From positions 72,789,772-72,853,771 of the forward strand of contig NC_092051.1 in NCBI RefSeq assembly GCF_003086295.3: a stretch of DNA of 64,000 bases. Direction: 5' to 3'. Under the pieces are notes generated by a model that saw only the letters and a list, made by a program, of their open reading frames with translations, did no database searches and had not been told where the DNA came from. Position 1 is the stretch's first letter; every line of letters begins with the position of its first letter. This DNA is from Arachis hypogaea. Taxonomy: Eukaryota; Streptophyta; Magnoliopsida; Fabales; Fabaceae. Shown here piece by piece: positions 1 through 64,000 of the stretch. The translations under genes and the position numbers were made by a program.

Positions 1-166
1 AAGACAAGTGTAAATGAAATTGAAAACAAGAAAACTAAGAAGAAGAGAATTCAATTCTCCTTCCCCAAGACACAGAATCTCAAAATAACTCCTAACCAAA
101 AGCTCTCCAAAACTACGCAGCAAAACTAAAAAAAAGAAAAGCCCCCTGAAAACTTAAATTCTAAGC

Positions 167-174
167 TATTTATA
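167..174 (-). promoter_or_regulatory. Candidate TATA box of LTR I
   Basis: TATAAATA on the minus strand, 142 bp downstream (minus sense) of the nearest palindrome. The same TGTATAAATA context is seen in LTR E (21639-21646 and about 6596-6603). Confidence 0.5.
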
Positions 175-316
175 CACTCTCTTCAAATGATCTTCAAGCC
201 TTGAATTGGGCCCTTGCTCTTGACGGAATTGGGTTGACAAAAGCCTCTGTTGATTGCTCTTGGAGTTGGAAAGAAACCCATTTGTGAACCGGGTCAGAAC
301 CGGGCTATGAACCATT

Positions 317-359
317 AAAGCTTGAGTCAAAGTTTGAGGCAAACTTTGACTCAAGCTTT
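317..359. repeat. Near-perfect 43-bp palindrome
   Basis: Two 20-bp arms (317-336 and 340-359) are exact reverse complements separated by three bases, AGG. The arms begin AAAGCTTGAGTC. It is the end unit of the inverted-repeat array in this LTR that lies nearest the TATA box. Confidence 0.9.
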
Positions 360-454
360 TTGTAGCAGATTGCCTCCCGTGTTGTCATCCACGTTTGGCT
401 CAAAGTTTGAGGTCAAACTTGAGCTCAAACGTGGATCCTCCCTTGCATGTCCTT

Positions 455-830
455 TGGCCAACGTTTGACCCAATGTTTGAGGCAAACATTGGCGCAAACG
501 TGGCTCAATCAAGCCTTCAATCAGGGACTCTTCTTCATACTCAAATGGTGCCAACGTTTGACCTTAAGTTTGAGGCAAACGTTGGCGCAAGCTTTTTTCC
601 TCCTGGGTGTTCTTTTTATGGCGCCAATGTTTGACTCAAAGTTTGAGGCAAACGTTGGCGCAAGCTTTTTGCTCCCTGGGTGTTCTTTTTGTGGCGCCAA
701 CGTTTGACTCAAAGTTTGAGGCAAACGTTGGCGCAAGCTTTTTGTTCCCTGGGTCTTTCTTCTTTTGCTCTGAGGGTGCCAACGTTTAACCTCAAGTTTG
801 AGGCAAACGTTGGCGCAAACTTTTGATGCC
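455..830. repeat. Tandem inverted repeats, AACGTTTG/CAAACGTT type
   Basis: Units of about 70 bp each hold arms GCGCCAACGTTTG and CAAACGTTGGCGC around a 15-base centre that is itself nearly palindromic. The clearest copy has arms at 694-706 and 722-734. Other copies begin near 460, 549, 622 and 776, with some arm changes. Arrays like this occur in U3 of other LTR families in the window with unrelated sequence. Confidence 0.85.
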
Positions 831-1205
831 TCCAGGGTGAAGTCAAGCTCTTCCTCACGTTTGAACTAAAGTTTGAGGCAAACTTTGGCTCAATCTTTTT
901 GTCCTCTCTTGCTCTTTGCCATTCCTTCTTTCTTCAACCCTCTTCAAAGCTCTTTTCACCTATCATCAATCAATCAAAAACATCAAAGCTATGCTCAAAA
1001 TCATGAGATTGTTTCTCTTTCATAATATATGACAATTATAGCACAAAATCTCATGAAAATGCATTAATTTATCCATGGTTGATTGAATCAAAGGAAACAT
1101 GAAATTCTACCCAATTGGCTTACTTATGGCTCAAGAAAGTGCATAAAATCTATTGAAAACAAAAGAAAAAGACTAGTGAAACTAGGCTAAGATGACTTGT
1201 CATCA

Positions 1206-1878
1206 CTTTCTATGTTGTTGCGAAGACTTTCCCGATCTCCTTGCTTGATACCTAGTAGACTGGGGGTGTGCTTAGCCTTGTCTTTTTGGATGGAGAATCT
1301 GGCCAGAAATTTTTGGCCAGGTCGTCAAAGTTGGAGATAGACTTTGGAGGTAGGTTGTCGAACCATCTAATTGCTATCTTCGTAAGAGTCGTTGGAAAAG
1401 CTTTGCAGCGAATTGCGTCTGAGGCGTCGGTGAGGTACATTCTGCTTCTGAAGTTGCTGAGGTGATGGTTGGGATATGTAGTGCCATCATACAAAGTCAT
1501 ATCCAGAAGTTTGAAGTCTTTAGGGATTTTAGTCTTCATGATTTCCCTAGTGAATGGATCTTGATCTTTGTGAGAGTTGTCTTCAGGGGTGGTCCGGGTA
1601 GTCTTTGCTTTGAGATCGGCTTCAAGTTGTAGAAGTTTATCTTCTAATTCTCGACGTCGCCTTACCTCTCTTTGTAGATCCTTGCTGACTTCTTGCTGGT
1701 ACTGGCTTTCTTTTTCGAGTTGCTTTAGGCGATCTTGAAGTGCTTCTATTACTCCCGGATGTGATGAGTTTTTGTCTCCGTTAGATTTTGGAGTATCCTT
1801 TGGTGTGGCACCCGTATTTTTGTGCGACGTTCTGTCCTTTAAATCTGAGTTGTGGTCGTTATCCTGTTCGTCCGCCAT
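1206..1878 (-). pseudogene. gag: gag fragment of Ty3/gypsy element H (Tat-like)
   Basis: Minus-strand reading frame starting at the ATG at 1878, only 22 nt after the primer-binding site. The N-terminal ~100 residues are charged and probably coiled-coil (LKQLEKESQYQQEVSKDL). The later part (DPFTREIM, LYDGTT, RWFDNLPP) is the capsid-type retrotransposon gag seen in legume Tat-type elements; that lineage call is from memory. Gag forms the particle that packages element RNA. A one-base deletion near 1308-1315 shifts the frame; past it the gag sequence continues in another frame (SLLGIKQGDRESL) until LTR I interrupts it at 1205. So it is broken both by frameshift and by insertion. No protease or RT of H is in the window. 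Confidence 0.8.
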
Positions 1879-1899
1879 GGTGATGGGATGACTTCCAGG

Positions 1900-1917
1900 T
1901 CCCTGGCAACGGCGCCA
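1900..1917 (-). other. Primer-binding site of element H (tRNA-Asp)
   Basis: TGGCGCCGTTGCCAGGGA on the minus strand matches the 3' end of plant tRNA-Asp with one change. It lies one base from the LTR end at 1919, as expected for a minus-strand DNA primer site. Confidence 0.85.
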
Positions 1918-1918
1918 A

Positions 1919-2459
1919 TGTTCTGAGGGGTACCTGAAACTGTAGGTCGATCTCGGATGAAATCTTCTATACTGGTCGGAGATGACGTGTCCGGCTGGCT
2001 GGTAGCAGCCGGAGCTGTTGTGTCTGACTTATTGGACTGGCTGTACTTCTGATCCTTGGTCACCGGAGGGTGGGGGATACCTGCAAGAGACTCCGATGCT
2101 TAAGTTAGCATGGGTATTAAGCAGGTTTATTGTAGAATCAGAGTATGAGTTATACCTGGGTGCTCCAGTGTATTTATAGTAGTGTGGACTGACCTTTCTG
2201 ATAAGATAAGTTAGTTATCTTATCTTATCTTATCTTATTTTGGGTGAAGTCAGCTTATCTTCAAGGGAACCGCCTTTATCTCTATAGGCTTAGATTGCCT
2301 TTGGATTTGGGTCGTGTTCCTCTATTTGGGCCCTTTACTAGGCTTTCCTGTTGATTTGGCCGATCTCTTTAAGAAGAGATCAGGTGGTCGGACCTGAAGA
2401 GGTCGGTCGCCATGTCGCTAAACATCCCGGATCGGACAGCTCGACCCAGGGTATGAACA
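1919..2459 (-). repeat. 5' LTR of element H
   Basis: 541 bp, bounded by TGTTC and GAACA, perfect 5-bp terminal inverted repeats. It adjoins the PBS on the minus strand. It contains a minus-strand TATAAATA (2171-2178) and a TTATC microsatellite near 2215-2238. Its outer end interrupts the B2 reading frame: the sequence from 2460 (ATTATCAACAACC) continues the match to the intact copy at 48031. The partner LTR is not in the window. Confidence 0.85.
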
Positions 2460-4093
2460 ATTATCAACAACCACCACCATATGCCTATGAACCCTTTCCT
2501 CAACATGACTTTTGACTACCATACTCACAAGCCCCTTTCCACCATTCACCTCCATATGACCCTAACCCGTATCCACCATACCAACCACCTTATGAGCCAA
2601 ATGAACCATACACAGAACCACCCCCATTCAAACACAACTACTCTCATGAACCACCACCTCAATATACACTATCTCCTTATCATTATCAAGATGAACCACC
2701 TTCCTACCATGAACCCTTTCTCCCAACAAATGAACCCTCCTATCCACCCCAAACCTCCATGGAAAAAGCACTTACCGATCTAAACTCTACTATACAATCT
2801 CTCGTCGCCCAAATTGGACCACCAAATACCTTCAACAATCAACCCTCAAGCTCTAGTGCACTTCCTTTTCAACCACAGAATGATCTCTCCATCCCATCAC
2901 CACCATCCATGGAAGAGCACCCACATCCATCAATCCAAGAGCAACATGATCCCAATGATGCTATTGACATCGAACAAGAGAGAAAGGATCATCTTTGCGA
3001 ATCCATACTTCATAAGGAGCTAGAGGAGGCCCTAAAGGTGAAGGTAGTAAAGACCCTTGAAGTCGAAGGAGTGGTTGAAGAATTAGTGAAGGAAGACATC
3101 AAGGAGGAGTCTGATTTTGTCTTAGAGTAAGATGAGGCCCAAAATGTGGAGATAGGAGAGACCCTTGAAGATGAAAGAATAGTTGAAAGGAGTTGTCATG
3201 GAAAGAAAATCATCAAGGATGAGTACGATTTTATATTAAAACTACTGGACAAAGCAGTAATTATTGAAGAGGAAGAAGTGGTTGAAGACTTGGGAGATGC
3301 TGAACCTCCATAGAAAAGTCAAGACATAGAGCCTCCTTCCAAGACGGTTGCATTTGATGTTGAGGAGGGTGTACAACCTCTAAGGCATGTCATGGTTAAG
3401 GACTTGGAAGAGGTCGATCAAGAGATGGAGATTCAAGAAGAAGAAGCACAACCTCCCATGCCTTTGGAAAGCAGTGAAGAGGAGATTGAATTGGAAGAAA
3501 GCTACCAAGAGGAAGAGGTTGAAATTGAAGAAGCTTACAAGGAGGTGGAAGTTGTTAGAGAAGAGCACAAGGGAGTGGAGCTTGCAAGTTCATTAGAAAC
3601 ACCTCTTCCAAGGCCATTACCGTCCAACACAACATTCAAGTGGGTAAAATTCTTATCCTTGACCTTTACTTTCCCACTTGAATATGGGCCACTAGAGACG
3701 AATGGTCAGCTTAGAGCTCTTTGTGGCATTAAGAGTAAGAGGAAGATGGTCAGTGGTAAGAATTGTCCTGCAATGTTCATTATGGTTGGAAGCTTTAAGT
3801 TTAAACGCAAAGGTTGGTGTAGAGCTCAATTGAATGGGTCTGGGAAGTTGTTTGGACGCTTCAGTGAGAATTTTAAGGCTGAACCACCCAAATGGAATCG
3901 TGATAATCAACTTGAAGACGGGTGTAGAAACAAGATTTGGGATCCAGGAATATATGAGGATCAATTTTGGGAGCTCAAAGCTTGTGAAGAACTCCATCAA
4001 AGCTTGAGAAAATTACTTGGTATTGATAGAGCTTATTGGAAGTCCAAGCATTGGTGGAAGTTTCAAGACGAGTTCAAGCACAAGCCACCATAA
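2460..4093 (+). pseudogene. ORF1 of non-autonomous element B2 (5' truncated)
   Basis: Homologous along its length to ORF1 of element B (47879-49593). I do not recognise a characterised domain. The first part is rich in Pro, Tyr, Asn and Gln (PPYDPNPYPPYQ), the middle is acidic (repeated EEVEIEEAYKE-type runs), and the C-terminal ~150 residues are basic and Cys/Trp-containing (GQLRALCGIKSKRK, KWNRDNQLEDGC) ending KHKPP. The 5' end is missing because H is inserted at 2459. In-frame stops lie near 2508, 3128 and 3313, so it is dead. By position it replaces gag-pol and may be a gag-like packaging protein; that is inference only. Confidence 0.7.
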
Positions 4094-4142
4094 CAGGGAG
4101 CTCACCAAATGTCCAACTTAAGGACTTTAACTAAAAGTGCTA

Positions 4143-4160
4143 GGTGGGACACAACCCACC
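4143..4160 (+). other. Post-stop hairpin GGTGGG-ACACAA-CCCACC
   Basis: Perfect 6-bp stem with a 6-base loop, 50 nt after the ORF1 stop. The same structure stands at 49643 (B), 33401 (D, wobble pair) and 13084 (G), each 40-70 nt after the ORF1 or gag-protease stop. Confidence 0.7.
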
Positions 4161-4302
4161 ATGGTATGATCATCCCTTTTTTCAGTTTTAATTCTAGTCT
4201 ATTTTGTTTGTTTTTGAGTTTGGATTGGACCTGGAATCATGCATAACGTTCATATTAGCATTGTATTCTACATACTGCATTATTATATAAAAAAAAGAAA
4301 AA

Positions 4303-4850
4303 CACGTACGCGACGCGGCAGCGTTGCTGACCCATCCGCGTTACCAGTGCGTTTTGAAGAAACGAGAATTGAACAGAGAGTCACGCGAGAGCGTGGCTGG
4401 AGGGGTGCCTTTGGCACAAACATGCCCACGTATCCGCGTCAACCACGCGGCCGCGTCATTTGGAAATTACGTCTCCCACGCGTCTGCGTCACCCACACGA
4501 ACGCGTGACCCTAAAAATCGATGTAAAACGGGTGTATGGCAGCAAGTTGTGATAGAGTAGGGCTGGAACCGCGCTAGAAGCACAAGCTCCACCGCGCGAA
4601 CGCGTGCCCCATGCGTCCGCGTCATTTTTCAAAGTATGGCCACTCACGCGATCGCGTCAACCACGCTACCGCGTCACTCAGATTTTTGGTAAAATGCATT
4701 TAAAACAGAGAGTTGCGCGATTGCGAGGTTGCCCTCGCTCTAATGGCACAAATCACTCCATGCGAATGCGTGACCTACGCATCCGCGTCACTTCATAGAA
4801 GCCCTATCTGCGCGAACGCGTAACCCACGCGCTCGCGTCGCCTGCGCCGC
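4303..4850. repeat. CGCG-rich short-repeat array in B2 spacer
   Basis: Dispersed copies of CACGCGNNCGCGT-type words, CpG-dense in an otherwise AT-rich element. It lies between ORF1 and the ORF2 remnant and corresponds to 49801-50362 in B and 32560-33080 in D. Not coding: frames across it are repeat artefacts. Confidence 0.8.
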
Positions 4851-5415
4851 ACAACTTATCTAGATCAGCGCCAATTATCTTATCTTTTCTTTTCCAATCC
4901 TAATTTTTTCTATCTTTCCTTCTTTCTTCTTTCTTTCTTACTTTATCTCTTTCACTTCTCATTCTTTTTCACCTTCATTCTATTTTACTTGCATACTTCC
5001 ATTCATTGCATTTTAATTTTGTGCATATTTTTATTTTCTTTTCTAAATTTATTATTTTTCCATTGGTGTTACTTGTTCATATTCAACTGTTATATCTTTT
5101 CTGGTATTATTTTGGTGCTTAGTGACTTGTATTACACTGTTGGATGATATTAATTATCTGTCAATGCTAATCTTTTATGATATCTGTATTACTTTTGCAT
5201 TGACATGAATTTATATTATCTCTTCTTCCCCACTCTCTTCCCCATTGTTGCAAATTTTGCACCATTTGTATGCCATGTGCTTCTATTGTTTTCTCACGTA
5301 CATGTTGAAGCTTCCATGTAAATGAGACCCTTATCAATTGGCATTAACCCATCCATACTTCATTTATTTTCTTATCTTTATTTCTGGGTTACTTTTCTTC
5401 CCTTTTTCTTTCTGG
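4851..5415 (+). other. Pyrimidine-rich spacer of B2
   Basis: AT-rich non-coding sequence with a strong polypyrimidine stretch at 4880-4990 and another at 5390-5413 just before the ORF2 stub. It aligns with 50363-50913 of element B. The splice-acceptor-like CAG present in B reads CTG here, so the acceptor is lost. Confidence 0.6.
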
Positions 5416-5560
5416 ATGGCCACCGAGGAAGGGAAAGGGAAAGCTTCTAACTGGGGAGACAGGTAAGTCAATCTGCACAATCTATAGAGAAAGGCATCAG
5501 TTGGAGCAGTCCGTCCACTTGTACATCTTAGCATGCACCGAGGACGGTGCAATCTTTAAG
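5416..5560 (+). pseudogene. ORF2 remnant of element B2
   Basis: Begins ATGGCCACCGAGGAAGGGAA, matching the start of the ORF2 stub in B (50914) and resembling the lysine-rich N terminus of ORF2 in D. Stops occur within about 20 codons and the main ORF2 domain is absent, so only the two ends of the original gene appear to be joined here. Confidence 0.55.
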
Positions 5561-5572
5561 TGTGGGGAGGTC
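5534..5572 (+). other. Internal hairpin plus polypurine-like motif (B2)
   Basis: Stem TGCACCG / CGGTGCA (7 bp) with loop AGGA, followed by TTTAAGTGTGGGGAGG. The same hairpin plus motif abuts the 3' LTR of B (52498-52535) and lies internally in B (51030) and, with a different stem, in D (29454-29495). Confidence 0.8.
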
Positions 5573-6031
5573 GATACCGATCTCCGTGGGTTAGTTACTT
5601 CTTTTTTCAACTCCAATGTTAATTTGTTAATTGCTGTATTTGCATGTTTGTTTGATTTTATGCATTTAGTTACTACTTGGTTGAAGTAATATTTTCTTTT
5701 TCAAGAAATTTTTATAGTATTTCACTAATTTAAATTGAAAAATTTGTGTTAAACTTGTTTGGAAGTTGTATTTGGAACATGGTTTTTGAGCCAAAGAACA
5801 CACAACCTGTGAGATTTTGAGCTTATTTATATGGTTACATTATTTAACCATAAATTTTTATTCTTGTGTGTTTTCTTCTCTATAATTGCAATCTTTACTT
5901 TGTTCCATTCTATATGTCCATTATTTAGTGTATTTACATGCTTGCATATGATTGAGGCCATTACTTGTTTTTGCTCACTTATCCCAAATAAGCCTACCCT
6001 TTTATGTCACCTTTGTTAGCCACTTTGAGCT
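5573..6031 (+). other. 3' non-coding tail of B2, broken at 6031
   Basis: AT-rich sequence matching the region after the internal hairpin in B (51070-51550) and D (about 29440-28760, minus). It stops abruptly near TTTGAGC at 6031, where LTR E sequence begins. The rest of the B2 tail and its 3' LTR are missing. No gene seen. Confidence 0.65.
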
Positions 6032-6938
6032 AAATTACAGAAACTTAAAGTGCAAGAAATTAAAAGAGCTGAAACTTAATTTGTAAGAAAGGTAAATAAC
6101 TGAAACTTAAAGTGCAAGAAACTTAAATTGCTGAATCTAAATTGCTGGGAAATGTAAATTGCTTGAAGAATAAAAGTGATTTGAGTATTGGGATTCAAAT
6201 TGAACTAGAAAATTGAAGTGTAGTCAACTAAAGAACTATAAGATGAAGAGAAATTGCAGATGAACCAAAACAAAAATGAAAATTGCAGAAGAAGGAAAAT
6301 CAGAAAGAAATAATTGAGATCCAATCTTTAATTCATAAATTCAGAAAACAGAAAAGAAATGGAACTTCAAGATGAAGAACTTCAGAGAATTCTTCAATCA
6401 GAGTTCAAAAACAAAAAGCAGAGAGTAGAAGTTGCAACAGAAAGAAAATAAATACAGAAAGTAAACTCCGATCCGATCTCAAGAATTCTCAAAAGACTAA
6501 AAGAGCAAAAAGAAGTTTCAAAAAAATGAAAAATGAAAGTAAAAATCAAGCTAAAAGGTAAAAAGTAAAAAGTCCTAGCTCAAATCAAATTTAATCCTAT
6601 TTATACACTTTCTACTTTAGTCATTAAGTACTTGGAATGGGCCTTTGGATTTGTGAAAAAATGGATCCAAAAATGGCACTTAGTGGCATGGGTCAGGGTA
6701 CATTTGGTTCCTTCCCAGTGGAGCGTTCAGTTTACTCAATGAACGCTACGTTCATTAGCCATACGTGCCTCGTCACATGCTCAATTTTTGCTCCCTGGCG
6801 TTTACTTAGTGAACGCTAAGTTCACTTGTTGAGCGCTCCCTTTGTTGCGCGCCTTGGTGCGCGATTTGTTGCTCAGCCAGCGCTCATTTGGTGAGCGCTT
6901 CGTTCATTCTTTGAGCGCTACCTAGTGCTCCCTTGGTC
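6032..6938 (-). repeat. 3' LTR fragment of element E
   Basis: Strongly similar to 21073-21800 plus 43233-43410, the two halves of the 5' LTR of E split by element A. Both ends are truncated: the left joins B2 at about 6032 and the right joins pol sequence of E at about 6938 within a shared CCTTGG. It holds the minus-strand TATAAATA near 6596-6603 and, from 6719, repeats of the GAGCGCT and AATGAAC-GCTAC-GTTCATT type. Confidence 0.75.
6719..6935. repeat. Inverted-repeat array, GAACGC/GAGCGCT type
   Basis: Short palindromic units such as AATGAACGCTACGTTCATT (7-bp stem, loop GCTAC) and GTGAAC-GCTAA-GTTCAC alternate with GAGCGCT words. The array starts about 115 bp upstream (minus sense) of the TATA candidate. 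The other copy is at 21762-21799 and 43245-43610. Confidence 0.75.
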
Positions 6939-8159
6939 CAAGGCTATCTTGTGAGCTTTCAACACTTCGATAGCTTTGTTTCTTCTTCTATTTTTAAGGA
7001 GGAATTTATGATCACTGGCAGGGCCTCTGCTTCTCCAAGAAATACATACTTGAGATGAGGGGGAAGAGGCTTTAACTCTTATTTTGACTTCTCTTCTGTC
7101 TTGCCTTCAGAGGAGATTTCTACTACTTCCTCTCTTATTAAATCTTGTTCCACTTCTGTTTCCACTTTTTGTTCCTCCTGGTTGTTGGCCTCAAGTAACC
7201 CTTTCTCTACTTCTTCCACCATTTTCACTCTCGTATGTTCTTCTTTCTCAGGGGAATATTGCATGGCTTTAAAGACATTGATGATCCTCTTTTCATCATG
7301 CACTCTGAGTGTTATTTCTCCTTTCTCTACGTCAATTATAGCCCTTGCTGCGGCTTGAAAGGGCCTCCCCAAGATTATTGAGTTGTGTCCTTCTTCCTCT
7401 ATGTCCAAAATGACAAAGTCAGCAGGAAATATGAATTTTCCTACTTTCACCAACAAATTCTCCACAACTCCATTAGGTATTTTAAGCGATCTGTCAGCCA
7501 TTTGAAGTGACATTCTAGTTGGCCTGAGTTCCTCTATTGCAAGCTGCTTCATTAATGAGAGAGGCATCAAGTTGATGCTGGCTCCTAGATCACAGAGGGC
7601 TTTGTTTAATGTTCTGTTGCCTATAGTGCAAGATAGGATGAAGCTTCCTGGATCTTTGAGCTTTGGTGGAAGACATCTTTGGATAACAACATTGCATTTT
7701 TGGGTCAAGATTACTGTCTCCTTCTCATTCTAGCTCCTTTTCTTATTGATGAGCTCTTTGAGGAATTTTGCATATAGAGGCATTTATTCTAGAGCTTCAG
7801 CAAGTGGAATGTTGATCTCCAGCTTCTTAAAAACTTCTAAAAACTTTGGGAACTGTTGACCCTTTAGCTCCTTTTGCAATCTTTGAGGATATGGCAGAGG
7901 AGGGGTGTAGGTCTTTACTAACTTCCTCTGTTCATGTGGTTGTTCCTCCATGATTTGATTTCCCTTCTTTGGAGCTTGTGGATGTTTCTCTTTCTCCTTG
8001 AGCTTCTCTTGATCTTGCTTGTCTTGTTCTCCTACTTGCTTCTTGCAGGCAATATCATTCTCTACAGGCTTCTTGTTAGCTTCTTTGCCATTCTCCAAGG
8101 TTCTTCCACTCCTTAATTGGATAGCTTTGCATTCTTCCTTGGGGTTGGGAATGGTGTCA
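6939..8159 (-). pseudogene. gag-pol: E gag C-terminus, aspartic protease and pre-RT segment
   Basis: Continues the gag frame interrupted by G. The segment ECKAIQLRSGRT is the conserved gag/protease linker of Athila-type elements. A lysine/glutamate-rich stretch follows, then the protease, 7708-7079, with active-site CDLGASIN (family-typical D-L-G) and IILGRPF. After it LPPHLKYVFLGE is the segment that normally precedes RT. In-frame stops lie at about 7784, 7732 and 7079, and the frame is lost near 6985. The RT domain itself is absent: the sequence runs into LTR fragment at about 6938. Protease would have cleaved the gag-pol polyprotein; this copy is dead. Confidence 0.85.
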
Positions 8160-9879
8160 TGGTGCACGAAATTGGGATGTCCAGGCTCAAACAATCCCTG
8201 GCAACGTGAGCAACTTGGTACGCGCAATCGTGATTACACTTTGATTATGTAAAATTCATGGCTCTTTCTTTCCCTGGCAATGGCGCCAAGAACATGGTGC
8301 CAATACCATGTTTCACAACTTTGATACAACTAACCAGCAAGTGCACTGGGTCGTCCAAGTAATACCTTACGCGAGTAAGGGTCGAATCCCACGGAGATTG
8401 TTGGTATGAAGCAAGCTATGGTCACCTTGCAAATCTCAGTTAGGCAGATATAAATTGATAATGGTGTTTTCGAATTTAATATAATAAAATAGGGATAGAA
8501 ATACTTATGTAATTCATTGGTAGGAATTTCAGATAAGCGAATGGAGATGCTTTCGTTCCTCTGAACCTCTGCTTTCCTGCTATCTTCATCCAATCAGTCT
8601 TACTCCTTTCCATGGCTGGCTTCATGCAAGGGCATCACCGTTGTCAGTGGCTACATCCCCTCCTCTCAGTGAAAAATATGCTCACATGCTCTGTCATAGC
8701 ACGGCTAATCATCTGTCGGTTCTCGATCATGCTGGAATAGGATTCACCCTCCTTTTGCGTCTGTCACTAACGCCCAGCACTCGCGAGTTTGAAGCTCGTC
8801 ACAGTCATTCAATCATTGAATCCTACTCAGAATACCACAGACAAGGTTTAGACTTTCTGGATTCTCTTAAATACCGCCATCATTCTAGCTTACGCCACGA
8901 AGATTCTGGTTAGGAGATCTAAGAGATATTCATTCTAGCTTATTTCATGTAGAACGGAAGTGTTTGTCAGGCACGTGTTCATAGGGGAGAATGGTGATGA
9001 GCGTCACACATAATCATCACCTTCATCACGTTCTTGGGTGCAAATGGATATCTTAGAAGCGAAACAAGATGAATTGAATAGAAAACAGTAGTACTTTGCA
9101 TTAATCCTTGAGGAACAGCATAGCTCCACACCTTAATCTATGGAGTGTAGAAACTCTACTGTTGAAAATACATAAGTGAAAGGTCCAGGCGTGGCTGAAT
9201 GGCCAGCCCTCAAATGTGATCTAAGATAGCATACAACTGATCAAAGATACCTAATACAATAGTAAAAGGTCCTATTTATAATAAACTAGTCATTAGGGTT
9301 TACATGAGTAAGTAATTGATGCATAAATCCACTTCCTGGGCCCACTTGGTGTGTGTTTGGGCTGAGCTTGAGTGTTGCACGTGTAGAGGTCCTTCTTGGA
9401 GTTGAACGCCAGCTTTTGTGCCAGTTTGGGCGTTCAACTCTGGTTTTGGCTCCTTTTCTGGCGTTGGACGCCAGATTTGGGTAGAAAGCTGGCGTTAAAC
9501 GCCAGGTTACATCGTCTATTATTGGCCAAATTATGGACTATTATATATTTCTGGAAAGCCCTGGATGTCTACTTTCCAACGCAATTGGAAGCGCGCCATT
9601 TCGAGTTGTGTAGCTCCAGAAAATCCACTTTGAGTGCAGGGAGGTCAGAATCCAATAGCATCAGCAGTCCTTCTTCAACCTCTGAATCTGATTTTTGCTC
9701 AAGTCCCTCAATTTCAGCCAGAAAATACCTGAAATCACAGAAAAACACACAAATCATAGTAAAGTCCAGAAATGTGAATTTAACATAAAAACTAATGAAA
9801 ATATCCCTAAAAGTAACTAGATCCTACTAAAAACATACTAAAAACAATGTCAAAAAGCGTATAAATTATCCGCTCATCA
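8160..9879 (-). repeat. 3' LTR of element G
   Basis: 1720 bp, ends TGATGAG and GTGCACCA on the minus strand. It contains a U3 box near 9537-9591, palindromes GGCGTT-AACGCC at 9401-9505, and TATAAATA at 9273-9280 (minus). Near its 3' boundary are two PBS-like relics at 8179-8206 and 8271-8288. The 90-codon open frame at 8641-8913 recurs in the other LTR but is antisense and LTR-internal, so I do not call it a gene. Confidence 0.9.
9401..9505. repeat. Palindromic GGCGTT/AACGCC array in LTR G
   Basis: About five copies of CTGGCGTTNAACGCCAG-type words and half-sites. The second LTR has the same array at about 18621-18735. The nearest unit lies about 120 bp from the TATA candidate. Confidence 0.85.
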
Positions 9880-9917
9880 CAACACCAAACTTAAATTGTT
9901 GCTTGTCCCCAAGCAAC
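9880..9917 (-). other. 3' hairpin and TAAGTTTGGTGT motif beside 3' LTR (G)
   Basis: On the minus strand an 8-bp stem GTTGCTTG / CAAGCAAC with loop GGGA (9898-9917) is followed by TAAGTTTGGTGT (9882-9893) and then the LTR. This is where the polypurine tract that primes plus-strand DNA should be, though the motif is T-rich as well as G-rich. Confidence 0.75.
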
Positions 9918-11035
9918 TGAAAATCAAATAGGATAAAAAGAAGAGAATATACTATAAATTCCAAACTATCAATGAAACAGAGCTTCAATCATATGAGCGG
10001 GACTTATAGCTTTTTGCCTCTTGAATAGTTTTGGCATCTCACTTTATCCATTGAAGTTTAGAATGATTGGCATCTATAGGAACTTCAGATTTCGAATAGT
10101 GTTATTGACTCTCCTAGTTTAGTATGATGATTCTTGAACACAGCTTCTTTATGAGTCTTGGTCGTGGCCCTAAGCACTTTGTTTTCCAGTATTACCACCG
10201 GATACATAAATGCCACAGACACATAATTGGGTGAACCTTTTCAGATTGTGACTCAGCTTTGCTAAAGTCCCCAATTAGAGGTGTCCAGGGTTCTTAACCA
10301 CACTCTTTTTTTTTGCTTTGGACCTTGACTTTAACCGCTCAGTCTCAAGTTTTCACTTGACACCTACACGCCACAAGCACATGGTTAGGGACAGCTTGGT
10401 TTAGCCGCTTAGACCAGGATTTTATTCCTTTAGGCCCTCCTATCCACTGATGCTCAAAGCCTTGGGATCCTTTTTATTTGCCCTTGCCTTTTGGTTTTAA
10501 GGGTTATTGGCTTTTTGCTCTTGCCTCTTGGTTTTAAGAGCTTTTGGCTTTTTCTGCTTGCTTTTTCTTTCTATTTTTTTTCTATTTATTTTTTTTTGCC
10601 TAAATTTTTTTTTCTGCAAGCTTTGTTCTTTGCTGCTTTTTCTTGCTTCAAGAATCATTTTTATGATTTTTCAGATTATCAAATAACATGTCTCCTAGTC
10701 ATCATTCTTTCAAGAGCCAACATATTTAACATTCTTAAACAACAACTTCAAAAGACATATGCACTGTTCAAGCATACATTCAGAAAACAAGAAGCATTGT
10801 CACCACATCAATATAATTAAGCTAAGTTCAAGGATAAATTCGAAACTCATGTACTTCTTGTTCTTTTGAATTAAAACATTTTTCATTTAAGAGAGGTGAT
10901 GGATTCATAGGACATTCATATCTTTAAGACATCGTTACTACTACTAATGATCATGTAATGAAGACACAAACATAGATAAGCACATAACATAGAAAACGAA
11001 AAACAGAGAAAGCAAGAACAAGGAATGAATCCACC
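9918..11035 (-). other. 3' non-coding region of G
   Basis: About 1.1 kb between the ORF2 stop and the terminal hairpin. It is recognisably conserved with the same region of A (40601-41645) although neither has a long reading frame. No gene recognised. Confidence 0.65.
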
Positions 11036-12187
11036 TTAGTGATGGTGGCGTTTCCTTCTTGAGGAACCAATGATGTCCTTGAGCTCTTCTATGTCTCTTC
11101 CTTGTCTTTGTTGCTCCTCCCTCATTGCTTTTTGATCTTCTCTTATTTCATGAAGCATGATGGAGTGCTCTTGATATTCCACCCTTAGTTGTCCCATATT
11201 GGAACTCAATTCTCCTAGGGAGGTGTTAATTTTCTCCCAATAGTTTTTTGGAGGAAAGTGCATTTGAGGCATCTCCGGGATCTCATGGTGATGAGCTTCA
11301 TACGCCTCTTGAGCTCCATGAATGGGCTCTCTTGCTTGCTCCATCTTCTTCTTAGTGATGGGCTTGTCCTCTTTAATGAGGATATCTCCCTCTATGTCAA
11401 TCCCAGCCGAATTGCATAGGTGGCAGATGAGGTGAGGAAAGGCTAACCTTGCCATAGTGGAGGACTTGTCAGCCACCTTGTAGAGTTCTTGAGGTATAAT
11501 CTCATGAACTTCCACCTCTTCTCCAATCATGATGCTATGGATCATGATGGCCCGGTCTATAGTAACTTCAGACCGGTTGCTAGTGGGAATGATTGAGCAT
11601 TGAATGAACTCCAACCATCCTCTAGCTACAGGCTTGAGGTCCACTCTTCTTAGTTGAACCGGCTTGCCTTTGGAGTCAATCTTCCATTGAGCTCCTTCTA
11701 CACATATGTCCATAAGGACTTGGTCCAACCTTTGATCAAAGTTGACTCTCCTTGTGTAGGGGCGTGCGTTCTCTTCCATGTTTGGCAAGTTGAACGCCAA
11801 CCTCACATTCTCCGGACTAAAATCTAAGTATTTCCCCCGAACCATTGTAATATAGTTCTTTGGATCCGGGTTCTTACTTTGATCATGGTTCTTGGTGATC
11901 CATGCATTAGCATAGAACTCTTGAACCATTAGGATGCCGACTTGTTGGATGGGATTTGTTAGAACTTCCCAACCTCTTCTTTGAATTTCATGTCAAATCT
12001 CCGGATACTCATTTCTTTTGAGTTTGAAAGGGACCTCAGGGATCACCTTCTTCTTGGCCACAACATCATAGAAGTGGTCTTGATGGGCTTTGGAGATGAA
12101 CCTTTCCATCTCCCATGACTCGGATGTGGAAGCTTTTGTCTTCCCCTTCCCCTTTCTAGAGGATTCTCCGGTCTTAGGTGCCATCAA
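11036..12187 (-). pseudogene. ORF2 of G: Athila-type downstream protein
   Basis: About 383 codons in one frame with a single in-frame stop at about 11991. It occupies the position after pol where Athila elements carry an env-like ORF. Lys/Ser-rich start (ESSRKGKGKTKAS), then the conserved globular block (RRGWE, MVQEFYANAW, FDQRLDQVL, LKPVARGWLEFI, IPTSNRSEVTIDRA) shared with ORF2 of A and more distantly of D. This block is what databases call a putative plant transposon protein domain (from memory). The last ~80 residues are probably coiled coil (EIREDQKAMREEQQRQGRD). I see no signal peptide or membrane segment, so an envelope role is not supported. Function unknown. Confidence 0.8.
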
Positions 12188-12222
12188 TGGTAATGGAAAA
12201 ACAAAAAGCTTATGCTTTTACC

Positions 12223-12257
12223 ACACCAAACTTAGAATTTTGCTCGCCCTCGAGCAA
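12223..12257 (-). other. Pre-ORF2 hairpin and TAAGTTTGGTGT motif (G)
   Basis: Minus strand: 7-bp stem TTGCTCG / CGAGCAA with loop AGGG (12240-12257) followed by TAAGTTTGGTGT (12223-12234), ending 36 nt before the ORF2 ATG. The stem sequence differs from the pre-LTR copy while pairing is kept. Confidence 0.8.
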
Positions 12258-12735
12258 TAAAAGAAAGAATAGATGAAGAAGAAGAAGAAATAGAGGAGAG
12301 GGAGAGTGGTAAGTGTTTTCGGCCAAGAAGGGTGTAGAGGGGTGTGTTGTGTGAATTTGATGAAGAATGGAGGGCTTTATATAGGGAAGGGAGGGGGGGT
12401 TATTGTTCGGCCATGTGGGTGGGTTTGGGTGGGAAATTGGTTTTGAATTTTGAAGGTAGGTGGAGTTTATGAGGTAGGTTTATGGGGAAGAGTGGATGGA
12501 TGTGAGTGGTGAAGAGGTGATGGGGAAGAGAGTTTGAGGTGATTGGTGAAGGATTTTTGGGGAAGAGTGTTTATGGGGTTGTGTGAAAGAGAGTGGTGAG
12601 AAGAAGTGAGTGGAGGTAGGTGGGGATCCTGTGGGGTCCACAGATCCTGAGTGGATCCTGTGGGGTTCACAAATCCTGAGGTGTTCAAGGATTTACATCC
12701 CTGCACCCATTAGGCATGTAAAAATGCCTTTGCAC
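12258..12735 (-). other. Spacer upstream of ORF2 (G)
   Basis: Low-complexity GGTGG/AAGAG-rich sequence with short direct repeats (GATCCTGTGGGG words at 12626-12670). The open frames here follow the repeats and have no recognisable protein. I see no gene. Confidence 0.5.
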
Positions 12736-12955
12736 CCAACTCTGGGCGTTCAGCGCCAGGTTGGTGGCCATTTTGGGCGTTCAACGCCCATTTGTGTGCC
12801 ATTTCTGGCGTTGAACGCCAGAACCATGCCTGTTCTGGCGTTGAACGCCAGAACCATGCCTGTTCTGGCGTTCAGCACCCAGAAGCTGCCCATTTTGGGC
12901 GTTCAGCGCCAGAACCATGCTCTGTTCTGGCACTGCACGCCAGACAGATGCTCCT
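12736..12955. repeat. Palindromic GGCGTT/AACGCC array in G spacer
   Basis: Around nine half or full sites of the same motif found in the G LTR, including tandem units CTGGCGTTGAACGCCAG at 12807-12823 and 12835-12851. It lies between gag-protease and ORF2. Confidence 0.85.
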
Positions 12956-13083
12956 CCAGGGTGTGATTTTTCTTCTACTATTTTTAATTCCGTTTTCAAT
13001 TTTTATATTTATTTTGTGACTCCACATGATCATGAACCTACAAAGACATATAATTAAGAAAAATATAGTTAGATAAATAAAAA

Positions 13084-13099
13084 TTGGGTTGCCTCCCAA
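13084..13099 (-). other. Post-stop hairpin TTGGG-AGGCAA-CCCAA (G)
   Basis: 5-bp stem with loop AGGCAA on the minus strand, 68 nt after the gag-protease stop, preceded by AAGCGCTTG. Same position and loop type as in B, B2 and D, with a different stem. Confidence 0.7.
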
Positions 13100-13166
13100 C
13101 AAGCGCTTCTTTAATGTCAATAGCTTGACAGTGGGCTCTCATGGAGCCTCACAGATGTGCAGAGCT

Positions 13167-15483
13167 TTATTGAAACTCTCCAACACCAAACTTAGAGTTT
13201 GGATATGGGAGTTCAACACCAAACTTAGAGTTTGGTTGTGGCCTCCCAACACCAAACTTAGAGTTTGACTGTGGGGGCTCTGGTTGACTCTGCTTTGAGA
13301 GAAGCTTTTTCTGCTTCCTCTCCATGGTTGCAGAGGGAGATCCTTGAGTTTTAAACACAAGGGAGTCCTCATTCCATTGAAGGACTATTTCATCTCTGTC
13401 AACATCAATCACAGCTCTTGCTGTGGCCAGGAAAGGTCTTCCTAGGATGATGGATTCATCCTCTTCCTTTCCAGTATCCAGTATCCAGGACTATGAAATC
13501 AGTAGGGATGTAAAGGCCTTCAACCTTTACTAAAACGTCCTCTAGTTGTCCATATGCCTGTTTTCTTGAATTGTCTGCCATCTCTAATGAGATTTTAGCA
13601 GCTTGCACCCCATAGATTCCCAGTTTCTCTATTACAGAGAGGGGCATGAGGTTTATTCCTGAACCAAGGTCACACAGAGCCTTAAAGATCATGGTGCCTA
13701 TGGTGCAGGGTATTATGAACTTTCCAGGATCCTGTCTCTTCTGAGGCAATGTCAGTTGATCCAGATCACTTAATTCATTGATGAACAAGGGGGGTTCAAC
13801 TTCCCAATTATCAATGCCAAATAATTTGGCATTCAGCTTCATGATTGCACCAAGAAACTTGGCAGTTTGCTCTTCAGTAACATCCTCATTCTCTTCAGAA
13901 GAGGAATACTCATCAGAGCTCATGAAGGGCATAAGGAGGTTCAATGAAATCTCTATGGTCTCTAGATGAGTCTCAGATTCCTTTGGTTTCTCAGAGGGAA
14001 GCTCCTTATTGGTCACTGGACGTCCCAGGAGGTCTTCCTCCTTGGGATTCACGTCCTCCTCTCCCTCATTGGGTTCGGCCATTTTGCTTATGTCAATGGC
14101 CTTGCACCCTCCTTTTGGATTCTCTTCTGTATTGCTTGGGAGAGTACTGGGAGGGATTTCAGTGATCCTTTTACTTAGCTGGCCCACTTGTGCTTCCAAA
14201 TTTCTAATGGAAGATCTTGTTTCATTCATGAAACTTACAGTGGCCTTGGACAGATTAGAGACTAAGTTTGCTAAATTAGAAGTATTTTGTTTAGAGTTCT
14301 CTATCTGTTGCTGAGTGGATGATGGAAAAGGTTTATTATTGTTAAACCTGTTTCTTCCACCATTATTAAAGCCTTGTTGAGGCTTTTGATCCTTCCATGA
14401 GAAATTTGGATGATTTCTCCATGATGAGTTATAGGTGTTTCCATAAGGTTCACCTAAGTAATTCACTTCTGCTATTGCAGGGTTCTCAGGATCATAAGCT
14501 TCTTCTTCATAAGAAGCCTCTTGAGTACTGTTGGATGCAGCTTGCATTCCATTCAGACTCTGAGAAATCATATTGACTTGCTGAGTCAATATTTTATTCT
14601 GAGCCAATATGGAATTCAGAGTATCAACTTCAAGAACTCCCTTCTTCATAGGCGTCCCATTACTCACAGGATTCCTTTCAGAAGTGTGCATGAACTGGTT
14701 ATTAGCAACCATGTCAATGAGTTCTTGAGCTTCTGCAGGCGTTTTCTTTAGGTGAATGGATCCACCTGCAGAAGTGTCCAGTGACATTTTTGATAGCTCA
14801 GATAAACCATCATAGAATATATCCAGGATGGTCCATTCTGAAAGCATGTCAGAAGGACACTTTTTGGTCAACTGTTTGTATCTTTCCCAAGCTTCATAGA
14901 GGGATTCACCTTCTTTCTGTCTGAAGGTTTGAACATCAGCTCTAAGCTTGCTCAGCTTTTGAGGAGGAAAGTACTTGGCTAAGAAAGCCGTGACCAGCTT
15001 ATCCCAAGAGTTCAGGCTGTCTTTGGGTTGAGAATCCAACCATAATCTAGCTCTGTCTCTTACAGCAAAAGGGAAAAGCATGAGCCTGTAGACTTCAGGA
15101 TCTACTCCATTAGTCTTAACAGTATCACATATCTACAAGAATTCATTTAAGAACTGAAAAGGATCTTCAGATGGAAGTCCATGAAACTTGCAGTTCTGCT
15201 GCATCAGAGAAACTAATTGAGGTTTCAACTCAAAGTTGTTTGCTCGAATGGCAGGAATGGAGATGCTTCTTCCATGTAAATTGGAATTAGGTGCAGTAAA
15301 GTCACCAAGCATCTTCCTTACATTATTATTATTTTCGGCTGCCATCTCCTCTTCCTGTTCGAAAATTTTTGAAAGGTTATCTCTGGATTGTTGTATTTTA
15401 GCTTCTCTTAGTTTCCGTTTCAGAGTCCTTTCAGGTTCTGGATCTGCTTCCACAAGAATGTTCTTATCCTTGCTCCTGCTCAT
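13167..15483 (-). pseudogene. gag-pro: gag-protease of element G
   Basis: Single long frame starting MSRSKDKN at 15483, broken by one in-frame TAG at 15133 and by a 7-bp tandem duplication (AGTATCC) near 13480 that shifts the frame. The gag capsid region is around LMLFPFAVRDRARLWLDSQP, LAKYFPPQKLSKLR and TFRQKEGESLYEAWERYK. An Asn/Gln-rich region and a coiled-coil stretch (LEAQVGQLSKRI) follow. The protease has LCDLGSGINLMP where relatives have DLGASIN (Ala-Ser replaced by Gly-Ser/Gly), then IILGRPF. The C terminus has three NSKFGV repeats. Unlike E and A it ends after protease with no RT or integrase. Gag would build the particle; with two lesions this copy is probably inactive. Confidence 0.85.
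13183..13270 (-). repeat. Triple TAAGTTTGGTGT repeat at the end of gag-protease
   Basis: Three copies of CTCTAAGTTTGGTGTTG (minus strand) spaced 33 bp, at 13183-13194, 13216-13227 and 13249-13260 for the 12-base core. They encode the NSKFGV repeats. The core is the same 12-mer that adjoins both hairpins of this element. Confidence 0.85.
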
Positions 15484-17358
15484 ATGACAAAGAAGAGGGC
15501 ACAGAAAAATAATAATAATAATAGAGATCCTTTATACCACAGTATAGAGATCCCTGTGTGAGTAGAAGAAGAGGGGGAGACAAAGAATGTAATGTAATGG
15601 AAGAAACACAACTGTGAGGATGGTTGAGATGTGAGGTGAGATGTTAGTAAATGAATAAATAAATAGAATAAGATGGGAGAGGAAAAAATTTTCGAAAATA
15701 ATTTTTGAAAAAAGGTTAGTGATTTTCGAAAATGGTTTTTGAAAAATGTTAGTATTTTTCGAAAATTTTTAAAATCAAAAATAAAAATAAGAATAATTAG
15801 TTAATTAAAAAGAAATTTTTTAAAAAGAGGGTAGATATTTTCGAAAATTAGAGAGAGAGAGTTAGTTAGGTAGTTTTGAAAAAGTTAAGAAACAAACAAA
15901 AAGTTAGTTAGTTAGTTGAACAAATTTTGAAAAGATAAGAAGTTAGGAGGTTAGAAAAGATATTTTGAAATTAGATTTTTGAAAAAGATAAGATGAGAAG
16001 ATATTTTTGAAAAGATATGATAGAAATTAGTTTTTGAAAAAGATTTGATTTTTAAAATCTCAATTAATGACTTGATTCATAAGAAATCACAAGATATGAT
16101 TCTAGAACTTAAAGTTTGAATCTTTCTTAACAAGCAAGTAACAAACTTCAAATTTTTGAATCAAAACATTAATTGATTATGTTATTTTCGAAAATTATGA
16201 TATAAAAATAAGGAAAAGATTTTTGAAAAATATTTTTGGAATTTTCGAAAATAACTAAGAATTTTGAAAAAGATTTGATTTTTGAAAAAGATTTTGAAAA
16301 AGATAAGATTTTCAAATTGAAAATTTGATTTGACTCATAAGAAACAACTTGATTTTAAAAATTTTTGAAAAAGTCAATCCAAATTTTCGAATTTGATGAG
16401 AGAAAATGGGAAGGATATTTTTTTGATTTTTGAAATTTTTATGATGAGAGAGAAAAACACTAAAAAGATGCAATGCATGAAATTTTTAGATCAAAACATG
16501 TGATGCATGCAAGAATGCTATGAATGTCAAGATGAACACCAAGAACACTATGAATGTCAAGATGAACATCATAGACACAATTTTGAAAAATTTTTAATGC
16601 AAAGAAAACATGCAAGACACCAAACTTAGAATTCTTTAATGCTTAGACACTAAGAATTCAAGAATGCATATGATAAACATGAAAAGACACAAAACAAAAA
16701 ATCATCAAGATCAAACAAGAAGACTTACCAAGAACAACTTGAAGATCATGAAGAACACTATGAATGCATGAATTTTCGAAAAAATGCTAGATGCATATGC
16801 AATTGACACCAAACTTATAACATGACTCAAGACTCAAACAAGAAACACAAAAATATTTTTGCTTTTTATGATTTTCTAATTTTTTGGATTTTTTTCGAAA
16901 ATTATATGAAAAAGAAAAAATAAGGATTCCAAAATTTTTAACATGAATTCCAGGAATCTTGCATTCTTAGTCTAAAGCTTCAGTCCAGGAATTAGACATG
17001 GCTCACTAGCCAGCCAAGCTTTCAATGAAAGCTTCGGTCCAAAACACTAGACATGGCCAATGGCCAGCCAAGCTTCAGCATGTAATTCAGACATGACACG
17101 CCTGACATACTCATTCCCAAAGGAATTAGACATGGCTTTACAGCCAGCCAGGCTTCAACATGCTTCATGAAACACTAGAATTCATTCTTAAAAATTTTGA
17201 ATAAAATTTTTGAAAACATTTTTATTTTTTTTTTCGAAAACAGATGAGAAAATTTTAGAAATATTTTTGAAAAAAATTTTTTTTTTGAAAATAAAATAAA
17301 AAGAAAATTAACTAATCTGAGCAACAAGATGAACCGTCAGTTGTCCAAACTCGAATAA
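15484..17358 (-). other. AT-rich untranslated leader of G
   Basis: 1.9 kb between PBS and gag ATG. It has about ten copies of TTTTCGAAAA or close variants (for example near 15692, 15723, 15757, 16185, 16242, 16892), two copies of the 12-mer TAAGTTTGGTGT on the minus strand (16617-16628 and 16806-16817), and about three degenerate repeats of roughly 70 bp with AGACATGGC and AGCCAGCCAAGC words at 16960-17165. No gene seen. Confidence 0.7.
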
Positions 17359-17376
17359 TCCCCGGCAACGGCGCCA
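17359..17376 (-). other. Primer-binding site of G (tRNA-Asp)
   Basis: TGGCGCCGTTGCCGGGGA on the minus strand, an exact match to the 3' end of plant tRNA-Asp, six bases from the LTR. Confidence 0.9.
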
Positions 17377-17382
17377 AAAACT

Positions 17383-19103
17383 TGGTGCACGAAATTGTGA
17401 TGTCCAGGCTCAAACAATCCCTGGCAACGTGAGCAACTTGATACGCACAATCGTGATTACACTTTGATTATGTAAAATTTATGGCTCTTTCTTTCCCTGG
17501 CAATGGTGCCAAGAACATGGTGCCAATACCATGGTTCACAACTTCGATACAACTAACCAGCAAGTGCACTGGGTCGTCCAAGTAATACCTTACATGAGTA
17601 AGGGTCGAATCCCACGGAGATTGTTGGTATGAAGCAAGCTATGGTCACCTTGCAAATCTCAGTTAGGCAGATATAAATTGATAATGGTGTTTTCGAATTT
17701 AATATAATAAAATAGGTATAGAAATACTTATGTAATTCATTGGTAGGAATTTAAGATAAGCGAATGGAGATGCTTTCGTTCCTCTGAACCTCTGCTTTCC
17801 TGCTATCTTCATCCAATCAGTCTTACTCCTTTCCATGGCTGGCTTTATGCAAGGGCATCACCGTTGTCAGTGGCTACATCCCCTCTTCTCAGTGAAAAAT
17901 ATGCTCACATGCTCTGTCACAGCACGGCTAATCATCTGTCGGTTCTCGATCATGCTGGAATAGGATTCACCCTCCTTTTGCGTCTGTCACTAACGCCCAG
18001 CACTCGCGAGTTTGAAGCTCGTCACAGTCATTCAATCATTGAATCCTACTTGGAATACCACAGACAAGGTTTAGACTTTCCGGATTCTCTTGAATGCCGC
18101 CATCATTCTAGCTTACGCCACGAAGATTCTGGTTAGGAGATCTAAGAGATATTCATTCTAGCTTATTTCATGTAGAACGGAAGTGTTTGTCAGGCACGTG
18201 TTCATAGGGGAGAATGGTGATGAGCATCACACATAATCATCACCTTCATCACGTTCTTGGGTGTGAATGGATATCTTAGAAGCGAAACAAGATGAATTGA
18301 ATAGAAAACAGTAGTACTTTGCATTAATCTTTGAGGAACAGCATAGCTCCACACCTTAATCTATGGAGTGTAGAAACTCTACCATTGAAAATACATAAGT
18401 GAAAGGTCCAGGCGTGGCCGAATGGCCAGCCCTCAAATGTGATCTAAGATAGCATACAACTGATCAAAGATACCTAATACAATAGTAAAAGGTCCTATTT
18501 ATAATAAACTAGTCACTAGGGTTTACATGAGTAAGTAATTGATGCATAAATCCACTTCCTGGGCCCACTTGGTATGTGTTTGGACTGAGCTTGAGTGTTG
18601 CACGTGTAGAGGTCCTTCTTGGAGTTGAACGCCAGCTTTTGTGCCAGTTTGGGCGTTCAACTCTGGTTTTGGCTCCTTTTCTGGCGCTGGACGCCAGATT
18701 TGGGTAGAAAGTTGGCGTTGAATGCCAGTTTACATCGTCTATTCTTGGCCAAAGTATAGACTATTATATATTGCTGGAAAGCCCTGGATGTCTATTTTCC
18801 AACGCAATTGGAAGCGTGCCATTTTGAGTTCTGTAGCTCCAAAAAATCCACTTTGAGTGCAGGGAGGTCAGAATCCAACAGCATCAGTAGTCCTTCTTCA
18901 ACCTCTGAATCTGATTTTTGCTCAAGTCCCTCAATTTCAGCCAGAAAATACCTGAAATCACAGAAAAACACACAAACTCATAGTAAAGTCCAGAAATGTG
19001 AATTTAACATAAAAACTAATGAAAACATCCCTAAAAGTAACTAGAACCTACTAAAAACATACTAAAAACAATGTCAAAAAGCGTATAAATTATCCGCTCA
19101 TCA
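17383..19103 (-). repeat. 5' LTR of element G
   Basis: 1721 bp, closely similar to 8160-9879. Same U3 box (18762-18810), palindromes (about 18621-18735), TATAAATA near 18496-18503 (minus) and PBS relics (17401-17429, 17494-17511). Confidence 0.9.
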
Positions 19104-20660
19104 TGTCACTTGGTTGTTCATTGGTTGGTCTCTCAGCTGTTGTTTGCTTGGACAGTTAGCCAATTTGCCTCTCTAGACTTCGCAGTGAAGCTTCATGGTT
19201 TTTGTTGGCCAATTCTTAATGCTTGATCATCTTTTCCATCATCATCTCCAGGTTGGAGATCCTTTGAGATTCTTGGGGTGGTTGTGGTTGATTATAGGAT
19301 GTTGAGGGTGAATGAGGATGGATTGATTATGGTTGATCCATCATCATATTTTGCTTAGTGAATGGGTTGTTGGGTGGATAGTAGTTGGGTTGAGGTTGAT
19401 TGTTTTGTGGTTTTTTGTATGGAGTTTGGTTAGTGTTTTGATAGTTTTGATGGTTTGTATTTTTTAAAATGTTCTGGTTTGAGTTTCTCTGCCAAGGCTG
19501 CTGGTTTTGATTCTCTCCCCATTTCAGATTGGGGTGGTTCTTCCAGGATGAGTTGTAGGTATCTCCATGGAAATCATTTGATCAAGAACCTTGATTGTCC
19601 ATATACTGCACTTGTTCTGGCTGCTGCTCCTCATAACTTTCCTCCTGCTGTCCCTACACCACTGATGGTTGGTTAGTTGTGCTCACTGCTGCAAGTTGTA
19701 ATCCATCCATCCTCTTTGACATTGTTTCAATTTGTTGTTGGAGCTGCTGGTGCATGAGTTTGTTCTGAGCTAATATGGTATCAACTCCTTCAAGCTCAAA
19801 TACACCTTTCTTTGAAGTTGCTTGCCTTTCAGAGGAGTAGAAGTACTTATTATTGGCCACCATGTCTATAAGATCATGTGCCTCTTGAGCAGTTTTCATA
19901 ATTTGCAAAGATCCTCCTGATGAATAATCCAAAGCTTTCCTTGAAGGTAGGGACAAGCCTTCATAGAAGTTCTGGAACTCCACCTATTCATTGAACATTC
20001 CTTCTAGGCACCTTCTGATTAGAGCTTTATACCTCTCCCAAGCTTCATACAATGATTCTCCTTCTTGTTGTCTGAAGGTTTGCACATTAGTTTTTAGCTT
20101 AATGACTCTTTGGTGTGGATAGAATTTTGCTAGAAATTTGCTAACCAAATCATCCCAACTGGTGATGCTCTTTTTAGGGAAGGTTTCTAACCAATGTATG
20201 GCTCTGTCTCTCAGTAAAAATGGGAATAAAAGAAGCTTGTATATGTCAGGGTGGATTCCATTGGTTTTGACAGTGTCACAAATTATCAAAAACATAGAGA
20301 GGTGTTGGTTTGGATCTTCAGCAGTACTTCCTCCATATTGACAATTGTTCTGAGCCAGGGTAATCAATTGAGGTTTGAGTTTGAAGTTATTAGCATGGAC
20401 ATTGGGGGTTAGGATGCTGCTCCCACAATTCCTTGGATTGGGGATAGTGTACGAGGCTAAAACTCTTATCTGAGGTTGGCCATTGTTGTTGGCTACACCA
20501 TCAGATGGATTTGGGACATTCCCTTCCATCTCTTAATCCTCTTCTTCTGATTCTGCTTCTCCTACAACTCCCTTTCCAATGCTTCTCTTCTTCTTCTCAA
20601 GAGTGTTCTCTCTGATTCAGAATCAAAGGAGGTGGACTCACCTCTTCTTCCTCCTGACAT
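19104..20660 (-). pseudogene. gag: gag N-terminal half of element E
   Basis: Starts at ATG 20660 (MSGGRRGEST); the frame breaks near 20565 and resumes in the frame holding PNPRNCGSSIL. Capsid motifs include HANNFKLKPQLITLAQN, LLFPFLLRDRAIHWLETFP, LAKFYPHQRVIKLK and TFRQQEGESLYEAWERYK, parallel to gag of G. An in-frame TAG at about 19983 and a TAG at about 19654 follow, then a Gln/Asn/Pro-rich tail. At 19104 the frame meets the TSD of G and continues at 8159. Athila-like gag; dead. Confidence 0.85.
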
Positions 20661-20819
20661 ACAAACAAAACCAGAAACTAAAATGAAACACTCTACTGAT
20701 AGAGTGTGGTTAAGGTTAGTTGAGACAAAATCTCAAACAGTTAAAATGCTAAACAAAAACAAAGAAAAAGTGCTTAATCTAGATTTTCACCCTACTTAAT
20801 CATTGTCAATCTAAATCAA
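20661..20819 (-). other. Short leader of element E
   Basis: About 160 bp of non-coding sequence between PBS and gag start, much shorter than the G leader. Confidence 0.6.
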
Positions 20820-20837
20820 TCCCCGGCAACGGCGCCA
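20820..20837 (-). other. Primer-binding site of E (tRNA-Asp)
   Basis: Exact TGGCGCCGTTGCCGGGGA on the minus strand, four bases from the presumed LTR end at 20842. Confidence 0.9.
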
Positions 20838-20841
20838 AAAA

Positions 20842-21804
20842 CGATTCCACACAAACTCACCGGCAAGTGTACCGGGTCGCATCAAGTAGTAATAACTCAC
20901 AAGAGTGAGGTCGATCCCACAGAGAACGATGGATTGAGCAACTTTAGTTAGGTGATGAATTTAGTTAAGCAAATAGTTCATGATTTGAGTGAAATTTTGA
21001 TTAACAGAAGTGAAATTGCAGAAAGTTAAGGTGCAAAAAGTAATTGGGCAGAAAAGTAAAGTGCAGAAGAGGTAAATTACAGAAACTTAAAGTGTAAGAA
21101 ATTAAAAGAGCTGAAACTTAATTTGCAAGAAAGGTAAATGACTGAAACTTAAAGTGCAAGAAACTTAAATTGCTGAATCTAAATTGCTGGGAAATGTAAA
21201 TTCCTTGAAGAATAAAAGGGATTTGGGTATTGGGATTCAAATTGAACTAGAAAATTGAAGTGCAGTAAACTAAAGAACTATGAGATGAAGAGAAATTGCA
21301 GATGAACCAAACCAGAAATGAAAATTGCAGAAGAAGGAAAATCAGAAAGAAATAATTGAGATCCAATCTTTAATTCATAAATTCAGAAAACAAAAAAGAA
21401 ATGGAACTTCAAGATGAAGAACTTCAGAGAATTCTTCAATCAAAGTTCAAAAACAAAAAGCAGAGAGTAGAAGTTGCAGCAAAAAGAAATAAATATAGAA
21501 AGTAAACTCCGATCCGATCTCAAGAATTCTCAAAAGACTAAAAGAGCAAAAAGAAGTTTCAAAAAATGAAAAAATGAAAGTAAAAATCCAACTAAAAGGT
21601 AAAACGTAAAAAGTCCCAGCTCAAATCCAATTTAATCCTATTTATACACTTTCTACTTTAGTCATTAAGCACTTGGAATGGGCCTTTGGATTTGTGAAGA
21701 AATGGATCCAAAAATGGTACTTGGTGGCATGGGTCAGGGTACATTTGGTTCCTTCCCAGTGGAGCGTTCAGTTTACTCAATGAATGCTACGTTCATTAGT
21801 GATG
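20842..21804 (-). repeat. 5' LTR of E, proximal part (U5 side)
   Basis: LTR from its PBS end to the insertion point of A. The terminal base pair reads CG rather than the expected TG (plus-strand view), probably a point mutation. Minus-strand TATAAATA lies at 21639-21646 and the palindrome array starts at 21762. 21800-21804 is the degraded left target duplication of A. Confidence 0.8.
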
Positions 21805-23250
21805 TGATGAGTGGATATTTTATACGCTCTTTGGGGGTATTTTCATATAGTTTTTAGTAGGATCTAGCTATTTTTTAGTATATTTTTATTAGTTTTTATG
21901 CAAAAATCACATTTTTGGACTTTACTATGGTTTTGTGTGTTTTTCTGTGATTTCAGGTACTTTCTGGCTAAAATTGAGGGACCTGAGCAAAAATCTGATT
22001 CAGAGGCTGAAAAAGGACTGCAGATGCTGTTGGATTCTGACCTCCCTGCAATCAAAATGATTATCTGGAGCTACAGAAGCCTAATTGGCGCGCTCTCAAT
22101 TGCGTTGGAACGTCGACATCCAGGGCTTTCCAGCAATATATAATAGTCTATACTTTGCTCAAGTTTTGATGATGCAAATTGGCGTTTAACGCCAAGTCTT
22201 TACCCTATTTTGGCGTTAAACGCCAGAACTGGCATAAAAACTGGAGTTATATGCCAGAAACAGGCAGCAACTCGGTATTTAACTCCAAGAAAAGTCTCTA
22301 CACATGGAAGCTTGAATGCTCAACCCAAGCACACACCAAGTGGGCCCCAGATGACATTATTACACTTCATATTGTATTTCTGACGGCATGAGTCTCTAAA
22401 CCCCATGGTTGGGGTGAGGAGCTCTGCTGTGTTTCGATGAATTAATGCAATTACTACTATTTTTCATTCAATCACGCTCGTTTCTATTCTAAGATATTCA
22501 CTCGCACTTTACCTTGATGAATGTGATGATCTGTGACACTCATCATCATTCTCACCTATGAACGCCTGCCTAACAACCACCTTCGTTCTATCTGCACTAG
22601 CTTGAGTGTGTATCTCTTAGCCTCCTGGTTCACGATCAGAGTCTTCGTGGTATAGGCTAGAATTATTGGCGGCCATTCCTGAGATCCGGAAAGTCTAAAC
22701 CTTCTCTGTGGTATTCTAAGTAGGATCTGGGAAGGGATGACTGTGACGAGCTTCAAACTTGCGAGTGTTGGGCGTAGTGACAAATGCAAAAGAATCAATG
22801 GATTCTATTCCAACATGAGTGAGAACCGACAGATGATTAGCCGTGTGGTGACAGCGTATTTGGACCATTTTCCCTGAGAGGATGGATGGTAGCCATTGAC
22901 AACGATGATCCACCAACATATAGCTTGCCATGGAAGGAGACCTGCATGCGTGAAGGAGAAGACAGTAGGAAAGCAGAGATTCAGAAGATAGAGCATCTCC
23001 AAAACCTCAATCTATTCTCCATTACTGCATAACAAGTATTATTTATTTTCTGTTAATTACTTTTCATAAACTCAACCATTTTTATTATTAATTTCCTGAC
23101 TAAGAATTACAAAATAACCATAGCTTGCTTGAAGCCAACAATCTCCGTAGGATCGACCCTTACTCACGTAAGGTATTACATGGACGACCTAGTGCATTTG
23201 CTGGTTAGTGATACGAGTTGTGAAAAGTGTGATTTACAATTCGTGCACCA
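21805..23250 (+). repeat. 5' LTR of element A (promoter-region deletion)
   Basis: 1446 bp from TGATGAG to GTGCACCA. It lacks about 101-103 bp present in the 3' LTR (42230-42331), including the TATA candidate. A U3 box lies at 22099-22150 and GGCGTT/AACGCC palindromes at 22181-22290. Confidence 0.9.
22099..22150 (+). promoter_or_regulatory. Shared U3 box of A, G and B LTRs
   Basis: TTGCGTTGGAA followed by a GTC-CAGGGCTT-like segment and ATATATAATA. Equivalent blocks are at 46432-46482 and 52904-52955 (B, plus) and at 9537-9591 and 18762-18810 (G, minus). In each it directly precedes the palindromic array. Confidence 0.6.
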
Positions 23251-23256
23251 AGTTTT

Positions 23257-23274
23257 TGGCGCCGTTGCCGGGGA
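23257..23274 (+). other. Primer-binding site of A (tRNA-Asp)
   Basis: Exact TGGCGCCGTTGCCGGGGA, six bases after the LTR. Confidence 0.92.
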
Positions 23275-23658
23275 TTGTTTGAGTTTGGACAACTGACGGT
23301 TTATTTTGTTGCTTAGATTAGGAAAAATTTTTCTTTTTGGTTTAGAATCTTCTATTGTTGTTTTTGGTTAAAAATTTTTAAATCCTTATTTTCTCTTTCA
23401 AATATTTTTCAAAAAGTTTTATAAACTAATAATTGAGTTTTTCTGTTTGAGTTTCGTTTCAATTTTTAAGTTTTGTGTCCTTTGTGTTTCTGTTTTCTTA
23501 AAAATTTTTCAAAAATTATTCTTAGCGTTCATCATGGTATTCAAAGTTTTCCTATTTGTTTCCTTTGTTTTGATCTACAAATTTAAGTTTGGTGTCATTT
23601 TTACTGTTTTTCTCTTTCTTCATTAAATTCAAAAATATCTTTTCTCTTTAGTCCTTAG
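23275..23658 (+). other. Short leader of A with gag start deleted
   Basis: AT-rich, with one TAAGTTTGGTGT at 23583-23594. The gag capsid region expected next is missing; sequence passes straight into late gag at about 23659. Confidence 0.6.
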
Positions 23659-26277
23659 GAACAAGTTGCTGAACTCAATCAGCAACTATCTTCTATAACA
23701 TGGCAGTTAGCAAAATTTAAGAAGATGCTACAAGAAACCAAAATTGCTAACAAGGATATGGAATCACAATTGAATCAGACAAAATAGCAGTTATCAAAAT
23801 AGAAAACAAAGGAATGCCAAGCAGTTTAATTAAGAAGTGGAAAAACGTTAAATACCTCAACTCAAAGCAGCAAAAAGTCAAGAAAAGAATAGCTGACAGA
23901 GGATGAGCAACCTGCTACCCAAAATCCCTCTGAGGACAGTAAGAGCCCAGAGAGGAACATGTCTGGCGTTCAAACGCTAGAAAAGGGTGGAAAATTGGCG
24001 TTAAACGCCCAATCCATGTCCAGTTCTGGCGTTCAAACGCCAGAAAAGGGTAGGAATCTGGCGTTAAACGCCCAATCCATGTCTAGTTCTGGCGTTTAAA
24101 TGCCAGTGAGGGATCAGACACCTGCAAGTGCTGATAATAACTCCCTCAAGAAGGCTTCTCAACCTGCCTCTGTAGGAAATAAACATGTAGCAACTAAGGT
24201 TGAAGAATATAAAGCCAGAATCCCTCATCCTCAGAAACTCCGCCAAGCGAAACAGGATAAACAATTTGCCTGCTTTGCAGACTATCTCAGGGCTCTTGAA
24301 ATAAAGATTCTATTTGCAGAGGCACTTGAGCAAATACCATCTTATGCTATGTTCATGAAAGAGATCTTAAGTCATAAGAAGGATTGGAGAGAAACAGAAA
24401 AAGTTTTTCTCACTGAAGAATGCAGTGCAGTCATTATAACAAGCTTACCAGAAAAGCTTAAGGATCCCGGAAGCTTTATGATACCATGCACATTAGAGGG
24501 TACTTGCACCAAGACAGCTCTATGTGACCTTGGGGCAAGTATCAATCTAATCCCTACCTCCACTATCAGAAAGCTTGGCTTGACTAAAGAAGTCAAACCA
24601 ACCCGGATATGTCTTCAACTTGTTGATGGATCCATTAAATATCTATCAAGCATAATTGAGGACATGATTGTCAAAGTTGGGCCATTTGCCTTTCCCACTG
24701 ACTTTATAGTGCTGGAAATGGAGGAGCACAAGAGTGTAACTCTCATTCTAGGAAGACCTTTCCTAGCAACTGGATGAACCCTCATTGATGTCCAAAAAGG
24801 GGAAGTGACCTTGAGAGTCAATGAGGATGAGTTTAGGCTGAATGCTGTCGAGGCAATGAAGCATCCAGACACATCAAAAGACTGCATGAGTGTTGATATT
24901 ATTGACTCCCTGGTAGAGGAGATCAACATGGCTGAGAGTCTCGAATCAGAGCTAGAAGACATCTTTAAAGATGTTCAGCCTGATCTGGAGGACTCAGAGG
25001 AAATAAAAGATCCTTTGAAAATTCTTCAGGAAGAGGAGAAACCTCCTAAACCCAAGCTTAAACCACTACCACCATCCCTGAAATATGCATTTCTGGGAGA
25101 AGGTGACACTTTTCCAGTAATCATAAGCTCTGCTTTAAATCCACAGGAAGAGAAAGCACTACTTCAAGTGCTAAGGACACACAAGACAGCTCTTGGGTGG
25201 TCCATAAGTGATCTTAAGGGCATCAGCCCAGCAAGATGCATGCACAAGATCCTATTGGAGGACGATGCTAAGCAAGTGGTTCAACCACAAAGGCGGCTAA
25301 ATCCAGCCATGAAGGAGGTGGTGCAAAAAGAGGTCACCAAGTTACTGGAGGCTGGGATTATTTATCCTATTTCTGATAGCCCCTGGGTGAGCCCTATCCA
25401 AGTTGTCCCCAAGAAGGGAGGCATGACAGTGGTTCATATTGAAAAAAATGAACTGGTCCCTACAAGAACAGTTATAGGGTGGCGTATGTGTATTGACTAC
25501 AGAAGGCTCAATACAGCCACCAGGAAGGATCACTTCTCTTTACCATTCATAGACCAGATGCTAGAAAGACTAGCAGGTCATGAATATTACTGCTTTTTGG
25601 ATGGCTATTCAGGTTACAACCAAATTGCAGTAGATCCTCAGGATCAAGAGAAAACAGCATTCACATGTCCTTCTGGAGTGTTTGCTTACTGAAGGATGCC
25701 TTTTGGTCTGTGCAATGCACCTGCAACCTTTCAGAGGTGCATGCTTTCTATCTTCTCTGATATGGTAGAGAAATTTCTGGAAGTCTTCATGGATGACTTT
25801 TTCAGTATTTGGAGACTCATTCAGCTCCTGCCTTGACCATTTAGCACTTGTTCTGCAAAGATGCCAAGAGACTAACCTAGTTTTAAACTGGGAAAAATGT
25901 CACTTTATGGTGATTGAAGGAATTGTCCTTGGGCATAAAATTTCAAACAAGGGAATAAAGGTGGATCAAGCTATAGTGGAAGTAATTGAAAAATTACCAC
26001 CACCTGCCAATGCTAAGGCAATCAGAAGCTTTTTGGGGCATGCAGGATTCTATAGGAGGTTTATAAAGGATTTTTCAAAAATTACAAAACCTCTGAGCAA
26101 TCTGCTAGCTATTGACACGCCATTTGTGTTTGACACAGAGTGTCTGCAGGCATTTGAAACTCTGAAAGCTAAGCTGGTCACAGCACCAGTTATTTCTGCA
26201 CCAGACTAGACATTACCATTCGAACTAATGTGTGATGCCAGTGACCATGCCATTGGTGCAGTATTAGGATAGAGGCA
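23659..26277 (+). pseudogene. gag-pol: A gag tail, protease and reverse transcriptase
   Basis: Late gag (QVAELNQQLSS) with stops near 23785, then an in-frame 63-nt repeat, then protease with LCDLGASINLIP and LILGRPF, stop at 24775-24777. RT region: [60 protein letters not shown] and the catalytic FMDDF (25787-25801). Stop TGA at 25690, and an extra T just after the catalytic Asp-Asp shifts the frame. The thumb and connection (FLGHAGFYRRFIKDFSKI) follow in the new frame, then stops at 26207 and 26270 and RNase H start (FELMCDASDHAIGAVLG). D then interrupts it at 26277. Would copy element RNA into DNA; this copy cannot. Confidence 0.92.
23962..24109 (+). repeat. In-frame 63-nt repeats carrying the LTR palindrome
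   Basis: Two complete 63-nt units and part of a third (starts 23962, 24025, 24088). Each unit holds CTGGCGTTCAAACGCCAG-like and GGCGTTAAACGCCC words. 63 nt is 21 codons, so the frame is kept. The same palindrome is in this element's LTR and spacer. Confidence 0.85.
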
Positions 26278-27799
26278 TGATGAACGAACTTTTGTGTGGT
26301 GAAGAATTCCACTAATGAATTCTTTTTGTAAAGTATAGTTTCTAAACCAAACAATAGTCCTTTCATACAAAAATTTAGGTTGTCACAAGTAACAATTCCC
26401 AATGAATTTTAACCAGAGTATTTGGACTCTGGGTCGTCTACCTAGGAAACAATGTAATGCATGCATATTGGCTATGATGGGGTAGAAAAAGGGGGTTTTG
26501 TTTATGAGATGGCAAGAAAGTAAACTGATTGAGTAAGTAAAGAAAGCAAAATAAAGAACTCTTGAAGTTAACAAACCAATTATTGACAATTATGAGAGGC
26601 CAACCCATTAAGTCTACTTCCCGAAGCCTTAAGTACGTAACATTTACTCCTAGACTTGAAGTATGTCAAATAGGCTTGATCACATCCACCCCTAAGTCCT
26701 AACCTACCTACTAATTGGCTTAGTAGTGGGTTAGCGTCAATGGGCTTCAAATTGATCACCCAGGGTTCTCAAATCACCAAACCCATTATGTCCAAAAACT
26801 CAAGATCACTCAAGTCCCTTGGCTTAGGCCAAAAGTTGACAAAACTACTCAAAAACTAAAGAGAGCCTTTCATTAAACACTTAGAATGCAATAAAAGTCA
26901 TGATCATAAATTGCAAGGATACTAAAATCTACCACTATTAATTGCAAGAAAGGGAGATCACAACTCAATTCATCAACCAAAGAAACATCAACAACAAAAT
27001 TGCATTAATGTAAATAAATCCAACATGAGTCATCACCACAAAAGAGAGCAAAATAAGAAATTAACATAAAAACTAAGAGAGTCAAGATGTAGAGATGATA
27101 AATTATCAAAGAAGCAAGATAAGATCAAGTAATCAAACATGAAATTAAAATAATCTAACCTAATCCTAACCTAATTCTAGAGAGAAGAGGGAGCTTCTCT
27201 CTCTAAAAAACTAACTAAAGGCTCATGTTGGCTAAACTAATTGCTCCCCCTTTGCTTGGACTTCAATTCTGGATGAAATACACTCAGAAACTAGTTGGAT
27301 TTGGGCCTGGGCAGCTCAGAAATCGGCCCCAGCATTTTGCCTTCAAGTGGGACACGTGAGAGTATCGGCACGTGCGCGCCATGTGCACGTGCGCGTCGAT
27401 TGGCGAATTCTCAACCCGCACGGACGCGGCATGTACGCTGCGCGTCTATAGGTGAAACCGCTTTTGTGCGTGCGCGCCTGGTGTGTGTGCGCGTCCTTTG
27501 GTGCTTTCCCAATCTTTGTTTCTTCATGCATTCTCCCTTTTTGTATGCTTTTCTCCTCATTTCTTCCATCCAATACTTGCCTTATGGACCTGAATTCACT
27601 CTTCAAACACATCAAGGCATCAAATGGAATTAAAGTGAATTAAAATCACCAATTTAGGGCCTAAAAAGCACGTTTTTATACTTAAGCAAAATTCAAGGGA
27701 GAATTACAAAACCATGCTATTTCATTGAATAAATACGAGAAAAGGTGACAAAATCCCCCAAAATAAGCACAAGATAAATCACGAAATCGGGGTTTATCA
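26278..27799 (-). repeat. 3' LTR of element D
   Basis: 1522 bp, TGATAAACC to TTCATCA on the minus strand. A CGCG/CGTGCGCG array lies at 27352-27501. Closely similar to 35475-36976, which has lost part of the array. Confidence 0.9.
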
Positions 27800-27836
27800 A
27801 ATCTCCCTACACTTAAACTAAGCATATCCTCATGCT
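27800..27836 (-). other. Terminal hairpin and polypurine tract of D
   Basis: Minus strand: stem AGCATG / TATGCT (one G-T pair) with loop AGGA, followed by TTTAAGTGTAGGGAGA next to the LTR. Matches the layout in B. Confidence 0.75.
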
Positions 27837-29453
27837 AAAATCAAGAAGAAGCAAAAGGGTATTTAACATTTATTCAATGCAACTACTAAATGCAATCTAT
27901 CTACATGCAATCTATTTACGTGATGCAATGGCATAGTCAAAATAAATCGATCTTCAAGAATACGCATACAAGCATAAGGGCCAAGGTATTAGCAATCAAG
28001 CAAACCGCAATTGGATTGGATTATTGAAAGAGTTCACAAACTTGCAAGAAAAGATGATCATGGGTGGAAACATGTAATTGAGCGATCGAACCCTCGCCGG
28101 ATGTGTATCCGCTCTATGCACTCAAGTGTGTGGGTCAATTCACTTATTCCTCCCCTAATCATGCTTTCCAAAATTTGTTTTTCATCTAACAATCAGCAAT
28201 TACTTTATGCATGCATACAATTATCATGAGGTCTTTCCCATAGGTTGTAATGGGGCTAGGGTCAAGGTAGGATACATGTGGTCAAGTGAGCTTGAGATTT
28301 GAATCTTTGATTAACTTAAACTTCCCACCTAACGTATGACAACCTATACAATTCTAAACAAACCTAACTACCCATTCTTCACTTTTCTCACACACTCATG
28401 TATTCTCTTTTGATCACCACACATACGCATTGACTCTTATTGAACTTCACTTTGGGGCATTTTGTCCCCTTTTTATTGCTTTTCTCTCTTTTTTTTTAGC
28501 TAAAATATATATAAGAACATCAATGCATATGGTTTACACATGATTAATACATGAGTATGTACCCAATTCCCAATATTTTTCAACAAACATACTTTTATCT
28601 CTACCCAATGTTCCCAACTTTCCCAAAATCAAATGATAAACACTCTCACTAGTCTAAGCTAATCAAAGATCCAAATTAAGGGATATTTATTGTTTTTCAC
28701 TTAGGCTTGTAATGTGCTACAATTAAGAACAAATGGGTTAAGCATAGGCTCGAAATTGGCTAACAATGAAAGATAAAAGGTAGGCTTATTTGGGTAAGTG
28801 AGCTATTTGAACAATGGCCTCAATCATATAAATGCATGTATACACAAAATAATGGACATAAAGAATCAAACAAATTAAGGATTATAATCATAGGAGGAGA
28901 ATAATGCACACAAGAATGGAAGTAAGTGGTTATGTATGATGTAACCACACAATTAAGCTCAAATCTCACATGCTTGTGTTCTTAGCTCAAAACATGATCC
29001 ACAAGTATATATTTCAAGCAAGTTCTAAAAATATTTTTTTTCAACCAATTAGGGTGGTGCCCTAAGAATGAATTTCTTGGAAATATTCATCATATTGACT
29101 ACGGTTATTCTAATGCAATATTGTGATTTAGAAAATTTAAAAAAAAAATTGCTAGTTTTACCCCTTTTCAATCAAAATACATTTCTTATATAAAAAGGGT
29201 TGACTAGATTTTTAGCAATCCAGAAATTTCCTTTCTAATCACAATCAACAACTAAGATGCAAAACATATACATATATATATATATTAAGAGTGTGCAGCA
29301 ACCAAAACAAGAGTATCCACAATAGCAAATATGTACAATAATCCCAAAATGATCCAAAACATAAAGTGCAGAGTAAAACAAAATAAAGTAGTAGCGAATA
29401 GAAATAGAAGTCTGAAAGTTCACCACATAAATGTAAACACCGGTCACGAACGG
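27837..29453 (-). other. 3' non-coding tail of D
   Basis: 1.6 kb, AT-rich, related to the tails of B2 (5573-6031) and B (51070-52490). A TATATA run lies at about 29272-29285. No gene recognised. Confidence 0.6.
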
Positions 29454-29495
29454 TGACCTCCCCACACTTTAGAATCAAGCATCGTCCTCGATGCT
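29454..29495 (-). other. Internal hairpin and GTGTGGGGAGG motif of D
   Basis: Minus strand: 7-bp stem AGCATCG / CGATGCT, loop AGGA (29478-29495), then CTAAAGTGTGGGGAGG. Relative to B (TGCACCG / CGGTGCA) the stem sequence differs but pairs perfectly. It lies about 135 nt after the ORF2 stop. Confidence 0.8.
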
Positions 29496-29631
29496 ACTAC
29501 TAAAGCTCGGGATGGGGGTCAACAATCGCACCAGGCTGTGGCTCATGCTCAGGCTATAGAACTGGAGGTGGTACTGGCTGTGGCTCAGATACTGGCTGTG
29601 GCTCTGGAATGTCATGCTGGACCTCAGAAGG

Positions 29632-30906
29632 CTACTGGACCTCAGTGGTGGCCTGCGTCTCTGGTGGTGCCTCCTGCTGTGTTGGCTCCTCACTATGCTC
29701 CTCCTCCTGATCCTGCTCGTCAGAAGCGGGAGACTCTGGAAGTAGAGGGAGCTCAATGCCCTGCGATGCGAACACCTGGTCTATGCGGTCAAGACATCGA
29801 ATGACACGACGCTCGAAGCGCACCATGAAGCGAAGAAGGTGCTGCACTAACAGATAACTCGGCTCAGGTGCTGGTGGCGGCGGTGGTAAGGATGCTGCGG
29901 CTGCTGTGGAGGAAGAGGGTTCTGCTGCTGTGGAGGAAGAGGGTCTGGCTGCATCAACTACCGCTCTAGCCTGAGAAAGACGTCTGGTCGGGGGCTTCTC
30001 GTGTACCCATCCACCCCATGGAATAGTAACTTCCTTGTCGTCGTCATCTGGGGGTCGTGGTATCACGTCGTCGTCCTCCCACGGGACATCAGCTAGCTCA
30101 GCTAAACTAGTAACCAGTGTAAAAAACGGTAGCAAGCCGCGGATATGATCTCTCCTCATGCTATGCCTAATCAGTCGGGGGAAATACACCTCTTTCCCTT
30201 CCATGACACACCTAAACAGAACTAGCATATCCATCGGAATCTCTGAGAAGTGAGTGGTAGGCAGGACGTAGTGGGCAAATATCTGCTGCCAGGTCCTAGC
30301 CTCCTTAGACAGATATGCAGATAGCATCCCCTTAGGCTTCTTGTTGTTCGAATCCATCACCCAGGGAGCGTCTGGCGTAGCAATCATGCGCTTAAGCGCC
30401 TCATAGTCAAAAGTCATGGAGAGGAGGGCTACCTCTGCCTGCTGGTAGGCACAAGTGTCAGGAGTACCAACTCTGCAAAGCAGTGCATCCTCTATAGCCT
30501 CCTCAGAGATCATAATCTCTCTACCCCTTACGTGCACTGAATCCAAGTTCGCTCGGAAGAAGTTACAGTAGAACTCCTTAACCCATGAGATGTTAATCCT
30601 TCCTAAGTCCCTATCAACGAAATCCAATCTCAACTCCAAAATACGGGTGTTTATGGCACGCCTCACTTCATTGGGAAGATTCAGCTTCTTCTCAATGTTC
30701 AGGTTCTTCTATGTATAATGGGAGAAGCATAGCTCGTAGTAGAGGTTGGAGAATTAGGTTAAATCAGTGGATGGGAGTAGCTGATTTTCTATGTCTTCTT
30801 CATTTAGCAGATTCTTGGCATAGTTAGCATATGGTGAGGGGGTAGAGGTCTTGGAACGCTTCCTCTTTTTGGAAGTAGTGGCTATAGCTTTTCCTCTATC
30901 CGACAT
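29632..30906 (-). pseudogene. ORF2 of D: Athila-type downstream protein
   Basis: Starts MSDRGKAIATTSKKRKR at 30906, one base after a CAG acceptor-like site. In-frame stops at about 30754 and 30710 separate this start from the long remainder, which is open from 30666. Motifs such as WVKEFYCNFF, WQQIFAHYVLPTTHFSEI and VMEGKEVYF align by position with ORF2 of A and G (MVQEFYANAW; RGWLEFI-IPTSNRSEV), but it is more diverged. The C-terminal part is Pro/Ser/Ala-rich then Glu/Gln-rich and acidic (DEQDQEEEHSEEP). No membrane segment seen. Function unknown; probably recently inactivated. Confidence 0.75.
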
Positions 30907-30935
30907 CCTGAAAAACAGAGATGATACAATATAAG
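30907..30935 (-). promoter_or_regulatory. Splice-acceptor-like site before ORF2 (D)
   Basis: Minus strand reads CATCTCTGTTTTTCAG then G then ATG. A pyrimidine tract plus CAG one base from the start codon suggests that ORF2 is made from a spliced RNA, as known for some plant env-class elements. B has TTCTTCTTTCAG-G-ATG at the same place. Confidence 0.5.
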
Positions 30936-32559
30936 CAAATAGCCAAATAGGTATAAAGCATTCAAAGCAAGGCATACTCATGAAGTGAATAAAGAAAGTG
31001 TGGTTTCTTGGAATGCAAGCAAACATAATTCAGAATGCAAACCAACTTCAAACCAATAATTCAATTTATGCATGTTTTGCACATTACTTGTTCACTAAGC
31101 TTAGGAAGCACCATATCTAAAAGAATGATCCAAAAAGTTAAGTTAAAAACCAAAAGAGGTTAGTCGGTTAAATAGGTTAAAGTTAGAAATCAGTTTGAAA
31201 ATTAATGATATGGCAGTTACCAGCTAAGTTCCAAAGGAATGCACGAATTAGGAGTGTAAGCACATTCACAATCATGAAATGCAACAAGTCATCGATGATG
31301 AAATATGACATAGCTAGAAAACAACTAATATGGAACAACCATCAATCAATGCAAGGATCAATAGTAGTGTTGGTGAAATCAAGATCTTGAGAAACAAGTA
31401 AATCAAGCACATTTAACACCAATTCTAACAATGCATACAAGTCACAAGTTCAAATATGAATTGGAAACCTCATGGTCCATGTGACTTAATGAGACTATGT
31501 ATGAACATAATGAACTATTTGGTCACATAGACAAGAACATTCAAACTTGTGTGTCTATGCAAAAGAGGCACAAAATTTCAAGGAAGTTTTAAGTTATGGT
31601 CAGTTTGAAAACTTACTCAACCATGTAACGCACATATGCAAGTTAGCATTGCAAGCAAAGAGTATTAGAAGCATGACCAAAAACCTGTAAACATACCCTT
31701 GAGGATTTTCCAAAACCATTTAAGCAACAAAATTCTAATTGAATAGAAATCATTAACTAGAAGTTGCTACACCCATCAAACAAGGTCAGTTCAAGGACAA
31801 TGGTTGAGAAAAATCCGGCAGCATTTCAGCAGCAAATTGGCTATTTTCCAAATTCAAACTGTCAAATTAGATTCCATATGAGTTCATCAACAATTAGAAA
31901 CACAAAATCATATATATGAGCTCACATGGATGTAACAGACAGCCAATAGTTCAGCAACAAAGCAAATCAAACAGCACAGAGAACAGGGACAGTTGCTTCA
32001 ATCAGCATTCCCTTCACTAATCCATTACAAGTAAGCAGCATCAACAGATTAAATGAACACGGAGTAATGCAACAAAACAGAGCAATTTCGCATAGCAACA
32101 GAAATTCAAACAAGCCTAAATCCACTACTCAGCCCAGATTCGCTAACCACCTAAATCAAACTAAACTAACTAACTAAGCTAATCTAACTAAACTAATGTA
32201 ATTAACAGTAAGCAGTAAAAAGGATGCAGAACAGGGGGGCATGGAACCTGGAATGCAGAAACTAAACGGGGCAAATGAAAGGAAGGTGAAGTGGAGTGGT
32301 TGTTTGACGTCGCTGTGAAGCTCGTGCCGGCGACACTGGTGGTCGCGGCGGTGCTTGGGGAGGCGCTGAGGCTGGCTGTGAGAGAGAGAGCAGAGACAGA
32401 GAGGGTCGAGTGAAGGAGAGAAAGGGAGAGAAAAAGAGGGGTTCGGGTGGTAACAGCGGCGGTGATGGTTGCGGACCACTCGCCGGAGGGCCGCCGGTGG
32501 TTGGTTGCTCAGAGGTGAGGTTGAAGATGGAGGGAAATGGAACGATGGGGATGAAGGGA
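30936..32559 (-). other. Spacer upstream of ORF2 (D)
   Basis: 1.6 kb non-coding, AT-rich, with many A/C-rich words and, at 32270-32560, a G-rich, purine-rich stretch. No conserved frame; the 269-codon minus frame across 32174-32983 is low-complexity and overlaps the CGCG array. Confidence 0.5.
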
Positions 32560-33080
32560 ACGAATGGCGATTGCGCGAATGCGCTAGGGCTTCGCGTCCC
32601 TGGTTAAATGGAATTTTTAAATCCACGCGAGCACGCACTGTGCGCATCTGCGTGGGTGATAGAAATAGGGAAGTGGCGCGGAGGCGCCATACGCGCCTAC
32701 GCATGGATGGAAGAGTTAGGGGTTGGCACGGACGCGTACGGTGCGCGTTTGCGCAGGTATGCTGGGCCAGAGGCACAAAAGAGGCCCAGAGTTGGCACAA
32801 CTCTCGAGTCCTTTGGCCTGGGTGATGCTGAAATGCATCGACGCGCGCGCGCATTGTGCACGTTCGCGTGGATGGGTTGAGCTTATGGAATGGACGCGGA
32901 GGCGCGGAGCACACCAGCGCGTAAGCGAAGAAACAGGGAGTGGCACGGACGCGTACAGTGTGCGTCCGCGTGGGTCGAGACACAGAGTTGGCCCAAAAGT
33001 GGCATAACTCTCGGTTCCTTGGCCCAGGTAGTTGAAATGAGCACCCGCCGCGCGCGCGCCATGCGCTTGCGCGTGGCTTA
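32560..33080. repeat. CGCG short-repeat array in D spacer
   Basis: Words such as ACGCGTACG, GCGCGCGC and GTCCGCGTGG repeated across 500 bp. Same motif class as in the D LTRs (27352-27501, 36588-36679) and the B/B2 spacers. Confidence 0.8.
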
Positions 33081-33400
33081 GGGTTTTATTTATTTTTTTT
33101 TATTTTTTTTAAAAGAGCATCAAAAGACCTCATAACTTTCCATCCTTCTCTAAAGCTCCAGAACTAGCTAAGGTGCAAGATTAAGCGCATTTTGAAACAT
33201 AGGGGATTTTTCAAACAACTTGAGAAAACTTGCAATTCAAGCAAAAACTCAAATTCAAAGAATTATCCCTAATTAAAGCATAGGACGTACAGATACCTTA
33301 GCAATCAAAGCAAATACACTACAAAGTAAAGGAACTCTATACAATGGAACTCAATTCATTCATTCATTATATCTACAAGAGGATTAAAAGAGTTTACCAT

Positions 33401-33418
33401 AGTGGGGTGTCTCCCACC
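33401..33418 (-). other. Post-stop hairpin of D
   Basis: Minus strand GGTGGG-AGACAC-CCCACT: five Watson-Crick pairs and one G-T pair, 49 nt after the ORF1 stop, preceded by AAAAGTGCTT. Confidence 0.65.
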
Positions 33419-33466
33419 AAGCACTTTTAGTTTAAGTCCTTAAGTTGGACATTGGGAGGCTTCTTG

Positions 33467-35317
33467 TCAAGGTGGCTTATGCTTGTATCCATCCTTGAAC
33501 CTCCAAGAGTGCTTGTCCTTCAATCGGTTGTTAGAAGTTCCAACCTTCTTCATTAAGCTTCGATGAGGTCCTCTCCAAGACGTTAGCTCCTGAAATTGAC
33601 TATCATAGGATAATCCAAGATCCGATATCTTGTCCTCGCACCCATCTTCTAGTTGATTGCCTTGACTTTTTCCGGGTGACAAGAAAGCAGAATTCTCATG
33701 GAAGCACCAAACTACTCTCCTAGACCCATTTAATTGAGCATTACACCAATCTGTGCTCTTCAATTTCGAGCTTCCCACCATAATGAGCCTAGATTTAGAA
33801 CGCCAACCACTAAACATCCTCCTCTTTCGCTTAATTCCATAAAGCGCCCTAAGTTGGCCATCCGTTTTAAGGAAACCATACTCAAGTGGGATAATAAAGC
33901 TGAGAGTTAGAAGTTTTACTCACTCAAGCGAAGGATTGGATGACAAATTAGGTGGAGGAGTTCCCGAAGATCTTGATAAAGCATGCTCTACTCCCGTCCA
34001 TCCTCTTCTAGAGGTTTCCACCACTTGGCAAGGTTCTTCAAGTTCCTCCTCATGCCAAGCTTCCTCAGGATCACATTCTTCTTTCCCATCACTCTCATCA
34101 TAGATAGGAGGTATAGTGAAATCTACCTCATTATCAAGTCTAGGCAATTTAGGGAAGGACTCTTCAAACTCAAAAGGATCATATGTTGATTCGGAATCAT
34201 CATAGATAGGAGCGCCTGTTGCTTGGAATACTTCTCCCAGTTCTTCACCCTCAGTAGGCTTTGGAGGTTTCAAGTCTTCCTCAACCTTGCTTTCTGATCC
34301 ACTGGGGGAAGGTTCAACAAGATCGTCAAAGGAATTGATCAACATGGGCAAAAAATCACTAGTGATGGAATCCACTTCTTAATCAATTTCCTTAAACTCT
34401 CTGTTTACTTCCGCTACATTACTCTTCTCTTCAATATCACCTCCAAACTTCCTGGAAGAGGGTTCTTCAATTCGAGATTCCTTTATGTGCTCAACGTATC
34501 CTAAACATCCATCTACTACTTCCTTTTGTTTGCTAATCTCTATCTTCTCCTCTTGTTGCCCTTCTTGCTTCAATTCTTCTTCTTCACCATGGAGCTTCAA
34601 GTTCCTATCCTCACTAAGCTCCTTGATTATTTCTCCACATTCAACAATGGGGGTACTTAAGGTGCATGAACTTAGGTGGGACGTTAAGTGATTCACGGCT
34701 TCCACCATACTAGCTATCCTTGCTCTTAGCTCCTTAAACTTAGTTTCATCCTCCTCTTGCCGTCTTAAGATGCAAGATTTAAGGTCTCTCAGTTCTAATA
34801 TGAAGGCTTCATCGGGAAGTGGTGTTGGAAGAGAGAATTCATTGGTTAAGGGAAGATTGTCGTAATCGGAAGGTAGTTCATATTGGTGGAGTTCTTGAGG
34901 TGGTGTATGTGGAATTTGTGGTTCTTGGGAATATTGGTATTAGGATGGTGGTTGTTCTATATGTGATTCGAATGGTGGTTGATATGGTTTGTATGAGTTA
35001 TGGTCATGTAGAGGTGAATGGTGATGTGAAGCTTGTGAGAATGATGTGTGGCTATATCGAGGAATGAGGTCACATGCATATGATGATTGTGGTTGATAAC
35101 CACAATAAGGGTCATCACACACGTTGGACTGGTATACATTAGGATCAGAATTATACCCATAAGAGTTCGTAGGAGGTTGTTGCCATGAAGGTTGTTCATA
35201 AGCTTGAGGTTTCTCCCATCCTTGATTCTCAAATCCTTGATGCATATCCTCATTAGAGCTTCCATTTCCTACAACATAGTTTGAACTACACTCATAGCCA
35301 AAAGGATGAGAATTCAT
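33467..35317 (-). pseudogene. ORF1 of element D
   Basis: 617 codons in one frame from MNSHPFGYECSS with stops only near 34940, 34379 and 33920. Same plan as ORF1 of B: Tyr/Gln/Pro/Ser-rich N-terminal ~130 residues, a helical segment (LELRDLKSCILRRQEEDETK), a long acidic middle, and a basic C-terminal domain (GQLRALYGIKRKR, FIMVGS-like IMVGSSKLKS, AQLNGSRR, QLEDGCED) ending KHKPP. I do not recognise the family. Placement right after the PBS and before the spacer suggests a gag-like role. Only three lesions over 1.85 kb suggests recent decay. Confidence 0.7.
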
Positions 35318-35453
35318 AATGAAAGAGAAAATAAAAACAAAGGGCAATAAAAAAATAAAGAAAATAAAATCCTAACTAGTAAAAACTGGTAAACAAACCA
35401 AAGTTCAAGCTATTCACAATATATACAATAGCCAATAACATAGCACCATTGGA

Positions 35454-35471
35454 TCCCCGGCAACGGCGCCA
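35454..35471 (-). other. Primer-binding site of D (tRNA-Asp)
   Basis: Exact TGGCGCCGTTGCCGGGGA on the minus strand, three bases from the LTR. Confidence 0.92.
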
Positions 35472-35474
35472 TTT

Positions 35475-36976
35475 TGATGAACGAACTTTTGTGTGGTCTA
35501 GAATTCCACTAATGAATTCTCGTTCTAAAGTATAGTTTCTAAACCAAACAATAGTCCTTTCATACAAAAATTTAGGTTGTCACAAGTAACAAACCCCAAT
35601 AAATTTTAACCAGAGTATTTGGACTTCGGGTCGTCTCCCTAGGAAACAATGTAAGGCATGCGTATTGGATATGATGGGGTAGAAAAAGGGGGTTTTGTTT
35701 ATGAGATGGCAAGAAAGTAAACTGATTAAGTAAGTAAAGAAAGCAAAATAAAGAACTCTTGGCTAAGACTTGGGTACTTGAGATCACCATCCCATTTAAC
35801 AAACCAATTATTGACAATTATGAGAGGCCAACCCATTAAGTCTACTTCTCGAAGCCTTAAGTACGTAACATTTACTCCTAGACATGAAGTATGTTAAATA
35901 GGCTTGATCACATCCACCCCTAAGTCCTAACCTACCTACTAATTGGCTTAGTAGTGGGTTAGCGTCAACGGGCTTCAAATTGATCACCCAGGGTTCTCAA
36001 ATCACCAAACCCATTATGCCCAAAAACTCAAGATCACTCAAGTCCCTTGGCTTAGGCCAAAAGTTGACAAAACTACTCAAAAACTAAAGAGAGCATTTCA
36101 TTAAACACTTAGAATGCAATAAAAGTCAAGATCATAAATTGCAAGGATACTAAAATCTACCACTATTAATTGCAAGAAAGGGAGATCACAACTCAATTCA
36201 TCAACCAAAGAAACATCAACATCAAAATTGAAATGTAAATAAATCCAACATGAGTCATCACCACAAAAGAGAGCAAAATGAGAAATTAACATAAAAACTA
36301 AGAGAGTCAAGATGTAGCGATGAGAAATTATCAAAGAAGCAAGATGAGATCAAGTAATCAAACATGAAATTAAAATAATCTAACCTAATCCTAACCTAAT
36401 TCTAGAGAGAAGAGGGAGCTTCTCTCTCTAAAAAACTAACTAAAGGCTCATGTTGGCTAAACTAATTGCTCCCCCTCTGCTTGGACTTCAATTCTGCATG
36501 AAATACACTCAGAAACAAGTTGGATTTGGGCCTGGACAGCTCAGAAATCACCCCCAGCGTTTCGCCTTCAAGTGGGCCACGTGAGAGTATCGGCGCGTGC
36601 GTGCCATGTGCGTGTGTGCGTCGATTGGCAAATTCTCAACCCGCGCGGACGCGGCATGTACGCGTGCGCGTCCTTTGGTGCATTCCCAATCTTTGTTTCT
36701 TCATGCATTCTCCCTTTTTGTATGCTTTTCTCCTCATTTCTTCCATCCAATACTTGCCTTATGGACCTGAATTCATTCATCAAACACATCAAGGCATCGA
36801 ATGGAGTTAAAGTGAATTAAAATCACCAATTTAGGGCTTAAAAAGCACGTTTTTATACTTAAGCAAAATTTCAAGGGAGAATTACAAAACCATGCTATTT
36901 CATTGAATAAATGCAAGAAAAGGTGACAAAATCCCCAAAATAAGCACAAGATAAATCACGAGATCGGGATTTATCA
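35475..36976 (-). repeat. 5' LTR of element D
   Basis: 1502 bp, paired with 26278-27799. Main differences are a 44-bp duplication-like insert near 35760-35803 and a shortened CGCG array at 36588-36679. Confidence 0.9.
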
Positions 36977-38627
36977 AGGCATAACAAGCTTCTGCATGTC
37001 ATTTATTACGCTAGCCATGTTTTAAATGATGCACAGAAAAATTACACAACCACAGAAAAAGAGTTGCTTGCAGTGGTTTATGCCATTGACAAGTTTAGAT
37101 CATACTTAGTAGGATCAAAAGTGATTGTGTACACTGCCCATGCTGCTCTTAAATATCTACTTACAAAGCAGGATTCAAAACCCAGACTCATAAGATGGGT
37201 GTTGCTTCTGCAAGAGTTTGATATAGAAATAAGAGACAGAAAAGGGACAGAGAACCAAGTAGCTGATCATCTGTCCCGAATAGAACCAGTAGAAGGGGCG
37301 TCCTCCCCCTCTATTGAGATCTCTGAAACCTTTTTGGATGAGCAATTGTTTGCCATTCAGGAATCACCATGGTTTGCAGAAATTGCAAACTATAAAGCTG
37401 TAAGATTCATACCCAAAGAGTACAGCAGGCAACAAACAAAAAAATTAATTTTTGATGCAAAGTACTACTTGTGGGATGAACCATATCTCTTTAAGAGATG
37501 TGCAGACGGAATAATCCGTAGGTGTGTGACCAAGGAAGAGGCACAGAAGATCTTATGGAATTGCTATGGATCACAATATGGAGGCCATTTCGGAGGTGAG
37601 CGCACAACCACCAAGGTTCTCTAATGTGGCTTCTACTGGCCTACTCTCTATAGAGACTCCCGAAAGTTTATACGTAACTGTGACAGTTGCCAGAGTGCTG
37701 GTAATCTGTCTCATGGTTATGCCATGCCTCAACAAGGGATATTGGAGATTGAGTTATTTGATGTATGGGGTATTGACTTCATGGGGCCTTTTCCACCATC
37801 ATACTCAAACACGTATATTCTGGTGGTAGTAGACTATGTATCTAATTGGGTAGAGGCAATTGCAACACCCACTAATGATATTAAGACAGTGCTGAAGTTC
37901 CTCCAGAAACATATCTTTAGCAGGTTTGGTGTCCCTATAGTACTAATCAGTGATGGGGCACTCACTTCTGTAATAAACAACTTTACTCTGCTATGGTCTG
38001 ATATGGAATTAGCCACAAAGTAGTAACTCCATATCATCCACAGACAAATGGGCAAGATGAAGTCTCTAATAGAGAACTAAAAAGAATCCTAGAACGGACT
38101 GTAATTACCCATAGAAGGGATTGGGCAAGAAGTCTGGATGATGTTCTGTGGGCATACAGAACAGCATTCAAGACTCCTATAGGGACCTTTCCATACCCTC
38201 TTGTGTATGGGAAAGCATGCCATTTGCTAGTGGAACTGGAACACATGGCCTACTGGGCAACCAAATTCCTAAATCTTGATGCCAAGTTAGCTGGAGAGAA
38301 AAGATTGCTCCAGTTGAATGAGCTAGAGGAATTCAGACTCAATGCTTTTGAAAATGTAAAAATTTACAAGGAGAAAGCAAAAAGGTGGCATGACAAGAAA
38401 CTGTCACCCAGAAAGTTTTGCTGTTCAACTCTAGGCTTAGATTGTTCCCCGGGAAACTGAAATCTCGGTGGAAGGGACCATATGTGATTACGAGTGTGTC
38501 ACCATATGGGTATGTAGAGCTTCAAGATATTGACTCTAATAAGAGGTTCATTGTTAATGGACAGAGAGTCAAGCATTATCTTGAAGGTAATGTTGAGCAA
38601 GAATGCTCAAAGCTGAGACTAGATTAA
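36977..38627 (+). pseudogene. pol: A RNase H end and integrase
   Basis: Resumes the RNase H frame cut by D ([27 protein letters not shown]). Integrase zinc-binding region: the first His of the HHCC set appears as Tyr ([11 protein letters not shown]), with CDSCQ intact. Core: [11 protein letters not shown], then ISDGALTS, then [14 protein letters not shown], giving the D-D-E residues. The C-terminal GPY/F-type module is RWKGPYVITSVSPYG. Stop at 37622, frameshifts near 38000 and 38416. Would insert element DNA; this copy is dead. Confidence 0.92.
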
Positions 38628-38667
38628 AGCTCAGTAAAGTCCAGCTAAAGATAATAAAGAAGCGCTT

Positions 38668-38684
38668 GCTGGGAGGCAACACAG
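38668..38684 (+). other. Post-pol hairpin relic (A)
   Basis: GCTGGGAGGCAACACAGC after AAGCGCTT, 41 nt after the pol stop. Loop sequence as in G but only four stem pairs remain, so probably decayed. Confidence 0.45.
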
Positions 38685-38839
38685 CCATTAGCAATGTTTA
38701 TTTGTTATGCAAATAATAATTATATGAGTTTTATATAAATTATCTTTAAGAATGATTAACAATTGCAGGAGTTCACAGAGTTACAGAAGAATTCAGAGCA
38801 TAAAGCAGAGAAAAGGACCTCACTGTCATAAAAACACCA

Positions 38840-38995
38840 GTAAAGGGAATTGTGGGTGTTAAACGCCCAAAAGAAGCATTTACTGGGCGTTTAACGCCAG
38901 TAAAGATACCTTTCTGGGCGTTAAATTGTAGCATCCTGGGCGTTTAGAAAAACGCCCAAAATAAGCAACAACTGGACGTTAAACGCCAGAAGTGT
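38840..38995. repeat. Palindromic GGCGTTTAACGCC array in A spacer
   Basis: About seven half or full sites of the LTR-A motif (for example TGGGCGTTTAACGCCAG at 38884-38900) between integrase and ORF2. Confidence 0.85.
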
Positions 38996-39393
38996 GGAGG
39001 GGAGGATGTTTGTTTTTCACTTCAATTTTTTTCAAATTTTCATGTTTCTATTCATGATTTCTTACATGAACATGTTACAAATCCTAATTTTTCAATTTCA
39101 AAATAGTTTCAAGCCTAAAAAAATCTTTCTTTATTCTTCTTCAATTTCTTTTCAAATCTTTTTCAAATCATCGTACTATCTTTTTAAAAATTAGATTTAT
39201 CTTTTTCAAATCTCTTTCTTATCTTTTCAATTTTAAAACTACATCTTTTGCATATCATAATTATTTTTTTTAAATCATATCTTCTAGTATACCTTTTTCA
39301 AAATTTTCGAACCCACCCCCTCCTCTTTAAATTCACATTCGGCCACCCCCTCTCCTCCACAATTCGAATTTGTCTCTCCTTCTATTCCTCTCA
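38996..39393 (+). other. Spacer upstream of ORF2 (A)
   Basis: Pyrimidine-rich, AT-rich sequence with TTTTCAAAT-type words. No gene. Confidence 0.5.
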
Positions 39394-39429
39394 TTTGCTT
39401 GAGGACAAGCAAACCTCTAAGTTTGGTGT
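39394..39429 (+). other. Pre-ORF2 hairpin and TAAGTTTGGTGT motif (A)
   Basis: 8-bp stem TTTGCTTG / CAAGCAAA, loop AGGA (39394-39413), then TAAGTTTGGTGT at 39418-39429, 37 nt before the ORF2 ATG. Same spacing as in G. Confidence 0.8.
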
Positions 39430-39466
39430 GCTTTTCGTGATCACTGAGCTAAGACTCACTAAGATC

Positions 39467-40600
39467 ATGGCTCCTAAAGGAAAACAAACCACTTCAAGAG
39501 GCAAGAAAGAGAATATTCCAAAACCACTTTGGAATCAATAGAGGTTCTTAACAAAAGAACATGCAGACCATTACTACAAAATAATGGGTCTGAGATTAGT
39601 GATCCCAGAAGTTAAATTCGATTTGAAAGAAGACGAATATCCGGAGATCCAAGAGCAGATTCGAAAAAGAGGCTGGGAAATTCTGGCTAATCTTGAGACA
39701 AAGGTGGGTAGAAACATGGTTCAGGAATTCTACTCAAATTTGTGGCAAACAGATAAGCAGAGATTAACAGGGGCCGCCTTCTATACCTTTCGAACATTGG
39801 TCAGAGGGAAGATTATTTACTTCCACCAGGACAAAATAAGAGAGGTCTTCAAGCTGCCTCAACTACAAGATGATCTAGAATCCTTTAATAGGAGAATGGT
39901 AAGATTTGATAAGCGCTTAGACCAAGTTCTAGAGGACATATGCATCCCTGGAACCAAGTTGATAACCAATACAAAGGGTGTCCCAAATCAACTCAAGAGA
40001 GGAGATCTCAAACCAATTGCTAGGGGCTGGCTGGACTTCATTGGGCGTTCTATACTTCCCACCAGCAACCGCTCTGAAGTCACTATCAAAAGAGCAATGA
40101 TGATCCAATGCATTATGTTGGGAAATGAAGTGGAGATTCATCATATGATTTCTTGTGAGCTTTACACAATTGCAAACAAGAACTCCACTGACGCCAAATT
40201 GGCTTACCCAAGTCTAATATCTCTGCTATGTAAAGATGCTGGGGTGAAGATGGGAGTGGATGAGTATATCTTAGTCGAGCACCCAATCACCAAAAAGCTA
40301 ATGGAAGGACAACAAGTGCAGGATAACTCCATCAAAAAGAGAGCACAGGAGTTCCTCCCAGAAATCCCTTAGATTGACTGCTGGACCCGCCTAGAAGCAT
40401 CTGTCACCAAGTTGCAAGAAGCTATGGATCAACTGAAAGAAGAGCAGCAAACTCAAAACAACATGCTTTGTAAACTGCTGAAGGAACAAGAGAAGTAAGG
40501 GCATGAACTACAGGAGCTGAAGCGCCACAAGCTGTCTCTTGAAGGGCCAGACACCCCACAGATTGAAGGAGTATCCATCTCCCAAGATAAAGGTTGTTGA
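39467..40600 (+). pseudogene. ORF2 of A: Athila-type downstream protein
   Basis: 378 codons in one frame, start MAPKGKQTTSRGKK. Stops at 39539, 40370 and about 40496. Conserved block RKRGWEILANL, MVQEFYSNLW, VRGKIIYF, FDKRLDQVLEDIC, LKPIARGWLDFIGRSILPTSNRSEVTI matches ORF2 of G closely. C terminus coiled coil (LQEAMDQLKEEQQTQNN). Same unknown function; no membrane or signal segments, so not evidently an envelope protein. Confidence 0.8.
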
Positions 40601-41645
40601 GTCCTAATCTTAACTCTGTGATAACTTTTGCTATTAGAGATCTACCTTAGGAGTCATATGAATAATAGTAATTAGTATCTTTATTTTTATATTCTTATTA
40701 TCTCCAATTAAGCTATAATTTATTTTTCTCATTATCATTAAACATGAATAAAATGGTAGATTTTTTAGAATAAGGAGGCAATTTTATTTTCGAGTTCTTA
40801 ATAAGAATAATTCAAATTATTTATATGTGGTGGCAATACTTTTTGTCTTCTGAATGAATGCTTAAACAGTGCATAATTTTTTATAGTGAAGTTTATGAAT
40901 GTTAAATTTGTTGGCTCTTGAAAGAATAATGAAAAAGGAGAAATGTTATTGATAATCTGAAAAATCATAAAATTGATTCTTGAAGCAAGAAAAAACAGCG
41001 AATACAAAACTTGTGAAAAAAAAAAGAGAGAAAGAAGAGCAAGCAAGCAGAAAAAGCCAATAGCCCTTTAAACCAAAAGGCAAGGGTAAAAAGGATCCAA
41101 GGCTTTGAGCATTAATGGGTAGGAGGTCCTAAAGGAATGAAATCCTGGCCTAAGCGACTAAACCAAGCTGTCCCTAACCATGTGCTTGTAGCGTGAAGGT
41201 GTCAAGTGAAAAACTTGAGACTGAGCAGTTAAAGTCATGATCCAAGGCAAAAAGAGTGTGCTTAAGAACTCTGGACACCTCTAACTGGGGATTTTAGCAA
41301 AGCTAAGTCACAATCTGAAGAGGTTCACCCAGTTATGTGTGTGTGGCATTTATGTATCCAGTGGTAATACTGGAAAACAAAGTGCTTAGGGCCACGGCCA
41401 AGACTCATAAAGTAGCTGTGTTCAAGAATCAACATACTAAACTAGGAGAATCAACAACATAATCTGAATTTTGAGTTCCAATAGATGCCAATCATTCTGA
41501 ACTTCAAAGGATAAATGGAGGTGCCAAAACTGTTCGGAAGCAAAAAGCTACTAGTCCCGCTCATCTAATGAGAATTTGAGCTTCATATGAAACTCTGAGA
41601 TGTTATTGCCTCTTTATTTTCTTTCTATCCTATTTTATTTATCTA
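40601..41645 (+). other. 3' non-coding region of A
   Basis: About 1 kb conserved with the G tail (9918-11035, opposite strand), especially 41040-41560. No reading frame. Confidence 0.65.
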
Positions 41646-41683
41646 GTTGCTTGAGAACAAGCAACAGTTTAAGTTTGGTGTTG
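41646..41683 (+). other. Terminal hairpin and TAAGTTTGGTGT motif (A)
   Basis: 8-bp stem GTTGCTTG / CAAGCAAC, loop AGAA, then TAAGTTTGGTGT (41670-41681) two bases before the 3' LTR. Confidence 0.8.
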
Positions 41684-43232
41684 TGATGAGCGAATATTTT
41701 ATACGCTTTTTGGGGGTATTTTCATATAATTTTTTGTATGATCTAGCTATTTTTTAGTATATTTTTATTAGTTTTTATGCAAAAATCACATTTTTGGACT
41801 TTACTATGAGTTTGTGTATTTTTCTGTGATTTCAGGTACTTTCAGGCTGAAATTGAGGGACCTGAGCAAAAATCTGATTCAGAGGCTGAAAAAGGACTGT
41901 AGATGCTGTTGGATTCTGACCTACCTGCACTCAAAATGGATTTTCTAGAGCTAAAGAAGACCAATTGGCGCGCTCTCAATTGCGTTGGAATGTAGACATC
42001 CAGGGCTTTCCAGAAATATATAATATTCCATACTTTGCCCAAGTTTTGACGACGCAAATTGGCATTTAACGCCAAGTCTTTACCCTATTCTGGCGTTAAA
42101 CACCAGAACTGGCATAAAAACTGGAGTTAAACGCCAGAAACAGGCAGCAACTCGGCGTTTAACTCTAAGAAAAGTCTCTACACATGGAAGCTTCAATGCT
42201 CAGCCCAAGCACACACCAAGTGGGCCCCAAAAGTGGATTTCTGCACTATCTATCTTAGTTTACTCATTTTCTGAAAACCTAGGTCATTAGCTTATTATAA
42301 AAACTATGTTTAGAGATTTAGTTTGAACCGGATGACATTATTACACTTCATATTGTATTTCTGACGGCATGAGTCTCTAAATCCCATGGTTGGGGGTGAG
42401 GAGCTCTGCTGTGTTTCGATGAATTAATGCAATTACTACTGTTTTTCATTCAATCACGCTCGTTTCTATTCTAAGATATTCACTTGCACTTCACTCTGAT
42501 GAATGTGATGATCCGTGACACTCATCATCATTCTCACCTATGAACGCATGCCTGACAACCACCTCCGTTCTATCTGCACTTGTTTGAGTGTGTATCTCTT
42601 AGCCTCCTGGTTCACGATCAGAGTCTTCGTGGTATAGGCTAGAATTATTGGCGGCCATTCCTGAGATCCAAAAAGTCTAAACCTTGTCTGTGGTATTCCG
42701 AGTAGGATCTGGGAAGGGATGACTATGACGAGCTTCAAACTTGCGAGTGTTGGGCGTAGTGACAGACGCAAAAGAATCAATGGATTATATTCCAACATGA
42801 GTGAGAACCGACAGATGATTAGCCGTGCGGTGACAGTGCATTTGGACCATTTTCACTGAGAGGATGGATGGTAGCCATTGACAATGGTGATCCACCAACA
42901 TATAACTTGCCATGGAAGGAGACCTGCGTGCGTGAAGGAGAAGACAATAGGAAAGCAGAGATTCAGAAGACAGAGCATTTCCAAAACCTCAATCTATTCT
43001 CCATTACTGCATAACAAGTATTATTTATTTTTTGTTAATTACTTTTCATAAACCCAACCATTTTTATTATTAATTTCCTGACTAAGAATTACAAAATAAC
43101 CATAGCTTGCTTCAAGCCAACAATCTCCGTGGGATCGACCCTTACTTACGTAAGGTATTACTTGGGAGACCCAGTGCACTTGTTGGTTAGTGTTACGAGT
43201 TGTGAAAAGTGTGATTTACAATTCGTGCACCA
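41684..43232 (+). repeat. 3' LTR of element A
   Basis: 1549 bp. Palindromes 42058-42163; TATA candidate TATAAAAA at 42296-42303, 133 bp further on and absent from the 5' LTR. Confidence 0.9.
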
Positions 43233-43889
43233 CCATGCGTGCCTCGTCACGTGCTCAATTTTTGCTCCCTGGCGTTCACTTAGTGAACGCTAAGTTCACT
43301 TGTTGAGCGCTCCTTTTGTTATGCGCCTTGTTGCGCGATTTATTGCTCACCCAGCACTCATTTAGTGAGCTCTTCGTTCATTCTTTGAGCACTACCTAGC
43401 GCTCCCTTGGTCGAGCGCTTCTTCTAGCGCTCCCTTGGTTGAGCGCTACGTTGATTCCTTTGAGCGCTTCCTCTTGGTTGGCCAACAATCCTTGCTTCCA
43501 AGCACAGTTTTTCCGAAAATGTTCACTTAGTGAACGTGGTATTCACTTTGCTAATGAACGCTAGCCAAAATGTTGCTAAGCATAGCGTTCTCTTTGTGAA
43601 CGCAACGTTTCCCTAATTGGCCTCCCCCTTTTCTCCATTTCTTCACCTACAAGCAACCAAACAAACAATCAAAGTATCACCAACTTCACAGGGTCTTTGC
43701 ATCATTCATGAAATCAATTAATTCTAGCATAAACCCTATGATTTTGTGTAAAATAAATGATGGTTGATTGATTCAAAATAATCATGAAAATCCACTCTAA
43801 TTACTTACTTATTGTGCAAGAAAGTGCATAAAACCTAATGAAACTAATGAAAAATGCTTGTAAAGCTAGCATAAGATGACTTGTCATCA
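43233..43889 (-). repeat. 5' LTR of E, distal part (U3 start)
   Basis: The other half of the LTR split by A, beginning (minus) with TGATGACAAGTCATC at 43889. It holds the rest of the GAGCGCT/GAACGC array at 43245-43610. The left target duplicate of A is mutated; the right is CCATG. Confidence 0.8.
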
Positions 43890-43906
43890 TATAGCACCTT
43901 TTCAAT

Positions 43907-43924
43907 TCCCTAGCAATGGTGCCA
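43907..43924 (-). other. Decayed primer-binding site of K
   Basis: TGGCACCATTGCTAGGGA on the minus strand. It differs from the tRNA-Asp site at four positions, all explained by CpG to TpG or CpA change, so this is an old methylated copy. Confidence 0.75.
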
Positions 43925-43927
43925 TTT

Positions 43928-45605
43928 TGATGTTCGGTTTCTTGTATGGTTTAGAATTTCCTCAAATGAAATCTCGTTGCAAGTATAGTTCTAAACCAAC
44001 AAAGAATCCTCACATGCAAAAATATTGGTTGTCACAAGTACAAACCCCAATAAGAATTAACCGAAGTATTTAAACCTCGGGTCGTCTCACAAAGAATTGC
44101 AATGAAGTGGTCAATTATTGGCTATGAAGGGACAAGGGGTTTGATTGGTAAAAGGGCAAGAAATTAAATGGGCAAGAATTTAAATGACAAGAAGAGTAAA
44201 TCAAGCAAGCAATTAAAGGGAGCAAGGAATAAAGAGAGAGACATCCATGGCAAGGGCTTAGAATATAGGCTTTCTATCCTAGTCATACAATGATTAATTC
44301 ATCTTATTTAGTCAACTCCAACAAATGGAAGAAGGTATCATGTTATCTTCAGATAGGGAGAACGTCAAACAAGACTAGTTAATCATGTCACAATAATAAA
44401 CAAGAATTTATCTTATTACGTCATCCCCGATGATGGAAGAAGGTATCATATTATCTTCACACTCGAAGAAAGTCTAATAAGACTAGCTAATCCCAATCCA
44501 AATGTCCTAGTCAACTCACTAATCGAATTAGCAAGAGATTAGAGTTAATGGAAACAATACTAGCTAACAAATCTAGATCGCCAACATGAGTTTGGTCTTA
44601 ATGACACAAGATCACCTAATCACTCTTTCCAAGCCAAGAATGCTCAAAATCTACTCTAACATCCAACCAAGCATTTTGTCAAACACTTGGAAGACATAAA
44701 AGGAAAGCATAGTAAAATTGCAAGAAACATAAATCTACCAAATACCAATTGCAAGAAAAGTAAATCAACAACTCAAATCATATTAAAAGAACATTAATAT
44801 CAAATTTTATTAAAAGAGATCCAAATCCAACATGAGTGCATGAACATAAAAGAGGCATAAAAGTAAAATTAACATCACAAACTAAGAGAATGAAGGTGCA
44901 GAAGCAAGAATTCATAAAGGAAACAAGATGAAAACATGAAATTGGACCTAGATCTAAGAGAAATTAACCTAATCCTAACCTAATTCTAGAGAGAAGAGGG
45001 AGCTTCTCTCTCTAGAAAACTAACTAAAGGCTCATCATGACTAACCAAGTTCCCCCTTGCTCAAGCTTGAATTCTGCATGAAATACTCTCAGAAACGAGT
45101 TGGATTTGGGCCTGGGCAGCTAAAAAATCGCCCCCAGCGATTTCACGTTAAGTGGGTCACGTGCCGAACATCACGCATGCGCGTGCTTGACACGTGCGCG
45201 TCGCTGGAAAAACCTCTACTCACGCGTACGTGTGCTTGACGCGTGCGCGTGGCTTGCGAATCTTCAATGCACGCGTACGCGTGCATGACGCGTGCGCGTG
45301 GCCCTCAATTCTCCATTTTGCTCATTTCTTCATGAATTCTCCACTTGCATGCTTTCCTCTTCATTTCTTCCATCCAATACTTGCTTATAAATCTGAAATT
45401 GCTCAACAAACACATCAAAGCATCAAATGGAATTAAAGTGAATTAAAATCACCAATTTAATGGCCTAAAAAGCATGTTTTTACACTTAAGCACAAATTAA
45501 GGGAGAATTACAAAACTATGCTATTTCATCTAATAAATGTGAGAAAAGGTGATAAAATCCCCTAAATTAAGCATAAGATAAACCACAAAATTGGGGTTTA
45601 TCAAT
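43928..45605 (-). repeat. LTR of element K
   Basis: 1678 bp, minus strand, TGATAAACC to GAACATCA. Related to the LTRs of B and D. A CGCGTACGCGTG array lies at 45155-45302. Its internal region beyond the PBS is lost at the E insertion. Confidence 0.75.
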
Positions 45606-45818
45606 GAGAACACTAGGGATCAGAGATGTTGATTTGTCAGGAATTAATGGTGATCAATCCCTTCTCAATCATGTGAGTAGATCTATGGCGGATTGTGAGT
45701 AATTGATTCCCAATCTCTTGGTGGTTCAATTTCTCTTATCACAAACAGTTGCCAATCTCTTTATCTAATTGCTCATGAGAAGAGGCGAAGATCAATTGCT
45801 AATCCCAATGCCACAAGA
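45606..45818 (-). repeat. LTR scrap L
   Basis: Its reverse complement resembles the U5-side sequence of LTR C (63180-63300), for example CATGAGCAATTAGA. Flanked by K on one side and C on the other. The right boundary is uncertain by about 12 bp. Confidence 0.5.
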
Positions 45819-46062
45819 TGACTTGCATCATTTACCCTTCTTTCTTGCATAAAGAAGACCATAAAAGAGCATAAACCTCATTTGATCAGTACAATTCATG
45901 CATTATTTAACGAATATTATAGTACACTACTTTGAGATGAGTTGTGCTGAATTGCAGGTGAGAAAAGCATAAAAAATTGGGAAGAAGACAAACAAGAAGC
46001 TGGGCGTGTGAAACAAGCGTGCCACATGAAGCAAACGCCACAAAAATGCACTGGCTTGGCAC
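45819..46062 (+). repeat. LTR of C, first part
   Basis: Start placed at TGACTTGC, 45819, with some doubt. It ends at the B insertion; 46058-46062 is the GGCAC target duplicate. The sequence entering the GGCGTGGCACGCC array is continuous with 53980. Confidence 0.6.
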
Positions 46063-47507
46063 TGATAAACCACTATTTTATGGTTTATCTTGTGCTCAAT
46101 TGAGTGGATTTTATCAACTCTTTACCCACTTATTCATACTATTTGAATGGTTTTACAACTCCTTCCTGATTTTGTGCTATGATTGAAAACATGCTTCTTT
46201 GATCTTATATTTGCTTATTATTAATCCTCTCTTATTACCATTAGATGCTTTGATATGTGTGTTAAGTGCTTTTAGAGATTATAGGGCAGGAATGGCTTGG
46301 AGGATGGAAAAGAAGCATGCAAAAGTGGAAGGAGTACAAGAAGTTGAAGAAACAACAAAGCTGTCAGTCTGATCTCTTCGCATTCAAATAGTCATAACTT
46401 GAGCTATAGAGGTCCAAACGACGCTGTTCTAGTTGCATTGGAAAGTTAATGTCTGGGGCTTCGATTTGATATATAATATTCCATAGTTGCCCGACCGCTA
46501 GGCGATGCGACCGCGTGCTCCATGTGGACGCGTCGCAGTGACGAAAATTCAGCATGTTGAATTCGCAACCAGCGAATTCTGGGTTGTTTCTGACCCAGTT
46601 CTCGGCCCAGAAAACACAGATTAGAGGCTGTAAACTGGAGGTATGTATCCATTCATAATCACACTCTCATATTTACAATTTTAAGATTTAGATGTAGTTT
46701 TTAGAGAGAGAGGTTCTCTCCTCTCTCTTAGGATTAGGATTTAGGATTTCTCTTAGTTTTAGGAGCGACTCTCAATCACAGGTTCTTTATTTTTATTTAT
46801 TTTCCCAATTTAATTTATGAACTTTTCCATGTTATGATTTGAATATTTTGTTTAATATAATTTGAGGTATTTCAGACTTATGATTGCTCTCTTTAATTTA
46901 TTAATGCTCTGTGTTTATCCAAGTTATTTTCATTCAAGTAGACTTTCTTCCCTTTTGGCTTTGGTTGAATCATTGGAAACACTTGAGTTATCAAACTCAT
47001 TGTTGATTAAAAATTGGAATTCTTCAAGAAATAATTCGAGTTCCAATAACTCTATCCTTTCCCAAGGAAAGACTAGGACTTGAGGAATAAAAATTAATTC
47101 ATCCACTTAACTTCCCTTCATAGTTAGAGGTCAACAAAGTGGGAGAAAAATCCAATTCTCATTACAATTGATAAGGATAACCAGGATAGGACTTTCTGTT
47201 TTCATACCTTGCCAAGAGTTTATTTTATAGTTATTTATTTATTTTATTCTTCTTATGCAACATACTGCTCCCTAATTTCTAAAACCCCTAATTTACAAAC
47301 TCATAACCAATAATAAGAACATACCTCCCTGCAATTCCTTGAGAAGACGACCCGAGGTTTAAATACTCGGTTATCAATAATAAAAAGGGGTTTGTTACTT
47401 GTGACAACCAAAACATTTGTGTGAAAGGACTTTTGAAGGTTTTGAAACTATACTTGCAACGAGGATTTATCCGCAAATTTCTAGACCATGCAAAAGTTCT
47501 CTCATCA
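46063..47507 (+). repeat. 5' LTR of element B
   Basis: 1445 bp, TGATAAACC to CTCATCA. U3 box 46432-46482; CGCG-type words 46497-46540. The TATAAAG seen in the 3' LTR at 53102 reads GTAAACT here (about 46630), so the 5' promoter may be weakened. Confidence 0.92.
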
Positions 47508-47510
47508 AAA

Positions 47511-47528
47511 TGGCGCCGTTGCCGGGGA
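47511..47528 (+). other. Primer-binding site of B (tRNA-Asp)
   Basis: Exact TGGCGCCGTTGCCGGGGA, three bases after the LTR. Confidence 0.92.
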
Positions 47529-47878
47529 ATTGCAAACGTGTGCCTTATTATTGGTTATTGTAAATATTTTATTTTTGCTTGTTTATTTGTTTTTATTTTT
47601 GTTTTTATTTTTGTTTTTTCTTAAGTTAAGAGGTTATTGGTTTTTATTTTAAAATTTTATTTTATCTTATCTTATTTCAAAAAATCAAATTTCAAAATTC
47701 AAATTTAAAAATTTTCAAAATTCAAATTTAAAAATTTTCAAATTTCAAATTTCAAAAATTCAAAATTCAAAAATTTAAAATTCAAAATTTCAAAATTTAA
47801 TTTTCAAATTCAAACTTTAAATAACCTTTTAATTTAAATTTGTTTTTATTTTTTTGTTTTTAATTTTTATTTACTATC
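47529..47878 (+). other. Leader of B
   Basis: AT-rich; 47690-47815 is a degenerate repeat of AAATTCAAATTT-type words. No gene. Confidence 0.7.
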
Positions 47879-49593
47879 ATGAGTTCTCACCCCCATCGCT
47901 GTGAGTCTGGTTACAATTATGTTGCAGGAAGAAGAAATTACAATGAGAATAGGCATCAAGGTTGGAACAATCAAAGATGGGAGGAGCCACAAGGATTTGA
48001 TCAACCCTCTTGGCAACAACCACCTCCAATGGATTATCAACAACCACCAACATATGCCTATAAACCCTTTCCTCAACACAACTTTGAACCACCATACTCA
48101 CAAGCCACCTACAACCATTCACCTCCATATGACCCTAACCCGTATCCACCATACCAAACACCTTATGAGCCAAATGAACCCTCCTATCCACCCCAAACCT
48201 CCATGGAGAAAGCACTTGCCGATCTAAACTCTACTATACAAGCTCTCTTCGCCCAAATCGGACCACCAAACACCTTCAACAATCAACCCTCAAGCTCTAG
48301 TGCACTTCCTTTTCAACCACAGAATGATCTCTCCATCCCATCACCACCATCCATGGAAGAGCACCCACATCCATCAATCCAAGAGCAACATGATCCCAAT
48401 GATGCTATTGACATGAAACAAGAGAGAAGGGATCATCTTCGCGAATCTATACTTCATAAGGAGCTAGAGGAGGCCCTAAGGGTGAAGGTAGTAAAAACCC
48501 TTAAAGTCGAAGGAGTGGTTGAAGAATTAGTGAAGGAAGAATCAAGGGATCATCTCAAAGAAGCAGCGGATCGATTTCATGCAACTCTATATCAACTAAA
48601 TCAAGCGATAAGTCTATTAGGTTCCCGATGCTCGGACACTCAAAATGCTCCCATGGCTTCATGTGGGCAATCTAATGAAGAACGTAGCATGAAGGAGATA
48701 TTAGAAACTCCAATGGACAGTACGTTGCATGACTGGAACAAGTGGAGGAAGCTGTAATTATCGAAGAAGAAGAAGTGGTTGCAGACTTAGGAGATGCTGA
48801 ACCTCCATGGGAAAGTCAAGACATAGAACCTCCTTCCAAGACGGTTGCATTTGATGTTGAGGAGGGTGTACAACCTCCAAGGCATATGATAGTTGAAGAC
48901 TTGGAAGAGGTTGATCAAGAGATGGAGATTAAAGAGAAAGAAGCACAACCTCCCATGCCCTTGGAAAGCAGTAAAGAGAGGATTGAATTAGAAGAAAGCT
49001 ACCAAGAGGAAGAGGTTGAAATTGAAGAAGCTTGCAAAGAGGTGGTAATTATCAGAGAAGAGCACAGGGGAGTGGAGCTTGCAATTTCATTAAAAATACC
49101 TCCCCCTAAGTTGCCATCATCCTTCACAACATTCAAGTGGGTAAAATTCATATCCCTTAGCTTTCTAATTCCACTTGAATATGGGCTACTGGAGACGGAT
49201 GGTCAACTTAGAGCTCTTTGTGGCATTAAGAGTAAGAGGAAGAGGGTCATTGGTAAGAACTGTCCTGCAAAGTTCATTATGGTTGGAAGCTTTAAGTTTA
49301 AATGCAAAGGTTGGTATAAAGCTCAACTGAATGGGTCTAGGAAGCTGTTTGGATGTCTCAGTGAGAATTCTGACTGTTCACCACCCAAGTGGAAAAATGA
49401 TGATCAACAAGACGATGGGTGCAAAGGCGTCTGGGACCCCGGAATTCAATCTAGAAATCAACACTCTTGGGGCCTTGTCACTTGCTTTAACTTACTCGAA
49501 GGCTTTCTGCGCCTAGTTTGGGATCCCGGAGGCCATTGGAATCACAAACATTGGTGGAGATTCTTGGATGAGTTCAAGCACAAGCCATCATAA
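47879..49593 (+). pseudogene. ORF1 of element B
   Basis: Starts MSSHPHRCESGYNY. 5' frame to 48757, then the homology continues in another frame to 49593, so there is one frameshift near 48720-48740. N-terminal ~120 residues are Pro/Tyr/Gln/Asn-rich (NQRWEEPQGFDQPSWQQPPP), then a Ser/Pro segment, a helical acidic centre (HLRESILHKELEEALRVK) and a basic Cys/Trp-rich C-terminal domain (RALCGIKSKRK, KFIMVGSFKFKCKGW, AQLNGSRKLFG) ending KHKPS. No known enzyme motif. Homologues are ORF1 of B2 and D. It fills the gag position; role unknown. Confidence 0.75.
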
Positions 49594-49642
49594 CAGGGAG
49601 CTCACCAAATGTCCAACTTAAGGACTTTAACTAAAAGTGCTA

Positions 49643-49660
49643 GGTGGGAGACAACCCACC
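49643..49660 (+). other. Post-stop hairpin GGTGGG-AGACAA-CCCACC (B)
   Basis: Perfect 6-bp stem, 49 nt after the ORF1 stop, preceded by AAAAGTGCTA. Confidence 0.75.
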
Positions 49661-49800
49661 ATGGTATAATCGTTCCTTTTTCATTTTTTATTTAGTTTAT
49701 TTGTTTTCGAGTTTTATTTTATTTTATTATATTGAACCTGGAGCTTTGCATCACATTCATATTAACACTGCATTCTGCATTTTTTCAGATAAAAAAAAGC

Positions 49801-50362
49801 ACGCACGCGACGCGGCAGCGTCGCTGACGCGGCAGCGTCGCTGACTAGTCCGCGTCACCAGTGCAATGAGAAGAAAAGAAGACGAACAGAAAGTCACGCG
49901 ATAGCGTGGCTGGAGGCACGCTTTTAGCATAATTTGACCCCACGCGACCGCGTCGCTGACACGTCCGCGTCAGGTGGGAACATTGGCCTCCCATGCGACC
50001 GCGTCACCCACGCGGCCGCGTGACCTGAAATCGACGTCAAAAGGGTGTATGGCCGAAAGTTGTGCTGGAGTAGGGCTGGACTCGTGCTAGAAGCCCAAGT
50101 CCTCCCACGCGAACGCGTCACCCACGCGTCTGCGTCATATTGGAAATAAGGCCATCCACGCGATCGCGTCAACCACGCGATCGCGTCACCCCAAATTTTG
50201 GCAATAAGCAAACTGAACAGAGAGTTGTGCGAATGCGAGGCTGCACTTGCGCCAATCGCACAAATCAGGCCGCGTGATCGCGTGACCCACGCGTCTGCGT
50301 CACCTGAACTTATTGCGCACCACGCGACCGCATCACTCACGCGTCCGCGTCGCTAGCGTCGC
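49801..50362. repeat. CGCG short-repeat array in B spacer
   Basis: CACGCGACCGCGTC-type words repeated more than 15 times. Same motif class as the CGCG words in this element's LTR. Confidence 0.85.
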
Positions 50363-50913
50363 ACAACCTATCCAAATTAGTGCCAATTTTTTTATCTTCT
50401 CTTCTCTAATTCTAATTTTCTATCTTTTCTTATTCTTTTCGCTTTCTTTCTTACTTTATTTCTTTCACTTCTCATTCCTTTTCACCTTCATTCTATTTTA
50501 TTTAATTTAATTGCATATTTTCATTCATTGCATATTTTTATTTTTCTAAATTTATTATTTTACCATTGGTGTTCAAATGTTCTTATTCAACTGTTACATC
50601 TTTTCTGGTATTTTCTTGGTGCTTAATGACTTGTTTAATTCTGATTGAGTAATATTATTTAAATCAATGCCAATTTTTTATATCTGTATTACTTTTACAT
50701 TGACATGAATTTATATTATCTCTCCTTCCCCACTCTCTTTTCCATTGTTGTACATTTTGTACCACTGGCATGCCATGGCTTCTATTGTTTTCTCAGTTGC
50801 ATGTTGTAGCTACCATGTAATTGAGACCCTTATTATCTGGCATTAACACCCATATTTTATTTATTTTCTATCTTTATTTTTGGGTTAATTTTTCTTTTCC
50901 TTCTTCTTTCAGG
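50363..50913 (+). other. Pyrimidine-rich spacer with splice-acceptor-like end (B)
   Basis: Polypyrimidine runs at 50395-50500 and 50888-50912. The last reads TTCTTCTTTCAG immediately before G-ATG of the ORF2 stub, a good plant 3' splice site. No gene. Confidence 0.5.
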
Positions 50914-51090
50914 ATGGCCACCCGGAAGGGAACCGGAAGACGTTTGCATGGGGAGACAGACAAGTCCATCTGCAAAATCTTGAAGAAAAGCATCAGTTGG
51001 AGCAACCCGTCCACCTGCACATCTCAGCATGCACCGAGGACGGTGCAATCTTTAAGTGTGGGGAGGTCGATACCGATCTCCATAGGTTAG
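50914..51090 (+). pseudogene. ORF2 stub of element B
   Basis: 58 codons from MATRKGTGRRLHGETDK. The start is like the basic N terminus of other ORF2 proteins, but the globular block is missing and the frame runs straight through the internal hairpin. I read it as a deletion remnant. A short expressed peptide cannot be excluded. Confidence 0.5.
51030..51069 (+). other. Internal hairpin and GTGTGGGGAGG motif (B)
   Basis: 7-bp stem TGCACCG / CGGTGCA, loop AGGA, then TTTAAGTGTGGGGAGGTCG. Confidence 0.8.
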
Positions 51091-51785
51091 TTATTTCCTG
51101 ACTCAACACCAAAACTTTTATTTTATTTGTTTGTTCATTGTTGCATTTTCATGTTTGATTGCATATTTGTTTAATTTTGTGCATATTTTACCACTTGGTT
51201 GAAGTAATATTTTCTTTTTCAAGAAACCTTTTAGAGCATTTCACTAATTTGAATAAAATTTAATGTTACACTTGTTTGAAGAAATATTATACTGGAACAT
51301 GGTTTAGAGCTCGAACACACAAAACCTGTGAGATTTTTGAACCTATTTGAATTGGTTGCATTTTATCAACCAATATTCTGTTATAGTGTGTATTTTTCTC
51401 TCTAAAATTGTGATCTTTGTCTTGCTTAATTCTATATTTCCATTATTTGATGTATGCATACACTTACATGATTGAGGCCTTTGTTTCACTGAGCTTACAT
51501 ACCCATATGGCCTTACCTTTCATTATCCTTTGCAAACCAATTTGAGCCTATTTTACCCCTTTTATTTTTTATTTTAGCTCATCACTAACTCTAAGCGAAA
51601 AACAATAATGTCCTTAATTTGAATCCTTGGTTATGATTTAAGTGTAGGAAAAGTGGGTTTCGAAACATTTGGTTTGAGAATTAGGTGTTATATATCTTTA
51701 TGAAAATGTGAAAGAAATGTTTAAGACATGTTCATGCATTCAATAATTTAATCATATGCATTGATAAAAACAAAAGAAAAAGAAA

Positions 51786-51845
<60 letters not shown>

Positions 51846-52497
51846 AGAGAGAAAAAGAAAGAAAAAGAGAAAATAAGTAAAAGGGGACAAAATGCCCCAA
51901 AGTAAATGGTGAAAGCAATGCATATGTACTGTACTTGAAATTAGAATGCATGAATATGTGAAAAACATGGTTAATGGATAGTTAGATGTGGTATTATGAT
52001 TATATGGATTGTCTAAAGTTAGGTGAAAAGTTTGAGTTAATTAAGAATTCAGATTTTAGTCCACTTGGCCAAATACAATCCTACCTTGACCCTAACCCCA
52101 TTACAACCCTTAAAAGACCTCTTGATATGTGTATCTGTGCATTAAATTTATGTTGATTGGTAGAAGAAGAGCAAGCCTTAGAAAGAAAGGTTAGTAGAGA
52201 ATTGAGAGAATCGAACCTAAAACACTTGAGTGATTAGAGTGTATACACTACCAGTGAGAGTTCGATGCTTAATTCCTTGTTCCCTGCTTTCATGAGCTAT
52301 TTTCTTCTTGCAAGTTTACTTGTACTTTACTTTGTATGATTTGAATTAGTGGAATCTGATTTATATTTGTCTTGGAGAACTTATTTTACTTTTAACCAAG
52401 TAGGTAGAAATATTCTGCATATAGTTGCATTCATACAGATAGGTTGCATTTCATACATTCTACCATTCTTCTTCACCTTTATAGTTTCTCCTGAGCT
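51070..52497 (+). other. 3' tail of B with AT microsatellite
   Basis: 1.4 kb non-coding. At 51794-51842 a run of about 24 TA units follows a poly-A stretch. No gene. Confidence 0.7.
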
Positions 52498-52535
52498 TAG
52501 CATGAGGACATGCTATTGTTTAAGTGTGGGGAGGT
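52498..52535 (+). other. Terminal hairpin and polypurine tract of B
   Basis: 7-bp stem TAGCATG / CATGCTA, loop AGGA (52498-52515), then TTTAAGTGTGGGGAGGT touching the 3' LTR. The purine-rich end is the expected plus-strand primer. Confidence 0.85.
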
Positions 52536-53979
52536 TGATAAACCACTATTTTATGGTTTATCTTGTGCTCAATTGAGTGGATTTTATCAACTCTTTACCC
52601 ACTTATTCATACTATTTGCATGGTTTTACAACTCTTTCCTGATTTTGTGCTATGATTGAAAACATGCTTCTTTGATCTTATATTTGCTTATTATTAATCC
52701 TCTCTTATTACCATTAGACGCCTTGATATGTATGTTAAGTGCTTTCAGACATTATAGGGCAGGAATGGCTTGGAGGATGGAAAAGAAGCATGCAAAAGTG
52801 GAAGGAGTACAAGACGTTGAAGAAACTGCAAAGCTGTCAGCCTGACCTCTTTGCATTCAAATAGTCATAACTTGAGCTACAGAGGTCCAACCGACGCAGT
52901 TCTAGTTGCGTTGGAAAGTTAACGTCTGGGGTTTTGATTTGATATATAATATGCTATAGTTTCCCTGACGCTAGGCGATACGACTACGTGCTCCATGCGG
53001 ACGCATCACAGTGACGAAAATTCAGCATGTTGAATTTGCAACCAGCGAATTCTGGGTTGTTTCTGACCCAGTTCTCGTCCCAGAAAACACAGATTAGAGG
53101 CTATAAAGTGGAGGAATGCATCCAATCATAATCACCTTTCATATTTACAATTTTAAGATTTAGATGTAGTTTTTAGAGAGAGAGGTTCTCTCCTCTCTCT
53201 TAGGATTAGGATTTAGGATTTCTCTTAGTTTTAGGAGCGACTCTCAATCACAGGTTCTTTATTTTTATTTATTTTCCCAATTTAATTTATGAACTTTTCC
53301 ATGTTATGATTTGAATATTTTATTTAATATAATTTGAGGTATTTCAGACTTATGATTGCTCTCTTTAATTTATTAATGCTCTGTGTTTATCCAAGTTATT
53401 TTCATTCAAGTAGACTTTCTTCCCTTTTGGCTTTAGTTGAATCATTGGAAACACTTGAGTTATCAAACTCATTGTTGATTGAAAATTAGAACTCTTCAAG
53501 AATTAATTCGAGTTCTAATAACTCTAGCCTTTCCCAAGGAAAGACTAGGACCTGAGGAATAAAAATTAATTCATCCACTTAACTTACCTTCATAGTTAGA
53601 GGTCAACAAAGTGGGAGAAAAATCCAATTCTCATTACAATTGATAAGGATAACCAGGATAGGACTTCCTGTTTTCATACCTTGCCAAGAGTTTATTTTAT
53701 AGTTATTTATTTATTTTATTCTTCTTATGCAACATACTGCTCCCTAATTTCTAAAACCCCTAATTTACAAACTCATAACCAATAATAAGAACATACCTCC
53801 CTGCAATTCCTTGAGAAGACGACCCGAGGTTTAAATACTCGGTTATCAATAATAAAAAGGGGTTTGTTACTTGTGACAACCAAAACGTTTGTGTGAAAGG
53901 ACTTTTGAAGGTTTAGAAACTATACTTGCAACGATGATTTATCTGCAAATTTCTAGACCACGCAAAAGTTCTCTCATCA
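52536..53979 (+). repeat. 3' LTR of element B
   Basis: 1444 bp, nearly collinear with the 5' LTR. TATAAAG at 53102-53108; U3 box 52904-52955. Confidence 0.92.
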
Positions 53980-55187
53980 GGCACGCCAGGAGCTGAGCGT
54001 GGCACACCAGTACTAAAGTCCAGAGAAGAAGTCCAAGCATACATGTGGGCGTGGCACGCCAGAGACTGGGCGTGGCACTTGAGCAAAGGGGCATCGCACG
54101 CCAACTCACCATTCCAAGAAGAACCTTCACTATGGTGTGCCACTTGGTATCGAAGTCGTGGCACGCCAGCCCAAAGAAGTCACTTGGGCGTGCCACTTGA
54201 GAACCCAGGGGTGGCACGTCAAGCTTGAAGAGTTCACAAATCCATGGGCGTGCCACTTGAGCAGCATGGCGTGGCACGCTGGTACAATAATCCAGAGAAG
54301 GGGGTTGAAGGCAATTAAAGACTGGGCGTGCCACTTGAGCAACTAAGCGTGGCACGCCAATGCACAAAGGATCAAAAGCAAGGACTGGGCGTGCCACTTG
54401 GTATCGAAGGCGTGGCATGCCAACCTTGGCATTTCACTATGGCGTGCCACTTGAAGACTGAGGCGTGGCACGCCAACCACTGGAACCAAGACAAGATCAT
54501 GGGCGTGGCACACCAGCCTCTAGGCGTGGCACGCTGGTTTAAGTTTCCAGAGAGGTGAAGGAGGCCAATTACATGGGGTGTGCCACTTGGTATCGAAGGC
54601 GTGGCACGCCATTCACTATTCTTCATTTAGGCGTGCCACTTGAGCAACCAGGCGTGGCACGCTAGTGTCATTCAGAGCAAAGCATTGGTGCGTGCCACTT
54701 GAGTTCGTGGTGTGGCACGCCAAACAGAGGAACCACTCACTCACAAAAGGGGCGTGGCACGCCTGACCCTGGGCGTGCCACGCTAGTTCAACTTTCCAGA
54801 GAAGCCTAGCCAAGCACAAAGCAAGGGCGTGGCACGCCAGACCTTGGGCGTGGCACGCTAGTAAAAGTTTCCAGAGGCAAAGAGAAGTGAGAAAGGAAAG
54901 GGGCGTGCCACTTGAGCTCGAAGGCGTGGCACGCCAACACAAGAAATCCACTATGGCGTGCCACTTGAGTTTGAAGGCATGGCACGCCAAGGTTGAGAGA
55001 GGGACGAGCGTGCCACTTGATTAGGCGTGGCACGCCAAGCTGGAAATGAAGGGCACGTGACATGCCAGAGAAGCGCCAGCCACACGCCAGCTAAGAAGTC
55101 ATGCTTATTGAGTGTTTTCTTTTCCCTCCAAAATGTAATTTTCCTTTTTCACTTTTGTAATTCTTTTATCTTACTAGGAGTAGTATA
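53980..55187 (+). repeat. LTR of C, middle part with GGCGTGGCACGCC array
   Basis: About 30 alternating units of GGCGTGGCACGCC (13-base palindrome) and GGCGTGCCACTTGAG over 1.1 kb (to about 55036). A GGCGTGCCAC arm can pair with the next GTGGCACGCC arm, so each pair forms a 10-bp hairpin. It ends at the J insertion, target duplicate GTATA at 55183-55187. Confidence 0.85.
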
Positions 55188-58100
55188 TGTAACGACCCAA
55201 TTTTCAATATGTCTAGATCATACCAGAAACTGAGCACTACCAATTTGTCTTCGTAATTATTATCTATTATTTATCATATGAGCCTGATTCGTTGTTAAAA
55301 ATGTAGTTAATTTGCGGGGTATTTTTTTTTTGAAAACATTTGGATTAATAGACGAAATCGTTCATAATCAATTCACAACTGATAACAGATAAAACGGTTA
55401 TAAACAACCACACATAAATACATCACAAGCAGTTAACAACATTCAGTGATCCAACTTTTATTTAAGTATAGACTTTTAGTTAGAACACCACTAGATATAG
55501 CTAGATAATAACTATATACATATATATACATACAACATCCTAGGCCCTGACCTGTTCAAGAAGTCCCTAAGCTGGCACCCAGGCTAGCCTAGACTCTATA
55601 CTCACCTAGTCCCTCTAAACTACTAAAGCGAGGGAAAGTACGTTCTAAGTCTTCAAAAATCAAGTTAGGTGGAACATCAGCAAAAGGTAGAACATCATCT
55701 ACTACTCCTTTGCACGATCAGACATTGCCATATAACGTCTCTCTGGTACCTCATCAAGTAGCCACACAACACGAGTCTCGTACACAGGATTTAGGCTAAA
55801 GTGCGTATACGAACGGGGTGCAGATGTTGGCTGGTCTCACAGTATATATATATAAACAGAAACGGAGTTCACTCTAGACTCAGAAGACTACCTAGAGCGG
55901 AATCCTTTTTTGTGTACGATCGTCAATGAATTACGGAAGGGAACTCATGCTTCCATCTGAAGGGGGAAGGGAGAGAGAAGGGGTAAGAACTGGGGAGTTC
56001 TTAGTAGGGCCGGGGTTATTAGTTAAGTTCATTAATTCCGTGTTGTTTAGCAGATAAATAGCAGAATACCGAGAAGCAGTAGATAGAAGAAATAGATAAA
56101 TAGAGAAAATCGAAAGCAAAACACAAACAAAAGAATACAAGAAAACAAAACACAGACACAGAGAATAGAATGAAAACAAAGAAAGTATACATTGAAACAA
56201 CAATCATAATAGAGGAAATGCACAACCAAGTATGATGCATGTCTGTCCTATGCAGGCCATGAGCTCACGTGTCGGTTTACACCCTAAAGCCTTACATTAC
56301 CTAGGAACTAGTCCTAGATATGGCTTATTTTCTGTAGGTGAACTTCGGCCTACAGAAATAGCACTCCCGTAAGTGAACTTCGGCTTACAGGAATAGTCTA
56401 AACACAACACAACAACTTTCTGTAGGTGAACTTCGGCCTACAGAAATAACACCTCTATAAGTGAACTTTGACTTACAGAAATAGTCTAATTACAGCACAA
56501 AAACTTTCTGTAGGTGAACTTCGGCCTACAGAAATAGCACCTCTGTAAGTGAACTTCGGCTTACAGAAATAGCGCCCCTGTAAGTGAACTTCGGCTTACA
56601 GGTATTACAACTCTCTGTAGGTGAACTTCGGCCTACAGAAGCAACACCCTGAGCTACACAATTGATATTCACTGTAAGTGAACTTCGGCCTACAGGAATA
56701 ACAACTTACTGTAGGTGAACTTGGGCCTACAGGACCTCTAGGGCCAACGGAAAAACAGTAGATAAATATACAATAGAATATCATGCCACAAGGCTTAACT
56801 CTTTATTATATTACTCTTTTCTCTTTGTCTTATTACTCTGTTCTGATTGCTTTTTTCTCTGTATCTCTTTACTCTTCTCTGGTTTCTCTACCTAACGTAT
56901 ATATTTAAAGCTTATGTAAATTTCGGTTTGAATAGTTAGCCTGTCCCAAGTATAGGTTCATTAAGTCTATACTGAAACAGTCTAACTTTTCATATAATAC
57001 CTAACCCTAGTCGCAATTCAAGGACTAACTGTGTTGCCCTAGTTCGTTCACTAATCTCTGTCTGATTTTCTGTTATTAAAACTTTACAAACTTTTCTTTA
57101 GTTTTTATCTTTTCTTTAACTTTTTATGTTTCCTTTATCTTAGCCTCACTAATATGTTTTTACCACTCCCTAAGTGTTTTATGAGGGTAATTATGAGATT
57201 CTACGCTTAAAGTTATCTTTCTAAAGCTTTTACAGAAAACTGCCTTTTCCACATTATTTTATTATTTTTATTAAAATATTATTTTTAATTAATATTATTA
57301 TTTAATATTTTATTATTATTTATTATTTTATCATTAAATTTTAGAAAATTATCTTGCTTGTACCTTTTCACTTTCAAAATTCACTTTTTACCCCGGTAAC
57401 TTTTAATATTTCTGCTTTAACCACCATAACTTTCAGAAATTACCAAATAACCCCTCAAACACCAAAATAATTACAACCTTGCCCTTTTTAAGATCTAAAA
57501 GTTATTCTTCAATGTTCTTCATCACACTCAAAGTGTTCTTCGTTTATTCTTTAGATTCTTTCTCTGTTTTTACCCGTTTTTCAGTATTTTCAGCAACCGA
57601 TTTTTACCAAAATTCAATATAAATTCCCAGCCACTAAAACCCCATCTTTTCTACATGATTTTAACACAAATTGAACCTCAATTTAAGCTCTAGGTTTCGT
57701 TTTTCCAGCAGCCATAAAGAACATAATTTCAAAGTTGAATATCATCAAATTTCATCAAATTTTCACCAAAATTTCAACAAGAATCACTCATATAAATCAT
57801 CAATTTGAAGCACAGCCAAACCATATCATAATCACACAACTCAAACACAATCAATCAAGATTAAATTCGTCAAACCCTACGTTGATTTGTTGCTCCAAAT
57901 CCGGTTACTCTTTGAAGTGTTCTTAAAGCACTTTTTCCTCCTAAAACACATCAAGAACAACTTTAAAACTATAAACCATCAACTAAACAAACTTCAGCAG
58001 CATCTTAGGAAGGTTATCCTCACCTTAAACGTGCAGGAAATCAAAGATCTTTGGCCTACAAGTCAAGCTAAGCAAGAGATCTAAGGAAGAACATCAAGAA

Positions 58101-58999
58101 AACACTTGTTTAAGCATGTTTCCTTGAAAACCGAATTGTAGAGGGAGGGAGACAGCCATCTCACCTTATTTCTAGCCTTGATAAGTCACATGGTTATGTA
58201 GAGGAAGAAGAGAGGATCATTTTGGTGAAATTGGAGTTTTGATTTGAGTTTTAGTTCAGAAGAAATCAAGCTTTGAAGATTAAGTGTTCATGAAAGTTTC
58301 TCTCTTTTCTCTCTTGTTATTTTTGGCCAAAATGATGAAATGAGACAGCGTTGGAGGTCTTGGGGGTGTAGGGTGAGTTGTGATTGGTTGGCTTGAAGGT
58401 GGATTAAAATAATATTAAAATATCTCTCGGTGTACAACTACTAAAACTAGATGTATCGGAACAATCGTAAAAACATCTCTAAAAATTATTTTCTGAGCTA
58501 CTAGCATAAATGACACTAGTAACATATTTATTATGAGAATAGAACATGTATGATTAGGCCATAGCATTGCTAAAGTCATCAGAGAGTGCCGGTGCTAAGC
58601 TGCACCAGTAAACTGTGAACCCGGTTAAACCGATTTCCTGTTTTTAACTAAAACAGACCAGGTAACCTTATAATATCATTCAAGCATTTTCTAATACTAA
58701 TTTAATGATAATATTATACTATTATCTCTCTCCTCTCATTAATCGAGTCCGGTTCATCAAACAGAGACTATTTACGAAAATCAGAATCAAAACTGCCAAC
58801 TGATACGGTTCAAAAACTAGGTTCTTCATGACCGCGTTATCGAGCTTGCCTCGGAAAAGGTTCTAGCTTAAGGATGACATAATGACAATGAGGATTGAGA
58901 TACTTGTTGATATAGAAGAGGTGTTCCCTTTACTGATCTTCTAGCGAAATCCGTGCCTTCGAAAAAGATCTCGCATACTCGAAAATCAGGGTTGTTACA
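55188..58999 (-). repeat. 3' LTR of element J
   Basis: 3812 bp. It carries 10 hairpin units (56332-56732), a TATATATATATA run at about 55843-55854, and a segment (about 57000-57410) missing from the other LTR. The many short open frames are not conserved as protein. Confidence 0.88.
56332..56732. repeat. Array of ten covarying hairpins in LTR J
   Basis: Units CTGTAGG-N10-CCTACAG and CTGTAAG-N10-CTTACAG with the nearly constant loop TGAACTTCGG. Stem variants G/C and A/T change together. Units are 32-57 bp apart. Confidence 0.85.
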
Positions 59000-59450
59000 T
59001 TCTACCCTCCTAAAAGAAAATTTTGCCCTCAAAATTTTAGCCGCATGCAAGAATCCATCTTTAAGTAGTCTATTTCCTTCAAGCCATCCTGACGAAGATA
59101 TCAGTTCATTCCTTACGGCATCTAAATATCACATAGCCATGGCCATGGAGATCATAACAGTTATAAAAATAGTTGTGCCTCTCACAAATTTGTCGTTTGG
59201 AACTCGATTAAACCATTCCTATTCACAGTCATTCAGGTCTTATCTGCACCAAACAATCAATATTAAGGTGATTAGTCTTAATATCTCAAGTTAGGCATGA
59301 ACATTCCCAAAATGAGCACTCATAGACATTCATGCCAAATGTATCTTGAAGATACCCTAACAGCATGGGACACACAAGCAGAGTATGCAATGAAGCATAG
59401 TTAATCCACTCCCCAGGCTCTACTGGGAACGAACTGCTCTGATACCAAAT
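59000..59450 (-). other. Residual interior of element J
   Basis: 451 bp. The polypurine tract CTTTTAGGAGGGTAGAA (minus) is at 59000-59016 next to the 3' LTR. No gag or pol trace. Nothing else recognised. Confidence 0.75.
59436..59447 (-). other. Primer-binding site of J (initiator tRNA-Met)
   Basis: TGGTATCAGAGC on the minus strand, three bases from the LTR; the usual site of most plant LTR elements and unlike the tRNA-Asp sites elsewhere in the window. Confidence 0.9.
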
Positions 59451-62400
59451 TGTAACGACCCAATTTTCAATATGTCTAGATCATACCAGAAACTGGGCGC
59501 TACCAAATTGTCTTCCTAATTATTATCTATTATTTATCATATGAGCCTGATTCGTTGTTAAAAATGTAGTTAATTTGTGGGATATTTTTTTTTTAAATAT
59601 TTGGATTAATAGACGAAATCATTCATAATTAATTCACAACTGATAACAGATAAAACGGTTATAAACAACCACACATAAATACATCACAAGCAGTCAACAA
59701 CATTCAGTGATCCAACTTTTATTTAAGTATAGACTTTTAGTTAGAACACCCCTAGATATAGCTAGATAATAACTATATACATATATATACATACAACATC
59801 CTAGGCCCTGACCTGTTCAAGAAGTCCCTAAGCTGGCGCCCAGGCTAGCCTAGACTCTATATTCACTCACCTAGTCCCTCTAAACTACTAAAGCGAGGGA
59901 AAGTACGTTCTAAGTCTTCAAAAATCAAGCCAGGTGGAACATCAGCAAAAGGTAGAACATCATTTACTACTCCTTTGCACGATCAGACATTGCCATATAA
60001 CATCTCTCTGGTACCTCATCAAGTAGCCACACAACACGAGTCTCGTACACAGGATTTAGGCTAAAGTGCGCATATGAACGGGGTGTAGACGTTGGCTGGT
60101 CTCACAGTATATACATATAAACAGAAACGGAGTTCACTCTAGACTCAGAAGACTACCTAGAGCGGAATCCTTTTTTGTGTACGATCGTCAATGAATTACG
60201 GAAGGGAACTCATGCTTCCATCTGAAGGGGGAAGGGAGAGAGAAGGGGTAAGAATTGGGGAGTTCTTAGTAGGGCCGGGGTTATTAGTTAAGTTCATTAA
60301 TTCCATGTTGTTTAGCAGATAAATAGCAGAATACCGAGAAGCAGTAGACAGAAGAAACAGATAAATAGAGAAAATCGAAAGCAAAACACAAACAAAAGAA
60401 TACAAGAAAACAAAACACAAACACAGAGAATAGAATGAAAATAAAGAAAGCATACATTCAAACAACAATCATAACAGAGGAAATGCGCAACTAAGTATGA
60501 TGCATGTCTGTCTTATGCAGGCCATGAGCTCACGTGTCGGTTTACACCCTGCAGCCCGACATTACCTAGGAACTAGTCCTAGATATGGCTTATTTTCTGT
60601 AGGTGAACTTCGGCCTACAGAAATAGCACTCCCGTAAGTGAACTTCGGCTTACAGGAATAGTCTAAACACAACACAACAACTTTCTGTAGGTGAACTTCG
60701 GCCTGCAGAAATAACACCTCTATAAGTGAACTTTGACTTACAGAAATAGTCTAATTACAGCACAAAAACTTTCTGTAGGTGAACTTCGGCCTACAGAAAT
60801 AGCACCTCTGTAAGTGAACTTCGGCTTACAGAAATAGCGCCCCTGTAAGTGAAATTCGGCTTACAGGTATTACAACTCTCTATAGGTGAACTTCGGCCTA
60901 TAGAAGCAACACCCTGAGCTACACAATTGATATTCACTTTAGGTGAACTTCGGCCTACAGGAATAACAACTTACTGTAGGTGAACTTGGGCCTACAGGAC
61001 CTCTAGGGCCAACGGAAAAACAGCAGATAAATATACAATAGAATATCATGCCACAAGGCTTAACTCTTTATTATATTACTCTTTTCTCTTTGTCTTATTA
61101 CTCTGTTCTGATTACTTTTTTCTCTGTATCTCTTTACTCTTCTCTGGTTTCTCTACCTAACGTATATATTTAAAGCTTATGTAAATTTTGGTATGAATAG
61201 TTAGCCTGTCCCAAGTATAGGTTCATTAAGTCTATACTGAAACAGTCTAACTTTTCATATTTCTACTTTAACAACCATAACTTTCAGAAATTACCAAATA
61301 ACCCCTCAAACACCAAAATAATTACAACCTTACCCTTTTTAAGATCTAAAACGTGTTCTTCAATGTTCTTCATCACACTCAAAGTGTTCTTCGTGTTCTA
61401 CGTGTATTCTTCAGATTCTTTCTCTGTTTTTACCCGTTTTTCAGTCTTTTCAGCAACCGATTTTTACCAAAATTCAAAATAAATTCCCAGCCACTAAAAT
61501 CCCATCTTTTCTACATGATTTTAACACAAATTGAACCTCAATTTAAGGACTAGGTTTTGTTTTTCCAGTAGCCATAAAGAACATAATTTCAAAGTTGAAT
61601 ATCATCAAAATTCATCAAATTTTCACCAAAATTTCAACAAGAATCACTCATATAAATCATCAATTTAAAGCACAGCCAAACCATATCATAATCACACAAC
61701 TCAAACACAATCAATCAAGATTAAATTCGTCAAATCCTACCTTGATTTGCTGCTCCAAATCCGGTTACTCTTTGAAGTGTTCTTAAAGCACTTTTTCCTC
61801 CTAAAACACATCAAGAACAACTTTAAAACTTTAAACCATCAACTAAACGAACTTCAGCAGCATCTTAGGAAAATTATCCTCACCTTAAACATTCAGGAAA
61901 TCAAAGATCTTTGGCCCACAAGTCAAGCTAAGCAAGAGATCTAAGGAAGAACATCAAGAAAACACTTGTTTAAGCATGTTTCCTTGAAAACCGAATTGTA
62001 GAGGGAGGGAGACAACCATCTCATCTTATTTCCAGCCTTGATAAGTCACATGGTTATGTAGAGGAAGAAGAGAGGATCATTTTGGTGAAATCGGAGTTTT
62101 GATTTGAGTTTTAGTTCAGAGGAAATCAAGCTTTGAAGATTAAGTGTTCATGAAAGTTTCTCTCTTTTCTCTCTTGTTATTTTCGGCAAAATGATGAAAT
62201 GGGACAGCCTTGGAGGTCTTGGGGGTGTAGGGTGAGTTGTGATTGGTTGGCTTGGCGGTGGATTAAAATAATATTAAAATATCTCTGGTGTACAACTACT
62301 AAAACTAGATGTATCGGAACAATCGTAAAAACATCTCTAAAAATTATTTTCTGAGCTACTAGCATAAATGACACTAGTAACATATTTATTGTGAGAATAG

Positions 62401-62841
62401 AACATGTATGATGAGGCCTTAGCATTGCTAAAGTCATCAGAGAGTGCCGGTGCTAAGCTGCACCAGTTAAACCGATTTCCTGTTTTTAACTAAAACAGAC
62501 CAGGTAACCTTATAATATCATTCAAGCATTTTCTAATACTAATATAATGATAATATTATACTATTATCTCTCTCCTCTCATGAATCGATTCTGGTTCATC
62601 AAATAGAGACTATTTACGAAAATCAGAATCAAAACTGCCAACCGATACGGTTCAAAAACTAGGTTCTTCGTGACCGCATTATCGAGCTTGCCTCGGAAAA
62701 GGTTCTAGCTTAAGGATGACATAATGACAATGAGGATTGAGATACTTGTTGATATAGAAGAGGTGTTCCCTTTACTGATCTTCTGGCAAAATCGGTGCCT
62801 TCGAAAAAGATCTCGCATACTCGAAAATCAGGGTTGTTACA
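59451..62841 (-). repeat. 5' LTR of element J
   Basis: 3391 bp. A deletion of about 410 bp relative to the other LTR lies at about 61259, between ATAT repeats. Hairpin array 60597-60998. Confidence 0.88.
60597..60998. repeat. Hairpin array in 5' LTR of J
   Basis: Same ten units as 56332-56732 with a few changes. One stem has both arms altered in concert (CTATAGG with CCTATAG at about 60889-60912). Confidence 0.85.
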
Positions 62842-63730
62842 GTATAAATACCCCCAAGGAGTACTGAAGAAGGGGGTTAAGCAGTCAGTTTTAGATCCAC
62901 TTTTACACTTCACTTTTGAGTACTTTTTGAGCTATGAGTAGCTAACTTCCATCTCATTGAGAGAGGGAGCTCTGTTGTACTTAATGCTTAGTATTCAATT
63001 ATCTTGGGAAAGAGATTGAATACCATTGGGTTTCATGGGAACCTTGGGAAAGGAAACATGAAATCATGCTTGAAATCCCTTCTCACACTAGAGTAGAATC
63101 TAGATTTTGGTGTCTGGATATGTGACATATAATCCTCCCTCTACTTGGACCTGTGATGGTGTGTGGTATAATCAGGGACCAAGCATATCTCTCTTCATGA
63201 GCAATTAGACCAAGGAATTGGCTATTGATCAAGATCTGAGAGATTGAGTCACCAAGGGATTGGGGCTCAATCAATCATGATTGCCAAGAGGTCAATGAGT
63301 TGCATGATTGAAGAAGATATAAGCTAGATTTGATCCAAAGAGACAACATCTCCCAATCTCAATGAATTTCCCCATTCTTATCTATCCATTTCTTTACTGC
63401 TTATTTTTATATTCAACAATTCCCCATTCCCATTTATATTCAAGTCATTTATGATTCTTCACTTTACTGCTTTCTGCCATTTATATTTCTGCACTTTATT
63501 CCTTTTCTTTATATTCTAGTCATTTACATTTATGTCATTTACAATTCTGCACTCTACAATCCTATTGATCCGCTTGACTAATTCATCAATTGATTAAAAC
63601 TGCTCGAATTTGCCAATCTCTGTGGATACGATCCCACTCCACTGTGGGTTATTACTTGACGATAATTTTGGTGCGCTTGCCAAAAGGACTAATTCACCTA
63701 TTTTGAATGGGGTGTGAATTCCAGTCATCA
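62842..63730 (+). repeat. LTR of C, last part
   Basis: Begins with the TSD GTATA, which is itself the start of TATAAATA (62843-62850), the likely TATA box of LTR C. Ends GTCATCA at 63730. No coding frame. Confidence 0.8.
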
Positions 63731-63737
63731 AGTTTTA

Positions 63738-63755
63738 TGGCGCCGTTGCCAGGGA
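63738..63755 (+). other. Primer-binding site of C (tRNA-Asp)
   Basis: TGGCGCCGTTGCCAGGGA, seven bases after the LTR; same one-base variant as H. Confidence 0.88.
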
Positions 63756-64000
63756 TTGGCTTAAATTTGACAGTGATTAAATCAATTGGAGAGCTAGATT
63801 AAGCAATTTAAATTCCTTGTTATTTTATTTTATTTAGCACCTTTTATTTTCTTTTATTTTGAGTTCTATTTCTTTCTTCCTTGAGTATTTTTTTTATATA
63901 CATATTTTCACTCTTCTAACTGTTTGATTAATTGCATCACTCACACTAACATCCACTTTAACAAGAGTAATTTCTTCATTCATTTTCTTTCTTGCTTTTT
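63756..64000 (+). other. Leader of element C, cut by window edge
   Basis: AT-rich, no reading frame before the edge. Confidence 0.6.

What the first reader, a model, noticed from the sequence alone, without database searches (positions are those of the whole stretch)
5534..52535. Covarying hairpin with a four-base purine-rich loop, coupled to a polypurine-like motif, twice per element
Stems: TAGCATG/CATGCTA, TGCACCG/CGGTGCA, AGCATCG/CGATGCT, AGCATG/TATGCT, GTTGCTTG/CAAGCAAC, TTTGCTTG/CAAGCAAA, TTGCTCG/CGAGCAA. Loop AGGA, AGAA, AGGG or GGGA. 4-8 bases later comes TAAGTTTGGTGT (A, G) or TAAGTGTGGGGAGG (B, B2, D). Stem bases change with pairing kept, strong evidence for an RNA or single-strand DNA structure. 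One copy always touches the 3' LTR; the other lies beside ORF2. It may define the plus-strand primer, a second primer site, or a translation/processing signal for ORF2.
Basis: partly seen in the sequence, partly recalled or inferred. Interest (0 to 1): 0.88.

Follow-up and report, generated by a model that had tools for sequence, protein, structure and literature searches.

The report
Hairpin beside retrotransposon plus-strand primer site
Jumping genes in this plant genome usually carry, at two places each, a small RNA-type hairpin a fixed distance from the sequence that should start second-strand DNA copying; the hairpin's letters change while its pairing is kept, so it probably helps set where that copying starts.

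Summary
All nine hairpin-plus-motif sites are present. A covariance model built from 29 copies elsewhere in the genome finds exactly these nine in the window (E ≤ 4e-7), then only motif copies without the hairpin. With broken copies kept, 433 of 462 stem cells pair, against 23–43% when one arm is slid. Genome-wide, 23,954 of 30,404 Athila-type motifs carry GAGGAC 6–12 nt upstream and 9 carry it at 13–30 nt; 47,216 of 56,316 FIDEL-like 3' junctions carry GAGGAC or GGGGAC at 6–12 nt.

Best reading: a plus-strand-origin module (pyrimidine tract, purine-loop hairpin, short spacer, PPT-like motif) at the 3' LTR and again 1–2.3 kb upstream. Hairpin foot to LTR is 16–21 nt, mode 18, close to the polymerase–RNase H distance of HIV-1 reverse transcriptase. 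I infer that the hairpin positions the primer cut. An ORF2 signal is not supported. The extra PPT of Athila4/Calypso is in print; my searches found no description of the hairpin. Other plants could not be tested.

The parts
5532..5567 (+). internal module of element fragment B: stem TGCACCG/CGGTGCA, loop AGGA, motif TTTAAGTGTGGGGAGG
   Evidence: model hit 52 bits
51028..51063 (+). internal module of element D (stem TGCACCG/CGGTGCA)
52496..52535 (+). terminal module of element D: stem TAGCATG/CATGCTA, PPT AAGTGTGGGGAGGT directly before the 3' LTR (LTR from 52536)
   Evidence: TSD GGCAC read
29460..29497 (-). internal module of element C: stem AGCATCG/CGATGCT, motif TAAAGTGTGGGGAGG
27800..27839 (-). 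terminal module of element C: stem AGCATG/TATGCT (closing pair G-T), PPT AAGTGTAGGGAGATT before the 3' LTR
   Evidence: TSD TGCCT read
39393..39428 (+). internal module of element A: stem TTTGCTTG/CAAGCAAA
41645..41683 (+). terminal module of element A: stem GTTGCTTG/CAAGCAAC, loop AGAA, tract AAGTTTGGTGTTG before the 3' LTR
12224..12259 (-). internal module of element G: stem TTGCTCG/CGAGCAA, loop AGGG
9880..9918 (-). terminal module of element G: stem GTTGCTTG/CAAGCAAC, loop GGGA, tract AAGTTTGGTGTTG before the 3' LTR
   Evidence: TSD TGACA read
23568..23594 (+). motif TAAGTTTGGTGT without the purine-loop hairpin, 5' leader of A, 328 nt after the PBS
16618..16817 (-). two motif copies without the hairpin in the 5' leader of G, 560 and 749 nt after the PBS
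13184..13260 (-). three motif copies in 33-nt tandem in G, in frame (peptide NSKFGV), after sequence that I read as protease-like; without the purine-loop hairpin
   Evidence: Pfam gave no match for this ORF piece
46063..53979 (+). element D, LTRs 46063-47507 and 52536-53979; no pol domain found in the two pieces scanned
26278..36977 (-). element C, nested in A; its PF20167 ORF (29635-30708) lies upstream of its internal hairpin; no pol domain found in the pieces scanned
21796..43232 (+). element A, interrupted by C: protease, RT, RNase H, integrase pieces, then internal hairpin, PF20167 ORF (39542-40369), terminal hairpin, 3' LTR
   Evidence: no matching TSD found
8160..19103 (-). element G: gag ORF, internal hairpin, PF20167 ORF (11039-11992), terminal hairpin; no RT, RNase H or integrase match

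Best explanation
Each site is a plus-strand-origin module of Ty3/gypsy-type LTR retrotransposons. In order it has a pyrimidine-rich stretch, a 6-9 bp hairpin whose stem is free to change but whose loop (mostly AGGA or GGGA) is fixed, a short spacer, and the PPT or its equivalent. One copy sits at the 3' LTR and makes the primer that defines the LTR's left end. The second, 1-2.3 kb upstream (after pol where pol is present), is a linker PPT with the same apparatus. Shown: the structure, its covariation, the narrow spacing, the two copies, and the match of motif type between the two copies of an element. Inferred: the hairpin acts in the genomic RNA; reverse transcriptase, having just copied the PPT, pauses at its foot, which puts the RNase H site about 18 bp behind, at the PPT/U3 junction; and the internal copy is used as an extra plus-strand start.
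For: Covariation (the 29 rows were chosen for stems of at least 7 bp). Recovery of exactly the nine window sites by a model built without window sequences, though from copies of the same families, one identical to the B and D internal sites. Spacing: GAGGAC at 6-12 nt 23,954, at 13-30 nt 9. Loop to LTR 30-31 nt in 59 of 63 terminal sites and stem foot to LTR 18 nt in 31 of 52, range 16-21 (L139 left out). RNase H cuts about 18 bp from the polymerase site in HIV-1 RT (PMC5766924, passages). Motif type agrees between internal and terminal copies in 4 of 4 window elements while their stems differ, by one pair in A and more in C, D and G. Pyrimidine fraction upstream of the stem: 0.74 terminal, 0.72 other anchored, 0.55 at unanchored motif copies. 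The internal site follows pol pieces in A, L114, L116, L123, L127. Extra linker PPT in Athila4/Calypso in print (PMC2829016).
Against: No plus-strand start was observed; all tests are on DNA of one genome. One control does not discriminate: pairs with a change on both sides, 6 observed, 5.4 in shuffles. In RNA folding the nine 61-nt sites reach z -1.07 to -4.39; at A_int both the lowest-energy and the centroid fold lack the hairpin, and at C_3LTR the lowest-energy fold lacks it. The FIDEL-like tract is barely purine-rich. Why the same motif also stands in the leader and in a tandem repeat without a hairpin is unexplained.
Confidence: 0.6

Rival explanations
1. The hairpin is a Gag/nucleocapsid binding element (packaging or chaperone site) that happens to sit at the PPT. 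The G-rich tetraloop would be the bound part, as in retroviral packaging hairpins (recalled).
For: Loop letters are conserved while stem letters are free (AGGA 89, GGGA 19 of 121 anchored sites). The motif recurs in the 5' leader and in a tandem repeat.
Against: The leader and tandem copies lack the covarying purine-loop hairpin. Spacing to the primer motif is narrow, which packaging would not require.
Confidence: 0.17
2. The hairpin, acting in the single-stranded minus DNA, stops the plus strand arriving from upstream, so that a gap or flap is left at each origin, like a central termination sequence.
For: It lies immediately upstream of the primer motif at both sites. Covariation alone does not tell RNA from DNA.
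Against: At the terminal site no upstream strand needs stopping before the last step (inference). Some repeated families keep G-T pairs in the + strand, which would be A-C mismatches in the minus strand; this is weak, because over the 66 unique arm pairs G-T cells (16) and A-C cells (14) at pairs 1-7 are about equal.
Confidence: 0.1
3. Signal for translation, splicing or processing of ORF2.
For: In A and G the internal site lies shortly before the PF20167 ORF, as in 13 of 20 sampled stretches, after a pyrimidine-rich tract.
Against: In C the PF20167 ORF is upstream of the internal site. Six of seven sampled stretches without PF20167 match keep an internal hairpin match. The same module stands at the 3' LTR, where the LTR and no ORF2 follows.
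Confidence: 0.06
4. Inherited sequence without function: the copies are merely related.
For: All copies descend from a few families, and many single copies are decayed (21 of 66 unique arm pairs lack six intact pairs).
Against: Stems differ at six of seven positions on both sides with pairing kept and between the two sites of one element, while loop and motif stay nearly the same.
Confidence: 0.03

Closest known systems
Extra linker PPT of Athila4 and Calypso (Wright and Voytas 2002, seen only as cited in PMC2829016)
   Same: One additional PPT between pol and the 3' LTR
   Different: The passage I saw mentions no hairpin; the original paper is not held
Sirevirus multiple PPTs with an inverted repeat at the terminal PPT (PMC2829016, passages and section 7)
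   Same: Several PPTs near the 3' LTR; a stem-loop proposed to help primer formation
   Different: Ty1/copia elements; octamer AGGGGGAG; their repeat runs from just upstream of the terminal PPT into the LTR and is absent at the upstream PPTs, whereas here a separate hairpin stands upstream of the tract at both sites
Central PPT of foamy virus and HIV-1, second PPT of Ty1 (PMC6669543 passages, PMC5294762 listing, PMC2829016 passages)
   Same: A second plus-strand start inside the element
   Different: In the passages seen these lie in coding sequence; here the copy lies after pol. No covarying hairpin in the passages seen
Ty3 PPT (PMC11381356, passages)
   Same: Ty3/gypsy element whose PPT lies in a structured stretch of the RNA
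   Different: There the PPT itself is in a base-paired region, predicted with lower probability; here the hairpin is a separate unit upstream of the tract
FIDEL of peanut (Nielen 2010, recalled and in a reference list; named in PMC3496627, passages)
   Different: Its paper was not looked up here, so its PPT annotation was not seen

Membership tests
Ty3/gypsy LTR retrotransposon (Metaviridae) | domain order protease, RT, RNase H, integrase | tested here: met
   element A, Pfam pieces in that order; no pol domain was found in the pieces of C, D or G scanned
Ty3/gypsy LTR retrotransposon (Metaviridae) | LTRs beginning TG and ending CA, 5-bp target duplication, tRNA primer site | tested here: met
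   C, D and G: TGCCT, GGCAC, TGACA; TGGCGCCGTTGCCGGGGA after the 5' LTR in C, D, G; A has the PBS but no duplication was found
Athila lineage | RT in the Athila clade | not tested
   no RT tree was made; 'Athila-type' and 'FIDEL-like' are working labels by LTR and motif
Athila lineage | extra ORF after pol | tested here: inconclusive
   PF20167 follows pol pieces in A; C and G have PF20167 but no pol domain found; not seen in D at E 1e-5
Athila4/Calypso extra linker PPT | second PPT copy between pol and 3' LTR | tested here: met
   second copy in 4 of 4 window elements and 18 of 19 sampled stretches; its place after pol is seen in A, L114, L116, L123, L127
functional central PPT | plus-strand DNA starts there | not testable with these tools
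   needs extrachromosomal DNA
Sirevirus PPT system | octamer AGGGGGAG and inverted repeat from the terminal PPT into the LTR | tested here: not met
   tracts are GTGTGGGGAGG, GTGTAGGGAGA or GTTTGGTGTTG; the hairpin ends before the tract
polypurine tract (FIDEL-like group) | run of purines abutting the 3' LTR | tested here: not met
   AAGTTTGGTGTTG, 7 of 13 purines, abuts the LTR in A and G
Rfam family | match at gathering score | tested here: not met
   the one Rfam match in the window is elsewhere, at 14842-14949

The most novel reading that the evidence does not exclude
In the FIDEL-like group the plus-strand primer is chosen by structure and distance rather than by a purine tract: a hairpin acts as a ruler that stalls reverse transcriptase so that its RNase H cuts about 18 nt away, at the LTR edge. 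A second ruler-and-tract module is kept inside the element as an extra origin.
Probability: 0.3. Interest if true: 0.85.

Novelty: new variant of a known kind. Interest (0 to 1): 0.62.

Why it matters
How a reverse transcriptase picks out one short tract as plus-strand primer has been worked out mainly for HIV-1 and Ty3, where tract sequence dominates. A conserved, covarying hairpin at a narrow distance, in tens of thousands of copies and partly beside a tract that is barely purine-rich, offers a different, directly testable solution, and a handle on the unexplained second PPT of plant env-class elements. The 36-nt signature also marks LTR edges for annotation.

Tried and rejected
Outer helix: folding suggested that the tract pairs with the pyrimidine stretch upstream of the hairpin. 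Shuffling only that stretch gave mean z 0.06 (terminal) and 0.34 (internal) for the Athila type, -1.36 and -0.69 for the FIDEL-like type. It is not supported in the Athila type apart from C_int (z -2.41), and only a weak tendency in the other, so I do not claim it.

Relatives elsewhere: pattern scans of viral contigs (4 stretches and 0) and genome contigs (97 stretches). Of the 101 matches tested, 2 had stems of 5 or more pairs; I judged them chance by the stem alone. An RT query found no relative in viral contigs; the PBS pattern gave 4 contigs that I did not examine. No plant outside this genome could be searched.

A first version of the site script used a regular expression that missed the TTTGGT motif; replace it. 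In one search, 60 of 181 distinct motif sites had no purine-tetraloop anchor and are not in the pairing counts; many are leader and tandem copies, some are decayed hairpins. Nine anchored rows at the tandem repeats (eight with loop GAGG, stems of at most 3 pairs) were dropped before (112 of 121 kept). L139 looked like an exception to the spacing; L190, with nearly the same stem, has different sequence there, so I read L139 as an LTR inserted at that point and left it out. 'Terminal' means letters like an LTR start after the motif.

How the sampled sites were chosen: L102-L129 by an exact hairpin pattern; L130-L149 the first 20 listed motif places, without regard to the hairpin; L150-L169 places lacking the exact hairpin pattern; L170-L188 mostly places lacking GAGGAC; L190-L209 mostly unusual 3' arms. 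The search of L110-L129 is not held out: model rows came from L112, L113, L116, L118, L121 and from L102, which overlaps L129.

I did not make an RT tree, use the protein database or predict protein structures.

Literature: searches listed no paper whose title, abstract start or inspected passages describe a hairpin at the PPT of Athila-type elements; (PPT with hairpin or stem-loop and Athila or Ty3-gypsy) found 0 papers. Most subscription papers are not held. Also seen without bearing: PMC11963269 (outline, passages), PMC1142308, PMC6317226, PMC5838962, PMC5904367 (passages).
Full report
What is there. The window lies in a 2.56-Gb genome, G000:C16:72789772-72853771; the size fits cultivated peanut (recalled). 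It holds LTR retrotransposons of Ty3/gypsy type: D (+, 46063-53979), C (-, 26278-36977) nested in A (+, 21796-43232), G (-, 8160-19103) and an internal fragment B (2460-6030). C, D and G have 5-bp target duplications and a PBS reading TGGCGCCGTTGCCGGGGA, which fits tRNA-Asp (recalled). Element A gives protease, RT, RNase H and integrase pieces in that order. In the pieces of C, D and G that I scanned no pol domain was found beyond a weak protease match in G, so these may be non-autonomous.

The sites. All nine hairpins exist as described. Each has a purine tetraloop closed by G-C (G-T at C_3LTR), a stem of 6 to 8 pairs, a gap of 4 to 6 nt and the motif: TAAGTGTGGGGAGG or close variants in B, C, D, and TAAGTTTGGTGT in A and G. 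The terminal copy's tract ends at the LTR: AAGTGTGGGGAGGT|TGATAAACC in D and AAGTTTGGTGTTG|TGATGAG in G. In each of the four elements with a 3' LTR there is one terminal and one internal copy, 1468 (D), 1658 (C), 2252 (A) and 2341 (G) nt apart.

More than chance. I built a covariance model from 29 copies outside the window. In the window it finds exactly the nine sites with E between 1.5e-13 and 4e-7; the next match is at 7.1e-4, and this and the six weaker ones listed are motif copies without the purine-loop hairpin, one of them with a mismatch. The model rows are from the same families, one identical to the B and D internal sites. On those 29 rows all 202 cells pair, six of seven pairs change on both sides, and the covariation score is 0.953 against 0.262 in shuffles and at most 0.172 slid; the count of pairs changed on both sides does not itself exceed shuffles (5.4). 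These rows had been chosen for stems of at least 7 pairs, so the fairer figure is: 112 sites, 66 unique arm pairs, broken ones included, 433 of 462 cells paired (93.7%), slid 23 to 43%, and 417 Watson-Crick cells against a shuffle maximum of 295. The 112 still require a purine tetraloop at the expected place, and part of them (terminal sites in L102-L129) had been found by an exact hairpin pattern. The set chosen by motif alone, L130-L149, gives 19 distinct sites of which 18 keep at least six pairs. Shuffles do not correct for relatedness; the changes between families (TGCACCG, TAGCATG, TAGCACGG, GAGCATCG, GTTGCTTG, TTTGCTCG, CTTGCTTG stems) are the real evidence.

Genome-wide spacing. The 17-mer TTTAAGTGTGGGGAGGT occurs 30,404 times (3 for the reversed control); 23,954 (78.8%) have GAGGAC 6 to 12 nt upstream and 9 at 13 to 30 nt. 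The FIDEL-like junction TTTAAGTTTGGTGTTGTGATG occurs 56,316 times; 10,644 have GAGGAC and 36,572 GGGGAC at 6 to 12 nt, together 83.8%; the wider spacing was not tested for this type. Counts are lower bounds by the tool's own statement.

Two per element. Twenty stretches of 10 kb were taken around exact hairpins of the FIDEL-like kind. The model finds an internal partner in 18 of the 19 that start from a terminal site; L110 has none and L126 is itself an internal site. In L114, L116 and L129 the partner was visible before I chose them, which leaves 15 of 16. Several partners are decayed (L111, L118, L122, L125; the L124 match is weak at 31.5 bits). PF20167 lies downstream of the internal site in A, G and 13 of 20 sampled stretches, upstream in C, and has no match in L110, L114, L116, L122, L123, L125 and L129, six of which keep an internal hairpin match. 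The internal module therefore does not follow ORF2. Where pol pieces were found (A, L114, L116, L123, L127) the internal site lies after them.

Geometry. In 63 terminal sites (L139 left out) the first loop base is 30 or 31 nt from the LTR in 59, with 29 in three and 32 in one. The hairpin foot is 16 to 21 nt from the LTR in 52 sites with at least six pairs, 18 in 31 of them. The anchoring step allowed 15 to 19 nt between loop and AAG, so these ranges are partly bounded by method. RNase H cuts about 18 bp behind the polymerase site in HIV-1 RT (PMC5766924, outline with abstract and passages). RT moving toward the RNA 5' end copies the LTR edge, then the tract, and then meets the hairpin foot; a pause there would put RNase H at the LTR edge. 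This is inference.

The tract. A review says that PPTs have no common consensus and that a single pyrimidine occurs in two retroviral primers (PMC3185511, passages). The FIDEL-like tract has six pyrimidines in thirteen. If it is the primer, something other than purine content must mark it; the hairpin is the obvious candidate.

Motif copies without the hairpin. In G and in L117, L118, L120, L121 and L128 the motif AAGTTTGGTGT also stands twice in the leader; where a PBS could be read too (all but L118), the copies lie 487 to 749 nt after it. G and most related stretches have two or three more copies in 33-nt tandem about 1 kb before the internal site; in G they are in frame. None of these shows the covarying purine-loop hairpin; the anchored matches at the tandem have stems of at most 3 pairs. 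Their role is open; a binding site for Gag or extra weak plus-strand starts are possible.

Known and new. An extra linker PPT in Athila4 and Calypso is stated in PMC2829016, and Sireviruses have several PPTs and an inverted repeat at the terminal one. In Ty3 the PPT itself lies in a base-paired region (PMC11381356, passages). The hairpin upstream of both tracts, its covariation and its spacing I met in none of the papers reached (listings, plus passages of those named here). The original Athila4/Calypso paper is not held. I therefore rate it a new variant of a known kind.

Limits. One genome only; scans of the viral and prokaryote collections gave no plant relative, and no other plant collection was at hand. 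The lineage labels 'Athila-type' and 'FIDEL-like' are not backed by a tree. RNA folding of single sites is modest, and at A_int and C_3LTR the lowest-energy fold lacks the hairpin. An outer helix was tested and is not supported.

Noticed in passing
window 16618-16817 (-), 13184-13260 (-), 23584-23594 (+): The 12-mer TAAGTTTGGTGT recurs in the leader and in an in-frame tandem, without the purine-loop hairpin, at similar landmarks in sampled relatives.
   Followed up: partly
window 14842-14949 (+): Rfam match to plant snoR71 (RF00097, 43.5 bits) antisense to the gag ORF of element G.
   Followed up: no
L139 110: An A-type LTR start lies directly after an Athila-type motif; L190, with nearly the same stem, lacks it, so it looks like an insertion at the module.
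   Followed up: partly
L165: What looks like an LTR end is joined to the 3' arm of a hairpin, as if another element had inserted in the loop.
   Followed up: no
window 44647-45604 (-): A C-like LTR without tract or hairpin upstream of its start, perhaps a solo or 5' LTR.
   Followed up: no
window 55188-62841: Two copies of a segment with two blocks, 95-97% alike, 3.8-4.3 kb apart.
   Followed up: no
window 21069-21799, 43233-43412 and 6027-6938: The sequence flanking element A is repeated at 6027-6938, where it is uninterrupted, but no matching target duplication is seen around A.
   Followed up: partly
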